Below are positions 1 through 64,000 of a stretch of DNA of 64,000 nucleotides, in pieces. The notes below the pieces were generated by a model, which worked only from the letters and a program-made list of their open reading frames with translations, did not search any database and had not been told where the DNA came from. Numbering within the stretch: the stretch's first letter is position 1; the number at the start of each line of letters is the position of its first letter. This DNA comes from Leptothrix discophora (lineage in GTDB: Bacteria; Pseudomonadota; Gammaproteobacteria; Burkholderiales; Burkholderiaceae_C), in contig NZ_JAUZEE010000001.1 of the NCBI RefSeq assembly GCF_030705305.1, positions 682,001-746,000 on the forward strand, read 5' to 3'. Made by a program: the position numbers and the translations under genes.

Positions 1-717
1 GTAGCGGCTCATCGAGCCGGAGATGTCGGCCAACACGACCAGCGGCGCCGGCTCGACGCGCGGGCGTCGCCAGCGCATGTCCCAGACCGAGCCGCCCTGG
101 CGGGCCATCGCCTGCATCGTGGCGCGCCAGTCGGCCCGACCGGGCGCGTGGGCGCGGGCCTGTCGACGCGTCGGCAGCGGCTCGACGAACCGCACCAGCT
201 TGTGCAGCAGCCGTTTGGCGTCGCGCCATTCCTCGGCCGTCATGGTCTCGAAGTCGGTGTGGCGCAGCACCTCCTGCTCGTTCCAGGTCAGCGAGGCATC
301 GATCTGGATCTCGTCCTCGGCCGGCCGGTCCTTCGGCGGCGGCGACGGCGGCTGGGTGTTCGGGAAGAAGGCGGCCGCCAGGCGATGGTGCTCGGGTGGC
401 GGTGGCAACGAGCCGTTCAGGTCGACCTTGGGCAGCAGCAGCGCGCGCATGCGGCCCTCGAGGTCGGGGTTCTTCCAGAAGATGTGGAAGGCCTGGTCGA
501 ACAGCAGGCGGTGTTCGGCCCGGTCGATCAGCGTGGCGCTGAGCGCCGCATGGAAATCGCGCCGGCTCTCCATTCCGCCCAGGCGCAGGGCGGTCAGGGC
601 CAGCTCGATGCGCCCGGTGCCCACCGGGATGCCGGCCGCACGCAGCACGCGGGCGAAGTGCATGACGTTCTCGGCCAGGTGGCCGGCCAGCGCGTCGGCT
701 TGCGGGACAGGCAGCAT
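1..717 (-). CDS. coxE: CoxE-type von Willebrand factor A protein (C-terminus cut by window edge)
   Basis: Open frame from ATG at 717 to the window edge; 239 N-terminal residues are present. It starts MLPVPQADALAGHL and continues with FARVLRAAGIPVGTGR, the usual start of CoxE/VWA-containing proteins. The last visible residues are VLADISGSMSRY, the MIDAS metal-binding D-x-S-x-S motif of the VWA domain, so the fold's remainder (about 160 residues in the family) lies outside. It begins 10 bases after the MoxR ATPase stop, as in cox operons where CoxD (MoxR) and CoxE together mature the Mo-Cu active site or assist assembly. It was absent from simple ORF calls only because it runs off the edge. Confidence 0.9.
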   Translation of the reverse strand, partial: MLPVPQADALAGHLAENVMHFARVLRAAGIPVGTGRIELALTALRLGGMESRRDFHAALSATLIDRAEHRLLFDQAFHIFWKNPDLEGRMRALLLPKVDLNGSLPPPPEHHRLAAAFFPNTQPPSPPPKDRPAEDEIQIDASLTWNEQEVLRHTDFETMTAEEWRDAKRLLHKLVRFVEPLPTRRQARAHAPGRADWRATMQAMARQGGSVWDMRWRRPRVEPAPLVVLADISGSMSRY

Positions 718-727
718 GGCGCGACGC

Positions 728-1762
728 TCAGGCCCGCGCCGCTTCCTGCAGGCCGCGGGCGGCCACGCGGGCTTCCTCCAGCAGGCGGGCGGCTTCGCTG
801 CCCTGCACGCGCTGGATGTCGTCCTGGTACTTCAGCAGCACGCCCAGGGTCTGCTGGACGAGTTCGGGGTCCAGCACCATCGCGTCGAGTTCCAGCAGCG
901 CGCGGCTCCATTCCAGCGTCTCGGCGATGCCGGGCAGCTTGTAGAGGTCGAGCTTGCGCAGGCCCTGGATGAAGGCGACGATCTCGCGCGCCAGCTCGCG
1001 GCCGATCCTGGGCAGGCGGGCCTCGAGGATCTGCAGTTCGCGCTTGACGGTCGGGAAATCGACCCAGTGGTAGAGGCAGCGGCGCTTGACCGCGTCGTGG
1101 ATCTCGCGGGTGCGGTTGGACGTCAGCACGACGATCGGAGGCTCCTTGGCCTGCACCGTGCCGAGTTCGGGAATCGTGATCTGGAAGTCCGACAGGACCT
1201 CCAGCAGGAAGGCCTCGAAGGGCTCGTCGGCCCGGTCGAGTTCGTCGATCAGCAGCACCGGCGCGACCGGGTTGGCCGGGTCGATGGCCTGCAGCAGCGC
1301 GCGCTTGATCAGGAAGCGCGACGAGAAGAGATCGGCGGCCAGCGCATCGCGGTCGGCAGGCCGGCCCTGTCCGCCCTGGGTGCCGGCTTCGGCCAGGCGG
1401 ATCTCCATCATCTGGCGGGCGTAGTTCCATTCGTAGGCCGCGCCGGCTAGGTCCAGGCCCTCGTGGCACTGCAGCCGGATCAGCGGCCGACCCAGCATCG
1501 TCGCCAGGGTCTTGGCGATCTCGGTCTTGCCGGTGCCCGGCTCGCCTTCCAGCAGCACCGGACGCTGGAGCTTGAGGGCGAGGTAGATCACCGTGGCGAG
1601 CGAGCGTTCGGGCACATAGCCCAGCGCGAGCAGGCAGGCCTGCGTGTCGTCGATGCTGCTGGGCAGCATGCCGACGGGGCTGCGGCCCAGCCGGTCGGCC
1701 AGGTTGCCCGGGCCGTTCAGGCCGATCGGTCCGCCCGCATCGCTCACCACGGTGTCGTTCAT
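728..1762 (-). CDS. coxD: MoxR-family AAA+ ATPase (CoxD-like)
   Basis: A 344-residue MoxR/CoxD AAA+ ATPase. Walker A is GEPGTGKT at residues 73-80; Walker B is VLLIDELDRAD, followed by the sensor-1 stretch VVLTSNRTREIHDA. In Oligotropha, CoxD works with the VWA protein CoxE as a chaperone pair to complete the CO dehydrogenase active site; the VWA partner is encoded directly downstream here. The gene lies 13 bases after coxM in a same-strand operon coxS-L-M-D-E. The N-terminal 30 residues are Gly/Pro-rich and less conserved, so an internal start (for example the Met near residue 32) is possible. Function as a maturation ATPase is inferred from family and position. Confidence 0.9.
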   Translation of the reverse strand: MNDTVVSDAGGPIGLNGPGNLADRLGRSPVGMLPSSIDDTQACLLALGYVPERSLATVIYLALKLQRPVLLEGEPGTGKTEIAKTLATMLGRPLIRLQCHEGLDLAGAAYEWNYARQMMEIRLAEAGTQGGQGRPADRDALAADLFSSRFLIKRALLQAIDPANPVAPVLLIDELDRADEPFEAFLLEVLSDFQITIPELGTVQAKEPPIVVLTSNRTREIHDAVKRRCLYHWVDFPTVKRELQILEARLPRIGRELAREIVAFIQGLRKLDLYKLPGIAETLEWSRALLELDAMVLDPELVQQTLGVLLKYQDDIQRVQGSEAARLLEEARVAARGLQEAARA

Positions 1763-1775
1763 CGCGGCTCCGGAC

Positions 1776-2564
1776 TCAGGCGGCCGCGACGGCGCGCGAG
1801 GCCAGCACCGGGATCAGCGCGGCGCGGTACTCGGCCGAGCCGTGCAGGTCGCCGTTCAGGCCGTCGGCGGGGACGCTGACGCCCGAGGCCGCCGCCGCCG
1901 ACCAGTCGGCCGCCAGCGCGGCCTCGATGTCGGTGGCGCGGAACACGCACGCACCGGCACCGGTGACCGCCACGCGGGTGCCTTGCGGGCCCTGGCTGAC
2001 GAACACGCCGACGATCGAGAAGCGCGAGGCCGGTTGCTTGAACTTCTGCCATGCGGCCTTGGCCGGGATCGGGAAGCTCACCGAGGTGATGACCTCGCCG
2101 GCTTGCAGCGCCGTCTCGTACAGGCCGACGAAGAAGTCGTCGGCGGCGATGCTGCGGCGGTCGGTGTGGACCGTCGCGCCCAGGCCCAGCACGGCGGCCG
2201 GATAGCAGGCTGCCGGGTCGTTGTTGGCCAGGCTGCCGCCGATGGTGCCGCGGTTGCGGACCTGGCGATCGCCAATGCGGCTGGCCAGGTCGGCCAGCGC
2301 GGGTATGGCCTTCTGGACCTCGGCCGAAGCCGCGACCGTGGCGTGGGTGGTCATCGCGCCGAGGGTGACGCTGCCATCGGCGACGCGGATGCCGCGCAGG
2401 TCGGCCAGCGCGCCGAGGTCGACCAGCGCCGCGGGCGCGGCCAGGCCGAGCTTCATCGAGGCCAGCAGCGACTGGCCGCCGGCAACGATCTTGGCGTCAT
2501 CGGCTGCGGCCGCGCGGGCGGCGTCGGCCACGGAGGACGGGGTGTGGTACGCGAATGCTTGCAT
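1776..2564 (-). CDS. coxM: FAD-binding medium subunit, CO dehydrogenase/xanthine dehydrogenase family
   Basis: 262 residues, slightly shorter than typical CoxM (about 290). It shows the two FAD pyrophosphate-binding segments of this family: AGGQSLL near residues 28-34 and TIGGS at 107-111, followed by NNDPAA. It would pass electrons from the Mo site and the 2Fe-2S clusters to the respiratory chain through FAD. It sits between coxL (upstream) and the MoxR gene. Because CoxL carries the form-II active-site loop, the substrate of the complex need not be CO. Confidence 0.92.
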   Translation of the reverse strand: MQAFAYHTPSSVADAARAAAADDAKIVAGGQSLLASMKLGLAAPAALVDLGALADLRGIRVADGSVTLGAMTTHATVAASAEVQKAIPALADLASRIGDRQVRNRGTIGGSLANNDPAACYPAAVLGLGATVHTDRRSIAADDFFVGLYETALQAGEVITSVSFPIPAKAAWQKFKQPASRFSIVGVFVSQGPQGTRVAVTGAGACVFRATDIEAALAADWSAAAASGVSVPADGLNGDLHGSAEYRAALIPVLASRAVAAA

Positions 2565-2591
2565 GGGGTTGTCTCCTGTCGTCCTCGGGAC

Positions 2592-4943
2592 TCAGTTCGC
2601 GCCGCGGGCGGCTTGCCAGACGGCGTAAGGCGTCGCGGGCATCGGCACGTCCTTGACGCCCAGGGCATCGCAGACCGCGTTGATGACCGCCGGTGGCGTG
2701 CCGATGGCACCGGCCTCGCCGCAGCCCTTCACGCCCAGCGGGTTGTGGGTGCAGGGCGTGCCCTTGGCGGTCTCGACCATCAGGCTGGGCAGGTCGTCGG
2801 CGCGCGGCATGGCGTAGTCCATGTAGCTGCCGGTCAGCAGCTGGCCGGTTTCCTCGTCGTAGATGGCGTGCTCGAGCAGCGCCTGGCCCACGCCCTGGGC
2901 GATGCCGCCATGCACCTGACCCTCGACGATCATCGGGTTGACGACGTTGCCGAAGTCGTCCACCGCCGTGAAGCGGTCGATCCGGGTGGTGCCGGTCGCG
3001 GGGTCGATCTCGACCTCGCAGATGTAGGCGCCGGCCGGGTAGGTGAAGTTGCTCGGATCGTAGAACGCGTTCTCGTTCAGGCCCGGCTCCAGCTTGTCGT
3101 GCGGGAAGTTGTGCGGCACGTAGGCCGTCAGCGACACCTGCGCGAAGGGGATGGACTTGTCGGTGCCGGCGACCTTGAAGTTGCCGTTCTCGAAGACCAC
3201 GTCGGTGTCGGCCGCTTCCATCAGGTGGGCCGCGATCTTCTTGCCCTTGGCGATCACCTTGTCCAGCGCCTTGACGATGGCGGTGCCGCCCACGGCCAGC
3301 GAGCGCGAACCGTAGGTGCCCATGCCGAACAGCACCTTGCTGGTGTCGCCGTGGACGATGTCGATGTCGTCCATCGGGATGCCGAGCTTCTCGGCCACGA
3401 CCTGCGCGAAGGTCGTCTCGTGGCCCTGGCCATGGCTGTGCGAGCCGGTGAACACCGTGACCTTGCCGGTCGGGTGGACACGCACCTCGCCGGCCTCGAA
3501 CAGGCCGGCACGGGCGCCGAGCGCGCCAGCGACGGCCGACGGCGCGATGCCGCAGGCCTCGATGTAGCAGCTGTGGCCCAGGCCGCGCTTGAGGCCCTTG
3601 GCCTCGGAGGCCGCACGGCGCGCGGCGAAGCCGGCCACGTCCGCCAGTTCCTCGGCGCGCTTCAGGGTGGCGAAGAAGTCGCCGGTGTCGTAGGTCAGGC
3701 CGACCGGCGAGGCGTACGGGAACTCGGTGATGAAGTTGCGGCGCCGCAGCTCGGCCGGTGCGATGCCCATCTCCTTGGCGGCCGTCTCGACGATGCGCTC
3801 GAGCAGGTAGGTCGCCTCCGGACGGCCGGCGCCGCGGTAGGCGTCGACCGGCGAGGTGTTGGTGAACACCGCGTTGATCTCGGCGTAGATCTTGGGCGTC
3901 CGGTACTGGCCGGCCAGCAGCGTGGCGTGCAGGATGGTCGGGATGCAGGTCGAGAAGGTCGACAGGTAGGCGCCCAGGTTGGCCGTGGTCGTGGCACGCA
4001 GCGCCAGGAAGTGGCCGTCCTTGTCCAGGGCCAGCTCGGCCAGCGAGTCGTGGTCACGGCCGTGCGCGTCCGACAGGAAGGCCTCGCCCCGCTCGCAGGT
4101 CCACTTGATCGGGCGGTTGACCTGCTTGGAGGCCCAGACCAGCGCGGTCTCCTCGCCGTACAGGTAGATCTTGGCGCCGAAGCCGCCGCCGACATCCGGG
4201 GCCACCACGCGCATCTTGTGCTCGGGAATGCCCAGCACGAAGGCGCACATCAGCAGGCGCTCGACGTGCGGGTTCTGGTTGCTGACGTAGAGCGTGTAGT
4301 GGTCGTCCGCACGGCTGTACGACGCGTTGGCCGCACGCGGCTCCATCGGGTTGGGCGCCAGGCGGTTGTTCTTGAACTTCAGCGTGGTGACGTGGGCGGC
4401 GGTCTTGAACGCCTCGGTCACGCCGTCCTTGTCGCCGATGCCCCAGAGGTAGCACTGGTTGTTCGGTGCCTCGTCGTGCACGGCGGCCGGCGCGGTCAGC
4501 GCCTTGGCCGGGGTGATGACGGGGGTCAGCTCCTCGTACTCGACCTCGATCAGCTCGGCCGCGGCCTTGGCCTGGTCCAGCGTCTCGGCCACGACCAGCG
4601 CGACGCGGTCGCCGACGTAGCGCACCTTGCCGTCGGCCAGCACCGGATGCTTGGGCTCCTTCATCGGCGAGCCGTCGATGTTGTTGATCAGCCAGCCGCA
4701 GGGCAGGCCGCCGACGGCCTTGAAGTGCTCGCCGGTGAACACGCCGACGACGCCCGGTGCGGCGGCTGCCGCGGCGGTGTCGACCTTCAGCAGGCGGGCG
4801 TGCGCATACGGCGAGCGCAGGAAGTAGCCAAAGGTCTGGCCAGGCAGGGTGATGTCGTCGGTGTACTGGCCGCGACCGGTCAGGAAACGTGCGTCTTCAC
4901 GACGGACGACCGACTGACCGATGAATCCTTGACGTGCGTTCAT
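2592..4943 (-). CDS. coxL: Molybdopterin-binding large subunit, form-II CO dehydrogenase-like
   Basis: 783 residues, full length for CoxL. GGGFGAK at 252-258 and the C-terminal [10 protein letters not shown] segment, carrying the conserved base Glu, mark the molybdopterin domain. The active-site loop reads AYRGAGR (368-374), the form-II signature. Form-I (validated CO-oxidising) enzymes instead carry AYxCSFR, with the Cys that binds Cu. Lack of that Cys makes CO oxidation uncertain; another small molecule may be the substrate. Gene order S-L-M is typical of form II and unlike the M-S-L order of Oligotropha form I. The operon is headed by a candidate ModE-like operator at 5598-5617. Confidence 0.93.
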
Positions 4944-4997
4944 GCAATGTGCTCCGGTGGATGTCGACTGGGTTGTTCCGTGGCGGATCAGGCCGGG

Positions 4998-5468
4998 TCA
5001 GGCCTTCATCGCCTCGGCGCCCACGAACACCGCCTTGACGATGTTCTGGTAACCGGTGCAGCGGCAGAGGTTGCCTTCCAGGGCCTCGCGGACCTGCGCA
5101 TCGCTGTGGCAGCCGTGGTGCTGCACCAGGTCGACCGCGCTCATCACCATGCCCGGGGTGCAGAAGCCGCACTGCAGGCCGTGGCACTGGTTGAAGGCGG
5201 CCTGCATCGGGTGCAGCGTGCCGTCGGCGGCGGCCAGGCCCTCGATGGTGGTGACCTGCTTGCCGGCGGCCTGGGCGGCCAGCATGGCGCAGCTCTTCAC
5301 CGCGCGGCCGTCGACGTGCACGGTGCAGGCACCGCACTGCGAGGTGTCGCAACCGACGTGGGTCCCGGTCAGCTGCAGCGTCTCGCGGATGAACTGGACC
5401 AGCAGGGTCTGAGGCTCAACGTCGCGCGTCACGTCGCGGCCGTTGACCTGAAGGGTGATCGTCGTCAT
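4998..5468 (-). CDS. coxS: 2Fe-2S small subunit, CO dehydrogenase family
   Basis: 156 residues with the two 2Fe-2S motifs of the xanthine oxidase family. The plant-ferredoxin-type cluster has Cys at 40, 45, 48 and 60; the helical-domain cluster has CGFC at 100-103 and CRC at 135-137. It relays electrons from the Mo subunit to the FAD subunit. It is the first gene of the cox-like operon, 54 bases ahead of coxL. The ATG at 5468 follows a GGAGACACCCCC stretch that provides a ribosome-binding site. The 305-base region upstream is shared with the divergent XdhC gene. Confidence 0.95.
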
Positions 5469-5595
5469 GGGGGTGTCTCCTCGTGGGTCTGGTGGTCGAC
5501 CGACCTTCCGCGGGCGCGCTGCGACACCCCTTTCCGGCCTTCAACTCGAGGCGCATCCTATGCAGCACGGGCGTTCGCATCCGCCTGTCGCGATT

Positions 5596-5645
5596 CCCTA
5601 TGAAGCGCCGCGCATAGCACGCGCTCGGCAAGGCCCTTCATAGGG
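5596..5645. repeat. Long-spaced inverted repeat in the coxS/xdhC divergent promoter
   Basis: Arms CCCTATGAAG (5596-5605) and CTTCATAGGG (5636-5645) are perfect 10-base inverted copies with 30 bases between them. A related direct copy, CCTATGCAG, lies at 5557-5565, exactly 40 bases before CCTATGAAG. The left arm overlaps the operator candidate at 5598-5617. Apart from these elements, nothing else recognisable was found in the 5469-5773 gap. Confidence 0.55.
5598..5617. promoter_or_regulatory. Candidate ModE-like operator, cox operon (CTATG-N10-CATAG)
   Basis: CTATG at 5598-5602 and CATAG at 5613-5617 are separated by exactly 10 bases. The same geometry occurs upstream of the aor operon and between tupB and moeA. 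It lies 130 bases from the coxS start and 157 from xdhC. The overall length and dyad resemble ModE (Mo-box) operators. Binding is inferred, not shown. Confidence 0.6.
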
Positions 5646-5773
5646 GTAGAAGAGACGTCGGCGACAACATGACGCCGCAGTAAGGTGCAACCCGCGCCCT
5701 CCGTACCCTCTGCCGCGATTCTTCGGCAGCGCGCCCCGCGCCGCCTGACCCCCGACCTCAGCCCCGACACGCC

Positions 5774-6778
5774 ATGGACAACATCGACCTCCAGATCCTT
5801 CGCCAGGTGCAGAACTGGCGCGCCTCAGGACACCGCGTGGTGCTGGGCACGATCATCCGGACCTGGGGCTCGGCGCCGCGCCCGATCGGCTCGGTCGTGG
5901 CGGTGCGCGACGACGGCCAGATCGCCGGCTCGGTCTCCGGCGGCTGCATCGAGGACGACCTGATCGAGCGTGTCCGCGAGGGCGCGCTGCTGGCCGACAC
6001 CCCGCGCACCGTGCGCTACGGCGTCTCCGGCGACGAGGCCGCGCGCTTCGGCCTGCCCTGCGGCGGCACGATCGAGCTGGTGCTGGAGCCGGTGCTGCCG
6101 CACAGCGGCATCGAGGTCCTGCTCGAACGCCTGGCCAGCGGCCGCCGGGTGCGTCGCACGCTCGACTTCCTCACCGGCGCGGTCACGCTGACCGAGGCCG
6201 AGCCGGGCGACACGCTGACCTTCGACGGCCAGACGCTGGTCAGCACGCATGGCCCGGGCTGGCGCCTGATCGTCATCGGTGCCGGCCAGATGACGCAGTT
6301 CCTGGCCGAGATGGGCCGGGCGCTCGACTACCAGGTCTTCATCATCGACCCGCGCCCCGAGTACGCCGACGGCTTCGAGGTCGCCGGCTGCCAGCTCGTG
6401 CGCGAGATGCCCGACGACGCGCTGGTGGCGCTGTCGCTGGACGCGCACTGCGCCGTCATCGCCCTGACCCACGACCCCAAGCTCGACGACCTGGCGCTGA
6501 TGGAGGCGCTGCGCTCGCCGGCCTTCTACGTCGGCGCGATCGGCTCGCGCCTGAACCAGGCCAAGCGCAAGCAGCGCCTCGGCGAGCACTTCGGCCTGAC
6601 CGAGGCCGAACTCGGCCGCCTGCACGGCCCGGTCGGCATCAAGAACGGTGCCCGCACGCCGCCGGAAATCGCGGTGGCCATCCTGGCCGAGGTGACCGGC
6701 GTGCGCTACGGCTACCGCATCCCCGAACCCGTCTCGGTCGGCGGTGCGGCGGGTGTCGAGGCCGGTTGCATGGCCTGA
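5774..6778 (+). CDS. XdhC/CoxI family molybdenum-enzyme maturation protein
   Basis: 334 residues of the XdhC/CoxI/CoxF family. The N-terminal XdhC domain contains the conserved GSAPRPIGS and SVSGGCIED segments and a Cys in GLPCGGTIEL. The C-terminal half is Rossmann-like (VIGAGQMTQFLAEMG, then YVGAIGSRLN). Members bind sulfurated Mo cofactor and help insert it into xanthine dehydrogenase-family enzymes. It is divergent from coxSLM and shares its control region, so its likely client is that enzyme. Whether it is CoxI or CoxF in the Oligotropha sense cannot be settled by eye, so no symbol is given. Confidence 0.9.
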   Translation: MDNIDLQILRQVQNWRASGHRVVLGTIIRTWGSAPRPIGSVVAVRDDGQIAGSVSGGCIEDDLIERVREGALLADTPRTVRYGVSGDEAARFGLPCGGTIELVLEPVLPHSGIEVLLERLASGRRVRRTLDFLTGAVTLTEAEPGDTLTFDGQTLVSTHGPGWRLIVIGAGQMTQFLAEMGRALDYQVFIIDPRPEYADGFEVAGCQLVREMPDDALVALSLDAHCAVIALTHDPKLDDLALMEALRSPAFYVGAIGSRLNQAKRKQRLGEHFGLTEAELGRLHGPVGIKNGARTPPEIAVAILAEVTGVRYGYRIPEPVSVGGAAGVEAGCMA

Positions 6779-6823
6779 TGGCCAGCACCGGCGGCCGGTC
6801 GACCCGGCGCCGGGCCGCACCGC

Positions 6824-6840
6824 TGTCCCGCGTTGGAACA
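6824..6840. promoter_or_regulatory. Candidate activator dyad upstream of pqqU (TGTCCC-N5-GGAACA)
   Basis: TGTCCC at 6824-6829 and GGAACA at 6835-6840 form a near-dyad. A matching TGTCAC-N5-GGAACA is found at 47837-47853, between the AcoR-like activator and pedF. A weaker copy, TGCTCC-N5-GAACGA, follows within 25 bases. No convincing sigma-54 -24/-12 element was found between here and the pqqU start at 7023. Confidence 0.4.
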
Positions 6841-7022
6841 CGTCGACTGCTCCAGCGTGAACGATCGGTTCCAGAGGCCGCGCTGTCCGCCGCGGCTGCG
6901 GTCGACCTGTCGCCCGCGTGACGGTGTCCGAGCGGGTTAATGCGAACTGGCCGCAGCCGGCTGGCCTCGCGAACATTCGACTCGCTCGCTCAAGGTCATC
7001 CGCACCTTCGATCCCACACGCC

Positions 7023-9179
7023 ATGACACATCCGATGCCCACGCACCCGCTCTCCCGTCCCCGCCTGTCGCCGCTGACCCTGGCCGTTCACGCCACGCTG
7101 GCGCTGTCCGCGGCCGCGACGCTGCCGGTTGCCCAGGCCCAGGAGGCCGAACGCCTGGAAAGCGTCGTCATCACCGGCTCGACCCGCGAACAGAAGCTGG
7201 TCGACGCGCCCTACGCGATCAGCGCCGTCGGCAGCGAGGCGCTGCGCGCAGCCGGCCCGATGGTCAACCTGTCCGAGGCCCTGCAATCGGTGCCCGGCCT
7301 GGTGGTCGCCAACCGCAACAACTACGCCCAGGACCTGCAGATCAGCTCGCGCGGCTTCGGCGCCCGCGCCGGCTTCGGCGTGCGCGGCATGCGCCTGTAC
7401 GCCGACGGCATCCCGGCGACGATGCCGGACGGCCAAGGTCAGGTGGCGCATTTCGACCTGGCGGGCGCGGATCGGGTGGAGGTGCTTCGGGGGCCGTTCT
7501 CGGCGCTGTATGGCAACAGCTCGGGCGGCGTCATCGCGGCGTGGTCCAAGCCCGTGCGTGATCGCAGCTTCGAGGTCGGCGTCGACGCCGGCAGCTCCGG
7601 CCTGCGCCAACAGCGCGTGGCGTTCCAGTCACCGTTCGACGGCGGCTTCTCGATCGCGGCCAACTTCTCCAGCTTCGAGATCGACGGCTTCCGCCCGCAG
7701 AGCGACGCCGACCGACGCCTCGCCAACATCCGCCTGGGCTGGGTGGGCGAGGACGACCGCGTCACGCTCGCCATCAGCGACCAGCATCAGCGTGCCAACG
7801 ACCCACTCGGCCTGACGCGCACCCTCTTTAACCAGAATCCAGACCAGACTGCGGTCCAGGCCACGAACTTCAAGACCCGCAAGACCATCGACCAGACGCA
7901 GGCCGGCCTGAGCTGGCTGCACCAGATCGGCGGCGACAGCGCCTTGCAGTCGACCCAGGTCAGCACCTACATGGGGGAGCGGTCGGTCTTCCAGATGTTG
8001 TCGACGACGGTGGGTGCGCAGGCGCCAGCCTCAAGCGGCGGCGGCGTCATCGACTTCGATCGTCGCTACGCCGGCATTGACGGACGCCTCAACTGGAAGC
8101 TAGGCGACGGCGATTTGGTGACGGGCTTCAACCTTGAACAGCAACGTGACGACCGCAAGGGCTACGAGAACTTCACCAGCAATCCGACCGTCACCGGCGT
8201 TGTCGGCACGTTGCGGCGCGACGAAACCAACAAGGCCATGTCGCGCGAGGCGTATGCCCAGTACGAGTTGCCGCTTGCTCCCCATTGGCAGGTGATCGCC
8301 GGCGTGCGAACCGGCAAGGTCCGCCTGTCCAATGACGATCACTACGTCGTCCTCAACCCGGACGACAGCGGCTCGCTGGACTTCAGCTACACCAACCCCG
8401 TTTTCGGTCTGCGCTGGCAGCCCGACCAGACCTTGACACTGCACGCCAGCGTATCGCGCGGATACGAGTCGCCGACGCTCGGCGAAGTGGCCTACAGCGT
8501 GGACGCGCAGGGCAGCCCGACGACTGGCTTCAACAAGGCGCTTTCGGCACAGAGCAGCCGGCAACTGGAACTGGGTGCCAAGTGGCGTCCGACGCAGGAC
8601 TACGCGATCGACGCGGCAGTCTTCAGCATCGCCACCAGCAACGAGATCGGCGTGAACACGAACTCGGGTGGCCGCAGCACGTTCAAGAATGTTGGCGACA
8701 CCTTGCGGCAGGGCTTCGAGCTGTCGCAGCGCTGGCGTCACAGCCCCAACCTTCGCGGCCAGCTGGCCTTGACCGTGCTTAACGCGAGCTACCGCACCGG
8801 TGCTATCGATGGCAACAAGATCGCCGGCACGCAGCCATCCAGCCTGTTCGCGGAGATCGCCTGGAAGACCTGGCCGGGTGGCGAATGGGGCTTCGAGGTC
8901 CGCGGTCAGGGTCGAACCGCACTGAACGACAGCAACCAGGACTCGCCCGGCACGGCTGGCGGCGGCTTCGCGGCCGGCTGGGGCATCGCCAACTTGCGTT
9001 ACCTGCATACCTGGGACATCGGCAATGACGCCAAGCTGGAACTTCTGACGCGCGGCGACAACCTGGCTGACCGGCGCTACGCCGGCAGCGTGATCGTGTC
9101 GGAAGCCCAGCAGCGTTATTTCGAGCCGGCCCCCGGCCGCAGCGGCCTCGTCTCCCTGCGCTACCTCCGCAAGTTCTGA
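7023..9179 (+). CDS. pqqU: TonB-dependent outer-membrane receptor, PqqU/YncD type (PQQ uptake)
   Basis: 718 residues: signal peptide ending near PVAQAQ, plug domain, 22-strand barrel. From memory it shares unusually long identities with E. coli YncD (PqqU), the receptor for pyrroloquinoline quinone. Examples are NLSEALQSVPGL, NYAQDLQ, RGFGAR, YADGIPATMPDGQGQ and RGPFSALYGNSSGGVI in the plug, KGYENF in the barrel, and GSVIVSE with YFEPAPGR near the end. The ATG at 7023 gives a normal signal peptide; 7038 is an alternative. It is followed within 8 bases by two quinoprotein-relay genes, which supports a role in acquiring PQQ for periplasmic dehydrogenases. Confidence 0.88.
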   Translation: MTHPMPTHPLSRPRLSPLTLAVHATLALSAAATLPVAQAQEAERLESVVITGSTREQKLVDAPYAISAVGSEALRAAGPMVNLSEALQSVPGLVVANRNNYAQDLQISSRGFGARAGFGVRGMRLYADGIPATMPDGQGQVAHFDLAGADRVEVLRGPFSALYGNSSGGVIAAWSKPVRDRSFEVGVDAGSSGLRQQRVAFQSPFDGGFSIAANFSSFEIDGFRPQSDADRRLANIRLGWVGEDDRVTLAISDQHQRANDPLGLTRTLFNQNPDQTAVQATNFKTRKTIDQTQAGLSWLHQIGGDSALQSTQVSTYMGERSVFQMLSTTVGAQAPASSGGGVIDFDRRYAGIDGRLNWKLGDGDLVTGFNLEQQRDDRKGYENFTSNPTVTGVVGTLRRDETNKAMSREAYAQYELPLAPHWQVIAGVRTGKVRLSNDDHYVVLNPDDSGSLDFSYTNPVFGLRWQPDQTLTLHASVSRGYESPTLGEVAYSVDAQGSPTTGFNKALSAQSSRQLELGAKWRPTQDYAIDAAVFSIATSNEIGVNTNSGGRSTFKNVGDTLRQGFELSQRWRHSPNLRGQLALTVLNASYRTGAIDGNKIAGTQPSSLFAEIAWKTWPGGEWGFEVRGQGRTALNDSNQDSPGTAGGGFAAGWGIANLRYLHTWDIGNDAKLELLTRGDNLADRRYAGSVIVSEAQQRYFEPAPGRSGLVSLRYLRKF

Positions 9180-9186
9180 CCCGCCC

Positions 9187-10029
9187 ATGCGACCACCGCC
9201 CTCTTTCACCCGTCGCCATCTGATCCGGCTGGCCACCGCTGGTGCCGCCCTGGCCCAGGCCTTGGCCCTGGTCGGCCCGGTGCATGCGGCCGACGCGTTC
9301 GAGGGCGATCCCTTCCAGTCCCATCCCTGGCCCGACATGCGCCGCGAGTACCTCGGCGCCGGGCCGGTGGTCTGGGACGAACGGGTGCAGGTCAGCGGGC
9401 CGGCCTTCGCGGAGGACCCGATGAACGTGCCGGTGTCGGTCGCCGTCGACGGCCTGGACGGTATCGAGCGCATCGTCATCCTGGTCGACCGCAACCCCAT
9501 CCGCAAGGTGCTGGAGTACCAGCCGCTGGCGGCCCTGCCGCGCGTGTCCTTCCGCTTCAAGCTCGAGCAGGCCAGCCCCGTGCGGGCAGCGGTGCGCACG
9601 CGCGACGGGCGCTGGCATGTCGGCGGCGCCTGGGTCGATTCGTCCGGCGGTGGCTGCACCGTCTCCGGCGCGACGCGCAAGGACGGCAGCTGGTCGCGCA
9701 CGCTCGGCAGCGTCAGCGCCCGCATGTTCGAGCGCAGCGAGGCGCCCGGCAGCGCGGCCGACAGCGTCGCGCTGGATGCCGGCTCGCGCATCCGTGTGCG
9801 TGTCATGCACCCGATGGACACCGGCCTGGTGGCTGGCGTGCCGGCCTTCTACCTGAGCCGCCTGACGCTGCGCGACGGCCAGGACCGCGAGCTGCTGCGT
9901 CTTCAGCCCTTCGAGCCGGTCAGCGAGAACCCGGTCTTCTCCTTCGACTTCCCGACCCGCCCGACCGGCCCGCTGCGGCTGGTCGGCGTGGACAACAACG
10001 GCAACCGCATCGACAGCCGGATCGAATGA
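9187..10029 (+). CDS. Quinoprotein-dehydrogenase-associated SoxYZ-like carrier protein
   Basis: 280 residues with an N-terminal signal (RRHLIRLATAGAALAQALAL, ending near HAADAF). The protein looks like a fusion of SoxY- and SoxZ-like halves. A SoxY-type flexible carrier tip with Cys is visible as SSGGGCTVSG near residues 155-164, and the C-terminal half (MHPMDTGLVAG, FDFPTRPTGPL) is SoxZ-like. Such fused SoxYZ relatives co-occur with PQQ dehydrogenases rather than with thiosulfate oxidation. The role is unknown; a carrier or electron relay is a guess from SoxYZ. The stop overlaps the next gene's start, indicating translational coupling. Confidence 0.85.
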   Translation: MRPPPSFTRRHLIRLATAGAALAQALALVGPVHAADAFEGDPFQSHPWPDMRREYLGAGPVVWDERVQVSGPAFAEDPMNVPVSVAVDGLDGIERIVILVDRNPIRKVLEYQPLAALPRVSFRFKLEQASPVRAAVRTRDGRWHVGGAWVDSSGGGCTVSGATRKDGSWSRTLGSVSARMFERSEAPGSAADSVALDAGSRIRVRVMHPMDTGLVAGVPAFYLSRLTLRDGQDRELLRLQPFEPVSENPVFSFDFPTRPTGPLRLVGVDNNGNRIDSRIE

Positions 10030-11081
10030 TGCGTGCCGCCCTTCGACTGGCCGCCGTCACGGCCACCCTGTTTGCGCTCGCCAGCGGCGGCGTCGTGGCA
10101 CAGCCGGCGCCGATGTCGGCACCGATGACCGAGCGGATCACCGCGCCGTCCGAGCCTCCCCGTGTCGACATGGCCCGGCTCGACCTCGGCCTGCGGGCCC
10201 GCGCGCTGGCCGACGGCGTGTACGTCATCGAGGGCGCCAACGCCGACTTCAGCCCGGCCAACGGCTGCAACATCATCAACACCGGTTTCATCGTCACGGA
10301 CGCGGGCGTGGTCGTGGTCAACACCGGCCCGAGCAGGCGCTACGGCGAGCAGCAGCGCGCGCTGATCGAGCGGACCACCGGCCAGCCCGTCGTGCAGGTC
10401 GTTCACCTCAACCTGCATCCGGACTACTTCCTCGGCAACCAGGCCTATGCCGACCTGCCGCGCCGCGCGACCGAGGCCACCCGGGCCGGCATGGCGCGCG
10501 AGGCGGCGGCCTACGAGACCAACCTCTACCGCCTGTGCGGCGACTGGATGAAGGGCACGCAGGCCCTGCTGCCGGACGCCGGACCGGCCACGAGCCTCGA
10601 CGCCGCCGCGTCGGCCGGCGTGCTGCGCATCGGCGGGCGCGAGCTGCTGCTGCAGGAGCTGCGCGGCCATACCGATTCGGACCTGGTCCTGATCGACCGC
10701 CGCAGCGGCGTCGCCTTCATCGGCGGCCTGGCCTTCGCCGACCGCATCCCGACGACGCCGCATGCCCGCATCGACGACTGGCTGGCCAGCCTCACCACGC
10801 TGGCCGCCACGCTGAAGGCGGCCGACGCCCGCGTGATCGTCCCCAGCCACGGCCCGGTCCGCGCCGACACCTCCGCCCTCTTCCAGACCCGCGACTACCT
10901 GCGCTGGCTCGACCATCGCCTGCGCACATCCGCCCGCAACGGCCTCGAACTCGCCGAGGTCCTGAAGCTCCCCGTCCCCGCCCCGTACAAGGACTGGGCC
11001 GCCGTCCAGACCGAATACCTGCGCAACGTGGTGCACCTGTTTCCAGGGCATGAGCAGGCGGTGCTGGGGGCGGCACGCTGA
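10026..11081 (+). CDS. Metallo-beta-lactamase-fold protein, quinoprotein relay type
   Basis: 351 residues, secreted (signal about 1-24, ending VVAQPAP). The MBL fold is clear: GANADFSPANGCNIIN, then the first metal region, then GHTDSDLV and VPSHGPV. The HxHxDH motif is degraded to NLHPDYFLGN, keeping one His and the Asp, while later GHT and SHG histidines remain. It belongs to the SoxH-related proteins described as quinoprotein relay zinc metallohydrolases. It overlaps the SoxYZ-like gene by 4 bases, so the two probably act together in the periplasm. Its reaction is not known, and the altered metal site argues against a standard two-zinc hydrolase. Confidence 0.85.
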   Translation: MMRAALRLAAVTATLFALASGGVVAQPAPMSAPMTERITAPSEPPRVDMARLDLGLRARALADGVYVIEGANADFSPANGCNIINTGFIVTDAGVVVVNTGPSRRYGEQQRALIERTTGQPVVQVVHLNLHPDYFLGNQAYADLPRRATEATRAGMAREAAAYETNLYRLCGDWMKGTQALLPDAGPATSLDAAASAGVLRIGGRELLLQELRGHTDSDLVLIDRRSGVAFIGGLAFADRIPTTPHARIDDWLASLTTLAATLKAADARVIVPSHGPVRADTSALFQTRDYLRWLDHRLRTSARNGLELAEVLKLPVPAPYKDWAAVQTEYLRNVVHLFPGHEQAVLGAAR

Positions 11082-11342
11082 ACCTGCGCACCGGCCTGTC
11101 CCGGATGCCACGAAGCCGTCAGAGCAGGTCACCGGCGTGGTCGGGCAGGTTGCGCAGCTTGCGCAAGGCATCCCGCAAGATGACCTGGGTCTGCGGCAGG
11201 TTCACGCTCAGCCCCAGCGTCTGGATCGCGGTCGGGCGATGACCCGACTTGCTGGTGAGGGTCCGACAACCGGTCACATGCAGGCCCACCAACTCGGCTT
11301 GCATGACGGCCTTGTAGCCTGCACCGAAGCGGTTTTCCGCGC
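11082..11342. other. Gap without an assignable gene
   Basis: On the minus strand, the reading frame to the stop at 11119 encodes about 70 residues (ending RKLRNLPDHAGDLL). No start with a ribosome-binding site and no family were recognised, so it may be a gene remnant. Base composition is mixed and lower in GC than the neighbours. Nothing else was seen. Confidence 0.4.
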
Positions 11343-11870
11343 TCAATCCCTGCGCACGGCAGGAAGGCTGATCTCCAGAAGGTTCTTCAAGGTCATGGGC
11401 ATTCCCGCATCTTCTCCACCCGTGATGGCCCGAAACACCGCGCCGAACGGCATACCGAGTTGCTCCCGATACAAGACGATCATTGACGCACGTTCGGCAC
11501 GCGGGTGCAGACGCAGACGGCCGTATCCGCTGTCCTGGGCCAGGTCGAGCAAGACAGTCATCAAGGCCCTGCCGAATCCGCGCCCCTGGTGTCTGGGCAA
11601 GACAGCCATGTCGAATAATCACAAGACCTTGCCGCGCGCCATCCACCCCAGTTCCTGGACGCCGGCGACGCCGACGCCGACCCAAATGCCATCGGCGCGG
11701 ATGACGAAACGCGACGCCCATCGCCGACATCGCGGCGAGCTGTGCAAGATATTCGTCGGACCGCAATTCCCGCCAAGGCCCCTGCACCACCGGGCATGCC
11801 TGCGACGTATACGCGTCATGTTCTCGCAGAATTTCCGCAAGCTGACGAGGGGTTATCCTGAGAATTGGTG
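11343..11870 (-). pseudogene. Broken GNAT-family acetyltransferase
   Basis: Pieces of a GNAT acetyltransferase occur in two frames. The N-terminal part (ILRITPRQLAEILREHD, then LRSDEYLAQLAAMSAMGVAF) runs to about 11710 in one frame. The sequence then continues in another frame as RFVIRADGIWVGVGVAG, hits an in-frame TGA after GKVL near 11619, and resumes as the acetyl-CoA loop MAVLPRHQGRGFGRALM down to 11343. The Q-x-x-G-x-G/A loop is intact, but one frameshift and one stop separate it from the rest. It lies beside bor in AT-richer DNA. A sequencing error could explain one lesion, less easily both. Confidence 0.7.
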
Positions 11871-12108
11871 ATTCCGACGTTCCGTCAATATCCCAGACAG
11901 GGCAACGACCAGGACCTGTTGGCCATCGTCTTCGAAACCAAACCGAATAAAACAAAACCAAACCGATGCAGAGCGGGACCAACAGGTTGACCGAAGCAGC
12001 TCAGAAGGCAAAACATTTCTCGCTTGGGCATTCTCATGCCGACCACGACGGACTAGGATAACCAGGCCAATGGCATTCACCCCACTTTTCCATTCACCGT
12101 CACACTGC

Positions 12109-12399
12109 ATGAAACATCACCTGATCACCATCATCGCCGCATCGCTCCTGGCTGGTTGCGCGACCCAGAGTTTCGTCATCTCCGGGAATACGGATGAAGG
12201 GCCGACAGAACAGACCTCGCAGGCCTTTTTTGTCAGCGGCATAGGACAAAGTCGCATGCTGGATGCTGCGGCAATCTGCGGCGGACCGGCAAAAGTCCTG
12301 AAGGTCGAGACACAAGAAACCTTCCTGAATGGCCTGCTTGGCGTGATCACGATGGGCATTTACACGCCAAGAAACGCGAAGGTGTATTGCTCGAAATAA
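12109..12399 (+). CDS. bor: Bor/Iss-family outer-membrane lipoprotein
   Basis: 96 residues. The lipobox LLAGC places the lipidated Cys at residue 17. FFVSGIGQ, DAAAICGG, VETQETF, NGLLGVIT and GIYTP correspond closely to phage lambda Bor (recalled: FFVSGIGQ, DAAKICGG, TETQQTF, NGLLGFIT, GIYTP). Bor/Iss proteins are surface lipoproteins, linked to serum resistance in enterobacteria; the role in an environmental bacterium is unknown. No phage genes surround it. The gene is AT-richer than its neighbours, which with the adjacent GNAT pseudogene suggests acquired DNA. ATG 12109 is chosen because it starts the signal peptide. The 238 bases upstream (11871-12108) hold nothing recognised. Confidence 0.88.
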   Translation: MKHHLITIIAASLLAGCATQSFVISGNTDEGPTEQTSQAFFVSGIGQSRMLDAAAICGGPAKVLKVETQETFLNGLLGVITMGIYTPRNAKVYCSK

Positions 12400-12466
12400 T
12401 CTCCGGAATGGCCCCGGAACCGCTGCAAGTGGGGGACCACGATCAGGCTGAGCCGCCTGACCCCCC

Positions 12467-13615
12467 TCACCCCGCCGGCAACAACCCCAGCGGCGCCACC
12501 GATGCCTTCGGCTGGCGGAAATGCCACCACGGCAGGGCGCGGGTCAGGGACAGGACCTCGCCGGAGCGGGCGATCGACAGCGGCTGGTAGCCGGGCACGT
12601 CCTGCAGCGTCTGCTGCCAGTCGGCGCTGCCGAGCACGGCGCGCAGCTTGAGGACCGCCGGGTGGTCGAGGGCGTCCTTCAGGCAGACGAGGAAGTAGTC
12701 CTCCTCGGCCAGGGGCACGAAGGCCAGCCCGAAGGCTTGCGCGGCCGCCTCGATGCCCATGCCGACGTCGCCCAGGCCGCTGGCGATGGCGGCGGCGACG
12801 GCCAGGTGGCTGTCCTCTGCGGCCTGCTCGCTGCGGCTCAGGGCATCGGCCGGCAAGCCGGCCTCGTGCAGCAGGTGATCGGTCAGCAGGCGGGTGCCGG
12901 AACCCGTCTGGCGCTGCACGAAACGCGCGCCGCTGCGCACCACGTCGGCCAGCGTGCGCACGGCCAGCGGGTTGCCCGGCGCGACCATCAGGCCCTGGGC
13001 ACGGCGGCTGAAGCCGATCAGCTTGTGCTGGCCCGGCTTGAGCAGCGGCTTGAGCGCCTGCGCGAACAGCTTGGGCGAGTCCGGCAGCGGCGGGACATGG
13101 AAGCCGGCGATCAGGCAGCGGCCCTCGGCCAGCGCCCGCAGCGCGTCGACGCTGCCGGCAAAGCGCAGCTCGACGTGCAGGCGCTGCTGGCGCGAGGCCA
13201 GCTCGCGCAGCGCCGGCAGCGCCAGGTCATGGCTGGCGTAGACGGTCAGCACGTGCTGGTCGCCGTCGCGGGCTTCGGCCAGTGCGCGTTCGAGCTCGAC
13301 CCGCAGCGCCTCGATGTGCGGCGTCAGGCGGGTGCGGGCCCGCGTCTCGGCCCAGACCAGGCGTTCGGCGAAGGGCGTCAGGCGCGCCGGCTGGCCCTGG
13401 GTCCAGCTGACCAGCGGCTCGCCGAGCACGTCCTGCCATTGCTTGAGCGATCCCCAGACATGCCGGTAGGACAGGCCCAGTGCCTTGGCCGCATGCTGGA
13501 TCGAGCCGTTCTCGCGCACGGCCCAGAGCAGGTCGAACAGCGGGTTGCGAACCTGCGCGCCTTGCTGCGCACTCGGGTCGAAGCTGTACTGGAGGTGGAC
13601 GCCGAGGGTCTTCAT
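12467..13615 (-). CDS. ModE-like HTH regulator fused to a periplasmic-binding-protein-like sensor domain
   Basis: 382 residues without signal peptide or membrane segments. Residues about 20-85 are a ModE/LysR-type winged helix (NPLFDLLWAVRENGSIQHAA, then LGLSYRHVWGSLKQW). The rest is a binding-protein fold (YASHDLALPAL, GFHVPPLP, RQTGSGTRLLTDHLL, GLGDVGMGIEAAA), as in COG1910-type molybdate-binding domains. This combination suggests a cytoplasmic oxyanion sensor controlling Mo/W genes. ATG 13615 is preferred over GTG 13618 because AAGGA sits 5 bases ahead of it. It follows a small unknown gene by 9 bases; a degenerate copy of the shared operator lies upstream of that pair, suggesting autoregulation. 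Ligand identity (molybdate or tungstate) is inference. Confidence 0.85.
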   Translation of the reverse strand: MKTLGVHLQYSFDPSAQQGAQVRNPLFDLLWAVRENGSIQHAAKALGLSYRHVWGSLKQWQDVLGEPLVSWTQGQPARLTPFAERLVWAETRARTRLTPHIEALRVELERALAEARDGDQHVLTVYASHDLALPALRELASRQQRLHVELRFAGSVDALRALAEGRCLIAGFHVPPLPDSPKLFAQALKPLLKPGQHKLIGFSRRAQGLMVAPGNPLAVRTLADVVRSGARFVQRQTGSGTRLLTDHLLHEAGLPADALSRSEQAAEDSHLAVAAAIASGLGDVGMGIEAAAQAFGLAFVPLAEEDYFLVCLKDALDHPAVLKLRAVLGSADWQQTLQDVPGYQPLSIARSGEVLSLTRALPWWHFRQPKASVAPLGLLPAG

Positions 13616-13624
13616 CACGATCCT

Positions 13625-13954
13625 TCAGCCGCCGCCACGGCGGGTGTAGAGATCGAAGTAGCGCATGAAGCGGGCACGCTCATCGGCACTGCAGCCCTCG
13701 AAGGCGAAGGTCACCGCCAGGCGCGGCATGCGCAGCAGCGCGATCTGGCGCGGCGGGAGGGTCTCCCAGTCCAGCCGCAGGACGGCAGCGGGCATGTCAG
13801 GGTCCAGCGCGACCTCGGCGCCGTGCTCTCCGACACGGCGCCAGGTCCGCCCGCCGATGGCACCGGGCAGCCAGGCCAGCCATTCGGCGACGGAACAGCC
13901 CTGCTCGCGCCGGAAGGCGGCAGGGATCTCGGCTAGGTGGGCGGTGGCGGTCAT
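13625..13954 (-). CDS. Small conserved-looking protein of unknown function
   Basis: 109 residues, no membrane segment or signal peptide. It is rich in Arg and hydrophobic residues, with a distinctive end FMRYFDLYTRRGGG and single Cys residues at about 20 and 89. No family is recognised with confidence. It is read as real because it is codon-typical for the region, lies 9 bases upstream of the ModE-like regulator on the same strand, and faces the operator-bearing gap 13955-14027. Position suggests a part in Mo/W handling or regulation; nothing in the sequence shows a mechanism. Confidence 0.65.
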   Translation of the reverse strand: MTATAHLAEIPAAFRREQGCSVAEWLAWLPGAIGGRTWRRVGEHGAEVALDPDMPAAVLRLDWETLPPRQIALLRMPRLAVTFAFEGCSADERARFMRYFDLYTRRGGG

Positions 13955-13984
13955 GGCCGTGATTATTCGTCCTGCCGCCGCGGC

Positions 13985-14004
13985 CTATGCTTGCGCCGTC
14001 ATCG
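13985..14004. promoter_or_regulatory. Degenerate ModE-like operator (CTATG-N10-CATCG)
   Basis: CTATG (13985-13989), 10 bases, then CATCG (14000-14004): one base off the CTATG-N10-CATAG element at the cox, aor and tup/moeA promoters. It lies 31-50 bases upstream of the small gene that precedes the regulator, so autoregulation is possible. The mismatch makes this the weakest of the four copies. Confidence 0.4.
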
Positions 14005-14027
14005 TTCTCCCGACTTCCGGCCCGCCC

Positions 14028-15314
14028 ATGACCCGCACCGACCCGCTCCTCGACGCGTCCTTCAAGGGCTACCCGCCCGATGCCCCGCCGCTGCGCTGCT
14101 CGCAGATCGGCGCACAGGGCTGGCATGTCCTCGGCGACGAACTCCCGCTGCCGCTGGCGGTGCTGGACCAGGCCGCGCTGGTCCACAACGTCGGCTGGCT
14201 GCAGGCGCTGGTCGAGCGCGAGGGCATCGCGCTCGCGCCCCACGGCAAGACCACGCTGTCGCCGCAGCTGTTCGCGGCCCAGCTGGCGGCCGGCGCCTGG
14301 GGCATCACCGTGTCGCAGTTGCGCCAGGTCGACACCGTGATCGCGGCCGACGGGCGCCACGTGCTGGTGGCCAACCAGGTCGTGCAGCCGGCCGAGCTGC
14401 GCCAGCTGGCGGCCTTGCTGGCGCGCCATCCGGACCTGCGGGCGCCCTTCCTGGTCGACTCGCCCGATCAGGTCGCCGCCGCCGAGCGGGCCGCACCGCC
14501 GCAGCCGCTGGAGGTGCTGCTCGAAGTCGGCCTGGCCGGTGGACGGACCGGCTGCCGCACGGTCGAGGCCGCGCTGGCGCTGGCACGGTCGATCCGCGCC
14601 AGCACCGCGCTGCGGCTGGTGGGCATCAGCACCTACGAGGGCCTGTGGGGCAGCGGCGACGACGCGAAGGACGGCACGCTGGTGGCTGGCCTGGTGGCCG
14701 ACACCCACGCGCTGGCAAGGGCCTGCGAAGACGAGGACCTTTTCGAGGCCGACGAGGTCATCCTGAGCGCCGGCGGCTCAGCCCTGTTCGACCTGATCGC
14801 CCCAGCGCTGCGCGGCCCGAGCGGTGCGCAGGCGCTGCGGCGGCCGGTCCGCGGCCTGCTGCGCTCGGGCTGCTACGTGACGCACGACGACGGCCACTAC
14901 CAGCGCCTGGTCCGCCACGCCAACCGCCGACAGGGTTGCAGCGACGCGGCCGGCCTGCGCGGCGCGCTGACGGTCTGGGCGGTCGTGCAGGCCACGCCGG
15001 AACCGGGACTGGTGATCCTCAACGCCGGCAAGCGGGACCTGTCCTTCGACATGGGCCTGCCGCAGCCCAAGGCGATCTGCCGGCGCGGCGAGCGCCAGGC
15101 CGGTGCCACGCCCGCCGGCTGGCAGGTCGTGGCATTGAACGACCAGCACGCGCACCTGCGCCTGAACGAGGCCGACCCGGCGCTGGCGCCGCGCATCGGC
15201 GACCGCATCGGCCTGGGCATCTCGCACCCGTGCACGACCTTCGACAAATGGCGCTGGATGCCGGTGGCCGACGCCGATGGCCGCATCGTCGACGCGATCA
15301 CGACCGCGTTCTGA
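14028..15314 (+). CDS. PLP-dependent alanine-racemase-fold enzyme (D-amino-acid dehydratase/aldolase-like)
   Basis: 428 residues. [12 protein letters not shown] near residue 70 carries the PLP-binding Lys of the N-terminal alanine racemase barrel. The C-terminal beta domain ends with [12 protein letters not shown], whose His and Cys are the metal pair typical of D-serine dehydratase/D-threonine aldolase relatives (DSD1-like). Members deaminate or cleave D-amino acids; the substrate cannot be read. The start at 14028 is chosen because upstream sequence is the divergent promoter region. It is followed by a 12-base tandem repeat and an LLM oxidoreductase, with no evident functional link. Confidence 0.85.
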
Positions 15315-15316
15315 TG

Positions 15317-15352
15317 CCCCGGTCCAAGCCCCGGTCCAAGCCCAGTTCCAAG
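15317..15352. repeat. Three tandem 12-base units after the racemase-fold gene
   Basis: CCCCGGTCCAAG occurs at 15317-15328 and 15329-15340, and a diverged unit CCCAGTTCCAAG at 15341-15352. It lies between the stop at 15314 and the next gene at 15397, with no coding role. Confidence 0.85.
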
Positions 15353-15396
15353 CCCACTTGACAGCCCAGCGGCCCGGCGCGCGGCATGATGACCGC

Positions 15397-16458
<1,062 letters not shown>

Positions 16459-16469
16459 CCCGGACCGGA

Positions 16470-16489
16470 CGCCCGCTCCCGCGCGGGCG
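16470..16489. terminator. GC-rich hairpin between convergent genes
   Basis: CGCCCGC (16470-16476) pairs with GCGGGCG (16483-16489) around a 6-base loop. There is no U-run. Its position between convergent stops suggests a bidirectional terminator. Confidence 0.4.
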
Positions 16490-16501
16490 CAGGCATCACG
16501 C

Positions 16502-17047
16502 TCAGTGGGCGTGGGCGGCGTGCGGGTCCGCCGGATGCACGTTCAACAGCGCCGCCGGAGCCTTCAGGCCCTTGGTGGACGTGCCCGAGGCCGGCACCTC
16601 GGCCCAGTCGATCTGGCCCTGGTCGCAGACCTGCAGCACCTTGAACCACAGCGGGCCGGGCTGGTCGGGCAGCTGGCCGCGCAGCACGAAGCTGTCGTAC
16701 CAGGCGTCCTGCAGCCTGGCCTCCGGCGACTGGGCGGTCCAGCGGATCTCGCTCACGTCGTCGGCGATGGTCTTGCCGTGGCTGACGTAGGGCTGGGCCA
16801 GCGCGCTGCGGGTGATGTCGATCTTCCAGCCGGCCTTGGGCGTGGGCTTGGCGCCCTTGAAGCCAGCCGGCAGGCGAACGACCACCGTGTGGACGGGCGT
16901 GCCGTCGCAGCCGTGGCCGACCTGAAGCGCGGCCTTGTAGTACGTGCCGGCGATGGCATCACCCTCCTCCAGCGTGACATGGGCCTGCGCGCCGAAGGCG
17001 GCGATCAGCAGGGCGGCGGCAAGGGTCAGGTTCTTGAGCATGGTCAT
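16502..17047 (-). CDS. ycnI: YcnI-family (DUF1775) copper-binding periplasmic protein
   Basis: 181 residues. A signal peptide ends AFGAQA, which leaves a mature N-terminus beginning HVTLEEG. That N-terminal His is part of the copper site in YcnI proteins. Family features: GSYYKA-like [36 protein letters not shown] and [21 protein letters not shown]. The His-rich tail ([11 protein letters not shown]) may add metal binding. It is the last gene of a DUF2946-TonB receptor-YcnI run, an arrangement consistent with copper acquisition or trafficking. The ATG at 17041 is an alternative start. Confidence 0.88.
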
Positions 17048-17073
17048 TCCTCGGGTCTCGTTCGGGTTCAGGT

Positions 17074-19476
17074 TCAGCGCAGGTCGTACTTCAGCTGCAC
17101 GCTGGTGCTGCGCTGCGGGTAGGGGTGGAAGTTCCAGTAGGTCTGGTTCATCAGGTTGTCGATGCCGAAGGCGGCCGACAGCTCGCGGTCGATCTGCCAG
17201 CGCACGCGCAGGTCGGCCACGGTGAAGGGGCTGACCCCCTGATAGGTCTGGCCGTTGACGTCGGCGTTGTTGAGCGTGCGGAACTGCTGGCCGCTGTGGC
17301 GAACGGCGAGCGTGCTGGTCCAGTCCGCGTTCCAGCGGTAGCTGGCCAGCGCGGTGACACGCCAGCGGGCCACGTTGGGCTGATGCTTTCCGAGGGTGTC
17401 GCCGGCCGTGCTGACGAAGCCGGCGTTCTCCTTGATCAACGAGTCCGCATAGGTCACGCTGGCCTGCAGGTCCAGGCCGCGCAGGGCGATGCCCTGGCCG
17501 TACCAGACCGACTCGACGCCCTGGGTGGCGACGCGGCCGACGTTCTGGACCCGCGAGATGTTGCGGTTCGCCGCGCTGTCGAACAGCGTCTGCGAATAGA
17601 TCGCGTCCCGGGTCGACTCATGGAACCAGGTCAGGCGCAGGCTGCCGTCGTCGAGTTGCTGCTCCAGGCTCAGCTCGCCGGTCACCGAACGCTCGGGGCG
17701 CAGGTTGGCGTCGTTGATGAACTGGGCGTTGGTGCTGGCCGTGGCGCCGTACAGCTCGGCCACCGTGGGCATGCGCAGCGCCCGACCGACAGCGGCCTTC
17801 AGCACGGTGTCGGACGCGGCCTGCCAGGACAGCGCGGCCTTGGGCGACCAGTGGGTCTCCTGACGCGCCGCATGGTCGGTGCTGCTGCCGTTCAGGAACA
17901 GGGTGCGGCCCTGGTCGGCCTGCCAGCGCTCGCCGCGCAGCCCCAGCACCGTCTTCCAGTCCGGCGCCAAGGACCAGACGTCCTGCGCCCACAGGCTGCG
18001 CAAGCGGGTCTCGCCGCCGACGTCGCTGGTCTGGGCGCCGGCACCGTCGCTCAACCAGTTGCCGGTGACGTTGGCGGTCTTGTAGGACAGCTGGTAGCGC
18101 TCCTGCTGCACCCCGCCCTCGACGATGTGGGCGCCGCCCACGCCTTGCGGCCGCCAGATGCCCTTGAGCGCCAGGTTGTCCCAGCCGGTGCCCGCACCGT
18201 CGGCGATCGTGCCGGCACCGCCGCTGTGGGCGGTCGCCAGCGTGTTGCTGGCCGCGTTCTGGCGCTTCTGGTCACGGCCGTAGTCGTAGAGGCTGGCGGC
18301 GGCTTCCCAGTCGAACTCGCCCAGCGTGCGGCTCTTCAGCGACAGGCCATGCATCGTGTGGGTCAGCTTCTCGCGGGTCAGCGCGAAATCGCCACCGGTC
18401 AGCGCGCCATAGGAACGGCCGTCGATGTTGACCACCCCGCTGCTCACGGTGTTGCCGCTCGCGTCGCGCAGGTAGGAAGCCGGGTAGCCCTCGGCGGTGT
18501 TCTGCCACAGGCCGAAGGTGTAGGCCGCACGCAGCGTCGGGGTCAGGCGGTACGCCAGCTTGAACTTCAGGTGATCCTGCACCGTGTGGTACTGGGTGCC
18601 GGTGCCGATGATCTGCCAGGGCCGGTTCTGGTTGTCGCGGTCGAGCACCGCACCGGTGACGGGCGTGCCGGCCGAACCGGCGGTGCCCGAGCTGACCAGG
18701 CGGGTCGCGAAGGTGAGCGGCTGGCCCTCGCTGTCGGTGCGGTTGACGTTGAGGTACCACTGCGCATCGCCGACCTGGTTGCCCAGCGCGGCGCTGGCCT
18801 GCCAGGTGTCGTAGCTCGTGTTGGTGTTGTAGAGCTTGAAGGGCTGGTGGGTCCAGCCGACCTGGGCATGGGCCTCGAACCGGGTCGGCATGCGGGTCGT
18901 GTAGTCGACCACCGCACCGACCGAGTTGCCGGGGTAGGCGGCCGAGTACGGGCCGTACATCACGTCCACACGCTCGATCTCCTCGGGCGTGACCAAGCCC
19001 CAGCGCGGCGGGAAGCTCAAGCCGCCGACGCCGTTGCCGAGGAAGTTCGACAGCAGCACGCCGTCGCCGTAGACCGCCGAACGGGCGCTGTTGCCGGTGC
19101 CCGAGGCACGGCTGGACAGGATGGCGTGGTTGTAGTCGCCGATGTAGCGCTTGCGCACCAGCAGGCTGGGCAGGTACTTGAGGGCGTCCTCGCTGTCGGT
19201 GGCGTTGATGGTGCGCGCGATCGTCCCGGCGTCGACGCCCTCGACGCTGGCGGGGATCTGCACCGGCAGCGAGGTCGGCTGGCTGGCGCGGATCTCGACC
19301 ACGCCGAGCGACTTGACCGGGCCGGTGCCGGTGGCCTCATCGGCCTGTGTCGGCGTCGGGGATTGGGCATGCCCGTGCATCGGCACGAACAGCAGCGGCA
19401 GCGCGGTGGCGACCGCCAGCGTGAGGGGTTTCAGGTCCGGGCGGACGGAACGGTGAGGGGCACCTTGGGCAGACAT
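17074..19476 (-). CDS. TonB-dependent outer-membrane receptor, probably copper-related
   Basis: About 800 residues from MSAQGAPHRS. This start has GGAG 8 bases upstream; the longer frame to 19524 lacks one. The signal ends near MHGHAQS. The plug includes VVEIRAS, NATDSEDALKYLPSLLVRKR, SAVYGDGVLL and ERVDVMYGPYSAAYPGNSVG, followed by a 22-strand barrel that ends in YDLR. The ligand is not readable from sequence. Neighbours YcnI and DUF2946 are copper-associated families, so copper or a copper chelate is the best guess. It lies 26 bases upstream of ycnI. Confidence 0.88.
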   Translation of the reverse strand: MSAQGAPHRSVRPDLKPLTLAVATALPLLFVPMHGHAQSPTPTQADEATGTGPVKSLGVVEIRASQPTSLPVQIPASVEGVDAGTIARTINATDSEDALKYLPSLLVRKRYIGDYNHAILSSRASGTGNSARSAVYGDGVLLSNFLGNGVGGLSFPPRWGLVTPEEIERVDVMYGPYSAAYPGNSVGAVVDYTTRMPTRFEAHAQVGWTHQPFKLYNTNTSYDTWQASAALGNQVGDAQWYLNVNRTDSEGQPLTFATRLVSSGTAGSAGTPVTGAVLDRDNQNRPWQIIGTGTQYHTVQDHLKFKLAYRLTPTLRAAYTFGLWQNTAEGYPASYLRDASGNTVSSGVVNIDGRSYGALTGGDFALTREKLTHTMHGLSLKSRTLGEFDWEAAASLYDYGRDQKRQNAASNTLATAHSGGAGTIADGAGTGWDNLALKGIWRPQGVGGAHIVEGGVQQERYQLSYKTANVTGNWLSDGAGAQTSDVGGETRLRSLWAQDVWSLAPDWKTVLGLRGERWQADQGRTLFLNGSSTDHAARQETHWSPKAALSWQAASDTVLKAAVGRALRMPTVAELYGATASTNAQFINDANLRPERSVTGELSLEQQLDDGSLRLTWFHESTRDAIYSQTLFDSAANRNISRVQNVGRVATQGVESVWYGQGIALRGLDLQASVTYADSLIKENAGFVSTAGDTLGKHQPNVARWRVTALASYRWNADWTSTLAVRHSGQQFRTLNNADVNGQTYQGVSPFTVADLRVRWQIDRELSAAFGIDNLMNQTYWNFHPYPQRSTSVQLKYDLR

Positions 19477-19661
19477 GAGCGTTCTCCGGCCACGCCGAGA
19501 CGGCCGCGACGTTTCCGGCGGCACAGGTCGATCGACGTGCTTGGTTCAGGGGTCGACACCGGGCTCGCGCCGGCAGAGCCGGCGGCGGCGTCAGGACAGG
19601 TTCGGACGGAAAGGGGCAGCTGCCGCGCGGCGGTCGTCGGACCGCCCGGACACCCGCGCGC

Positions 19662-20069
19662 TCAGGCCTGGGGAGGGCCGCGAGCGGGCTCGAAGCCGCT
19701 CGCCAGTTCATGCAGGACGACCGTGCACGCCGCAGCGACGCGCAGCAGCCGGGCCGGCGCATGCAGCGCGACCGCCGGCAGGTCCGACGGCGGCGCCATC
19801 GACGTCCAGCAGGCGGGGCACTTCAGCAGGTCGTGGGCGACCGCAGGCGCCGCGTCGGCAGGCTCATCGAACGAGCCAGCGGAGTCGACCGAGACCAGCG
19901 GTGCGCCGCCCATGCCGGGCACCGCACACCAGGACTTCAGGTCGAAGCCACCCGGCTGGGCCCGCGCGGCCAGCACCGGGTTGACGATGCCGGCGACCAG
20001 GAAGGCCACGAACCACATCACCAGCCACAAGGCGTGGCGGCTGCGGGACGGGACGGTGGGGCGCGACAT
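19662..20069 (-). CDS. DUF2946-like membrane-anchored protein with a paired-Cys motif
   Basis: 135 residues. One N-terminal membrane segment (ALWLVMWFVAFLVAGIVNPVLAA) precedes a periplasmic part with WCAVPG, a later KCPACW motif near residue 84, and a hydrophobic stretch APARLLRVAAACTVVL. This resembles small DUF2946 proteins found beside copper uptake genes. It is first in the group DUF2946-TonB receptor-YcnI. The 185 bases separating it from the receptor contain no recognised element. Confidence 0.7.
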   Translation of the reverse strand: MSRPTVPSRSRHALWLVMWFVAFLVAGIVNPVLAARAQPGGFDLKSWCAVPGMGGAPLVSVDSAGSFDEPADAAPAVAHDLLKCPACWTSMAPPSDLPAVALHAPARLLRVAAACTVVLHELASGFEPARGPPQA

Positions 20070-20107
20070 GGCTCGATTATCGAGGCCCGATGCACGCCAG
20101 AAACGAC

Positions 20108-20133
20108 GCAGCCCCCGTCCAGGCGGGGGCTGC
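20108..20133 (-). terminator. Strong hairpin after the aor-moaD operon
   Basis: GCAGCCCCCG (20108-20117) and CGGGGGCTGC (20124-20133) are a perfect 10-base stem with a 6-base loop. It lies 50 bases past the moaD stop and 39 before the next same-strand gene, so it likely ends the aor transcript. The following T-run on the minus strand is weak. Confidence 0.65.
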
Positions 20134-20182
20134 AGTCGGTGGGCGGCGAAAGACGAGGAAAACGTCGCTGAAAGCAGCCGGT

Positions 20183-20437
20183 TCAGCCCCCGGCCACCGG
20201 TGGCCAGATGGCCAGCACGTCGTCAGGCTGCAACACGCGGGTCGCGCGTTCGGCTGGCGGCACGAACACGCCGTTGACCAGCACCAGATGGACCAGCCTG
20301 GGCGGCAGGCGGTGCTGCTCGACCAGGTCGACGATGGTGGTGGTCGCGGGCACGTCCAGTTGGACGACGTTGCCGATGCGGCCTTCGCTGGGCAGGTACT
20401 CGCCCAGCGTCGCGTAGAGCTTGAAGGTGATGCGCAT
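20183..20437 (-). CDS. MoaD/ThiS-family sulfur carrier
   Basis: 84 residues from ATG 20437, which has AGGA 8 bases upstream. The small ubiquitin-like fold starts MRITFKLYATLGEYLP and ends in the required C-terminal Gly-Gly (WPPVAGG), which is thiocarboxylated to supply dithiolene sulfur for molybdopterin. It is 28 bases after aorC; dedicated moaD copies accompany tungsten aldehyde oxidoreductase operons, so this one likely serves tungstopterin synthesis. A hydrophobic VLVNGVFVPP segment is typical of the family. Confidence 0.88.
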   Translation of the reverse strand: MRITFKLYATLGEYLPSEGRIGNVVQLDVPATTTIVDLVEQHRLPPRLVHLVLVNGVFVPPAERATRVLQPDDVLAIWPPVAGG

Positions 20438-20465
20438 GGTGCGATCCTGCACCGGTAGCGCCGAC

Positions 20466-21803
20466 TCAGCCACGGACATGGGCCCGCGCCGACTGGCCCT
20501 GGGCGCAGGCCAGGTAGGCGGCCATCAGCTGCGTCGGGTCCTCCAGCAGCTTGTCCTTCCATTCGCCGAGCCTGACCTGACCCTCGACCAGCCCACGCAT
20601 CACGCCGACATGCTGGATCCAGCCGATCGCATTGCAGCCGACCAGCCGATCGCCGCTGAATTGCAGGCTCAGGTGCCGGCCGTTGGCCGCATCGGTCAGC
20701 TCGACATGCTCGCCGCCGGGCACGCCGTCCCACTTGCCGAAGCTCGCCGAGATCATGCCCAGCGTGTCCAGCACGTTGATCTGCGTGACGCCCTTGAGGT
20801 CGGCGCTCGGCTCGCCGACCTGGCCGGCCATGTTCAGCGCGGCCACCCGGGCCTGCTCGGCCGCGTTGGGCTGGATCGCGCTGACGATGGTCGTGCCACT
20901 GACCTTGTCGAAGGCCTCGGCGCAGTCGCCCGCCGCGTAGACGCCGGGCACGTTGGTCTGCATGTGCTCGTCGGTCAGCACGCCGACCAGGCAGGTGATG
21001 CCCGAATGCTCCAGGAAGCCGATGTTGGGCCGCACGCCGGTGGCGCTGATGACCAGATCGGCATCGATCTTCTCGCCGGTCGACAGCCGCACGCGCATCG
21101 GCGCCGACGAGGCGGGCGAGCCCAGGCCGATGGCCTGCGCAACCTTGCCCAGCAGGCCGGGCTCGGCATCGCGCTCGATCGCCTCAGCGCGGGCGCCGGT
21201 GTGGACCTTGACGCCCTTGCCCTCGACCCACTGCTTGATCATCGTGCCGGCGGTCGGGCCCATCATGCGGGGCACCATGCGGTCACCCATCTCGACCACC
21301 GTCAGCTGCACGCCGCGCATGGCCAGCGCTTCCATGATGATGCAGCCGATGAAGCCCGCGCCGAGCTGCAGAACGCGCGCGCCCGGCTGGGCCAGCTTCA
21401 TGATCTCGCGGGCGTTCTCCAGCGTCCAGCAAGGGTGGACGCCGGGGCCCTGGATGCCCGGGATCGGCGGCGTCGCCGGCGACGAACCGGTGGCGATCAG
21501 CAGCCGGTCATAGGCGACCCGGCTGCCGTCCTGCAGCTCGACCGCCCGGGTCTGCACGTCGACCTTGGCGGCGCGACCGCGCAGCAGCGTGATGCCCTGG
21601 CGAGCGTAGTGGTCCTCGCCATGGCGCAGCTGGGTCCCGTCCTCGCCGACCTTGCCGATCAGCAGGTAGGGAATCGCCATGCGCGAGTACGGCGCCTCAG
21701 GCTCGTCGCCGATGACCACGACCTCGTCGTTCGGCGCGTGCTTGCGCAGGGTCTCGGCGGCGATCACGCCGGCCGGACCCGCTCCCAGGATCACGTGTTT
21801 CAT
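20466..21803 (-). CDS. aorC: FAD/NAD-binding subunit of aldehyde oxidoreductase
   Basis: 445 residues, pyridine nucleotide-disulfide oxidoreductase fold. FAD motif ILGAGPAGVIAAETLRKH at residues 4-21; second dinucleotide motif VLQLGAGFIGCIIMEAL near 145; FAD-phosphate segment GVYAAGDCAEAFD near 290. In Aromatoleum aromaticum, AorC is the FAD subunit that lets AorABC reduce NAD+. Gene order aorA-aorB-aorC here matches that enzyme. Residues 30-60 (EAPYSRMAIPYLLIGKV) are typical of NADH:acceptor reductases. It lies 18 bases after aorB. Confidence 0.9.
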   Translation of the reverse strand: MKHVILGAGPAGVIAAETLRKHAPNDEVVVIGDEPEAPYSRMAIPYLLIGKVGEDGTQLRHGEDHYARQGITLLRGRAAKVDVQTRAVELQDGSRVAYDRLLIATGSSPATPPIPGIQGPGVHPCWTLENAREIMKLAQPGARVLQLGAGFIGCIIMEALAMRGVQLTVVEMGDRMVPRMMGPTAGTMIKQWVEGKGVKVHTGARAEAIERDAEPGLLGKVAQAIGLGSPASSAPMRVRLSTGEKIDADLVISATGVRPNIGFLEHSGITCLVGVLTDEHMQTNVPGVYAAGDCAEAFDKVSGTTIVSAIQPNAAEQARVAALNMAGQVGEPSADLKGVTQINVLDTLGMISASFGKWDGVPGGEHVELTDAANGRHLSLQFSGDRLVGCNAIGWIQHVGVMRGLVEGQVRLGEWKDKLLEDPTQLMAAYLACAQGQSARAHVRG

Positions 21804-21821
21804 GCAGTCACCGTGACCCGT

Positions 21822-23669
21822 TCAGAGACCGAGGCGCGAGCGCGTCTCGGGCTTGAGCTGGCCGTCGCTGTCCCAGCCGCGGATCTCGTAGTACTTGGGC
21901 AGCATCTCGGGCAGCTTGTTGACCAGGCCCTTGGCCGGACCGGTCTTGGCCGGCTCGTTGAGCAGGCGCGGGGGCAGCGTGTCGTCCTTGCTGGTGAAGC
22001 CGGCGCGGTTGTTGAAGTCGCGCTCCATGTTCCAGATGCGTTCGCCGATCTGGTTCAGGTTCTCCAGCGTGAACTCGTCGCCGCAGGCGGCCGCGACCTG
22101 CGGCTGCACGTCGGCCAGCGTCCAGGCGAAGCTGGTGAAGATGCAGATGCCGGCGGCGTCGAAGGCGGCCGTCGCGTCCTGGAAGGCCATGACCAGCTCG
22201 GGCTTGCCGTCGGCCGTCAGCGGATCGGTCTTGACCGGGATGCCCAGCACCTCCGAGGCCACGGTGTAGCTGCGCAGGTGGCAGGCGCCGCGGTTGGAGG
22301 TCGCGTAGGTCAGGCCCATGCCCTGGATGCCGCGCGAGTCGTAGGCCGGGAATTCCTGGCTCTTGACCGTCATCGACAGCTCGGGGTGGCCGTACTTGGC
22401 GCACAGGCGACGCGAGCCCTGGCCGATCTCCTTGCCGAAACCTTCGCCGCGGGCGGTGATGTCGACGAAGTGGGCCAGCGCCTGGGCCGAGCCGAACTTG
22501 GCGTCAATGCCCAGCTGCTCGGCCGTCAGCACGCCCATCTCGTAGAGCTCCATGACCGCGCCGATGGTCGCGCCGAACGAGATCGGGTCCATGCCCTGCT
22601 CGTTGCAGATCACGTTGGCGTACTGCAGCGCCTCGAGGTCGTTGACACCGTTGGCCGCACCCAGCGCCCAGGCCGCCTCGTACTCCAGACCGCCCGAGGC
22701 GCCCCAGTACTGCGGCTTGTTCTCGACCGTGAAGTGGCCCTGGTCGATCTTGGAGATCCGGCCGCAGGCGATGGTGCAGCCGAAGCAGGCCTGGTTGGTC
22801 ACCAGCTGCTTCTTGCCGTCGGTCGCGCGCGGGGTGGCCATCGCCTCGGCGGAGATGTCCTTGGCGCCCTCGAACTGGATGTCCTTGTGGTTGCGCGTGG
22901 GCAGCGCACCCATCTCGTTGATCACGTTCATCAGCACCTGGGTGCCGTAGGTCGGCAGGCCCTGGCCGGTGACGGCGTTGTCGTGAAGGATCTTCTTCTT
23001 CTCGAAGGTGACCTTCATGAACTCCTTGGGGTTGGCGATGTTGCCCACGCCCTTGGTGCCACGCACGGCGACCGCCTTGAGGTTCTTGCTGCCCATGACG
23101 GCACCGACGCCCGAGCGGCCGGCCGCCCGGTGCAGGTCGTTCACGACGGCCGCGAACAGGACCTGGTTCTCGCCCGCCAGGCCGATGCTGGAGACGCGCA
23201 GCAGCGGGTCCTGGTGCTGGGTCTTGAGGGTCTCCTCGGTGACCCAGACGCTCTTGCCCCACAGGCCCGAGGCGTCGCGCAGCTCGGCGACGTCATCGGC
23301 GATGTAGAGGTAGACCGGCTTCTCGGAGCGGCCCTCGAAGATGACCATGTCCCAGCCGGCCATCTTCAGCTCGGCACCCCAGTAGCCGCCCGAGTTCGAG
23401 CAGGCGATCGCGCCGGTCAGCGGCCCCTTGGTGACGACGGTGTAGCGGCCACCGGTGGAGGCCATCGTGCCGGTCAGCGGTCCGGTCGACCAGATGATCT
23501 TGTTGTCCGGCGACAGCGGATCGACCTTGGGATCGATCTCCTCGACCAGGTACTTGGACGCCAGTCCGCGCGAACCGAGGTACTGCCTTGCCCAGTCCAT
23601 CTTCAGCGGCTCGGACGTCACCGTGCCGGCGCTCAGGTTGACGCGAAGGATTTTTCCAGCCCATGCCAT
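21822..23669 (-). CDS. aorB: Tungsten-containing aldehyde:ferredoxin oxidoreductase catalytic subunit
   Basis: 615 residues, full length for the AOR family. N-terminal GKILRVNLSAGTVTSEPL, then GPLTGTMASTGGRY and GPLTGAIACSNSGG of domain 1. The [4Fe-4S] ligands are C295, C298 and C302 (ACFGCTIAC) plus a late Cys in AAGICIFTSF. The pterin-binding AAGRSGVGAVMGSKNLKA lies near 182-199. The enzyme oxidises aldehydes to acids, or reduces acids in reverse, using W-bis-pyranopterin. The adjacent tungstate transporter, moeA and moaD favour tungsten over molybdenum. Located in the cytoplasm with AorA and AorC as electron-transfer partners. Confidence 0.95.
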   Translation of the reverse strand: MAWAGKILRVNLSAGTVTSEPLKMDWARQYLGSRGLASKYLVEEIDPKVDPLSPDNKIIWSTGPLTGTMASTGGRYTVVTKGPLTGAIACSNSGGYWGAELKMAGWDMVIFEGRSEKPVYLYIADDVAELRDASGLWGKSVWVTEETLKTQHQDPLLRVSSIGLAGENQVLFAAVVNDLHRAAGRSGVGAVMGSKNLKAVAVRGTKGVGNIANPKEFMKVTFEKKKILHDNAVTGQGLPTYGTQVLMNVINEMGALPTRNHKDIQFEGAKDISAEAMATPRATDGKKQLVTNQACFGCTIACGRISKIDQGHFTVENKPQYWGASGGLEYEAAWALGAANGVNDLEALQYANVICNEQGMDPISFGATIGAVMELYEMGVLTAEQLGIDAKFGSAQALAHFVDITARGEGFGKEIGQGSRRLCAKYGHPELSMTVKSQEFPAYDSRGIQGMGLTYATSNRGACHLRSYTVASEVLGIPVKTDPLTADGKPELVMAFQDATAAFDAAGICIFTSFAWTLADVQPQVAAACGDEFTLENLNQIGERIWNMERDFNNRAGFTSKDDTLPPRLLNEPAKTGPAKGLVNKLPEMLPKYYEIRGWDSDGQLKPETRSRLGL

Positions 23670-23681
23670 GTCGTTTGCTCC

Positions 23682-24155
23682 TTACGCGGCGGTTTGGTTG
23701 CCGAGCTTGTCCGCCCAGGCCTGCATCTTGTTGAGACCGGTCCAGTTGGCGTCGATGTAGGTGATCGCGCCGGTCGGGCAGGCTTCGGCACAGGCCGGTT
23801 CGCCGCCGCACAGGTCGCACTTCTGGACCTTGCCGGTTTCCTGGACGTAGTTGATCGTGCCGAAGGGGCAGGAGATCGTGCAGACCTTGCAGCCCACGCA
23901 GGTCGAGTCGTTGACGACCTTGGCGCCGGTGACCTTGTCGACCGTGATCGCCTCGACCGGACAGGCATGCAGGCACCAGGCCTCGTCGCACTGGGTGCAG
24001 GTGTAGGGCACCTTGCGGCCGGTCTCGTGGAAGTCGAACACCTTGATGCGCGACTTGGCCGTCGCGAACACGCCGTAGTTCTCGTACGAGCAGGCCATTT
24101 CGCACTGCAGGCAACCCGTGCACTTGTCCGGGTTGATGTGGAGGCTCTTCTGCAT
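23682..24155 (-). CDS. aorA: Four-cluster ferredoxin-like electron transfer subunit of AOR
   Basis: 157 residues from ATG 24155, chosen for the upstream GGAGAA and because the preceding frame is not conserved. Four [4Fe-4S] motifs: C12/C15/C18/C22 (CTGCLQCEMAC), then CTQC with WCLHACP, then CVGCKVCTISCP, then CDLC with CAEACP. It resembles HycB/CooF-type polyferredoxins and is the AorA subunit of AorABC, where copies form a wire between AorB units and AorC. First gene of the operon, 12 bases ahead of aorB. A CTATG-N10-CATAG operator lies 69 bases upstream. Confidence 0.93.
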   Translation of the reverse strand: MQKSLHINPDKCTGCLQCEMACSYENYGVFATAKSRIKVFDFHETGRKVPYTCTQCDEAWCLHACPVEAITVDKVTGAKVVNDSTCVGCKVCTISCPFGTINYVQETGKVQKCDLCGGEPACAEACPTGAITYIDANWTGLNKMQAWADKLGNQTAA

Positions 24156-24223
24156 GACGGGGTTCTCCGCAGTCGTTCCGTGGGTGGATGGGCGCATCCC
24201 GAAGCACGAGGCTTTCGGAAGCT

Positions 24224-24243
24224 CTATGCAATGATCTGCATAG
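24224..24243. promoter_or_regulatory. Candidate ModE-like operator, aor operon (CTATG-N10-CATAG)
   Basis: CTATGCA (24224-24230) and TGCATAG (24237-24243) form a perfect 7-base dyad with 6 bases between, the best of the four copies. The element is immediately upstream of aorA. On the minus strand it contains CCTATGCAG, also present at 5557-5565 upstream of coxS. Confidence 0.65.
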
Positions 24244-24258
24244 GGACCGGCGACGGAT

Positions 24259-24279
24259 ACCTAGGCGTTACCCCTAGGT
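24259..24279. promoter_or_regulatory. Second dyad upstream of aorA
   Basis: ACCTAGG (24259-24265) and CCTAGGT (24273-24279) are perfect inverted arms around 7 bases. It lies 15 bases beyond the ModE-like element, in the aor-tupA gap. It could be a second regulator site or part of the tupA terminator; no U-run follows. Confidence 0.4.
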
Positions 24280-24351
24280 TTCATCCGGTTATCCGGGGCA
24301 ACCCGATGCCGTGCTCCAGGCTGACACGGCAGGGGCGCCGGGCGATGCGCC

Positions 24352-25221
24352 TCAGCGTGCCGCGTTCGGGAAGAACAGCTGCTCGCCGCCGATCTTGTAG
24401 GCCGCGATGGCGCCCTGCCCGGCCGGCGAGACCACCCAGTCGACGAACTGCTGACCGAGCGCCTGCTTGACGTGCGGGTGCCTGGCCGGGTTCACCAGCA
24501 TCACGCCGTATTGGTTAAAGAGTCGGGTGTCGCCCTCGACCAGCACGGCCAGGTCGGCGCGGTTCTTGAACGACAGCCAGGTACCGCGATCGGCGAGCAC
24601 GTAGGCGCCGGTGCTGGCGGCCATGTTCAGCGCGGGGCCCATGCCGCAGCCGCATTCGCGGTAGCCGGCGGGCTTGGCCGCGCCGCCGCCGATGTCGCTG
24701 CCGGCCTGCTTCCAGTAGCGCAGCTCGGCGGCGTGGGTACCGCTCTTGTCGCCGCGCGAGACGAAGGTTGCGCCCGACGCCGTCGCCAGCTTCTGCAGCG
24801 CCGCGACGATGTCGCGGCCCTTGACCTTGGCCGGATCGGCCGCCGGGCCGACCAGCACGAAGTCGTTGTACATGACCGGCAGGCGCTTGACGCCCCAGCC
24901 TTCGGCGACGAACTTCTCCTCGGCGACCTGGTCATGCACGAAGACCACGTCGGCATCGCCACGACGACCCATGTCCAGCGCCTGGCCCGTGCCCAGCGCG
25001 ACCACGCGGACCTCGGTGCCGGTGGCGGCCTTGTACTGCGGCAGCAGGTGGCCGAACAGGCCGGACTGCTCGGTCGAGGTGGTCGAGGCCACGACGATGA
25101 ACTTTTCCTGCGCCACGGCCGGCAGCGCCAGCGACAGCAGGCCGATCGCGCCGAGTGCGGCGACCAGCAGCTGACGACGGGCCGGAACGGTCGATCGGTT
25201 GCGCGTGTTCAGGTGGTCCAT
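24352..25221 (-). CDS. tupA: Tungstate ABC transporter substrate-binding protein
   Basis: 289 residues with an N-terminal signal (QLLVAALGAIGLLSLALPAVAQ). The TupA ligand motifs are present: VASTTSTEQSGLF just after the signal and SRGDKSGTH near residue 155. This distinguishes TupA from molybdate-binding ModA. The third loop reads YRECGCGMGPAL, where TupA proteins usually have E-T-G-Q-G-M-G, so two Cys replace Thr and Gln. It captures tungstate in the periplasm for TupBC. Last gene of tupB-tupC-tupA, overlapping tupC by 13 bases and lying upstream of the aor operon. Confidence 0.9.
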   Translation of the reverse strand: MDHLNTRNRSTVPARRQLLVAALGAIGLLSLALPAVAQEKFIVVASTTSTEQSGLFGHLLPQYKAATGTEVRVVALGTGQALDMGRRGDADVVFVHDQVAEEKFVAEGWGVKRLPVMYNDFVLVGPAADPAKVKGRDIVAALQKLATASGATFVSRGDKSGTHAAELRYWKQAGSDIGGGAAKPAGYRECGCGMGPALNMAASTGAYVLADRGTWLSFKNRADLAVLVEGDTRLFNQYGVMLVNPARHPHVKQALGQQFVDWVVSPAGQGAIAAYKIGGEQLFFPNAAR

Positions 25222-26036
25222 GGGAGTTCGCCTTTCAGGAATTGCGCCGCAGCGGGCGGCAAGGTGTCGTGGAAGAAGCGGTCCACCGGCAGGTCGACGA
25301 CCAGTCGGCCGGCTTCCAGGTGGATCACCCGGTTGGCCAGGCGCTTGGCCTGGCCGAGGTTGTGCGTGCTCATCACCAGCGTGACGCCGTCACGGGCGAA
25401 GTCGTCGATCAGCGTCTCGACCTCGCGCTTGGCGCTCGGGTCGAGGCTGGCGGTCGGCTCGTCGAGGAAGAGGATGTCGGGCCGCAGCGCCCAGGCCCGC
25501 GCCAGCGCCAGGCGCTGCTGCTGGCCGCCCGACAAGGCCCGCGCCGAACGCTCGGCCAGCGACTGCAGGCCGACCCGCTCCAGCGCCGCATCGGCCCGCT
25601 GACGCCGCTCGGCTCGTGGCACACCGGCCAGCCACAGCGCCAGCGTCAGGTTGCGGCGCGCCGTCAGGTGCAGCAGGAAGGGCCGCTGGAACAGCATCGC
25701 CATCACCGGCACCCGGCCCTGCCCCGCCGGCCCCTGCGCATGCAGCGTGCGCTCGCCGGGCCCGTCGATCAGGCCATGCAGGCAGCGCAGCAGCGTGGTC
25801 TTGCCCGAGCCGTTGGCGCCGACCAGCGCGAGCCGGTCGCCGCGCCGCAGCGTCAGGTCGACCTCGGCCAGCGCCTGGACCGTGCCGAACACCGCGCCCG
25901 CGCCGCGCAAGGTGATCAGCGCCGGCCGGGACGCGTCGAGCGCCAGCGGGGTGGCATCGAGCGCCAGCGGGGCCGCATCGAGCGCCAGCGGGCCAGCATC
26001 GATCGACCGGGGCACACCGCCGAGGACCGCGCTCAT
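25209..26036 (-). CDS. tupC: Tungstate ABC transporter ATP-binding protein
   Basis: 275 residues. Walker A GANGSGKTT near residues 75-83, Q-loop MLFQRPFLLH, signature LSGGQQQRLALARA, Walker B DILFLDEPTASLD, switch His in STHNLGQAK. The start at 26036 overlaps the tupB stop by 4 bases. The first 45 residues are an unusual extension built on three copies of a seven-residue LALDA(A/T)P-like unit, coded by a 21-base tandem repeat. The canonical ABC domain starts at about residue 42 (ITLRGAGAVFG). No TOBE domain. Confidence 0.92.
   Translation of the reverse strand: MSAVLGGVPRSIDAGPLALDAAPLALDATPLALDASRPALITLRGAGAVFGTVQALAEVDLTLRRGDRLALVGANGSGKTTLLRCLHGLIDGPGERTLHAQGPAGQGRVPVMAMLFQRPFLLHLTARRNLTLALWLAGVPRAERRQRADAALERVGLQSLAERSARALSGGQQQRLALARAWALRPDILFLDEPTASLDPSAKREVETLIDDFARDGVTLVMSTHNLGQAKRLANRVIHLEAGRLVVDLPVDRFFHDTLPPAAAQFLKGELPWTT
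25936..25998. repeat. Three tandem 21-base units inside tupC
   Basis: Units at 25936-25956, 25957-25977 and 25978-25998, each starting TCGAGCGCCAGCGG on the plus strand. They stay in frame and encode the N-terminal LALDA repeats of TupC. Confidence 0.9.
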
Positions 26037-26752
26037 CCGACCGCTCCCTCGCCCGCCGCGCGCAGGCCCTGTGGCTGCAGCCAGTCGACCAGCGCGTTGA
26101 TCAGCCCGACGACGCCCAGCAGCAGCAGGCCCAGCGCCAGCGCCAGCGGCAGGTCGCCCTTGCTGGTCTCCAGTGCGATCGCGGTGGTCATCACGCGGGT
26201 CACGCCGTCGATGTTGCCGCCGACGATCATCACCGCGCCGACCTCGGCCACCGCGCGGCCGAAGGCGGTCAGCAGCACCGTCAGCACCGACAGGCGCTCG
26301 TGCAGCAGCACCAGCAAGGCGCCCATCAACGGGCCGGCACCCATCGAGCGCAGCTGGTCGCCGCCCTCGGCCATGCCGTCGATGACCAGCCGGCGCGTCA
26401 GCGCCGCGATCAGCGGCACGACCAGGATGCTCTGCGCCACCACCATCGCCGTGGGCGTGAACAGGATGCCCAGCGTGCCGAGCGGGCCGCTGCGCGACAG
26501 CAGCAGGTAGACGATCAGGCCGACCACGACCGAGGGCAGCGCCAGCAGCGTGTTGAGCAGCCAGACCGCGAGGCCATGGCCGGGAAACCGCGTCACCGCC
26601 AGCCAGGCGCCCAGCAACAGCCCGAAGGCTGCGCCGATCGCGCAGGCGGTGCCGCTGACCTGCAGCGACAGCGTCACGATCTGGCGCACCGCCGGGTTGC
26701 CACTGGCGATCAGGTCGAAGGCGGTGGACAGGCTCAGCGCCAGCGTCGTCAT
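26033..26752 (-). CDS. tupB: Tungstate ABC transporter permease
   Basis: 239 residues from ATG 26752 (MTTLALSLSTAFDLI). Earlier in-frame starts would translate through the divergent promoter and operator, so they are rejected. About five hydrophobic helices, with the EAA-like ABC contact loop at GRAVAEVGAVMIVGGNIDG. This is the TupB/WtpB-type permease of the CysTW family. It is first in the tupBCA operon. A CTATG-N10-CATAG-like element lies about 101 bases upstream, shared with divergent moeA. Confidence 0.9.
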   Translation of the reverse strand: MTTLALSLSTAFDLIASGNPAVRQIVTLSLQVSGTACAIGAAFGLLLGAWLAVTRFPGHGLAVWLLNTLLALPSVVVGLIVYLLLSRSGPLGTLGILFTPTAMVVAQSILVVPLIAALTRRLVIDGMAEGGDQLRSMGAGPLMGALLVLLHERLSVLTVLLTAFGRAVAEVGAVMIVGGNIDGVTRVMTTAIALETSKGDLPLALALGLLLLGVVGLINALVDWLQPQGLRAAGEGAVG

Positions 26753-26852
26753 CGCGGCGCTCCCGACGCGCAGGGCTGTGGGCGCGGGCCCGACAGATAG
26801 GAAAGACCGTTCATGTGGCGTGGGATTCTGCGGATCTTGTCCTGGCGTGGCG

Positions 26853-26872
26853 ATATGTGTCGACGTGCATAG
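26853..26872. promoter_or_regulatory. Candidate ModE-like operator between tupB and moeA (ATATG-N10-CATAG)
   Basis: TATG at 26854-26857 and CATA at 26868-26871 keep the 10-base spacing; the left flank is A instead of C. It is central in the 227-base divergent gap, 101 bases from tupB and 108 from moeA, suiting joint control. Nothing else was recognised in this gap. Confidence 0.55.
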
Positions 26873-26979
26873 CAAGACCGCCAGGCCAGCCGGCGCACGA
26901 GGGCTGGCTAACATCTTTGGACGTCCTCCCTGTCCGCGCCACTCCCACCGCCCCCATCCCACCGCCCGCCACCCACACG

Positions 26980-28272
26980 ATGACCGCAGCCCTCGGCCCC
27001 TCTCCCCTGATCAGCGGCGACGCCCACCTGAGCGTCGACCAGGCCCGCGCCACCATCGCCAACGCGCTGCAGCCGATCCACGGCGACGAGGTGGTCGCGC
27101 TGCACCAGGCGCTCGGCCGGGTGCTGGCCGAGCCGGTGATCTCGCCGATCGACGTGCCGGCGCACGACAACTCGGCGATGGACGGCTACGCCTTCGCGTC
27201 GACCGACCTGCCCGGCAGCGGCCAGGTCGCCGATCTGCGGGTGGTCGCCACGCTGCATGCGGGCGACATGCCGACCGTCCCGGTGCCACCGGGTGGCTGC
27301 GTGCGCATCATGACCGGCGCGGTCATGCCGTCCGGGCTGGACACCGTCGTGCCGCAGGAGCTTTGCCAGACCGTGGAACGCGACGGACAGCCCTGGATCA
27401 CGCTGGCGGCCGGCGTGGTCCAGCCTGGCGAGAACCGCCGGCTGGCCGGCGAGGACCTCGCGCGTGGCAAGCCCGCCGTGCCGGCCGGCCGGCGGCTGCG
27501 TCCGGCCGAACTGGGCCTGATCGCCTCGCTGGGCATCGGCCAGGTGACGGTGCGGCGGCGCTTGAAGGTGGCCGTCTTCTCGACCGGCAACGAGTTGCGC
27601 AGCCTGGGCGAGCCGCTGGACCCCGGCTGCATCTACGACAGCAACCGCCACACGCTGATCGGCGCGCTGCAGCGCCTGGGCGTCGAGGTGGTCGACCTGG
27701 GCCTGGTGCGCGACGACCCGGCCGCGCTGGAGGCCACGCTGCGGCGCGCGGTCGCCGAGGCCGACGCCGTGCTGACCAGTGGCGGCGTCAGCGTCGGCGA
27801 TGCCGACCACACCCGCGCGCTGCTGGCGCAACTCGGCCGGGTCGACTTCTGGAAGGTGGCGATGCGTCCGGGCCGGCCCTTCGCCTTCGGGCCCCTGGCG
27901 GGCGGGGACGGCCAGCCGCCGCGCTGGCTGTTCGCGCTGCCGGGCAACCCGGTCGCCAGCCTGGTGACCTTCTACGCCTTCGTGCGCGAGGCGCTGCAGC
28001 AGCTCGGCGGCGCCGAGGTCCAGCCGCTGCCGACGCTGCGGGTGCGCTGCGAGACGCCGATCCGCAAGCGCCCGGGCCGGACCGAGTTCCAGCGCGGCAT
28101 CGTCGCCCGCTCTGCCGACGGCGGCTGGTCGGTGCGGCTGACCGGCGCCCAGGGTGCCGGCATCCTGCGCAGCATGAGCGAGGCCAACGCGCTGGTCGTG
28201 CTGGGCCATGAGCAGGCCTCGGTGGCCTCCGGTGAACAGGTCGAGGTCTGGCTCTTCGACGGGCTGGTCTGA
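26980..28272 (+). CDS. moeA: Molybdopterin molybdenumtransferase (MoeA), possibly the tungsten-dedicated copy
   Basis: 430 residues from ATG 26980. Typical MoeA blocks: LGRVLAEPVISPIDVPAHDNSAMDG split around residues 45-70, RIMTGAVMP near 110, VFSTGNEL near 205, TSGGVSVGDADHT near 268, and ALPGNPVAS near 324. MoeA inserts molybdate or tungstate into adenylylated molybdopterin. Its sharing of a divergent promoter with tupBCA and vicinity to aor suggest service to AOR, as with the MoeA2-type proteins near AOR genes. The start excludes the preceding frame, which would overlap the operator. Confidence 0.92.
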   Translation: MTAALGPSPLISGDAHLSVDQARATIANALQPIHGDEVVALHQALGRVLAEPVISPIDVPAHDNSAMDGYAFASTDLPGSGQVADLRVVATLHAGDMPTVPVPPGGCVRIMTGAVMPSGLDTVVPQELCQTVERDGQPWITLAAGVVQPGENRRLAGEDLARGKPAVPAGRRLRPAELGLIASLGIGQVTVRRRLKVAVFSTGNELRSLGEPLDPGCIYDSNRHTLIGALQRLGVEVVDLGLVRDDPAALEATLRRAVAEADAVLTSGGVSVGDADHTRALLAQLGRVDFWKVAMRPGRPFAFGPLAGGDGQPPRWLFALPGNPVASLVTFYAFVREALQQLGGAEVQPLPTLRVRCETPIRKRPGRTEFQRGIVARSADGGWSVRLTGAQGAGILRSMSEANALVVLGHEQASVASGEQVEVWLFDGLV

Positions 28273-28303
28273 ACGCGGAACAGCCCGTCACGCCCACACC
28301 GGT

Positions 28304-28327
28304 GGGTTTCCCTGAGGGGGGTTTCCC
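28304..28327 (+). promoter_or_regulatory. Paired GGGTTTCCC elements upstream of the PQQ dehydrogenase
   Basis: GGGTTTCCC at 28304-28312 and again at 28319-28327, centred 15 bases apart and about 160 bases before the sigma-54 promoter. That is a plausible enhancer distance. Related GGGTTTCC (30458-30465) and AGGTTTC(C) (30568-30574, 30578-30585) occur upstream of the kinase gene. Nothing else stands out in the 28273-28564 gap. Confidence 0.4.
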
Positions 28328-28482
28328 ATCGGTGCGACCTGTGACAACGGCACGATGGACCCGAGCGGCCACCGGCGCGCAGCGGTGTCACTTGCTCAAG
28401 CCTGGCACACCTGACTCGGACTAACCCGCAAGCACCGGGGGTCAAGCACCGCAGGATCTGCGCTGGAAACGCTTTTGTGCAT

Positions 28483-28498
28483 TGGCACGCTTGTTGCC
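28483..28498 (+). promoter_or_regulatory. Sigma-54 promoter of the PQQ alcohol dehydrogenase
   Basis: TGGCAC-N5-TTGCC with the -24 GG and -12 GC exactly 12 bases apart, a near-consensus RpoN promoter. It lies 67 bases ahead of the ATG at 28565. An NtrC-type activator is encoded downstream of the same gene. Confidence 0.8.
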
Positions 28499-28564
28499 CT
28501 TGAGAGGTTCCCGGACGGCCCTTGTTCCCGCCGTCCTGACACACCTCGCCGAGGAGACGTTTCC

Positions 28565-30304
28565 ATGAAGATGAGATTGCTGAGCCTGCTGGTCGCAGCT
28601 TCCCTGTCGTCCCTGACCGCGCAAGCGGCCGTGACCGACAAGATGATCGAGAACGATGCCGCCAGCACGGGTGACGTGCTGAGCTGGGGCCTGGGCCAGC
28701 AGGGCCAGCGCTATTCGCCGCTCAAGCAGATCAACCCGTCCACGATCAACAAGCTCGTGCCGGTGTGGTCGTTCTCGTTCGGTGGCGAGAAGCAGCGCGG
28801 CCAGGAGTCGCAGCCGGTGATCCACAACGGCAAGATGTTCGTGACCGCGTCGTACTCGCGCATCTTCGCGCTGGACGCCAAGACCGGCGCCAAGCTGTGG
28901 AAGTACGAGCACCGTCTGCCCGACGGCATCATGCCCTGCTGCGACGTGATCAACCGCGGTGCCGCGCTGTACGACAACCTGGTGATCTTCGCCACGCTGG
29001 ACGCCCAGCTGGTCGCGCTGAACCAGGACACCGGCGACGTCGTCTGGAAGGAAAAGATCGACGACTACGCCGCCGGCTACTCGGCCTCGGCCGCCCCGCT
29101 GATCGCCAATGGCCTGCTGCTGACCGGCGTGTCCGGCGGCGAGTTCGGCATCACCGGCCGCGTCGAGGCGCGCGATCCCAAGACCGGCGCGCTGGTCTGG
29201 ACCCGCCCGACCGTCGAAGGCCACATGGGCTACACCTACGACAAGGACGGCAACAAGAAGGAAAACGGCATCTCCGGCACGACCGGCCAGAGCTGGCCGG
29301 GCGACCTGTGGAAGACCGGCGGCGCGGCCACCTGGCTGGGCGGCACCTACAACCCGAAGACCGGCCTGGCCTACTTCGGCACCGGCAACCCGGCGCCGTG
29401 GAACAGCCACCTGCGCAAGGGTGACAACCTCTTCAGCTGCGCCACCGTCGCCATCGACGTGAAGACCGGCAAGATCGTCTGGCACTACCAGACCACGCCG
29501 AACGACGGCTGGGACTTCGACGGCGTCAACGAGTTCGTGACCTACGAGGAAGGCGGCAAGGTGCTCGGCGGCAAGGCCGACCGCAACGGCTTCTTCTACG
29601 TCATGGACGCGAAGAACGGCAAGCTCGAGAACGCCTTCCCCTTCGTCAAGAAGATCACCTGGGCCACCGGCATCGACCTGAAGACCGGCCGTCCGAACTA
29701 CGTGCCCGAGAACCGCCCCGGTGACCCCACCGCCGGCTCCGACGGCAAGAAGGGCAACTCGGTCTTCTCGGCGCCGTCCTTCCTCGGCGGCAAGAACCAG
29801 ATGCCGATGGCCTACTCGCCCGACACGAAGCTGTTCTACGTGCCGGCCAACGAATGGGGCATGGAGATCTGGAACGAGCCGATCACCTACAAGAAGGGTG
29901 CCGCCTACCTGGGCGCCGGCTTCACGATCAAGACCCTGGGCGATGGCCCCATCGGCGCGATGCGCGCGATCGACCCGAAGACCGGCAAGATCGTCTGGGA
30001 AGCGCCGAACAACGCCCCGCTGTGGGGTGGCGTGCTGACCACCGGCGGCAACCTGGTCTTCTGGGGCACCCCGGAAGGCTTCCTGCAGGCCGCGGACGCC
30101 AAGACCGGCAAGATCGTCTGGAAGTTCCAGACCGGTTCGGGCGTGGTCGCCCCGCCGGTCACCTGGAGCGAAGGTGGCGAGCAGTACATCGCCGTGGCCT
30201 CCGGCTGGGGTGGCGCCGTCCCGCTGTGGGGTGGCGACGTGGCCAAGAAGGTCAACTACCTGGAGCAGGGCGGCTCGGTCTGGGTCTTCAAGCTGACCAA
30301 GTGA
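28565..30304 (+). CDS. PQQ-dependent methanol/ethanol-family alcohol dehydrogenase, lanthanide-type signature
   Basis: 579 residues. The signal peptide ends SSLTAQA, giving a periplasmic eight-bladed propeller. The adjacent-Cys disulfide of quinoprotein alcohol dehydrogenases is C125-C126 (IMPCCDV). The active-site segment [11 protein letters not shown] has catalytic Asp317 followed two residues on by Asp319. This second Asp is the extra metal ligand seen in lanthanide-dependent XoxF, PedH and ExaF enzymes; calcium enzymes have Ala or Ser there. Repeated DAKTGKIVW motifs are the propeller tryptophan-docking repeats. No C-terminal cytochrome domain, so electrons would leave via a separate cytochrome such as PedF. 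Preceded by a sigma-54 promoter. Exact substrate is unknown. Confidence 0.93.
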
Positions 30305-30384
30305 CCCCGGGCTTGATCGGCTGAAGGGCTGATCGACCTTCCCCCCGTCGATGCGACCGGCCTGCCGGCTGGCCGTGACCAAGC

Positions 30385-30412
30385 AAACGGCGACCCCACG
30401 GGGTCGCCGTTT
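30385..30412. terminator. Intrinsic terminator after the PQQ dehydrogenase
   Basis: Arms AAACGGCGACCCC (30385-30397) and GGGGTCGCCGTTT (30400-30412) are a perfect 13-base inverted repeat, usable in both directions. It is 80 bases past the stop. The remaining gap to 30714 holds only the GGTTTCC-like elements. Confidence 0.85.
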
Positions 30413-30714
30413 CGCTTGGGCGGGAACGATTTCATGCCGGCCCGCCGACACCCATTTGGGTTTCCTGCACCGATGTGAGTCATATCGCCCACCCACTCCA
30501 GCACGCCAGGGCGGACACCTCCTGTCCCTGTTGACGCTGCATGCCGGCCTTTTCCTCATAGGCAATGAGGTTTCAGGAGGTTTCCGCACCGACCCTCGAT
30601 CTGTCATGGACAAGAACGGACTGGGCACGTTTCGTGCACCACCGACTGGGATCGAATCCCACAATTCGGTGTTCCTCGCCCCACGAACCGATCCCACCCC
30701 ATCCGCCCCAGGCC

Positions 30715-32088
30715 ATGTTCATCCTGCTGCCCGCCAAGTTGCGCAACCTCCAGGCTTTCAGCCTGACGCGCTGGTTCGCGGTCGTGGCACTGGCATCGAT
30801 CGCGGTGATCGCGGTGGCGCTGGCGGTGCTGCTGGACTGGTTCTTCTCGGACCGCCTGCTGCGCCAGCAGGCGGTGCTGACGGCCGAGTTCGTCGACAGC
30901 CTGATGCGGGTCGAACAGCCGATGCTGCAGTTCGTGGCCGGTTCGGACCCCAAGGCCAGTCCCCACGTGCTGACGGCGCTGAGCCACCTCGCGGCCATGC
31001 CCGACGTGCTGCGGGCCAACGTCTACAACCGCGAGCGCATGGTGATCTGGTCGAGCGATGCCCGCCTGATCGGTCGCCAGTACCGGCTCAATGCCAACCT
31101 CGAAGCCGCGCTGCGCGGCGAGGTGCGGGTCCAGCGCGACGACGACTTCGTCGAGCACGGCGTCGATGAGCGCGAGGCGCCCCGGCTGCAGAACGGCATC
31201 TTCATGGAGACCTACGTGCCGGTCGTCATGCCGGAGGCCGGCGAGGTGGTCGGCGCGATCGAGTTCTACAAGCGCCCGCGGGCACTGCACCAGGCGCTGC
31301 AGGAGCTGCATGCCTATGTCGTGATCGGCGCGCTGGTCAGCGGCTCCTTCCTCTACCTGGCGCTGTTCGGGCTGATCCGCCGGGCCGACCAGACCATGCA
31401 GCGCCAGCGCGAACAGCTGCTGGACCACGAGAAGCTGGCCGTCATCGGCGAGATGAGCACGGCCGTCGCGCACGGCATCCGCAACCCGCTGGCGTCGATC
31501 CGCAGCTCGGCCGAGCTGATCCAGGACGGGCCGCCCGAGCTGTCGCAGCAGTCGGCGGCGGACGTGATCTCCGAGTGCGACCGGCTGGAGCACTGGGTCA
31601 GCGAGCTGCTGTCCTACGCCCGGCCCATGCATGCCGAGCAGGTGCCGGTGGTCCTGCTGCCACTGATCGAGGCCTGCCTGAACGACAGCCGGCGCGAGTT
31701 CCAGCGCCGCGGCATCGAGGTCGAGAACCTCGTCCCGGCCAGTCTCCCGGCCGTGCGCGGCAACGCGCTGCTGATCGGCCAGGTGCTGCGCAGCCTGCTG
31801 TCCAACGCGCTGGAAGCCTGCGAGAGCGCGGGCCACATCCGCGTGCAGGCCGTGCTCGATGAATCCTGCCGCTGCGTCACCGTCAGCGTCACCGACAACG
31901 GCCCCGGCATGAGCCCGGCCCAGCTGCGCTGCGCCGGGCAGCCCTTCTTCACCACCAAGCCGCGCGGCCTGGGCGTCGGCCTGGCGCTGGCCCGCCGCAT
32001 CGTCGAGCGGCTCGGCGGTCGGCTGGAGATCGACAGCGCGCCTGGCCGCGGCACCTCGGTCCACATCTGCATGCCCGCCCACGCCTGA
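30715..32088 (+). CDS. Membrane sensor histidine kinase (NtrB-like), partner of the downstream regulator
   Basis: 457 residues from ATG 30715. Two membrane segments (about 20-43 and 200-222) enclose a periplasmic sensor of about 155 residues. The HisKA H-box is EMSTAVAHGIRNPLASIRSS with His253; then N-box LLSNALEACE, G1 DNGPGM, and GLGVGLALARRIVERLGG. The pattern resembles kinases that control sigma-54 activators. It lies 68 bases upstream of an NtrC-family gene and follows the PQQ dehydrogenase, so it likely senses an alcohol-related or metal signal. Signal identity unknown. Confidence 0.9.
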   Translation: MFILLPAKLRNLQAFSLTRWFAVVALASIAVIAVALAVLLDWFFSDRLLRQQAVLTAEFVDSLMRVEQPMLQFVAGSDPKASPHVLTALSHLAAMPDVLRANVYNRERMVIWSSDARLIGRQYRLNANLEAALRGEVRVQRDDDFVEHGVDEREAPRLQNGIFMETYVPVVMPEAGEVVGAIEFYKRPRALHQALQELHAYVVIGALVSGSFLYLALFGLIRRADQTMQRQREQLLDHEKLAVIGEMSTAVAHGIRNPLASIRSSAELIQDGPPELSQQSAADVISECDRLEHWVSELLSYARPMHAEQVPVVLLPLIEACLNDSRREFQRRGIEVENLVPASLPAVRGNALLIGQVLRSLLSNALEACESAGHIRVQAVLDESCRCVTVSVTDNGPGMSPAQLRCAGQPFFTTKPRGLGVGLALARRIVERLGGRLEIDSAPGRGTSVHICMPAHA

Positions 32089-32156
32089 CCGGACGACGCC
32101 CGACGCGCGACCGCACCGAACCCGAACCTGCCCCTCCAGCCTCGAGACGACCCACC

Positions 32157-33728
<1,572 letters not shown>

Positions 33729-33759
33729 GGCGGCGCGCCGGCCCCCGCCCGGTCGGGGC

Positions 33760-34641
33760 TCAGACCACGTGCTGGTCGAGCAGGTAGCTGGCGTGCGGAT
33801 GCTGTGCCAGCCGGTCGACCAGCCAGGGCAGGCAGCCGGCCAGCGCGGCATGCAGCGTGTACGGCGGGTTGATGATGAACATGCCGCTGCCGATCAGGCC
33901 GAAGCCCTGCGCGTCAGGCTGCTGCACGCTGATGCGGGCATGCAGCCAGCCCTTGGGCGCGAGCGCCTGCAGCCGGCGCGGCAACTGGCTGGCCTCGACC
34001 CGGCTGACCTGCGGATACCAGACCACGTAGACGCCTTCGGCAAAACGCCTGAGCGCGTCGCGCAGGCTGTCGATGACCTTGCCGTAGTCGCTGACCAGTT
34101 CGTAGGACGGGTCCATCAGCACCACGCCCCGGCGTGACGGCGGCGGCAGCTGGCCCTTGAGCGACTCGAAGCCGTCGGCCTGGGCGATCTGCACGCCGCG
34201 TGCCCCGCCGAGGTGGTCGGCCAGGATGGCGTGCTCGGTCGGGTGCAGCTCGAACAGCCGCAGCTGGTCCATCGGCCGAAGCAGCGCCTGCGCGATCGCC
34301 GGCGAGCCGGGGTAGTGGCGCAGTGGCAGGCTGGCCGGCGAGGTGTCCGGGTCGGTGTTGAGCCGAGCGTTGAAGGCCCGCACCAGGTCGAGGTAGTCGG
34401 CCACCGGCTCCGGCACGGACGTGTCGGCGGCATCCCAGATGCGGGCGATGCCCTGCAGGTACTCGCCCTTCTTCTGCGCCTGCACGCTGTCCAGCGCATA
34501 GCCGCCACCGCCGGCGTGGGTGTCGACCAGCCGGTAGGGCTTGTCCTTCAGCGCCATGTGGCGCAGGACCTGGACCAGCACCAGGTGCTTGAGGACGTCG
34601 GCATGGTTGCCGGCATGGAAGGCGTGTCGGTAGGCGAGCAT
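33760..34641 (-). CDS. rlmJ: 23S rRNA (adenine2030-N6)-methyltransferase RlmJ
   Basis: 293 residues from MLAYRHAFHAGNHADVLKH, the invariant RlmJ start; longer frames upstream are not conserved. SAM-binding motif VDTHAGGGGYALDS near residues 39-52. Catalytic motif IV reads MDPSYE, where RlmJ normally has DPPYE; the catalytic Asp is kept but the first Pro-Pro pair is altered. It methylates A2030 of 23S rRNA. Monocistronic; a leftward terminator-like hairpin lies about 80 bases upstream. Confidence 0.93.
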   Translation of the reverse strand: MLAYRHAFHAGNHADVLKHLVLVQVLRHMALKDKPYRLVDTHAGGGGYALDSVQAQKKGEYLQGIARIWDAADTSVPEPVADYLDLVRAFNARLNTDPDTSPASLPLRHYPGSPAIAQALLRPMDQLRLFELHPTEHAILADHLGGARGVQIAQADGFESLKGQLPPPSRRGVVLMDPSYELVSDYGKVIDSLRDALRRFAEGVYVVWYPQVSRVEASQLPRRLQALAPKGWLHARISVQQPDAQGFGLIGSGMFIINPPYTLHAALAGCLPWLVDRLAQHPHASYLLDQHVV

Positions 34642-34716
34642 CGGATCGGGATCAGGACTTCTACGGAGGTTCGGGACGGAGGGGTGGCAGGGGGGCAACG
34701 GAATGCCCTGAAATGC

Positions 34717-34751
34717 AAAAACTCCCGAAGCGGGACACACACCTGCGGGAG
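34717..34751 (-). terminator. Leftward terminator-like hairpin upstream of rlmJ
   Basis: Read on the minus strand, TCCCG-CTT-CGGGA (34735-34723) is followed by G and five T (34721-34717). An alternative 6-base stem, CTCCCG (34751-34746) with CGGGAG (34727-34722), ends at the same U-run. Either form could terminate leftward transcripts; the mutually exclusive pairings would also suit an attenuator. Confidence 0.55.
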
Positions 34752-34869
34752 CTTACACATTATTGTTACGAGGTCTTGCGGCGGTCTTCGAGGGATCGCC
34801 GCGAGCGCTTTCGACGACCCCCAAGACACGCCGCCCGGTCCGCTCCCGACCCGAGGCCGGCCCGACGCC

Positions 34870-35571
34870 ATGACGCTGACCGACGCCACCGAGAACCCCG
34901 CGACCGGCCACGGCCCGAGCCCAGCGGCAGGCCGACCCTCGGTGCGCGCCCGGACGCTCCTGGCGCTGTCCCTGGCCTTCGTGCTGGTCGCCTGCGGCGG
35001 CGGGGGCAGCAGCGGCAGTGCCGACGAGACAGCGCCCGCCCCCGCGCCGGCCCCGGTGAGCCAGCCCACCACGCAGACCATCGCCGGCGAGGCGGTCGTG
35101 CCGGTCGGCGAAGCCAACTGCGGCCTCGCCGACATGCAGTCCGAGATCACGGTGCGGCTGTCGCTGGTGCGGGCCCAGACGCTCAGCTGCTCGAACATGG
35201 GCACCTTCTCCGCGATCAGCCGGCCGATGCGCTGGAACGCCCAGCTCTACGAGGCGGCCAGGGTCCACAGCCTGGACATGGCCAACCTGGCCTTCTTCGA
35301 GCACGACGGCCCTGGCGGCGACACGCCGCAGTCGCGCGTCAGCGATGCCGGCTATGCCTATGCGACCGTGTCCGAGAACCTGGCGCGCGGCCGGATCGGC
35401 CCGACCGGCAAGCCGCTGGATGTCGACGGCGTGCTGGAGCTCTGGAAACGCAGCCCACCCCATTGCGCCAACCTGATGTCGCGCCGTGCCGTCGACGTCG
35501 GCCTGGCCTGCGTGGTCAACCGCAGCGGTGTGCGCTACTGGACCTTGGTGCTGGCCTCGCCGGTGTCCTGA
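34870..35571 (+). CDS. CAP/SCP-domain lipoprotein
   Basis: 233 residues from ATG 34870. A hydrophobic segment (ARTLLALSLAFVLVAC) ends in lipobox LVAC, followed by a Gly/Ser and Ala/Pro linker. The CAP domain shows WNAQLYEAARVHSLDMA, FFEHDGPGG, AYATVSENLARG and the C-terminal RYWTLVLASP. CAP proteins of bacteria are secreted and of poorly known function (proposed protease- or wall-associated). The His/Glu pair of the CAP cavity (H in FFEHDG, E in VSENLA) is kept. It converges on the Bug gene with only 18 bases between. Confidence 0.88.
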   Translation: MTLTDATENPATGHGPSPAAGRPSVRARTLLALSLAFVLVACGGGGSSGSADETAPAPAPAPVSQPTTQTIAGEAVVPVGEANCGLADMQSEITVRLSLVRAQTLSCSNMGTFSAISRPMRWNAQLYEAARVHSLDMANLAFFEHDGPGGDTPQSRVSDAGYAYATVSENLARGRIGPTGKPLDVDGVLELWKRSPPHCANLMSRRAVDVGLACVVNRSGVRYWTLVLASPVS

Positions 35572-35589
35572 GGGCCGTTCAAGCCGCGT

Positions 35590-36588
35590 TCAACCGCCGC
35601 TGCCGCCGCGCGCCAGCCCGAGCCGTTCGACCGTGCGCTTCTCGGCCGCATAGGCCTCGCGCATCGCGCGGCCGTAGTCGTCCGGCCCGAGGTAGTCGAC
35701 CGACTGGTCGTACTTGGCCAGCTCGGCCACATGGACCGGGTCGTTCAAGGCGGCCTTGAAGGCGTCGTGCAGGACCTGCACGACCTCGGCGGGCATGCCG
35801 CGCGGACCGACCAGGCCGTAGGGCGAGGTCGCGACCACGCCGTGGCCCAGTTCCTTGAGCGTGGGCACCTGCGGCCAGCGCTGGGTGCGGTGCTGGCCGA
35901 AGGTCGCCAGCAGGCGCAGCTTGCCGCTGTCGACATAGGGCGCGAAGCCGTTCGAGTTGACGCCCACCATGACCTGGCCGGACGAGACCGCGAGCATCTG
36001 CTCGGCCGTGCCCTTGTAGGGCACATGCGTGTAGCTGAGGTTGCGGCGGCCGAACAGGTCGTCCATCACCACATGCGGCGTGGTGCCGACACCGTTGGTG
36101 GCGATCGTCAGCTCGCCGGGCCGGTTGCGCGCCCAGGCGAACAGGTCGTCGACGCTGCGCAGGTCGCTGCCGGCGGGCACGACGATGCCGAAGGTCACGC
36201 CGGTCAGCTGCAGGATGGGCGTGGTGTCGCGGATCGGGTCCCACAGCACCTTCTGCACATGCGGCGCGCGCAGCACCGGCTGGGGCAGCTGGGAGATGGT
36301 GTAGCCGTCCGGCGCGGCCTGCTGCAGCACCGGCATGGCCAGCGTGCCGCCGGCGCCGGAGCGGTTCTCGACGATCACGCGCTGGCCCAGCTTCTGGCCG
36401 GCCAGTTCGGCCAGCAGGCGCATCGTCAGGTCGGTCGCGCCACCGGCGGGCCAGGGCACCCACAGGCTGACGGGGCGCTGCGGGAAACGCCCGCCCTGCG
36501 CAAGGCTGGCGATCGGCATGGCGGCGGCCGAGCCGGCGCTGCAGGAGGCCAGCCAGGCCAGCAGGCGGCGGCGGTGGATCAATGCCAT
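35590..36588 (-). CDS. Bug-family (TctC-like) periplasmic solute-binding protein
   Basis: 332 residues. Signal peptide with LLAWLASCSAGSAAAMPIASLAQG. Bug family blocks: PVSLWVPWPAGGATDLTMRL, IVENRSGAGGTLA, PDGYTI, YTHVPYKGTAEQM and PYGLVGPRGMP. These proteins bind carboxylates or other small organics and often lack a cognate transporter, as here. Its ATG overlaps the preceding lipoprotein gene by 10 bases, so it appears to be the last gene of the long quinoprotein-associated operon rather than an independent unit. Confidence 0.9.
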   Translation of the reverse strand: MALIHRRRLLAWLASCSAGSAAAMPIASLAQGGRFPQRPVSLWVPWPAGGATDLTMRLLAELAGQKLGQRVIVENRSGAGGTLAMPVLQQAAPDGYTISQLPQPVLRAPHVQKVLWDPIRDTTPILQLTGVTFGIVVPAGSDLRSVDDLFAWARNRPGELTIATNGVGTTPHVVMDDLFGRRNLSYTHVPYKGTAEQMLAVSSGQVMVGVNSNGFAPYVDSGKLRLLATFGQHRTQRWPQVPTLKELGHGVVATSPYGLVGPRGMPAEVVQVLHDAFKAALNDPVHVAELAKYDQSVDYLGPDDYGRAMREAYAAEKRTVERLGLARGGSGG

Positions 36589-37358
36589 TCGTTCAGCTCC
36601 AGGGTCTGCTTGCCGCCGACCAGGAAGGTCGAGTTGGCCGGCTCCTCGCGCACCACGCGCACCAGGCCCGGTCCGGGGCAATACCACTCGGTGGTGGTCA
36701 TCGGCAGGTCTCGCCAGCCCTGCACCGGGTCGGCGAACAGGCGCATCTGCGCGGTTCCCCTGACCTCGACGCACTGGCCGAAACGGCCGGCCGGGCTGTC
36801 CACGGTCTGCCCGACCGCCGCGATGGTGTAGGTCATCAGGACCGGCGCATGGCTGTGCCGGATCTCGGGCGGGAATTCCTGCCGCCGGCGCAGCAGGTAG
36901 GCGGTCGTGCTGGCCTGCCATTGCGTGCCGACCGCCAGCGGCTGGCGCAGCACGTAACGCGGGGCCGGATCGGCGACCGGATCGGGCTGGGTGTCGTTCT
37001 TGCTCGCGACGCGGAAGATGCCGCTGTCGTCGCTGCGCAGCCAGTAGTCGACGCCCGAATCGCTGCGGCGATGCCAGGCCCGGCCGATGCCTGGCAGGTC
37101 GTCCTGGCCGAGGCTGCCGATCACCAGCTCGTCGCGCTCGATGGTGTTGTTCTCCCACTCGCTGGTCTGCTGGTAGACCCAGCGGTGGCCGGCCTCGAGC
37201 GGGAACAGTGGCAGCGTCGCGCCGCTTGGTCCGCAGCCGGCCAGCATGAAGACCGCCACGATGGCCCCACCCAGCAGCGCGGCCAGCATCGTGCGCCGCA
37301 GCGGCGCGGCCAGGCCGCGGCGACGGGACGATCCAGCGCTTCGCATCGGCAGGCTCAT
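36579..37358 (-). CDS. Lipoprotein of unknown function in the quinoprotein ABC/TolQR operon
   Basis: 259 residues. Membrane segment MLAALLGGAIVAVFMLAGC ends in a lipobox with the acylated Cys near residue 42. The mature part is beta-rich (PLEAGHRWVYQQTSEWENN, GVDYWLRSDDSGIFRVAS, VGTQWQASTTAYLLRRR, TTTEWYCPGPGLVRVV). This pattern resembles outer-membrane-anchored beta-sandwich lipoproteins, but no family is named. It is 1 base after the small membrane protein gene and overlaps the Bug gene, so co-translation is likely. It may be the outer-membrane end of the complex formed by the TolQ/TolR-like pair; that is inference. Confidence 0.8.
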   Translation of the reverse strand: MSLPMRSAGSSRRRGLAAPLRRTMLAALLGGAIVAVFMLAGCGPSGATLPLFPLEAGHRWVYQQTSEWENNTIERDELVIGSLGQDDLPGIGRAWHRRSDSGVDYWLRSDDSGIFRVASKNDTQPDPVADPAPRYVLRQPLAVGTQWQASTTAYLLRRRQEFPPEIRHSHAPVLMTYTIAAVGQTVDSPAGRFGQCVEVRGTAQMRLFADPVQGWRDLPMTTTEWYCPGPGLVRVVREEPANSTFLVGGKQTLELNEWH

Positions 37359-37359
37359 C

Positions 37360-37854
37360 TCACTTCTCCGGCAGCTGGGGCGCGGGAAGGTCGCGGATCT
37401 TCACGACCTGCTCGTCGCTGCCCGGCCGCAGCCAGTTCAGACCTTTCTTGCCGGCCTTGGGTTCGGCCTGGCCCATCTGCGTGACGCCCTGACGCGACTT
37501 CTTGATGCCCTCGTTGAGCAGCGCATGCAGGTCCTTGGCATAGGGCAGCTGGTAGCCACGCGGCTGGCGCACCGGCTTGCCGTCCTGCAGCGCCTGGACC
37601 CAGATGAAGAGCGCACCGGGGCCCTTGTTCGTCGGCTCCTCGATGACGGCGGCCAGCAGCACGAAGCGCTCGGGCAGCGCGTCGGTGGTGGGCCAGCCGG
37701 CCAGGTCGTGGACCACGCCGTCGGCCCAGAAGTAGAAGATCGCCGCGCCGGTCACCAGCAGGCCCTTGAGCCAGCCCGGCCAGCGCGACCACAGCAGGGC
37801 CAGGACGGTCAGGGCCGCCAGCACGATGAAGGTGAGGGTCAGGGCGAGGGTCAT
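37360..37854 (-). CDS. Small two-helix membrane protein of unknown function
   Basis: 164 residues from ATG 37854. Two hydrophobic helices at about 1-20 (LALTLTFIVLAALTVLALLW) and 28-48 (LKGLLVTGAAIFYFWADGVV). A soluble tail follows: ERFVLLAAVIEEP, FIWVQALQDGKPVRQPRGYQ, Lys/Gln-rich GIKKSRQGVTQMGQAEPKAG, ending DLPAPQLPEK. No family recognised. It lies 55 bases after the TolR-like gene and 1 base before the lipoprotein gene, so it is probably an accessory membrane subunit of the same machine. Confidence 0.75.
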   Translation of the reverse strand: MTLALTLTFIVLAALTVLALLWSRWPGWLKGLLVTGAAIFYFWADGVVHDLAGWPTTDALPERFVLLAAVIEEPTNKGPGALFIWVQALQDGKPVRQPRGYQLPYAKDLHALLNEGIKKSRQGVTQMGQAEPKAGKKGLNWLRPGSDEQVVKIRDLPAPQLPEK

Positions 37855-37909
37855 GCGTGTCTCGGGATCGTTCTGCTTGTCGGGAAGGTCCGGCGTCGGT
37901 CGGCCGGAC

Positions 37910-38524
37910 TCAGAGCCGCTGCACCAGCGACTTGGGCAGCGTGTTGATGTTCGTGACCGCGCCATCGGTCAGCAGCGTGAAGCGGGCGGCCGTGCCCTCG
38001 TCGCCCTTGCGGGCCAGTGGCAGCGAGCCGTAGTACACGACCTCGGCGCGCGGGTTGACCTTGACGATGCTGACCGTCACCTCGACCGGCTGGCCGTCCT
38101 TGCTGTCGTAGTAGTGGGCGTTGACGGTGTACTCGCCGGGGGCAATGCCGCGCAGCGTCACCACCTCCTGGTTCAGCGGGTTCACGACCTGCCGGCCGTT
38201 GACGACGATGCTGTCGTTGGCCACGCCCCGGTCGTCGCGGTCCAGGTGCATCAGGCCGGCCTCGCGGGCCCGGAACCAGACGAGGTTCCCGCCCGGGTCC
38301 TGCACCCAGGTGTCGATGTCGTTGGGGTTCATGTCTGGCCAGGACACGGTGATGATGTATTCGGCCTTGGCCGGGATGTCGCCGGCCTTGAGCGCCTTCG
38401 GGTTCATCGCCAGCAGCGCGATCAGGAAGCAGAAGACGAAGGCGATCAGCATGTTGAACAACATGTCGTAGAACGGATCGACCTCGGCCTCCCGGCCGCT
38501 GCGGGCGCGTCTGGAACGGGCCAT
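37910..38524 (-). CDS. ExbD/TolR-like protein with a periplasmic beta-sandwich (DUF2135-like) domain
   Basis: 204 residues. A basic N-terminus precedes one membrane helix, DPFYDMLFNMLIAFVFCFLI. Asp20 occupies the place of the ion-translocating Asp in ExbD, TolR and MotB. The rest is periplasmic and unlike TolR: NDIDTWVQDPGGNLVWF, GLMHLDRDDRG, NQEVVTLRGIAPGEYTVNAHYY. These segments look like the D-x-D...D-P-x-G...E-x-V-T sandwich of DUF2135/YfaP proteins. The gene starts 3 bases after the TolQ-like gene. The pair would form a proton-driven stator with a ligand-binding head. Domain assignment is by eye. Confidence 0.75.
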   Translation of the reverse strand: MARSRRARSGREAEVDPFYDMLFNMLIAFVFCFLIALLAMNPKALKAGDIPAKAEYIITVSWPDMNPNDIDTWVQDPGGNLVWFRAREAGLMHLDRDDRGVANDSIVVNGRQVVNPLNQEVVTLRGIAPGEYTVNAHYYDSKDGQPVEVTVSIVKVNPRAEVVYYGSLPLARKGDEGTAARFTLLTDGAVTNINTLPKSLVQRL

Positions 38525-38527
38525 CGA

Positions 38528-39232
38528 TCAGGCCCCGTCGATGCGGCGCGCCAGCCGCAGGCCGTGGCGCTGGCAATCGGCCACCAGCGTGTCGGCGTAG
38601 CGGTCCAGGCGCGTGAGCTGCAGGCCCAGCAGGATGTTGCCGACCAGGCCGACCATGGTCGTCAGCAGCGCGATGCCCAGGCCCGAGGTCAGCGTGCGCA
38701 GCAGGTCCTGCGTCTGGTTCGGGTCGAAGCTCTGCAGCTGGCCGATCTGGATGGCCAGGATCGAGAAACCGATCACCTTGCCCAGCAGGCCCAGCTTGAG
38801 CTGGATGGCATTGACCCACCAGGCCGTGTGGTGCGGGCCCTGCGCCTGTTCGAGCAGCAGGTCCAGCGGGGCATCCGCATCGCGCGGCGAGGCCGCCAGC
38901 GCCGCCCAGTAGGACGCCGCCCAGCCGTCGACATCGTGCGCGGCATGACCGGCGACGGGCCGACGCAGGGCGTCGTCCATCAACCGGCGCTGGCGTTGCA
39001 GCTCGCGCGAGCGGGCCCCGCACCACAGCGTCGCCGTCGCGAAGACCACGAGGATCACCAGCGTCAACCCGGTCGGATCCGAGCGCAGCAGCAGGCCCCA
39101 GACCCCGCGCACGCCCAGCAGCCAGGTCGCGAACACCAGCAGGCCGCCGAGCGTCAGCCATTCCAGCCAGATCGGCTCGATGGCGGGGGCGCCGTCCTTT
39201 GGCGCGCGGCGCATGAATGGCAGGGTCTTCAT
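38528..39232 (-). CDS. MotA/TolQ/ExbB-like proton channel protein
   Basis: 234 residues. Hydrophobic segments at about 24-50 and 56-72, a cytoplasmic stretch with basic/heptad character (RSRELQRQRRLMDDALRR), then two long helices (AIQLKLGLLGKVIGFSILAI and SGLGIALLTTMVGLVGNILL). The last helix pair matches the TolQ/ExbB core, including the small-residue G-x-x-x-A-L-x-T-T-x-x-G-L-x-x-x-I pattern. It is directly followed by a TolR-like gene and directly preceded (1 base) by the ABC permease. The two motor genes are thus embedded in the quinoprotein-associated ABC operon. Confidence 0.8.
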   Translation of the reverse strand: MKTLPFMRRAPKDGAPAIEPIWLEWLTLGGLLVFATWLLGVRGVWGLLLRSDPTGLTLVILVVFATATLWCGARSRELQRQRRLMDDALRRPVAGHAAHDVDGWAASYWAALAASPRDADAPLDLLLEQAQGPHHTAWWVNAIQLKLGLLGKVIGFSILAIQIGQLQSFDPNQTQDLLRTLTSGLGIALLTTMVGLVGNILLGLQLTRLDRYADTLVADCQRHGLRLARRIDGA

Positions 39233-39233
39233 G

Positions 39234-40076
39234 TCAGCCCCGCTTCGTCAGGGCGCCGAATCCGCGTTGCGGGTCGTATCCCCAGGCGGCGATGCCGAAG
39301 CACAGGGCGAGCGTGCCCAGCACGATCCACGGCGACAGGCCCGGGTCCTTGTCGTAGAGCGCGTAGCGCAGCCACTCGACCGCATGCGTGAAGGGGTTGA
39401 AGCGGGCGATCTGGTAGACCCAGGTCGCACCGGACTCCTCCAGCTTCCACAGCGGGTAGAGCGCGGTCGACATGAAGTACATCGGGAAGATGACGAAGTT
39501 CATCGTGCCGGCGAAGTTCTCCAGCTGCTTGATGTGCACGCTCAGCAGCAGGCCCAGCGCGCCCAGCATCAGCGCGGCGCTGATCGCCGCGACGATGACA
39601 TGCGGCGTCTGCGGCCCCCAGACCGGCAGCTCGGTGCCCAGCAGCCAGGCGATGAGGACGAAGGCACCGGCCTGGATCAGCGACAGCACGGCCGTCGCCA
39701 CCAGCTTGGACAGCAGGATCCAGGTGCGCGGCAGCGGCGCGGTCAGCAGCAGGCGCATCAGGCCCATCTCGCGGTCGTAGACCATCGCCAGGCTGGACTG
39801 CATGCCGTTGAACAGCAGCACCATGCCGATCAGGCCCGGCGCGATGTAGACGTCGTAGGGGATGTAGGTGTCGTAGGGCTCGGCAATCGCCACGCCGAAG
39901 ACGTTGCGGAAGCCGGCCGCGAAGACCGCCAGCCACAGCAGCGGACGCACCAGCGCCGAAACCAGGCGGCCGGTCTGGCGCAGGAACTTGGCGAGTTCGC
40001 GCGCGACGATGGCCCACATCGCCTGCAGCGCGTGCGGCAGGCCGGTGCGCGCGGCGTGTTCGTTCGGAGCGCTCAT
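39234..40076 (-). CDS. ABC transporter permease of the PQQ-alcohol dehydrogenase system
   Basis: 280 residues from ATG 40076, whose ATGA overlaps the stop of the binding-protein gene. ABC-2 type permease with six helices: LARP-like VSALVRPLLWLAVFAAGF, MVLLFNGMQSSLAMVYDREMG, LLTAPLPRTWILLSKLVA and MNFVIFPMYFMSTALYPLW. It corresponds to the PedC-type permease of the phenylethanol/PQQ cluster of pseudomonads. ABC-2 permeases are usually exporters, while the adjacent binding-protein homologue is of importer type; the direction and substrate are unresolved. Confidence 0.88.
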   Translation of the reverse strand: MSAPNEHAARTGLPHALQAMWAIVARELAKFLRQTGRLVSALVRPLLWLAVFAAGFRNVFGVAIAEPYDTYIPYDVYIAPGLIGMVLLFNGMQSSLAMVYDREMGLMRLLLTAPLPRTWILLSKLVATAVLSLIQAGAFVLIAWLLGTELPVWGPQTPHVIVAAISAALMLGALGLLLSVHIKQLENFAGTMNFVIFPMYFMSTALYPLWKLEESGATWVYQIARFNPFTHAVEWLRYALYDKDPGLSPWIVLGTLALCFGIAAWGYDPQRGFGALTKRG

Positions 40077-41251
40077 CCGCGTGCCTTGCAGAGTTTCTCG
40101 GGCGCGTCGCCGCCGAGCGTGTCGAGCTTGTTCTTCGGATGCAGGATGCCCTCGGGCGGGGCGATGGCGACGACGCCCTGGCCGTCGGTCATCAGCATCG
40201 TCTGGCGCATCTGGCCGTCCCATGGGCGGAAGCCCATCGTGACGCCCTTGGAGCCGTCCAGCTCCAGTCCGGCAAAGGCCTTGTGAACGGCGGCGGCCGG
40301 GCCCTTCGGCGCCTCGATCGCCGCCGCGGCGACGGCCTTGCCGGCCATCCAGGCCGACCATTCATGGCCGCCCATCGGCCGCTTGGCGTCGCGGGTGAAG
40401 CGGCGCGAGACCTGCGGCGCGCCGTAACGATCGTACTGCGCATGCCAGGCCACCGCTGTCAGGCCGGCATCGCCGACCACCGGACGCGGCTGCACCGTGC
40501 GGTACGGCAGGCTGCGGGCGAACTCGCCGTCGCTGTCGACCACCCAGACCACGTCGTAGCTGCCCTGCGTCAGCAGCGCCGGGTTGGCCAGGTCGCGCTC
40601 GCGCGGGTCGCCGGAGAGCTTGAAGGGCTTGCTGCCGGCCAGCTTGAGGCCGTAGCGCTTGATCGCCGCCTGCGCCACCGCGCTGCGCTGCGCATCGGTG
40701 GGGCTCGGGCCGGTGAGCACCAGCACGTTCATCCACTTCTGCGCCACCAGCGTCTGCGCGAGCGCGTCGGCGCGCATGCGGTCGCTCGGCAGCGTGTGGA
40801 ACAGGCGGGCACGGCAGTCCTTCTCGCGCAGCGCGTCGCTGGGCTCGCCAACGTTGATGACCGGCACCTTGACCGCGTCGGCCACCGCCAGCGTCGCGGC
40901 CGGCGGCAGGTCGGTCAGCACGAAGGTCGCGCCGCCCTTCTCGGCCTTCTCGGCGGCCGCTCGGGCGGCCTCGGGCGTGGCGGCGACGTTGACGACCTCG
41001 AAGGCCACCGACGCGCCGGCCGCGTCCAGTTCCATGCCGGCTTCCTTCAGCGCCACCCGGATGCCGTCCGCCGCTGGCCCGCCGGTGTGGCCCAGGTAGG
41101 CCCGCTCGACCCGGTTGCGGTCCAGCCGCGGATCGTCCTCGGGCGCGATCAGCACCGCCTTGAAGGCGGCCGCCTGGACGGAACCCGCGAGCAGCAGCAG
41201 CAGCAGGCCAGCCAGTCCGACACCGCGCCGTGAATCGTGCGACACGCTCAT
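40073..41251 (-). CDS. Periplasmic binding protein of the PQQ-alcohol dehydrogenase-associated ABC system
   Basis: 392 residues. Signal peptide GLAGLLLLLLAGSVQAAAF. A type-I periplasmic binding fold follows: AVLIAPEDDPRLDRNRVERAYLG, GATFVLTDLPPAATLA, NVGEPSDALREKDC, MNVLVLTGPSPTDAQR and YDVVWVVDSDGEFARSLPY. C-terminal segment KLDTLGGDAPEKLCKA. It matches the family of substrate-binding-like proteins always near PQQ dehydrogenases. Ten bases after the beta-propeller gene. Ligand unknown. Confidence 0.88.
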   Translation of the reverse strand: MSVSHDSRRGVGLAGLLLLLLAGSVQAAAFKAVLIAPEDDPRLDRNRVERAYLGHTGGPAADGIRVALKEAGMELDAAGASVAFEVVNVAATPEAARAAAEKAEKGGATFVLTDLPPAATLAVADAVKVPVINVGEPSDALREKDCRARLFHTLPSDRMRADALAQTLVAQKWMNVLVLTGPSPTDAQRSAVAQAAIKRYGLKLAGSKPFKLSGDPRERDLANPALLTQGSYDVVWVVDSDGEFARSLPYRTVQPRPVVGDAGLTAVAWHAQYDRYGAPQVSRRFTRDAKRPMGGHEWSAWMAGKAVAAAAIEAPKGPAAAVHKAFAGLELDGSKGVTMGFRPWDGQMRQTMLMTDGQGVVAIAPPEGILHPKNKLDTLGGDAPEKLCKARG

Positions 41252-41261
41252 GCCCTGGCCC

Positions 41262-42251
41262 TCACTCGACCACCAGCACGCCGTAGGGCACGCGGCCGAC
41301 CGGGACGGTCTTGAGTGCCTTGGCCGCCGGCACGTCGACGATGGTCAGGTCGTCGGACATGCCATTGACCACGTAGAGGCGGTCCTGCGCCTTGTTCAGG
41401 CCCAGGCCCCAGGCCCGCTTGCCGGCCAGCACCAGGTCGGTGACCTTGCGCTCGGCCACGTCGACGAAGGCGACGTGGTTGGCACGGCCCAGCGCCACAT
41501 AGGCGCGCTTGCCATCGGCGCTCATCTCGATGCCGACCGGCGTGATGTCGCTGGCGCGGGCGCCCTTGACCTCGAACTTCAGCGTGCCGACGACCTCGAG
41601 CTTGCGGGTGTCGATGATGCTGACGCTGGCGCCCAGCTCGTTCGTGACCCACAGCTGCGCGCCGTCCGGCGTCTGCGCGAAGCGGCGCGGCCGCTTGCCG
41701 ACCTTGATGTTCTTGATGACCTTCTGCGTCGCGGTGTCGATCACGTGGACCAGGCTGGCGACCTCCGACGTCACGTAGACCTGCTTGCCGTCCGGGCTGA
41801 CCTTGACGCCCTCGGGTTCCTTGCCGACCTCGACCTGTTTCTGCTTGCCGCTGGCGAGGTCGATGATGGTCAGCGCACCGTCTTCCTCGCTGGAGACGTA
41901 CAAGGTCTTGCCGTCCGGCGACAGGTCGAAGGCTTCCGGGTCCTCGCCCAACGACACCTTGCGGACCGATTGGCGGGTGGCCAGGTCGATCACGTCGGCG
42001 ACGCCGGAGTCCCCGCAGGCGGCCATCAGTTGCTTGCCGTCGGGCGTCAGGCGCATGTGGCGCGGCCGCTTGCAGGTCGCCACGGTGCCCACCACCGCCT
42101 GCGTCTTCAGGTCGAGGATGGTCAGCGTGTTGTCCTTCTCGCTGGACACGTAGGCCACGCCCTGCGCCTGCGCGCCGGCGGACAGGCTGGCGAGCATCGC
42201 CAGCAGGCAGGCACCGGCGAGGCGGTGCTGCTTCAGGTGGGTGAGGTCCAT
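41262..42251 (-). CDS. YVTN beta-propeller protein associated with PQQ-dependent catabolism
   Basis: 329 residues. Signal peptide GACLLAMLASLSAGAQAQG. Seven blades with the YVTN-type repeat: VAYVSSEKDNTLTILD, RHMRLTPDGKQLMAACGDSG, PDGKTLYVSSEEDGALTIIDL, SPDGKQVYVTSEVAS and so on to GRVPYGVLVVE. This family occurs only near quinoprotein alcohol dehydrogenases. It lies in the periplasm and may scaffold or bind partner proteins; no catalytic residues are evident. It is 66 bases after the ATPase gene. Confidence 0.9.
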   Translation of the reverse strand: MDLTHLKQHRLAGACLLAMLASLSAGAQAQGVAYVSSEKDNTLTILDLKTQAVVGTVATCKRPRHMRLTPDGKQLMAACGDSGVADVIDLATRQSVRKVSLGEDPEAFDLSPDGKTLYVSSEEDGALTIIDLASGKQKQVEVGKEPEGVKVSPDGKQVYVTSEVASLVHVIDTATQKVIKNIKVGKRPRRFAQTPDGAQLWVTNELGASVSIIDTRKLEVVGTLKFEVKGARASDITPVGIEMSADGKRAYVALGRANHVAFVDVAERKVTDLVLAGKRAWGLGLNKAQDRLYVVNGMSDDLTIVDVPAAKALKTVPVGRVPYGVLVVE

Positions 42252-42317
42252 GGTCGTCTCCTTCGTTGTGGAACCGGCCGCACGTCGAGGGGCGGTCCGG
42301 ATGGGAACGTCGATCCG

Positions 42318-43058
42318 TCAGCTGGTCGCGTGGATGAAGGCCTCCTCCAGCCGCGAACCACCCAGGGCGGCCGCGACCTCAGCCGGGCTGCCGTCGGCCA
42401 GCAGCTTGCCCTTGTGCAGCACCACCACGCGGTCGGCGGCTTCGGCCTCCTCGACCAGGTGGGTGGCCCACAGCACAGCGCTGCCGCGTGCGGCCACGTC
42501 GGCCTGGATGGCGGCCAGCAGGTCACGGCGCGACTTCGGGTCCAGGCCGACGGTGGGCTCGTCCATCAGCACCAGCGCCGGCCGGTGCAGCAGCGCGCGC
42601 ACCAACTCGACCTTGCGGCGGTTGCCGCCGGACAGCTCGCGCACGGTGCGGCCGAGTTCGCCGCCCAGGCCCATCGCGGCGCTGCCCAGCGCGATGCGCT
42701 CGGTGGCGACGCCGCGCGGCAGGCCGTGCAGGTCGGCGTGGAAACGCAGGTTGCGCTCGACCGACAGGTCCAGGTCCAGCGACATCTGCTGGAACACCAC
42801 GCCGATGTGGCGCAGCGCCGCCGAGGGCGACTGGCGCACCGCGATGCCGGCCACGTCGACCTCGCCGGCATCGGCGGCGAACAGGCCGGTCAGCACCTGG
42901 AACAGGGTCGACTTGCCGGCGCCATTCGGACCCAGCAGGGCGACGCGCTGGCCAGGCGGGATGCTCAGGCTCAGGCCATCGAGCGCAACCCGCTCGCCGT
43001 AGCGCTTGACCAGGCGGTCGACGCGCAGGATCGGCGCGCCGGACGGTGGGGATGCCAT
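42318..43058 (-). CDS. ABC transporter ATP-binding protein of the PQQ-alcohol dehydrogenase system
   Basis: 246 residues. Walker A GPNGAGKST near residue 43, Q-loop VVFQQMSLDLDL, signature LSGGNRRKVEL, Walker B LVLMDEPTVGLD, switch His WATHLVEEAE. The degenerate GGNRRK signature and sequence VGLDPKSRRDLL fit drug/ABC-2-type ATPases and the ped-cluster ATPase. Its start overlaps the stop of the PqqB-like gene by one base (TGATG), so the two are coupled. Confidence 0.9.
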   Translation of the reverse strand: MASPPSGAPILRVDRLVKRYGERVALDGLSLSIPPGQRVALLGPNGAGKSTLFQVLTGLFAADAGEVDVAGIAVRQSPSAALRHIGVVFQQMSLDLDLSVERNLRFHADLHGLPRGVATERIALGSAAMGLGGELGRTVRELSGGNRRKVELVRALLHRPALVLMDEPTVGLDPKSRRDLLAAIQADVAARGSAVLWATHLVEEAEAADRVVVLHKGKLLADGSPAEVAAALGGSRLEEAFIHATS

Positions 43059-43915
43059 CAGAGTTCAACCTCCATGCGGTCCGCCGCGGGCTCCAGGCCC
43101 CAGCGGGCGATCAGCTGGTCTCGCACCGGCGCTTGGGCGTCGTCGGCCGATTCGAGCAGCAGCCGCCGACGCGCCCGCGCACCTTCCAGCGCGCTCCAGG
43201 GCTCGTTGGCGGCGTCGGGTGTCCAGTGCGGCGCGGCGACCGGCTCATGCGCCAGCACCGCCGGGCTGCCGCCCAGCAGGACGCAGTCGGCCTCGCGCAT
43301 CCACTCGCCGGCCATCGCGCCGACACCGGCGACGCTGGAGGCGCAGAAGAATCGCTGGCCGGTCAGCAGGTCGCGCACGGCCAGCGCGATGGTCGAGCCG
43401 ACCTGCGGACCGCCGGCGTTGTAGCTGTGGCGCGGCAGCGGGCCGTCGGTGGCGACGGCGGTGAACTCCAGCTGCGGCTGGCCGTCGACCTGGAAGACCG
43501 CGCTGCGGCATTCGCCAGCCACCGGGATGACATGCCAGTGGACGCCACAGTAGTGCTCCAGCATCGGCAGCACCGGCAGGTTGTGGCTCAGTTCCTCGAA
43601 CACCGCCGGCGTGGCGAACAGGTGGATGGGCGCGCCGTCGCGCAGGCTCAGCAGGCCGGTCACATGGTCCATCTGCGCATCCGTCAGCACGACGGTGCGC
43701 ACGGCCGCATCGGCCAGGCCGGGGTGACGCAACAGTCGCGCGTCGGTGGCGAGCTGGTCGGCCACGGCCGGTGTCACGTTGACCAGCAGCCAGTGCCGCC
43801 CGTCGCCCGACAGGGCGGCGGCACCGGCCGTCCGGCTCGGCGGCATGTGGGCCACCTGGCTGCGCTGGGGCAGCGGCACGGCGTCCGCGCCGCCCTTGAG
43901 CACCACCAGCTTCAC
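43058..43915 (-). CDS. PqqB-like MBL-fold protein heading the quinoprotein ABC operon
   Basis: 285 residues from GTG 43915, where the protein aligns with the start of PqqB (KLVVLKGGADAVPLPQ against K-x-x-V-L-G-S-x-A-G-G-G-F-P-Q). An upstream ATG at 43954 would add 13 residues. PqqB-type blocks: RHWLLVNVTPAVADQL, VRTVVLTDAQMDHVTGLLSL, VLPMLEHYCGVHWHVIPV and GSTIALAVRDLLTGQRFF. The N-terminal W-N-C-x-C zinc-binding cysteines of true PqqB are missing (Q-R-S-Q-V-A-H instead). It is therefore a paralogue rather than clearly the PQQ-synthesis protein. No pqqA, C, D or E is in the window. Confidence 0.8.
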   Translation of the reverse strand: MKLVVLKGGADAVPLPQRSQVAHMPPSRTAGAAALSGDGRHWLLVNVTPAVADQLATDARLLRHPGLADAAVRTVVLTDAQMDHVTGLLSLRDGAPIHLFATPAVFEELSHNLPVLPMLEHYCGVHWHVIPVAGECRSAVFQVDGQPQLEFTAVATDGPLPRHSYNAGGPQVGSTIALAVRDLLTGQRFFCASSVAGVGAMAGEWMREADCVLLGGSPAVLAHEPVAAPHWTPDAANEPWSALEGARARRRLLLESADDAQAPVRDQLIARWGLEPAADRMEVEL

Positions 43916-44014
43916 GTCAGACCCCGCATCGTTGTATGTCCTCTCCTGGTTCATCGGCCGCCCCGCGAGCGGCGACCCTGCGCCGACACACGGGGCGGTG
44001 TCGGTGATGAAGTC

Positions 44015-44030
44015 AGCAAGAGACATGCCG
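44015..44030 (-). promoter_or_regulatory. Sigma-54 promoter of the pqqB-like/ABC/TolQR operon
   Basis: On the minus strand CGGCAT-N5-TTGCT: -24 GG and -12 GC are 12 bases apart, one base off consensus TGGCAC. It lies 100 bases upstream of the GTG at 43915. With it, GTGACAC elements and a TGGAAC-AGC-GTTCCA palindrome (44140-44154) make up the 43916-44294 gap. Confidence 0.6.
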
Positions 44031-44156
44031 CCTGAGCGGTCCGCCAAGTTGGCGGCCGGCCAACACGAACGACCGTTCGCCGTGATGGAAAACACCGAGC
44101 CCGCAGCGGCCAGCGCGGGCGACCCGCACCGTGACGGGCTGGAACAGCGTTCCACG

Positions 44157-44255
44157 GTGACACAACGCCCCGCCGTCGACCCGGCGCCGTCCCGGACAGG
44201 CGGCCAGGCCGCGCCACGCCTATGCTGTCGCACCACCCGCGTGACACTGTGTCGC
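44157..44255. promoter_or_regulatory. GTGACAC elements between the two relay operons
   Basis: GTGACAC at 44157-44163 and a compact dyad GTGACAC-T-GTGTCGC at 44241-44255. The same heptamer occurs three times in the regulator/pedF gap (47802-47868). These may be binding sites of the AcoR-like activator encoded at 45406. Confidence 0.4.
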
Positions 44256-44294
44256 AGCGCCCCGAACTTGCCTGACCCCTCCGCGACGATCACC

Positions 44295-45395
44295 GTGCCC
44301 GCCCCGCATTGCTTCGCAGCCTCCGCCCTGCACGCCGCCTTGCGGCCGTGGTGCGCCAGCCTCGCCCTGACCTGGTCCTGCATCGCCCCGGTCGCCTGGG
44401 CCGACCCAGCGACCAAGCCGGTGAGCGAACCAGCCACCGCCGCGGCCACGGCCTGCACGCCGCCGGCCGAGGCACCCGTCATCGCGACCTGGCGGGCGCT
44501 GGCGCCGGACCTGTGGTGGCTGCCCGGTGCCGCAGGCGACACCGATGCGGACAACCGGGGCGCGATCTCCAACCTGCTGCTGCTGATCGACGGCCCGCGC
44601 ACCTGGCTGGTCGGCGCCGGCCCCAGCGCGGCACACGGCCAGGCACTGGCGGCCGACATCCGCTGCCGCTTCGGGCGAGAGGTCACCGACGTCATCGCAC
44701 CGTGGCCGCGGCCGGAGCTGGTGCTGGGCCAGGCGGGGCTGGACGCCTCGGTGCGGCGCCACGCCCATGCCGACGTGGCCGGCGCGATGGCCGAACGCTG
44801 CGCCCACTGCGCCGAAAGGCTGGCGCAGCGACTGGGCCGTCGCGCCACCGACCTCGGCGAGCCGGCGTCGATCGCCTTGCCGACCGAACGCCTCAGCGGC
44901 GAGTCCGGCCGGCTCGGGCCGTGGCACTGGTGGCGCGTCGCCCGCAGCGCCGGCACGCCGACCACGCTGTGGTGGCATCCGGCCAGCGGCGTGATCGGCG
45001 CGCATGGCCTGTCCTGGACCGACGGTGCACCCGACCTGCGCGACGCGGACCTGGACGGCATCGAGGCCGGCGTGGCGCAGATGCAGGCGATCGGGGACAC
45101 GCTGCCGGCCGGCACCCGCTGGCTGCCCGAACAAGGCCCCATCGACGCATCGGCCCGGCCGGAGGCCCAGCGCGCGTACTGGCAGGCACTGCGCGAGGCC
45201 GTCACCCACGCCCAGGCCGCAGGGGTCGCCGAGACCGATCCGCCACCCGAACGCCTGCCCGGCGTCGCGGCAACGCTGACGCGCGGCGAGCGCCATGCGC
45301 TGAACTGGCAGCGGACCTGGCGCGAGCTTGAGGCCCGCGCCTTTGACGCCGTGCCGGCTGGCGAGCCCGTCCCGCCGGGCGTACCCAAGCCCTGA
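44295..45395 (+). CDS. MBL-fold quinoprotein relay protein with a lost metal site
   Basis: About 366 residues from the GTG at 44295, the first start that gives a signal peptide (SLALTWSCIAPVAWAD); the start is uncertain, with GTG 44241 as alternative. The fold resembles SoxH-type MBL proteins: PDLWWLPGAAGDTDADNRG, NLLLLIDGPRTWLVGAGPS and HPASGVIGAHGLSW. The HxHxDH position reads IAPWPRPELVLG and the later His region reads LPEQGP, so no canonical zinc ligands remain. It pairs functionally with the MBL protein at 10026. Divergent from the pqqB-like operon and convergent with the sigma-54 activator. Probably a structural or binding protein. Confidence 0.75.
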   Translation: MPAPHCFAASALHAALRPWCASLALTWSCIAPVAWADPATKPVSEPATAAATACTPPAEAPVIATWRALAPDLWWLPGAAGDTDADNRGAISNLLLLIDGPRTWLVGAGPSAAHGQALAADIRCRFGREVTDVIAPWPRPELVLGQAGLDASVRRHAHADVAGAMAERCAHCAERLAQRLGRRATDLGEPASIALPTERLSGESGRLGPWHWWRVARSAGTPTTLWWHPASGVIGAHGLSWTDGAPDLRDADLDGIEAGVAQMQAIGDTLPAGTRWLPEQGPIDASARPEAQRAYWQALREAVTHAQAAGVAETDPPPERLPGVAATLTRGERHALNWQRTWRELEARAFDAVPAGEPVPPGVPKP

Positions 45396-45405
45396 ATCCG
45401 CCGCA

Positions 45406-47697
<2,292 letters not shown>

Positions 47698-47801
47698 GCA
47701 GGTCTCCTGGTGTTCTGGTGCGAGGCGCGTGACGAAAGCGGCAGCAGCGGGACGGGCGGCAGGCGCACACCCCGATCGGACAGGCCGAAGGATGGGCGAG
47801 C

Positions 47802-47868
47802 GTGACACCCCCCGCCACCCGGGAGTGTCCCGGGTGTGTCACACGATGGAACACCGCCAGCGTGACAC
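47802..47868. promoter_or_regulatory. Activator-site cluster between the AcoR-like gene and pedF
   Basis: GTGACAC at 47802-47808 and 47862-47868 flank an inverted GTGTCAC at 47836-47842. The last is part of TGTCAC-N5-GGAACA (47837-47853), matching 6824-6840 upstream of pqqU. It is about 100-170 bases before the sigma-54 promoter, a usual enhancer distance. The rest of the 47698-48032 gap shows nothing else. Confidence 0.5.
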
Positions 47869-47969
47869 CGGATTGTCTCGGGGTCGCCAGACCGTCCCAC
47901 GCGCCACGGCGCAACAGATCACCCGGACAACCCCGCAATCCAGCGGCTACGGGTCGCCTGCATGAGGTC

Positions 47970-47985
47970 TGGCACAGGCATTGCA
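47970..47985 (+). promoter_or_regulatory. Sigma-54 promoter of pedF
   Basis: TGGCAC-N5-TTGCA, a full consensus RpoN promoter, 48 bases upstream of the pedF ATG at 48033. Confidence 0.85.
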
Positions 47986-48032
47986 GTGAGCGGCTCCGAG
48001 TGCCCATCCCCAACGATCCAGGAGACCTGTCG

Positions 48033-48515
48033 ATGCCCCGCTCCCTCGCCCTTCGTCCCGTCGCGCGCACCCTCGCCGCCCTCGCCTTCGCCGGCATCAG
48101 CACGTGGGCCGTGGCCCACGGTGACGTGACGCCCCAGGCGGTCGACACCAGCAGCCTGCCGCAGCTGGGCGCCGACTGGCTGCCCGACAACCCCTATCGC
48201 GGCAACGACAAGGCGGTGGCGATCGGCAGCTCGGCCTACAACCAGAACTGCGCCCGCTGTCACGGCCTGGAGGCCATCTCCGGCGGCATCGCGCCCGACC
48301 TGCGCAAGCTCGACAACGACTGTTCCAGCGCCAAGGACACGCGTCGCAAGACCGCCTGCGTGCGCGAGATCGACGACTACTACAGCGGCAGCGTGCGGCG
48401 CGGCAAGGTCCGCAACGGCGCGGTCTACATGCCGCCGTTCGAGGGCATCCTCTCGCAGGAAGCGGTCTGGTCGATCAAGGCCTACCTGGAAACCCGGCGC
48501 GAGAAGCCGCTCTGA
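48033..48515 (+). CDS. pedF: Cytochrome c550 (PedF-type), electron acceptor of PQQ alcohol dehydrogenase
   Basis: 160 residues from ATG 48033 (AGGAG 9 bases upstream). The signal peptide ends STWAVA; mature HGDVTPQAVDTSSLPQLG is characteristic of PedF. One heme-binding motif C73-A-R-C76-H77, in NQNCARCHGLEAISGGIAPD. Axial Met is likely in VYMPPFEG. Two further Cys (NDCSSAKDTRRKTACV) may form a disulfide. It would carry electrons from the PQQ dehydrogenase to the oxidase chain. First gene after a consensus sigma-54 promoter; a MxaJ-like gene follows. Confidence 0.92.
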   Translation: MPRSLALRPVARTLAALAFAGISTWAVAHGDVTPQAVDTSSLPQLGADWLPDNPYRGNDKAVAIGSSAYNQNCARCHGLEAISGGIAPDLRKLDNDCSSAKDTRRKTACVREIDDYYSGSVRRGKVRNGAVYMPPFEGILSQEAVWSIKAYLETRREKPL

Positions 48516-48625
48516 TGCGCACCTGAGTCATGCCCTTCCTTCGGCGCCCGCGTGGCGCCGTTGTCGCCTCTGTCCACCCCACGAGGTGCCGCCGCACGGC
48601 GCCCGATCCCGCGAGACCTCCCGCC

Positions 48626-49492
48626 ATGAACCGTCGTCGTTTCCTGCAGCAGGGCAGCGCCCTGGCCCTGGCGCTGGGCGCCACCACCGCAGCCACCACC
48701 GCCACGTCCGCGCGGGCCCAGGCCCCCGACGGCGCCTCCGCGCTCGACAAGGTGAAGGCCCGCGGCCGCCTGATCGTCGGCGTCTACCAGGAACTGCCGC
48801 CCTTCCACGTCGACGGCAAGGGCATCGAGGTCGAACTGGCACGGGCGCTGGCCACCGGCCTGGGCGTGCAGCCGACGCTGCTGCCCTTCACCGCCGGCGA
48901 GAACATGTCCGACGACCTGCGCAACATGGTCTGGCGCGGCCACTACCTCGGCTGGGGCCCGGCCGACGTGCTGCTGCACGTGCCGGTGGACCGGCCGCTG
49001 ATCGACGCGAGCCCGCAGGTCGAGATCTTCGGACCCTACTGGCGCGAGCGCGTCGTCATCGCCCGTGACCTCAGCCTGGTGCCCCGGCTCGACAGCCTGG
49101 ACGACCTGAGGAACCGCCGCATCGCGGTGCCAGGCCTGTCGCTGGCCGGCTGGCTGATGATCGGCGCGGAAAACGGCCGCCTGCGCGAGCAGCTGTCGAC
49201 CGACATGAGCAACGGCCACGAGGCGGCCCAGATGCTGCGCAAGGGCGAGGTGCCGGTCGCCGCCGGGCTGCGCTCGGAGCTGGAATCGGTGCTGCGCGAC
49301 GACCCGCGCTATGCCATCACGCCGCTGCCCATCCCGCGGGCCCCGCGAGACGGCTGGGCCGTGGGCATGGCCGTCAAGCGCAGCGCCGGAGATCTGGCGC
49401 GTGCGCTGCAGGGTTCGCTCAACGAACTCGCCGAGCAGGGCCGGCTGCGCGAGATATTCGCCGGCGGCGGATTGGCCTGGCAAAAGGTTTGA
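48626..49492 (+). CDS. MxaJ-like quinoprotein-associated periplasmic binding protein
   Basis: 288 residues from ATG 48626. Twin-arginine-like signal [19 protein letters not shown] ending ATSARAQAP. Type-II binding fold: [66 protein letters not shown] and [16 protein letters not shown]. MxaJ and XoxJ homologues are needed for methanol/alcohol dehydrogenase activity and are thought to act as activators or chaperones rather than transport components. It lies 110 bases after pedF. Confidence 0.88.
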
Positions 49493-49518
49493 GGCTCCGC
49501 GCCGGATACGCCGGCGCC

Positions 49519-49534
49519 GCCCTCCGGGCTTTTT
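49519..49534 (+). terminator. Intrinsic terminator of the pedF-mxaJ unit
   Basis: GCCC-TCC-GGGC (49519-49529) followed by TTTTT (49530-49534). A larger GGCGCC-rich hairpin lies just before. It separates the unit from the rpsU promoter. Confidence 0.6.
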
Positions 49535-49546
49535 GTGCAGGAGGGT

Positions 49547-49577
49547 TTGTCAAGCTCCCGAAATCTTTGTCTATAAT
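49547..49577 (+). promoter_or_regulatory. Sigma-70 promoter of rpsU
   Basis: TTGTCA at 49547-49552 and a perfect TATAAT at 49572-49577, with a 19-base spacer that is longer than ideal. The surrounding AT-richness contrasts with the rest of the window. It lies about 150 bases upstream of rpsU, leaving a long leader. Confidence 0.7.
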
Positions 49578-49724
49578 TTCGGTCTTTGCTGCAATTGGCC
49601 TGATCGAGTTGGTGATCAGAGGGTTGTCGGTCCCGATCCGGTAACTTCCGGGACAGGACCGCTCCGCGCGGAACCCCACCACGACACCGACCACCGAGGG
49701 CATAACCGAAGGATCCTTCAGTTC

Positions 49725-49937
49725 ATGACGACCATCCGTGTCAAGGAAAACGAGCCGTTCGACGTGGCCCTGCGCCGCTTCAAGCGCACCATCGAGAAGC
49801 TCGGCCTGCTGACCGAACTGCGCGCCCGCGAGTTCTACGAGAAGCCCACCGCTGAGCGCAAGCGCAAGAAGGCTGCCGCCGTCAAGCGCCACTACAAGCG
49901 CGTGCGCTCCATGCAGCTGCCCAAGAAGCTGTACTGA
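49725..49937 (+). CDS. rpsU: 30S ribosomal protein bS21
   Basis: 70 residues, [20 protein letters not shown] through [20 protein letters not shown]. Full length and typical basic composition for bS21, which helps start mRNA translation on the small subunit. ATG 49725 is the only start giving the conserved N-terminus. A strong TATAAT promoter lies upstream and a textbook terminator directly follows, ahead of yqeY. Confidence 0.98.
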
Positions 49938-49989
49938 CCGCCCCGCGCGGCTGATGCGGGTGCATGAAGCCCGTCAGCCGAACGAATGA

Positions 49990-50018
49990 GCCCACGCGGG
50001 ACGCCGTGTGGGCTTTTT
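49990..50018 (+). terminator. Intrinsic terminator of rpsU
   Basis: Stem GCCCACGCGG (49990-49999) with CCGTGTGGGC (50004-50013, one G-U pair), 4-base loop, then TTTTT (50014-50018). 53 bases after the stop. Confidence 0.93.
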
Positions 50019-50067
50019 CATTTTCGGGACGCCTTCCCGTCCCCTCCTCCTTCAGACGAGACCTGCC

Positions 50068-50514
50068 ATGAGCCTCAAGGACCGCATCACCGACGACATG
50101 AAGGCCGCCATGCGTGCCAAGGAAGCCGACCGCCTCGGCACCATCCGCCTGCTGCTGGCCGCCCTGAAGCAGAAGGAAGTCGACGAGCGCGTGGTCCTGG
50201 ACGACGCGATGGTGATCGCCATCGTCGACAAGCTCATCAAGCAGCGCAAGGACTCGATCGCCCAGTTCGGCGCCGCCGGTCGTGACGACCTGGTCGCCAA
50301 GGAAAGCGCCGAGCTGCTGGTGCTCGAGGCCTACCTGCCGGCCCGCCTGAGCGCCGACGAGATCGACGCCGCCGTGCGCGCCATCGTCACCGAGCTGGGC
50401 GCCAAGGGCCCCGGCGACATGGGCAAGGTCATGGGCGCGGTCAAGCAGAAGCTGGCCGGCAACGCCGACATGGGCCTGGTCTCCGCTGCGGTCAAGCGCG
50501 CGCTGCAGCCCTGA
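50068..50514 (+). CDS. yqeY: GatB/YqeY domain-containing protein
   Basis: 148 residues. It starts MSLKDRITDDMKAAMRAKEA and continues LGTIRLLLAALKQKEVDERV, ending MGAVKQKLAGNADMGLVSAA, all typical of YqeY. The family shares the tail domain of GatB and is thought to bind tRNA or assist amidotransferase functions. Its place after rpsU is a conserved gene pair across proteobacteria. ATG at 50068 chosen as the conserved start. Confidence 0.95.
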   Translation: MSLKDRITDDMKAAMRAKEADRLGTIRLLLAALKQKEVDERVVLDDAMVIAIVDKLIKQRKDSIAQFGAAGRDDLVAKESAELLVLEAYLPARLSADEIDAAVRAIVTELGAKGPGDMGKVMGAVKQKLAGNADMGLVSAAVKRALQP

Positions 50515-50556
50515 ATCCCGATTTCCCCTCCCGCAACCTTTCTGGATCGACACGCC

Positions 50557-50910
50557 ATGAACGCTCCCCTGCTGCCCGTCCAGCCGCTGAACGCGAACAT
50601 CTCGGTGGCCCCGCAACTGATGCCCGAGGCGATGGCCGCGGCGGCGGCGGCCGGCTTTCGCTCGGTCATCAACAACCGCCCGGACTTCGAGGGCGGCCCG
50701 GACCAGCCAACCAGCGCGCAGATGGAAGCCGCCGCGCTGGCCGCTGGCCTGCGTTATGCCCACCTGCCGGTGTCCGGTGCCTGGCAGTCGCCGGAAGAGA
50801 TCGCCGAGTTCAAGCGGCTGATCGACGAACTGCCCGCGCCGGTGCTGGCCTTCTGCCGCAGCGGCGCGCGCTCCGGCAGGCTCTACGCCCAGGCCTGCGA
50901 ACTGGGCTGA
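50557..50910 (+). CDS. DUF442/TIGR01244-type phosphatase- or sulfurtransferase-like protein
   Basis: 117 residues. Dual-specificity phosphatase-like fold: NISVAPQLMPEAMAAAAAAG, SVINNRPDFEGGPDQP, RYAHLPVSGAW and the catalytic loop FCRSGARSGRLYA with a C-x5-R motif. DUF442 domains occur alone or fused to beta-lactamase-like proteins (Blh) in sulfide metabolism. As a stand-alone domain, its substrate is unknown. Between yqeY and a histidine kinase, 42 bases after yqeY. Confidence 0.88.
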   Translation: MNAPLLPVQPLNANISVAPQLMPEAMAAAAAAGFRSVINNRPDFEGGPDQPTSAQMEAAALAAGLRYAHLPVSGAWQSPEEIAEFKRLIDELPAPVLAFCRSGARSGRLYAQACELG

Positions 50911-50919
50911 TCCGGCCGG

Positions 50920-52449
50920 ATGGCGACACCGTCCCGAACGGTCCTGAGCATGAGCTTCGCTGCGGCGACCTCGCCCCGCCACGAGACGCACGGCCTGCGT
51001 GCGCTGCGCCGCCAGCTGCTGCTGCTGGCGGCCCTGCCGCTGCTGGCCTCGCTGCTGCTGATCGCGCTGGCGGTGCGCCACCAGACCCAGGAACTCGCCG
51101 CCAGCGAGCGTGACCTGGTCCAGTCGGCCTACCTGTCGAGCAAGCGCACGGAGCTCAAGCGGTCGGTCGACCTGGCGCTCAGCGTGATCCAGCCGCTCTA
51201 TGACACCGGCCGTGACGACGAGATCATCAAGGGTGAGGCCAAGCGCCTGCTGCGCTCGCTCGACAACGGCGGCGGCGACCACTATTTCTTCGCCTACGAC
51301 TTCGAGGGGCTGTGCCTGGTGCTGCCGCCGCAGCCCGAGCTGGAAGGCCAGAACCTGTGGGAGGTCCGCGACCGCGACGGCCGCCCGGTCGTGCAGTCGC
51401 TGATCGCCAAGGCGCGCGAGGGCAGCGGCTTCTTCCAGTACGTCTGGAACAAGCCCAGCCTGCGTGCCGAGGTGCCCAAGATGGGCTACGTCGTCGGCCT
51501 GCAGCGCTGGGGCTGGATGATGGGCTCGGGCCTCTACCTCGACGACATCGACGCCACCCTGCACGAGCTGGAACAGCGCGCCCGCGACAACATCTGGGCC
51601 ACGATGGCCTGGATCACCGCGATCGCCTTGCTCGGCATCGCGCTGGTCGGCGGCTGCGCGCTGGTGCTCAACCTCAACGGCGCCCGCGCGGCCGATGCGC
51701 AGCTGCAGCTGATGGCCCGTCAGGTCGTGCAATCGCAGGAGGCCGAGCGGGCCCACCTGTCGCGCGAGCTGCACGACGGCACGGGCCAGACGCTGGTGTC
51801 GATCAAGCTGCTGATGGACAGCGCGATCGGCCAGCTCAGACGGCTGGGCCCGAACGCTGCGCCGCCGACGCTGGACAAGGCGCGCGACCGCATCGAGGAC
51901 GCCCTCGGCGAGATCCGCAACCTGTCGCACCGGCTGCGCCCGCCGCTGTTGGACACCTTCGGCCTGCCGGCCGCGCTGCGCCACCTGGGCGAGGAGTTCG
52001 CCGAGCACGCCGACCTGGCCTTCTTCCTGCGCGAGCGGGGCCCGGCCGTCGACCTCCCCGACGAGATCAAGACCGTGCTGTTTCGCGTCACCCAGGAAGC
52101 CCTGACCAACATCCAGCGCCATGCCCGCGCCAGCCGGGTCGACCTGCGGCTGGTCTTCAGCGCCAGCGGCCTGCGCCTGACGGTGCAGGACGACGGCGTG
52201 GGCTACGACGCCGCGGCACTGCGCGACGACCCACGCCGCGGCATCGGCCTGCGCAACATGGACGAGCGCCTGGCCTCGATCGGTGGCCGCCTGCGCATGC
52301 AGTCGCGGCCCGGCATGACCCGCGTCGTTGCCGACGTGCCGCGCGAGGCGATCCGCCGCTTCAGCAACCCGGCCAGCCCGGCCACTCAGGCCCCGGCCAT
52401 CCCGCCACTCGAAGAGACCACCGCCCATGCGCATCGTCCTGGTCGATGA
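50920..52449 (+). CDS. Cache-domain sensor histidine kinase (NarL/DegS type)
   Basis: 509 residues; ATG 50950 is an equally good start. Two membrane segments (QLLLLAALPLLASLLLIALAV near 35-55; MAWITAIALLGIALVGGCAL near 228-248) flank a periplasmic Cache domain with GDHYFFAYDFEGLCLVLPPQ and GWMMGSGLYLDDID. The HisKA_3 box is LSRELHDGTGQTLVSIK, and the ATPase domain ends GIGLRNMDERLASIGG. Such Cache kinases often sense the carboxylates carried by neighbouring TRAP systems; dctQM genes follow the regulator. The 3' end overlaps the regulator gene by 23 bases. Confidence 0.9.
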   Translation: MATPSRTVLSMSFAAATSPRHETHGLRALRRQLLLLAALPLLASLLLIALAVRHQTQELAASERDLVQSAYLSSKRTELKRSVDLALSVIQPLYDTGRDDEIIKGEAKRLLRSLDNGGGDHYFFAYDFEGLCLVLPPQPELEGQNLWEVRDRDGRPVVQSLIAKAREGSGFFQYVWNKPSLRAEVPKMGYVVGLQRWGWMMGSGLYLDDIDATLHELEQRARDNIWATMAWITAIALLGIALVGGCALVLNLNGARAADAQLQLMARQVVQSQEAERAHLSRELHDGTGQTLVSIKLLMDSAIGQLRRLGPNAAPPTLDKARDRIEDALGEIRNLSHRLRPPLLDTFGLPAALRHLGEEFAEHADLAFFLRERGPAVDLPDEIKTVLFRVTQEALTNIQRHARASRVDLRLVFSASGLRLTVQDDGVGYDAAALRDDPRRGIGLRNMDERLASIGGRLRMQSRPGMTRVVADVPREAIRRFSNPASPATQAPAIPPLEETTAHAHRPGR

Positions 52450-53065
52450 CCACGCGCTGGTGCGCGAGGGCGTGCGCGCCCTGCTCGCCAGCCAGCCCGC
52501 GCTCGTGGTGGTCGGCGAGGCGTCGCAGGCCGACGAGGCGCTGGCGCGCATCGCCGACCTCCAGCCCGACCTGGTGCTGATGGACATCGGCATCCGCCAG
52601 TCCAACGGCATCGTGCTGACGGCCGAGCTGATGCGGCGCCATCCCCGCCTGGCCGTGCTGATGCTGAGCATGTACGACAACCCCGAGTACGTGCACCAGG
52701 CCTTGCAGGCCGGCGCGCGCGGCTACGTACTCAAGGACGGGCCGTCCAGCGAGATCTTCGCGGCCATCGATGCGATCGCCGCCGGCGGCAGCTACCTCAG
52801 CGCCGAGCTGACCCGCCAGCCGGTCGTGCCAGCCGACGAATCGGCCCGGCCGCTGCTGTCCGAGCGCGAGAGCGAGATCCTCAACGCACTGGCACGCGGC
52901 CAGTCGAGCAAGCAGATCGCCGCGCAGTTCGACCTGAGCGTGCGCACCGTCGAGACGCACCGCCAGAACATCCGCCGCAAGCTGCGCATCGCCGGCCAGG
53001 CCGAGCTGATCCGCTATGCGGTCGAGCGCTGCCGCACCGTCGGCGAGACCGATGGCAGCGGCTGA
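52427..53065 (+). CDS. NarL/LuxR-family response regulator
   Basis: 212 residues. Receiver with phosphorylated D53 (LVLMDIGI) and the K in YVLKDG; LuxR-type HTH at the end (LSERESEILNALARGQSSKQIA, then VRTVETHRQNIRRKL). ATG 52427 lies inside the kinase gene. The target is probably the divergently spaced but same-strand TRAP operon starting at 53262. The 196-base gap before it contains a direct repeat of GCGTAGT (around 53101 and 53110) that could be a binding site. Confidence 0.92.
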   Translation: MRIVLVDDHALVREGVRALLASQPALVVVGEASQADEALARIADLQPDLVLMDIGIRQSNGIVLTAELMRRHPRLAVLMLSMYDNPEYVHQALQAGARGYVLKDGPSSEIFAAIDAIAAGGSYLSAELTRQPVVPADESARPLLSERESEILNALARGQSSKQIAAQFDLSVRTVETHRQNIRRKLRIAGQAELIRYAVERCRTVGETDGSG

Positions 53066-53261
53066 AGGCGCACAGGCGTCGTCCCGCGCCCAGGCCTCTG
53101 CGTAGTGCCGCGTAGTCGTAAGACCCAATTCGCGCTCTCAGGGTTTTCGAGTGTCATACGCGCCGCGTGCTGGCGTGTCGAAATCCGCCCTGCATTCCCC
53201 ATCCAGAAACTCCAGAAGGACTCGAGATGTTCGTCACGACTGCACAGACAGGAGGTCGGCC

Positions 53262-53870
53262 ATGAAGGCATTGATCGGTCTGGCGCATCGCATCGACTCG
53301 CTCAGCGACCGCTTCGGCACGCTGGCGAGCTGGGCGGTGCTGCTTTCCTGCGTGATCAGCGGCAGCAACGCCGTCTTCCGCTACGTCTTCAGCAACAGCT
53401 CGAACGGCTGGCTCGAGATCCAGTGGTACCTGTTCGCCACCTGCGTGATGTTCGGTGGTGCGCAGGTGCTGCGCGTCAACGAGCACGTCCGGGTTGACCT
53501 GTTCTACGGCAAGCTCAGCGGGCGCGGCAAGGTCTACGTCGACCTGTTCGGCCTGCTGTTCTTCCTGATGCCGGTCATCGGCGTGCTGACCTACATGACC
53601 TGGCAGCTCTTCATCGCCAAGCTGACCTCGGGCATGTTGCCCACCGACAGCATGGCGACGCTGGGCAGCGGCGCCTACCTCGTCAAGCTCTTCACCAGCG
53701 GCGAGATGTCGAGCAACGCCGGCGGCCTGATCCGCTGGCCCGCCATCCTGACCCTGCCGCTCGGCTTCGGGCTGCTGATGCTGCAAGGCGTCTCCGAGGT
53801 CATCAAGCGCGTCGGCTGGCTGACCCACACCTACGAGATGGACACCCACTACGAAAGGCCCCTGCAATGA
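53262..53870 (+). CDS. dctQ: TRAP transporter small permease
   Basis: 202 residues, four helices: WAVLLSCVISGSNAVFRYVF, WYLFATCVMFGGAQVLRVN, DLFGLLFFLMPVIGVLTYM and WPAILTLPLGFGLLMLQGVS. The GGAQVLRVNEHVRVDLFYG stretch between helices 2 and 3 is the DctQ signature. Same operon as dctM with a 4-base overlap. This subtype has a long second periplasmic segment (SGMLPTDSMATLGSGAYL), like the mannitol/chloroaromatic TRAP group. Confidence 0.92.
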   Translation: MKALIGLAHRIDSLSDRFGTLASWAVLLSCVISGSNAVFRYVFSNSSNGWLEIQWYLFATCVMFGGAQVLRVNEHVRVDLFYGKLSGRGKVYVDLFGLLFFLMPVIGVLTYMTWQLFIAKLTSGMLPTDSMATLGSGAYLVKLFTSGEMSSNAGGLIRWPAILTLPLGFGLLMLQGVSEVIKRVGWLTHTYEMDTHYERPLQ

Positions 53871-55411
53871 GCATGGAGCACTTCCCGCCCCTGATGTTCC
53901 TGGGGCTCATCGTGATCATGCTGCTGGGTTTCCCGGTGGCCTTCTCGCTGGCCACGCTGGGCCTGGGTTGCGGTGCCTTCGCGGTCTGGATGGGCTGGTT
54001 CCAGCCGGCCTTCATGTCCAACCTGCCGCTCAACGTCTTTGGCATCCTGTCGAACGACCTGCTGCTGGCGATCCCCTTCTTCACGCTGATGGGTGCCGTG
54101 CTCGAGAAGTGCGGCCTGGCCGAGGACATGCTCGATTCGATGGGCCAGCTGTTCGGCCCGATCCGCGGCGGCCTGGGCTACTCGGTGATCATCGTGGGCT
54201 TCATCCTCGGCGCCATCACCGGCACCGTGGCCGGCCAGGTGATCGCGATGGCGATGATCTCGCTGCCGGTCATGATGCGCTACGGCTACAACATGCGCTA
54301 TGCGACCGGTGTGCTGGCAGCCTCCGGCACGATCACGCAGCTGGTGCCGCCGTCGCTCGTGCTGGTCGTGCTGGCCGACCAGCTCGGCCGCTCGGTGGGC
54401 GACATGTACAAGGGTGCGTGGGGTCCGTCGATCCTGCAGATCCTGATCTTCCTGCTCTACACCTTCATCGTCTCGCGCGTGCGTCCGGAATGGGTGCCGG
54501 GCGTGGCGGCGACCGAGCGCACGCTGCAGGGCTGGGCACTGTGGAGGAAGTGCCTGCGCGGGATCATCCCGTCGGCCGTGCTGATCTTCGCGGTGCTCGG
54601 CAGCATGGGCGGCCTGCCCGGCATCGACACGGCGGTGGCCACCCCCACCGAAGCCGGCGCGCTGGGCGCCTTCGTCCTGGCCGCGATGCATGGCCGCCTG
54701 ACCTGGCCCCTGGTCCAGGGCGCGATGGTCGGCACCATGCGCCTGACCGCGATGGTGGTCTTCATCCTGATCGGCTCGCGGGTGTTCTCGCTGGTCTTCC
54801 AGGGCGTGGACGGCGGCATCTGGATCGAGCACCTGCTGTCGGGCCTGCCCGGCGGTCAGACCGGCTTCCTGATCGTCGTGAACATCTTCGTGTTCTTCCT
54901 GGCCTTCTTCCTCGACTTCTTCGAGATCGCCTTCATCATCCTGCCGATGCTGGCGCCGGTGGCCGACAAGCTGGGCATCGACCTGGTGTGGTTCGGCGTG
55001 CTGCTGTGCGTGAACATGCAGACCTCGTTCATGCACCCGCCGTTCGGCTTCGCGCTGTTCTACCTGCGTGGCATCTCCGACACCATGTTCAAGAACGGCT
55101 CGCTGCCCCGCAAGGTCGAGACCCGCGACCTCTACATGGGCGCGATCCCGTGGGTCCTGATGCAGCTGCTGCTGGTGGTCATCGTGATCTTCGTGCCCGA
55201 GACGGTGACGACCTTCCTCGACAAGAAGGTCGACGTCGACGTCGAGGCCGCGACCCAGATGCTCCAGGACGTCGACACGGCCGAGCCCGGTGCCAGCGAA
55301 GCCGCCGCCAGCGACCCGACCGCGGCGCTCGAAGCCGCGACGGCGGCGTCTGCGGAAGAAGACCCGATGGCGGTCTTCCAGGACGCGGCCAAGGACGACG
55401 CCAAGAAGTGA
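53867..55411 (+). CDS. dctM: TRAP transporter large permease with an acidic C-terminal extension
   Basis: 514 residues, 60-80 more than usual. Twelve hydrophobic segments with DctM motifs LLAIPFFTLMGAVLEKCGL, SVIIVGFILGAITGTVAGQV and PTEAGALGAFVLAAMHGRL. After the last helix (LMQLLLVVIVIFVPETVT) comes a 70-residue Ala/Asp/Glu tail (VDVDVEAATQMLQDVDTA... KDDAKK) with no homology recognised. No DctP binding protein is encoded beside it. Transport depends on a sodium or proton gradient. Two strong hairpins follow. Confidence 0.92.
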   Translation: MSMEHFPPLMFLGLIVIMLLGFPVAFSLATLGLGCGAFAVWMGWFQPAFMSNLPLNVFGILSNDLLLAIPFFTLMGAVLEKCGLAEDMLDSMGQLFGPIRGGLGYSVIIVGFILGAITGTVAGQVIAMAMISLPVMMRYGYNMRYATGVLAASGTITQLVPPSLVLVVLADQLGRSVGDMYKGAWGPSILQILIFLLYTFIVSRVRPEWVPGVAATERTLQGWALWRKCLRGIIPSAVLIFAVLGSMGGLPGIDTAVATPTEAGALGAFVLAAMHGRLTWPLVQGAMVGTMRLTAMVVFILIGSRVFSLVFQGVDGGIWIEHLLSGLPGGQTGFLIVVNIFVFFLAFFLDFFEIAFIILPMLAPVADKLGIDLVWFGVLLCVNMQTSFMHPPFGFALFYLRGISDTMFKNGSLPRKVETRDLYMGAIPWVLMQLLLVVIVIFVPETVTTFLDKKVDVDVEAATQMLQDVDTAEPGASEAAASDPTAALEAATAASAEEDPMAVFQDAAKDDAKK

Positions 55412-55417
55412 TCGAGC

Positions 55418-55485
55418 GGCGGACCTGATCCGGTCCGCCCCACCCCGACAGGCGGTGGCCCTGCGCAAGCGGGTCCACCGCCTGT
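55418..55485 (+). terminator. Double hairpin after dctM
   Basis: GGCGGACC (55418-55425) with GGTCCGCC (55432-55439), then ACAGGCGGTGG (55448-55458) with CCACCGCCTGT (55475-55485). Both stems are perfect; no long U-run. Confidence 0.6.
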
Positions 55486-55585
55486 GTCGTTTCGGCACCT
55501 GCGGCGCGCGGTCTTCAAGCAAGTCCGGATGTTGCGGCGCGGCACTTTCATGCATCGTGCGGGCCATTCCCTTCGGAGACCCGCC

Positions 55586-56779
55586 ATGAAGCACCCCGCC
55601 TCGCCCCGCCGTCCTGCCCTGCGCCAGCTGGCCCTGGGCGCCGCCCTCGTCGCCGCCTTCACGGGCCTCAGCCTGCAGGCGGTGGCGCAGGAAAAGATCA
55701 AGGTCGGCCTGATGCTGCCCTACACCGGCACCTTCGCCGCGCTGGGCGTGGCCATCGAGAACGGCTTTCGCCAGTACGTCGACGAACAGGGCGGCAAGCT
55801 CGGCGGCCGGGCGATCGAGTTCGTCAAGGTCGACGACGAGTCCGACCCGGCCAAGGCCGCCGACAACGCCAACAAGCTGGTCAAGCGCGACAACGTCGAC
55901 GTGATGGTCGGCACGGTCCACTCGGGCGTCGCGCTGGCCATGGCCAAGGTCGCCAAGGACAACGACACGCTGCTGATCGTGCCGAACGCCGGAGCCGACG
56001 CGATCACCGGCCCGCTGTGCGCGCCCAACATCTTCCGCTCGTCGTTCTCGAACTGGCAGCCGGGCTACGCCATCGGCAAGGTCGCGGCCGAACGCAAGTT
56101 CAAGACCGCCGTCACGCTGACCTGGAAATACGCGGCCGGCGACGAGACCGTGCGCGGCTTCAAGGAAGCCTTCGAAGGCGGCGGCGGCAAGGTCGTCAAG
56201 GAACTGAACCTGCCCTTCCCCACCGTCGAGTTCCAGGCCCTGCTGACCGAGATCGCGTCGACCCGGCCCGACGTCGTGTTCGTCTTCTTCGCCGGCGGTG
56301 GCGCGGTCAAGTTCGTCAAGGACTGGTCGGCCGCTGGCCTGAAGGACAAGATCCCGCTCTATGCCTCGGGCTTCCTGACCGATGGCACGCTGGAGGCCCA
56401 GGGCGACGCCGCCGCCGGCATCATGACGGCGCTGCACTATGCCGACGACCTGAGCAACAAGCGCGACCAGGCCTTCCGCCTGCAGTACGCCAAGACCTAC
56501 AAGCTGCAGCCCGACGTCTACGCGGTGCAGGGCTACGACGCGGCCCAGCTGCTCGGCGCGGGCCTGGCTGCGGTGAAGGGCGACATCAAGAACCGCGACG
56601 GCATGGTCAAGGCCATGGAAGCCGCCCGCATCGACAGCCCGCGCGGTCCCTTCACGCTGAGCAAGGCGCACAACCCGGTGCAGGACTTCTACCTGCGCCA
56701 GGTGGTCGGCAAGGTCAACAAGAACGTCGGCCTCGCCGCCAAGGGCCTCGCGGATCCGGCGCGTGGCTGCAGGATGTGA
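55586..56779 (+). CDS. Leucine/amide-type (type I) periplasmic binding protein, orphan
   Basis: 397 residues from ATG 55586. Signal RQLALGAALVAAFTGLSLQAVAQ. LivJ-like fold: KIKVGLMLPYTGTFAALGVA, FVKVDDESDPAKAADNANKL, VDVMVGTVHSGVALAMAKV, NIFRSSFSNWQPGYAIGKV and DVYAVQGYDAAQLLGAGLAA. Family ligands include branched-chain amino acids and aromatic acids. No ABC permease or ATPase follows; the nearest transporter is the TRAP dctQM pair, separated by terminators, so cooperation is not implied by structure (TRAP uses type II binding proteins). Confidence 0.9.
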   Translation: MKHPASPRRPALRQLALGAALVAAFTGLSLQAVAQEKIKVGLMLPYTGTFAALGVAIENGFRQYVDEQGGKLGGRAIEFVKVDDESDPAKAADNANKLVKRDNVDVMVGTVHSGVALAMAKVAKDNDTLLIVPNAGADAITGPLCAPNIFRSSFSNWQPGYAIGKVAAERKFKTAVTLTWKYAAGDETVRGFKEAFEGGGGKVVKELNLPFPTVEFQALLTEIASTRPDVVFVFFAGGGAVKFVKDWSAAGLKDKIPLYASGFLTDGTLEAQGDAAAGIMTALHYADDLSNKRDQAFRLQYAKTYKLQPDVYAVQGYDAAQLLGAGLAAVKGDIKNRDGMVKAMEAARIDSPRGPFTLSKAHNPVQDFYLRQVVGKVNKNVGLAAKGLADPARGCRM

Positions 56780-56793
56780 CATGTGAGCCCCCG

Positions 56794-56813
56794 GTCAGGC
56801 GCTTACGCCTGAC
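56794..56813. terminator. Hairpin between convergent binding protein and recD
   Basis: GTCAGGCG (56794-56801) and CGCCTGAC (56806-56813) form a perfect 8-base stem with a TTA-containing 4-base loop. A further CCGCCTT-GGGGCGG stem follows. Lacks a U-run; bidirectional use likely. Confidence 0.5.
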
Positions 56814-56935
56814 CCGCCCCCCGAGGGGGCTGCGCAGGCCGCCTTGGGGCGGCCCGGCGACGGCCTGCGAGGGCGCGCGTCGGTCGACAACGTGGCGTGC
56901 GAATGGGCGCGCGCCCGAACGTCTGGCGGTGGGGG

Positions 56936-59260
56936 TCAACCCAGCAGGCGACCGCGCAGGCCGCTGGCCCGGCGGGTGCGGCGCTGCAGGGCGGCGTCGA
57001 AGACCGAGGGTTCGGGCGCGATCAGGGTGCAGGCCTGGCGGGCCCGGGTGATGCCGGTGTAGACCAGCTCGCGACTGAGCACCGGGTTCAGGCGCGGCGG
57101 CAGCACCAGCACGGTGTGCGCGAACTCGGAACCCTGCGACTTGTGGACCGTCATCGCCCAGGCGGTCTCGACCGCGCTGAGGCGGCTGGCCAGGACCGAG
57201 CGGACCTCCTCGCCGTCCAGGAACCAGACGCGCAGCGGCTCGGGCTCATGGCCTGAGCCACCTGCGCGAACGGGTGACGAACCCAGAACCGGCTGGCGCA
57301 GCGCGATGCCGATGTCGCCGTTGTAGACGCCCAGCGACGGGTCGTTGCGCGTGACCATCACCGGCCGGCCTTCGTACCACTCGCCCTGGCGCGCGACCAG
57401 ACCGTCGCGGCGCAGGGCGGCCTCGATGGCCTCGTTCAGTCCGGCCACGCCCCAGTCGCCCTCTCGGACCGCGCACAGCAGGCGACTGCGGTCGAAGGCC
57501 CGCAGCACCTCGCTGGCCCAGGCCTCCAGCACGTGACGGCGCCCGTCCGGATCGAGCTGGGCCAGCCGTTTCGCATCGGGACGCTGCTGCCGCAGCACCG
57601 CCAGCATCGCGCGGTAGCCGGCGCTTGCCGCCTCGTGCTCGCTGGATATCGTCGGCCGCCCGTCCAGCGCGACGCGCACGGCCAGCGCCGGGTCGACGCC
57701 GCCGAGCGCCGCGACGCTCGCATCGTGGCGGACCCGGTCCGGGTCGGCACCCTGCTGCGGCCAGCCCAGGCAGGCGCGGGCGTTGGCCACCTCGCCGGCA
57801 TTGACCGCCCGCGCCAGGGCCCCGATCGCACCGGCAAAGCGGTGGCTGTGGCGCAACTGCACGGTCTGCGCGGCCAGGATGCTGGCACGCCGGCCGGGCT
57901 GATCGGGCATCGGGACGGCCTGACCGGTGCAGGCCGCCAGCCACTGGGCATCGGCCGGGTCGAGTGCCACGTCGATCGCATCGGCGCAGAGGTCGCCCAG
58001 CACCGCGCCGGCCTCGACCGAGGCGAGCTGGTCCTGGTCGCCCAGCAGGACCAGCCGGGCACGCGCCGGCAAGGCGCGCAGCAGCGCGGCCATCATTTCC
58101 AGGTGGACCATCGAGGCCTCGTCGACCACCAGCAGGTCGACCTCCAAGGGGCGTTGGGCCTGGTGCGCGAACTGGCGCGTGCCGGGCCGCGCACCGAGCA
58201 GCTTGTGCAACGTGCGGGCGTTGTCGGTGTCGGCGACGAGCCGCTGCCAGTCGAGCGCGTCGGGCAGGCCCGCGCGCAGCCCTTCCAGCGCGCTGCGGAT
58301 CGACTGCTGCAGCCGCGCCGCCGCCTTGCCGGTCGGTGCGGCCAGCGCGATGCGCAGCGGCCGATGGCCGAGACGGTCCTGCCCATTGGACTCGCTGCCC
58401 ACAGGCTCATCGTCCGAGCCCGCCGCCGGTCGACCATGACGGCGTTCGTGATCGGCCTGCAGCAGCGCCAGCAGGCGCGCCACGGTGTAGGTCTTGCCGG
58501 TGCCCGGTCCACCGGTGATCAGCGTCAGCCGGCCGCGCAAGGCGGTCGCGCAGGCCAGCCGCTGGTGGTCGATGCGGTCCGTCGGCACGGCACCAAACAG
58601 GCCATCCAGCCAGCCGCGCACCCAGGCTGGCTCGGGGCGGTCCACATCCTGTTCGACGGCAGCGCCCGATGTGTCGACCCGGCTGCGCAGCGCCCGTGCG
58701 ACCTCGACCTCGTCGCGGTGGTGGCGGCGCAGGTAGAGCCGCGCGCCATCGAGCAGCAAGGGCGCCGGCTGCACGCGCGGCGCGGCGGTGCCGGCATCGT
58801 CGACCGCACCGCTGGCCAGCAGCGAGGCGCGCCAACCCGCCAGCGTCGACACCGGCAAGCGCCGCAGCACGGCGGCCAGCGCGGCCTGGGCCGCCACCGG
58901 GCCGGCCAGCCAGGGGTCATGGGCAGGAAGGGCAGGAAGGGCGGGATGGGCGGTGGGGCCGAGCAACTCGTCCAGCGGCAGGCAGGTGTGGCCGCGCCCT
59001 TCGTTGTGCGCCAGCAGCGCGGCGGCCAGCGGCAGCACGGCGTCGGCTTGCGGGCATTGCTCGACCAGCAGCCGCGCCAAGGCCAGGTCCAGCGCGCGCA
59101 GCCAGCCGGACTCGACCCAGCGGGACAGCTCGGCGAGCATGTCTACGACGGGGTCGACCGGGTCAACCGGAGTAACCGGATCGGCGGCCTCGGGCGCATG
59201 CTCGAACAGGTCCGGCTGGCCATCGGTGCGGCTCAAGCGGTTGCTCATGCGGTGGCTCAT
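56936..59260 (-). CDS. recD: Exodeoxyribonuclease V alpha subunit
   Basis: 774 residues, longer than E. coli RecD (608) because of inserts in the N-terminal and helicase regions. Superfamily-1 helicase motifs: I GGPGTGKTYTVARLL, II LLVVDEASMVHLEMM, III RLVLLGDQDQLASVEAGAV, and VI VHKSQGSEFAHTVLVLP with YTGITRARQACTL. As the 5'-3' motor of RecBCD it acts in double-strand break repair and foreign DNA degradation. Its start overlaps the recB stop by 4 bases. Confidence 0.93.
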   Translation of the reverse strand: MSHRMSNRLSRTDGQPDLFEHAPEAADPVTPVDPVDPVVDMLAELSRWVESGWLRALDLALARLLVEQCPQADAVLPLAAALLAHNEGRGHTCLPLDELLGPTAHPALPALPAHDPWLAGPVAAQAALAAVLRRLPVSTLAGWRASLLASGAVDDAGTAAPRVQPAPLLLDGARLYLRRHHRDEVEVARALRSRVDTSGAAVEQDVDRPEPAWVRGWLDGLFGAVPTDRIDHQRLACATALRGRLTLITGGPGTGKTYTVARLLALLQADHERRHGRPAAGSDDEPVGSESNGQDRLGHRPLRIALAAPTGKAAARLQQSIRSALEGLRAGLPDALDWQRLVADTDNARTLHKLLGARPGTRQFAHQAQRPLEVDLLVVDEASMVHLEMMAALLRALPARARLVLLGDQDQLASVEAGAVLGDLCADAIDVALDPADAQWLAACTGQAVPMPDQPGRRASILAAQTVQLRHSHRFAGAIGALARAVNAGEVANARACLGWPQQGADPDRVRHDASVAALGGVDPALAVRVALDGRPTISSEHEAASAGYRAMLAVLRQQRPDAKRLAQLDPDGRRHVLEAWASEVLRAFDRSRLLCAVREGDWGVAGLNEAIEAALRRDGLVARQGEWYEGRPVMVTRNDPSLGVYNGDIGIALRQPVLGSSPVRAGGSGHEPEPLRVWFLDGEEVRSVLASRLSAVETAWAMTVHKSQGSEFAHTVLVLPPRLNPVLSRELVYTGITRARQACTLIAPEPSVFDAALQRRTRRASGLRGRLLG

Positions 59261-62200
59261 GCGGTGGCCCTGTCGGGGTGCGGCGGATCGGCAGGCTCAT
59301 CGCCTGAGCCAGCAGGACGGTCGGGCGGGCCGTCCAGCGCCGCCTCCAGCTCGGCCAGGCAGGCCGGATCGGCATGCAGGTGGACACAGCCCGCCGCCGG
59401 TCCGCGCCAGCCGCGCAGGAAGACATAGACCGCGCCGCCCAGGTGCTGCGCCGGGTCATAGGACGCGCCCAGGCGGCTGCGCAGCAGGCGGTGCAAGGCC
59501 AGCAGGTAGAGGGCGGCCTGCAGCTCGTAGCGGTGCGACAGCATGGCCGCGTTCATCGCCTCGACCGTGTAGGACGCATCGTCCGGGCCGAGCGCGTTGG
59601 ACTTGTAGTCCATCACCCACCAGCGGCCGTCGTGCTCGAAGACGAGGTCGGCATAGCCCATCAGCAGCCCCTGCAGCGTGCGCGCGGCCAGCGCCGGACG
59701 CGGGCGGCCGGGCAGCAGGTGATGCTGGCAGATCGCGTCGAGCCGGCCTGGGTCGAGCGACGGGCTGGGCAGCCAGAACTCCATCTCGGCCAGCATCGGC
59801 CCGACCTCGGCCAGCGTGGCGCCCAGCGGCGGCAGCGGTGTGCGGACCAGCCCGGCCAGCCAGGCGGCCAGCGCGTCGGCCTCCTGGTCCGGATCGGCCG
59901 CATCGCTCAACCGGACCTGCAGCAGCGCGCGCCGGCAACGCCGCCGCAGCGCGGCCGCGACGTCGGGCTGGTCGACCTGGTCGAAGCCTTCGTCGGCCAG
60001 CCATTCGAGCAGGTCGTGCAGCAGGTTGCCGGCCCGGGCGCCGCGGGTCCAGCGGTGCCAGGCCTCGGCCTGCGGCGCGGCGGGCGTGTCCGGCGGTGCA
60101 GCGACGGCCGCCTCAGCACCACGCCATTCGTCGGCACTGCCTTCGGCGCGGACCCGGTCGGCGTCGAGCGCGCGCGCAGGGATCGGCGTCACCGCTTCGG
60201 GCGCTGGCGCCAGCGGGCCGGCCTCGGCCTTGTCGCGCACCAGGGCGCTGAAGCTGCCGATGCCCCAGCGGCGCTCGAAGCGGGCGTCGTAGGGCTGCAC
60301 CGGCCGCAGCGGCGTCCAGCTGCGCACATCGCGCCAGGCCAGGTTCGACGCCGGCAGGACGAACGGCCGCACCGAGATGGCCGGCTGCGCGTCGGCCCAG
60401 GCCTGCAGGGCCGGACCGAGCGCCCCGGCATCCTCGGGCGTGCCGCCCATCAGCAGCCAGGTCAGCGCGGACGTTGGCGGCTCGGACTTGCGGCGTGGCG
60501 CATTCAGGCCAACGCCCAGCCAGAGCGCATGGCGGGCGCGGGTCAGCGCGACGTAGAACAGCCGCAGGTCCTCGCGCAGCCGTTCGCGACGGGCCTGCGC
60601 GAGCGCGAGCGGGTCATGCAGGTAGTCGAGGTGGCGCGTGCCGGTCCCCTCGTCGACCCATTCGACCGGCAGGCGCGGCGCAGGCTTGACGTCGCGCACG
60701 GCATGCGCAAAGGGCAGCATGACGACCGGGTACTCCAGTCCCTTGGACTTGTGGACCGTCACGACCTGGACCCGCTGGGCATCGCTTTCCAGCCGCACGA
60801 CATGGGCCTCGGCATCGCCGACGACCGCCGCACCGGCGCTCGCTGCACCCAGGCCGGAACCGCCGTCTCGGCCGCCGTCCAGCAGCTGCGCCGCCAACCA
60901 GCGGATCAGCGCAGCCGGCCCTTCGAGCCGGGCGCTGGCCGCCTGCAGCAACTCGCCCAGGTGCAGCAGGTTGGTCAGGCGGCGCTCGGCACCGCGGGCC
61001 TTGCCCGTGCCGTGCGTGTCATGGGCCTGGCCCGCGCCCTGCGTGTCATGGGCCTGGCCCGCGCCCTGCGCGCCATGGGCCAAGTCGCCCCGTTCCGCCT
61101 CACCGGCCAGCCAGCGCTGCGGCAATTCGAGCGCATGCAGCGTCTGTCGCAACAGGGTCAGCACGCCCTGGCGCTGCCAGACCATCCGCAGGCGCTGCAG
61201 CAGCGCGACGCGGCGGTCCCACAGCAGTTCGTCGTCCAGGTGCGCGGCCAGCTCGGCCAGCGGCAGGTCCCAGCTGGCGCAGCCGTAGGCGGCACGGGCC
61301 AGCGTGGCGTCCAGAGGCTGGTCGACCGCACGCAGCCAGCGCAGCAGGTCGGCCGCCTCGGGGCTGGCGAACACGCTGTCCTTCTCGGAGAGGTAGACCG
61401 ACGGGATCGCCCGGCGAGCCAGTGCGCGCCGGATCGCCTCGCCCTCGTGCTGGTCGCGCACCAGCACCGCGACGTCGCCGGGACGCAGCCGGCGTTGCGG
61501 CGTCGTCTCGTCCGGGCCGGCCCAGCCGGTGCGCGGGCTGGACAGCCAGCTCGCCAGCTGCGCGGCCGCCTGGTCGGCCAGCACCCGCCGCAAGGGCCGC
61601 TGCGACAGCACGTCCGGCAGCCAGGCGATCTGCAGCGCCGGGATGGCCGCACCGTCCTGCAGCAACTGCTCGGCCCGGCCCCGCGCACCGACGGGCTCGA
61701 ACGGCAGGGCCTGTGGCCCGTCGCGGCCCAGCGCGAATGCGCCTTCCCCGCGCGCACGCTCGGCCTGCGCGAAGACGTGGTTGACGGCCGCGACCAGCGC
61801 CGCCGTCGAGCGGAAGTTGGTGCCCAGCGCATGGTGCCGGCCGGCGGTGGCGTGGCGGGCGCGAAGGTAGCTGTAGATGTCCGCGCCGCGGAAGCCGTAG
61901 ATCGACTGCTTCGGGTCGCCGATCAGCAGCAGGCCGGTCTCGGGCCGGTCCTCGGCGCTGCGGTAGATGCGGTCGAACAGCCGGAACTGCAGCGGCGAGG
62001 TGTCCTGGAACTCGTCGATCAGCGCGACCGGGAACTGGCGCCGGATGCGCTCGGCCAGCACCTCGCCCTGCGGGCCGTGCAGCGCCGCGTCCAGCCGCGT
62101 GCTCAGGTCGGCATAGCCGAAACGACCGGCCCGGCGCTTGAGGGCCGCCAGCCGGCCCGCGATGGCATGGGCGGCGTGGCGCTGCAGGGCCTGGTGCAGC

Positions 62201-63252
62201 GGCGCACGCTGCTCCAGCTGCCCGAGCAGCGCCACGACGTCGTCGAACACCGGCGGCGGGGCCAGCCGCACGCCGGGCTTGAGCGCGTCGGCAAAGCCCT
62301 CGTGGGTCAGCCGAAAGCGCGCGGTCTTGCTGAAGTCGATGGCGTCGGCCCCGGGCGACGCGGCCCAGTCGCGCACCGGGTCGCACCAGCTGTCGACGTA
62401 GCGACGCTGGACCTTGTTGCCGTTGAAGGGCTTGTCCTTGTCGGCCAGGCGGGCGATGAACCAGCCGCGCAGGTCCTCGATGCGCTCGACCCAGCCGGCC
62501 TTGAGCGCGGCCAGCTCGGCGCGCCGCTCGCCGTCGACCTGGTTCAGCCACGTGCCCAAGGGCACCATGACCGGAGGCTCGATCGCATCGAGCCGGTTGA
62601 GCAGGCTCACGACCTGAGCCTCCAGCGCCTCGACGTCGGGCCACAGCGCCAGCACCGCCTCAAGCTCGCCCAGGCCCAGCGGATAGACCTCCTGGCGCCA
62701 GTAGTCCTGCACCGCCTGGCGACGCCGGCCGGCCTCGTCGGCTTCGAGCGCCTCGTCGAACAGCTGGGCGCTGTCGAAGGCATGCTCGCGCAGCATGCGC
62801 TGGCACCAGGCGTCGATGGTGTGGACCGCCGCGTCGTCCATCGATTCGGCCGCCAGCGCCAGGCGGTGGCCGGCCTCGCGGCGGGCCGGGCCGTCCGGAT
62901 AGGCCGCGCGCAGCTGGCGCAGGAAATCGTCGGCGTCGGCCGGATCGGTCTCGTCGCGGAAGCAGCGGGCGGCCTCCAGCAGGCGGGCGCGGATGCGGTC
63001 GCTCAACTCGCGGGTGGCCGCGCGGGTGAAGGTCATCACCAGGATCTCGCCGGGCACCAGCGCACGCGGCGGCGCGCTGCCGGCGACGCCGTGGCCCAGC
63101 ACCAGGCGCAGCATCAGCGCCGCGATGGTCCAGGTCTTGCCGGTGCCGGCGCTGGCCTCGATCAGGCGGCTGCCGTGCAGCGGCAGGGTCAGCGGGTCGA
63201 GCAACTGGGGCGAAAGGGCGGCGGGCACGGGCTGATGCAGCGGCTCAGTCAT
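59257..63252 (-). CDS. recB: Exodeoxyribonuclease V beta subunit
   Basis: 1331 residues from ATG 63252. UvrD-like helicase: motif I EASAGTGKTWTIAALMLR, motif II ALIDEFQDTSPLQFRLF, motif IV/V VHKSKGLEYPVVMLPF, motif VI FYVALTRARHALWLG. The C-terminal RecB nuclease domain has GYADLVFEHDGRWWVMDYKSN with the catalytic D-Y-K. RecB unwinds 3'-5' and cuts both strands, loading RecA at Chi. An unusual linker near residue 740 has three 9-residue repeats (GAGQAHDTQ-like), coded by a tandem 27-base repeat. Overlaps recC by 8 bases. Confidence 0.95.
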   Translation of the reverse strand: MTEPLHQPVPAALSPQLLDPLTLPLHGSRLIEASAGTGKTWTIAALMLRLVLGHGVAGSAPPRALVPGEILVMTFTRAATRELSDRIRARLLEAARCFRDETDPADADDFLRQLRAAYPDGPARREAGHRLALAAESMDDAAVHTIDAWCQRMLREHAFDSAQLFDEALEADEAGRRRQAVQDYWRQEVYPLGLGELEAVLALWPDVEALEAQVVSLLNRLDAIEPPVMVPLGTWLNQVDGERRAELAALKAGWVERIEDLRGWFIARLADKDKPFNGNKVQRRYVDSWCDPVRDWAASPGADAIDFSKTARFRLTHEGFADALKPGVRLAPPPVFDDVVALLGQLEQRAPLHQALQRHAAHAIAGRLAALKRRAGRFGYADLSTRLDAALHGPQGEVLAERIRRQFPVALIDEFQDTSPLQFRLFDRIYRSAEDRPETGLLLIGDPKQSIYGFRGADIYSYLRARHATAGRHHALGTNFRSTAALVAAVNHVFAQAERARGEGAFALGRDGPQALPFEPVGARGRAEQLLQDGAAIPALQIAWLPDVLSQRPLRRVLADQAAAQLASWLSSPRTGWAGPDETTPQRRLRPGDVAVLVRDQHEGEAIRRALARRAIPSVYLSEKDSVFASPEAADLLRWLRAVDQPLDATLARAAYGCASWDLPLAELAAHLDDELLWDRRVALLQRLRMVWQRQGVLTLLRQTLHALELPQRWLAGEAERGDLAHGAQGAGQAHDTQGAGQAHDTHGTGKARGAERRLTNLLHLGELLQAASARLEGPAALIRWLAAQLLDGGRDGGSGLGAASAGAAVVGDAEAHVVRLESDAQRVQVVTVHKSKGLEYPVVMLPFAHAVRDVKPAPRLPVEWVDEGTGTRHLDYLHDPLALAQARRERLREDLRLFYVALTRARHALWLGVGLNAPRRKSEPPTSALTWLLMGGTPEDAGALGPALQAWADAQPAISVRPFVLPASNLAWRDVRSWTPLRPVQPYDARFERRWGIGSFSALVRDKAEAGPLAPAPEAVTPIPARALDADRVRAEGSADEWRGAEAAVAAPPDTPAAPQAEAWHRWTRGARAGNLLHDLLEWLADEGFDQVDQPDVAAALRRRCRRALLQVRLSDAADPDQEADALAAWLAGLVRTPLPPLGATLAEVGPMLAEMEFWLPSPSLDPGRLDAICQHHLLPGRPRPALAARTLQGLLMGYADLVFEHDGRWWVMDYKSNALGPDDASYTVEAMNAAMLSHRYELQAALYLLALHRLLRSRLGASYDPAQHLGGAVYVFLRGWRGPAAGCVHLHADPACLAELEAALDGPPDRPAGSGDEPADPPHPDRATA
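61016..61069. repeat. Tandem 27-base repeat inside recB
   Basis: Two identical 27-base units at 61016-61042 and 61043-61069 (each starting GTGTCATGGGCC on the plus strand), flanked by partial diverged copies. In frame; encodes the AHDTQGAGQ-type repeats. Confidence 0.85.
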
Positions 63253-64000
63253 CGGCGTCCTCCGCCTCATCGTCGGCCGGGTCGGCGTCGTCCGGGTCCG
63301 CGGACTGCAGACGCGGCAAGGCCGCGATGCGGACCCGCGTGGTGTCGCGGCTCCAGCGCAGCAGCGGCATCAGCAGGGCCTCGGCCGCGAGTTGGAAGGC
63401 GACCGGATCGGCCAGCAGCGCCTCGGCATCCGGGTAGAGCCGGGCCAGCGACGGGTCCTCTCGTTCGGCCCGCAGGCCCAGGCGCGAGCCGTTGCCGTCA
63501 TAGGTCCGCACGACGGCATCCCAGACCTCGTCGTCCCATGGCAGGCCGTCGAGCTTCGCCTTCTCGATCGCCTTGCGGCAACCGGCCAGGCCGGCCCGCA
63601 TGGCCAGCGGCAGCGGCGTGTGGCGGGCCTGGGCCCAGAAGCGCAGCAGGCCCTGCAGGGCGACTTCGGCGATGTCGCGCGGCGGCGGGTCCATCTCGAT
63701 GCGGGCATCGCGGCCGATCAGCACCGCGCGCAGCGGCTGGCCGCCGGCCTGCGCGGCGATCAGCGCCAGCCAGGCGGGCATCAGCTTGTCGGGCCGGGGG
63801 ATGACCGCCTTCGGGGTCGCGCTCTGGATCAGCTTGCTGGCGTGGCGGTCCAGCCAGACGGGGACCGATGCGCCGTCGGCGTTGGCCGCATCGGCCGGAG
63901 CGGCCGGATCGACCCCAGCGACCGCCGGCTCGCGCAGGCCATCCAGCCAGTCGGAAAACTCGACCGTGGCGGCCGGCGCCGCCTGGAAGCACCGCTGATG
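63245..64000 (-). CDS. recC: Exodeoxyribonuclease V gamma subunit (C-terminal part)
   Basis: The last 251 residues are present; the frame is open to the window edge. RecC-type segments: VEFSDWLDGL, LDRHASKLIQSATPKAVIPR, MPAWLALIAAQAGG, IAEVALQGLLRFWAQARHTPLPL, DDEVWDAVVRTYDG and FQLAAEALLMPLLR, ending in an acidic Asp/Glu/Ala tail. RecC holds the split DNA strands and recognises Chi. It is first of the recC-recB-recD operon, each gene overlapping the next. Confidence 0.92.
   Translation of the reverse strand, partial: HQRCFQAAPAATVEFSDWLDGLREPAVAGVDPAAPADAANADGASVPVWLDRHASKLIQSATPKAVIPRPDKLMPAWLALIAAQAGGQPLRAVLIGRDARIEMDPPPRDIAEVALQGLLRFWAQARHTPLPLAMRAGLAGCRKAIEKAKLDGLPWDDEVWDAVVRTYDGNGSRLGLRAEREDPSLARLYPDAEALLADPVAFQLAAEALLMPLLRWSRDTTRVRIAALPRLQSADPDDADPADDEAEDADD

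What the first reader, a model, noticed from the sequence alone, without database searches (positions are those of the whole stretch)
5598..26872. One operator (CTATG-N10-CATAG) at four molybdenum/tungsten loci
Seen directly: TATG-N10-CATA at 5599-5616 (coxS/xdhC), 24225-24242 (aorA) and 26854-26871 (tupB/moeA), plus TATG-N10-CATC at 13986-14003 upstream of the ModE-like regulator pair. The spacing is 10 bases every time. With about 70% GC (assumed), a rough count gives under 0.1 chance occurrences of the exact form in 64 kb, and all three exact copies found fall in the right promoter gaps. ModE operators are TATA-type palindromes of similar size. Inference: a single oxyanion-responsive regulon, probably run by the protein at 12467-13615, joins a form-II CODH-like enzyme to a tungsten enzyme and its transporter.
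Basis: partly seen in the sequence, partly recalled or inferred. Interest (0 to 1): 0.85.

Follow-up and report, generated by a model that had tools for sequence, protein, structure and literature searches.

The report
Tungsten-gene switch with ModE-like operator
Three copies of one short mirrored DNA sequence mark a small gene set for tungsten uptake, a tungsten enzyme and a molybdenum-type enzyme, and comparison with related bacteria shows they are very probably the docking sites of one nearby regulator that senses a metal oxyanion.

Summary
The palindrome is real. TATG-N10-CATA occurs three times in the window and nowhere else in its 4.65 Mb genome: at coxS/xdhC, aorA and tupB/moeA. The fourth copy (13986, one mismatch) scores like background and is not conserved. 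The motif accompanies orthologues of the protein at 12467-13618, a ModE/LysR-type helix-turn-helix joined to a PF12727 sensor. In 80 relatives' loci the 10-base spacer gives 55 matches, others 0-6; all 36 tupB promoters examined (window included) carry it. Without the regulator it is mostly missing, with or without a ModE: pooled tup and aor promoters 32 of 48 with, 6 of 42 without. Of 15 homologues at 33-42% identity, 9 have it upstream. The spacing equals the ModE box, TATATA-N6-TATATA, with two bases per half changed. Inferred: tungstate is the signal, and operator position gives opposite signs, aor against tup and cox. The sensor is of the TaoR kind; the DNA-binding domain is not. New variant of a known kind; binding and ligand untested.

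The parts
5598..5617 (.). operator 1, CTATG-N10-CATAG, between divergent coxS (-) and xdhC (+)
   Evidence: 7 of 11 coxS promoters (window included) have a site of score 14 or more
24224..24243 (.). operator 2, CTATG-N10-CATAG, 69 bp upstream of the aorA ATG at 24155 (-)
26853..26872 (.). operator 3, ATATG-N10-CATAG, between divergent tupB (-) and moeA (+)
   Evidence: 36 of 36 tupB promoters examined in the regulator-bearing loci, window included
12467..13618 (-). regulator (called Reg here): ModE/LysR-type HTH + linker helix + PF12727 PBP-like sensor; most likely binder of the operators
4998..5468 (-). coxS-like [2Fe-2S] subunit
2592..4943 (-). coxL-like molybdopterin subunit, active-site loop AYRGAGR (form II type; motif meaning recalled)
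1776..2564 (-). coxM-like FAD subunit
728..1762 (-). AAA+ ATPase of the cox string (MoxR-type is a recalled label)
5774..6778 (+). XdhC-family maturation factor
23682..24155 (-). aorA, ferredoxin-like subunit of the AOR (ORF open from 24197; ATG at 24155 preferred from homologues)
21822..23669 (-). aorB, AFOR catalytic subunit (W-pterin type)
20466..21803 (-). aorC, FAD/NAD(P) oxidoreductase subunit
26033..26752 (-). tupB-like permease
   Evidence: NF041773, 143 bits, cut-off 320
25209..26036 (-). tupC-like ATPase (ABC ATPase by family; tupC by position)
24352..25221 (-). tupA-like binding protein
   Evidence: NF041772, 222 bits, cut-off 400
26980..28272 (+). moeA

Best explanation
The three palindromes are binding sites of the protein at 12467-13618 (Reg), a one-component regulator made of a ModE/LysR-type winged helix and a periplasmic-binding-protein-like sensor domain. 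Shown by comparison: motif, spacing, shared promoters and dependence on Reg. Inferred: Reg binds as a dimer to CTATG(C/A)A-N6-T(G/T)CATAG and reads intracellular tungstate. Inferred, weaker: operator position sets the sign. At tup and cox the site lies upstream of the probable -10 element (activator-like place); at aor it lies just downstream of it (repressor-like place). In one ligand state, presumably tungsten-poor, Reg would raise tungstate uptake and the cox-type enzyme and hold back the tungsten enzyme AOR; tungstate would reverse this.
For: Only three exact copies in 4.65 Mb, all at these promoters. Spacer specificity in 80 named Reg loci: n=10 gives 55, every other n from 4 to 18 gives 0-6. 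36 of 36 tupB, 11 of 14 aorA, 7 of 11 coxS promoters examined in those loci (window included) score 14 or more; shuffled promoters reach 14 in 0.2%. In whole genomes, tupB not adjacent to Reg: 11 of 18 with Reg against 3 of 32 without (one-sided p 1.8e-4); aorA: 21 of 30 against 3 of 10. ModE (match at E 1e-15) has no effect: tupB sites 8 of 28 with ModE, 6 of 22 without. Genome-wide, 43 Reg-bearing genomes hold 257 matches against 173 control; 51 Reg-less hold 234 against 248 (102 of 200 genomes). 15 homologues at 33-42% identity: 9 have the site upstream, 0.11 expected. Sensor PF12727 186 bits. Geometry: offsets with 4 or more -10-like hexamers lie only downstream of the site in tup and cox, only upstream in aor.
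Against: 16 of 48 promoters in Reg-bearing genomes lack a site, and 6 of 42 in Reg-less genomes have one; of these G040 and G163 are incomplete assemblies (74 and 70%), but G037 (99% complete) and G161 (90%) are unexplained. The aorA contrast is weak on its own (one-sided p 0.03; two-sided 0.06). Related genomes are not independent and some genomes enter both the tup and the aor set, so p values are too small. Reg has no convincing site of its own here. Several sites in relatives have no identified target (L041, L042, L043). No binding, ligand or expression data. The -10 assignments are by sequence only; the window's aor promoter belongs to the smaller class (-10-like element 15 nt away), and its tup promoter has AGAATC at 24 nt rather than TANNNT.
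Confidence: 0.72

Rival explanations
1. The sites are ModE boxes read by the classical ModE (HTH plus two TOBE stretches) at C22, and Reg is a bystander.
For: Half-site spacing equals the ModE consensus ATCGNTATATA-N6-TATATANCGAT; the genome has such a ModE.
Against: Presence of the site does not depend on ModE (tupB 8 of 28 with, 6 of 22 without; aorA 12 of 21 with, 12 of 19 without), but follows Reg; ModE-bearing, Reg-less genomes have 1 of 17 tupB sites. ModE-bearing here means a ModE_repress match at E 1e-15 or better (139 of 200 genomes), of which only 27 pass the curated cut-off. No TAT-N12-ATA in the 13.5 kb around modABC-modE; that also means ModE's own box was not found there.
Confidence: 0.07
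2. Reg is a molybdate (or general Mo/W oxyanion) sensor, and tungstate is not the physiological signal.
For: PF12727 relatives include the C-terminal part of a molybdopterin biosynthesis protein model (NF011068, 150 bits); moeA and a Mo-type hydroxylase are in the set; formate dehydrogenase genes are probable targets in relatives.
Against: The commonest neighbour among the genes searched is tup (40 of 80 loci), a separate ModE accompanies modABC, and aor is a W-type enzyme by family.
Confidence: 0.2
3. The motif is a coincidence of inverted repeats in promoters or a common sigma/IHF-type element.
For: Own-genome count 3 against 2 for the control pattern.
Against: Spacer specificity, conservation at orthologous promoters and dependence on Reg.
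Confidence: 0.02
4. Reg acts with one sign everywhere, for example as a repressor at all three operons, and the apparent promoter geometry is misleading.
For: No mapped start sites; -10 hexamers in high-GC genomes are hard to call; the tup spacings 23 and 38 differ by about 1.5 helical turns, which does not fit one activator geometry.
Against: Clear, opposite peaks of -10-like hexamers at fixed distances.
Confidence: 0.35

Closest known systems
TaoR family (Rajeev et al. 2019, paper not read; title seen in reference lists, content partly recalled; named in passages of PMC11980592 and, as tupR/DVU3193, of PMC10102598)
   Same: PBP-like sensor; control of tungstate transporter and tungsten aldehyde oxidoreductase. 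Recalled: activates aor and represses tup when tungsten is plentiful.
   Different: TaoR-like proteins bear an HTH_17 DNA-binding domain (excisionase-type is recalled); Reg has HTH_1 of the ModE/LysR kind and a ModE-shaped operator. The Reg sites also cover a cox-type enzyme and moeA.
ModE of Escherichia coli type
   Same: HTH kind; operator geometry TAT-N12-ATA, consensus ATCGNTATATA-N6-TATATANCGAT (PMC545781 passages).
   Different: No TOBE domain; bases 4 and 5 of each half-site are G and C/A in place of A and T; a ModE with TOBE coexists in the genome.
LysR-type regulators
   Same: Domain order and predicted fold; the 50 listed Foldseek matches are full-length LysR-type regulators by title or by recall, such as BenM (3k1m), at 12-20% identity.
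   Different: Sensor scores far higher with PF12727 than with the LysR effector domain; single 18-bp palindrome rather than the T-N11-A box (recalled).
Three-subunit NAD-linked AOR of Aromatoleum aromaticum (class III WOR, PMC13328260 passages)
   Same: Catalytic, small iron-sulfur and FAD/NAD subunits.
   Different: Here under the TATG-N10-CATA operator; no regulator was mentioned in the passages read.

Membership tests
ModE | NCBIfam ModE_repress domain at or above its cut-off (98.5 bits) | tested here: not met
   Reg 41.5 bits, 44 in genome search
ModE | C-terminal TOBE molybdate-binding domains | tested here: not met
   None in Reg at E 0.001; two stretches in the other ModE
ModE | Operator TATATA-N6-TATATA | tested here: inconclusive
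   Same spacing and outer TAT/ATA, inner AT changed to G(C/A)
TaoR | PBP-like (PF12727) sensor | tested here: met
   186 bits against cut-off 27; that TaoR's PBP-like domain is PF12727 is recalled
TaoR | Excisionase-type HTH_17 | tested here: not met
   HTH_1 at 39.9 bits; no HTH_17 among families listed at E 0.001; TaoR-like feature from PMC11980592
TaoR | Controls tup and aor | tested here: inconclusive
   Conserved sites at both promoters, no expression data
LysR family | LysR-type HTH (PF00126) over cut-off | tested here: met
   39.9 bits, cut-off 26.6
LysR family | LysR effector domain (PF03466) | tested here: inconclusive
   28.2 bits, cut-off 28, far below PF12727
LysR family | T-N11-A operator box (recalled) | tested here: not met
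   Inner fixed T and A are 12 apart
Tungstate transporter TupABC | NCBIfam TupA and TupB equivalog cut-offs | tested here: not met
   222 of 400 bits (only match listed) and 143 of 320 bits (second to a general permease subfamily)
Aerobic CO dehydrogenase, form II | AYRGAGR loop in CoxL (recalled) | tested here: met
   Residues 368-374; no NCBIfam cut-off is passed: glyceraldehyde dehydrogenase alpha 653 of 790 bits is best, CO dehydrogenase 637 of 991 next
Aerobic CO dehydrogenase, form II | CO oxidation | not testable with these tools
   Substrate unknown

The most novel reading that the evidence does not exclude
Reg is a tungstate switch between two enzymes for one job: the tungsten enzyme AOR when tungstate is available, and a form-II CODH-like molybdenum hydroxylase (probably an aldehyde dehydrogenase) when it is not, using one operator read with opposite signs. 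This would give a group of form-II CoxL enzymes a physiological role. A related case is a distant homologue (L252) whose operators sit before an NAD formate dehydrogenase of the metal-free kind (metal-free is recalled).
Probability: 0.3. Interest if true: 0.8.

Novelty: new variant of a known kind. Interest (0 to 1): 0.62.

Why it matters
It defines a widespread regulator group (98 of 200 family genomes have a match, orthologues and more distant homologues together) with a readable operator, apparently separate from ModE, so tungsten regulons in aerobic Burkholderiales become searchable. It ties a form-II CODH-like enzyme of unsettled substrate to tungsten supply, and offers a direct test of metal-dependent isoenzyme swapping between tungsten and molybdenum. 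I saw no description of a ModE/LysR-HTH plus PF12727 regulator with a TATG-N10-CATA operator in the listings (titles and abstract starts of the listed papers, plus passages of seven papers); that library lacks most subscription papers, and the TaoR paper did not appear in it.

Tried and rejected
Fourth operator at 13986: rejected as background. Three other one-mismatch hits of the genome (C27:362561, C22:278633, C22:251379) were fetched as stretches of 1.4-1.6 kb; no gene of the query set is in them. Two of the seven exact matches in G133 (970748, 3757517) sit away from any gene of the query set in stretches of about 1.5 kb. Classical ModE as the binder: judged unlikely from co-occurrence. A second conserved element at aor, CCTAGGTW, looked like a regulon of another activator, but its exact form is found only at aor in this genome; left open as a possible -10 or other site. 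Sequence search of solved structures gave no match at E 0.01. Targets of the sites in L041, L042 and L043 were not identified. One search used 102 of the 200 genomes (43 Reg, 51 without, 8 with only a distant homologue, the last dropped from the test); the other 98 were not counted. One search used 18 Reg-bearing genomes with tupB not beside Reg, 32 without Reg and 3 with only a distant homologue (0 of 3 had a site, dropped from the test); Reg-bearing genomes with tupB beside Reg were not fetched for it. One search used 40 of 57 aorA genomes; G032, which has only a distant homologue, was put with the Reg-less. Of the 37 homologues screened for the structure alignment, L044 and L094 were dropped because the matched stretch held a stop near its end. 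The cox-tup linkage (21 of 56) is a hand count.
Full report
What was checked. The exact palindrome TATG-N10-CATA is at 5599, 24225 and 26854, with 0.03 expected per window. A search of the whole genome (4,646,228 bases, 31 contigs) finds the same three and no others; the backwards control pattern has two, so the number is ordinary and the location is what counts. Distances to the start codons in the window are 130 bp (coxS), 157 (xdhC), 69 (aorA, ATG 24155), 101 (tupB) and 108 (moeA). The fourth copy at 13986 has one mismatch, is one of 33 places in the genome with at most one mismatch, scores at background level, and none of 13 relatives' promoters of the same gene reaches its score.

What the genes are. 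Pfam and NCBIfam place a cox-type molybdenum hydroxylase (728-5468, minus; CoxL loop AYRGAGR; best NCBIfam match glyceraldehyde dehydrogenase alpha, under its cut-off), xdhC (5774-6778), a three-subunit AOR (20466-24155, minus), a tup-like transporter (24352-26752, minus; under the TupA and TupB cut-offs) and moeA (26980-28272). The regulator, 12467-13618 minus, has an HTH_1 domain at its N terminus and PF12727 in the rest (186 bits). AlphaFold gives mean pLDDT 85 with a helix-turn-helix (helices between 26 and 65), a long linker helix (82-117) and an alpha/beta sensor; Foldseek lists full-length LysR-type proteins first, at 12-20% identity among the 50 shown. The same genome has a separate ModE with two TOBE stretches beside modABC.

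Conservation. Eighty named relatives of the regulator, mostly labelled Burkholderiales or its genera, were fetched with flanks (82 found, 80 kept; the best, 92% identical, is Sphaerotilus mobilis). In these 1.30 Mb, TATG-Nn-CATA occurs 55 times for n = 10 and 0-6 times for every other n from 4 to 18. The sites recur at the same promoters: tupB 36 of 36 examined (33 exact), aorA 11 of 14, coxS 7 of 11, counting scores of 14 or more and the window itself. In Polaromonas and others the site lies between divergent tupB and the regulator. The motif built from 52 distinct sites reads (G/C)C-TATG-(C/A)A-N6-T(G/T)-CATA-G(G/C). Compared with the ModE consensus ATCGNTATATA-N6-TATATANCGAT, read in passages of PMC545781, the outer TAT and ATA stand at the same distance, and bases 4-5 of each half are changed.

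Which protein. In the 200-genome family sample, 98 have a match to the regulator; I treat matches of 48% identity or more as orthologues. Promoters of tupB lying away from the regulator carry a site in 11 of 18 genomes with an orthologue and in 3 of 32 without; 3 genomes with only a distant homologue have none. For aorA it is 21 of 30 against 3 of 10. Pooled, 32 of 48 promoters against 6 of 42, some genomes entering twice. ModE, taken as a ModE_repress match at E 1e-15 or better (139 of 200 genomes, 27 over the curated cut-off), does not matter: tupB 8 of 28 with ModE and 6 of 22 without; aorA 12 of 21 and 12 of 19. Genome-wide counts show the same: 43 regulator-bearing genomes have 257 matches against 173 for the control, 51 without have 234 against 248 (102 of the 200 genomes). 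Against this stand the 16 regulator-bearing promoters without a site and the six regulator-less ones with a site; G037 and G161 are not explained by incomplete assembly. Fifteen homologues of 33-42% identity, 14 from other families of the class and one second copy in this family (L265), were read: n = 10 gives 14 matches, other spacers 0-3, and 9 of 15 (8 of the 14) have the site upstream of the regulator, where resampling expects 0.11 of 15. I take this as strong evidence that the operator belongs to this protein group.

Other probable targets in relatives. The operator also stands upstream of a formate-dehydrogenase-like string (L048, L052; best match Fdh-alpha, 441 of 666 bits for L048; L058 by its similar surroundings, not searched), TonB receptors (L075, L100), Porin_O_P genes (L253, L256, L258, L260), a formate dehydrogenase gamma subunit (L263, over its cut-off; L265 similar but below cut-off) and an NAD-dependent formate dehydrogenase (L252; NF005750, 700 bits, cut-off 329; that this enzyme is metal-free is recalled). 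In L065 coxS, coxL, coxM and the AAA gene follow tupA in the same direction, and in L084 coxS, coxM and the AAA gene do (no coxL match in that string); the gap between the tupA and coxS matches is under 200 bp. Those two coxS promoters have no site of their own, so they may share the tup operator; a common transcript is untested. coxS lies within 25 kb of tupB in 21 of the 56 genomes that have both (hand count). These links suggest the cox-type enzyme belongs to tungsten physiology.

How it probably works (inference). Counting offsets at which four or more promoters share a -10-like hexamer: in tup they lie 23, 37, 38 and 43 nt downstream of the site (6, 9, 8 and 5 promoters) and none upstream; in cox 38 nt downstream (4) and none upstream; in aor 3, 15 and 40 nt upstream (13, 4 and 10) and none downstream (46, 6 and 35 distinct promoters with a site; mean per offset 0.32, 0.04 and 0.32). 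Read plainly, bound regulator would help tup and cox and block aor. In the window, cox has TAGGAT at 38 nt, tup has AGAATC at 24 nt, and aor has CCTAGGTA with its hexamer 15 nt upstream, so the window fits, but its aor belongs to the smaller class. The tup spacings 23 and 38 differ by about one and a half helical turns, which does not suit a single activator geometry. I give the opposite-sign step about even odds.

Place among known systems. TaoR, known to me from recall and from passages of PMC11980592 and PMC10102598, controls the same kind of genes with the same kind of sensor but another DNA-binding domain. ModE shares the operator shape but not the sensor. Reg fails a defining feature of each, so it is filed in neither; it works like TaoR and binds like ModE. 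That is a new variant of a known kind.

Noticed in passing
13625-13954 (-): Small gene between the AOR string and the regulator; no Pfam match at E 1 and no NCBIfam match at E 0.001; all 13 orthologues found end in (R/K)GGG, 12 of 13 after an FMxxFDL stretch. Possible AOR accessory protein.
   Followed up: partly
24258-24273: CCTAGGTW element in the aor promoter; conserved about 15 nt upstream of the operator in several close relatives; exact form found only here in the genome.
   Followed up: partly
6918-11081 (+): TonB receptor (sub-cut-off PqqU match), SoxYZ fusion and metallo-beta-lactamase-fold gene lie with the regulator in relatives; SoxYZ in 12 of 80 loci.
   Followed up: no
L252:2577-2760: Two operators between a distant regulator homologue and an NAD formate dehydrogenase of the kind recalled as metal-free, which suggests cofactor-sparing control.
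   Followed up: partly
L253, L256, L258, L260: Porin_O_P genes divergent from the regulator with operators between: candidate outer-membrane channels for tungstate or molybdate.
   Followed up: no
L065:2998-9981 and L084:5284-9981: cox genes follow tup genes in the same direction, with an operator in front of tupB and none of score 9 or more in front of coxS.
   Followed up: partly
5624-5643: A weaker second palindrome (two mismatches) beside operator 1; relatives L040 and G133 have two exact sites in this gap, L026 one exact and one with a mismatch.
   Followed up: partly
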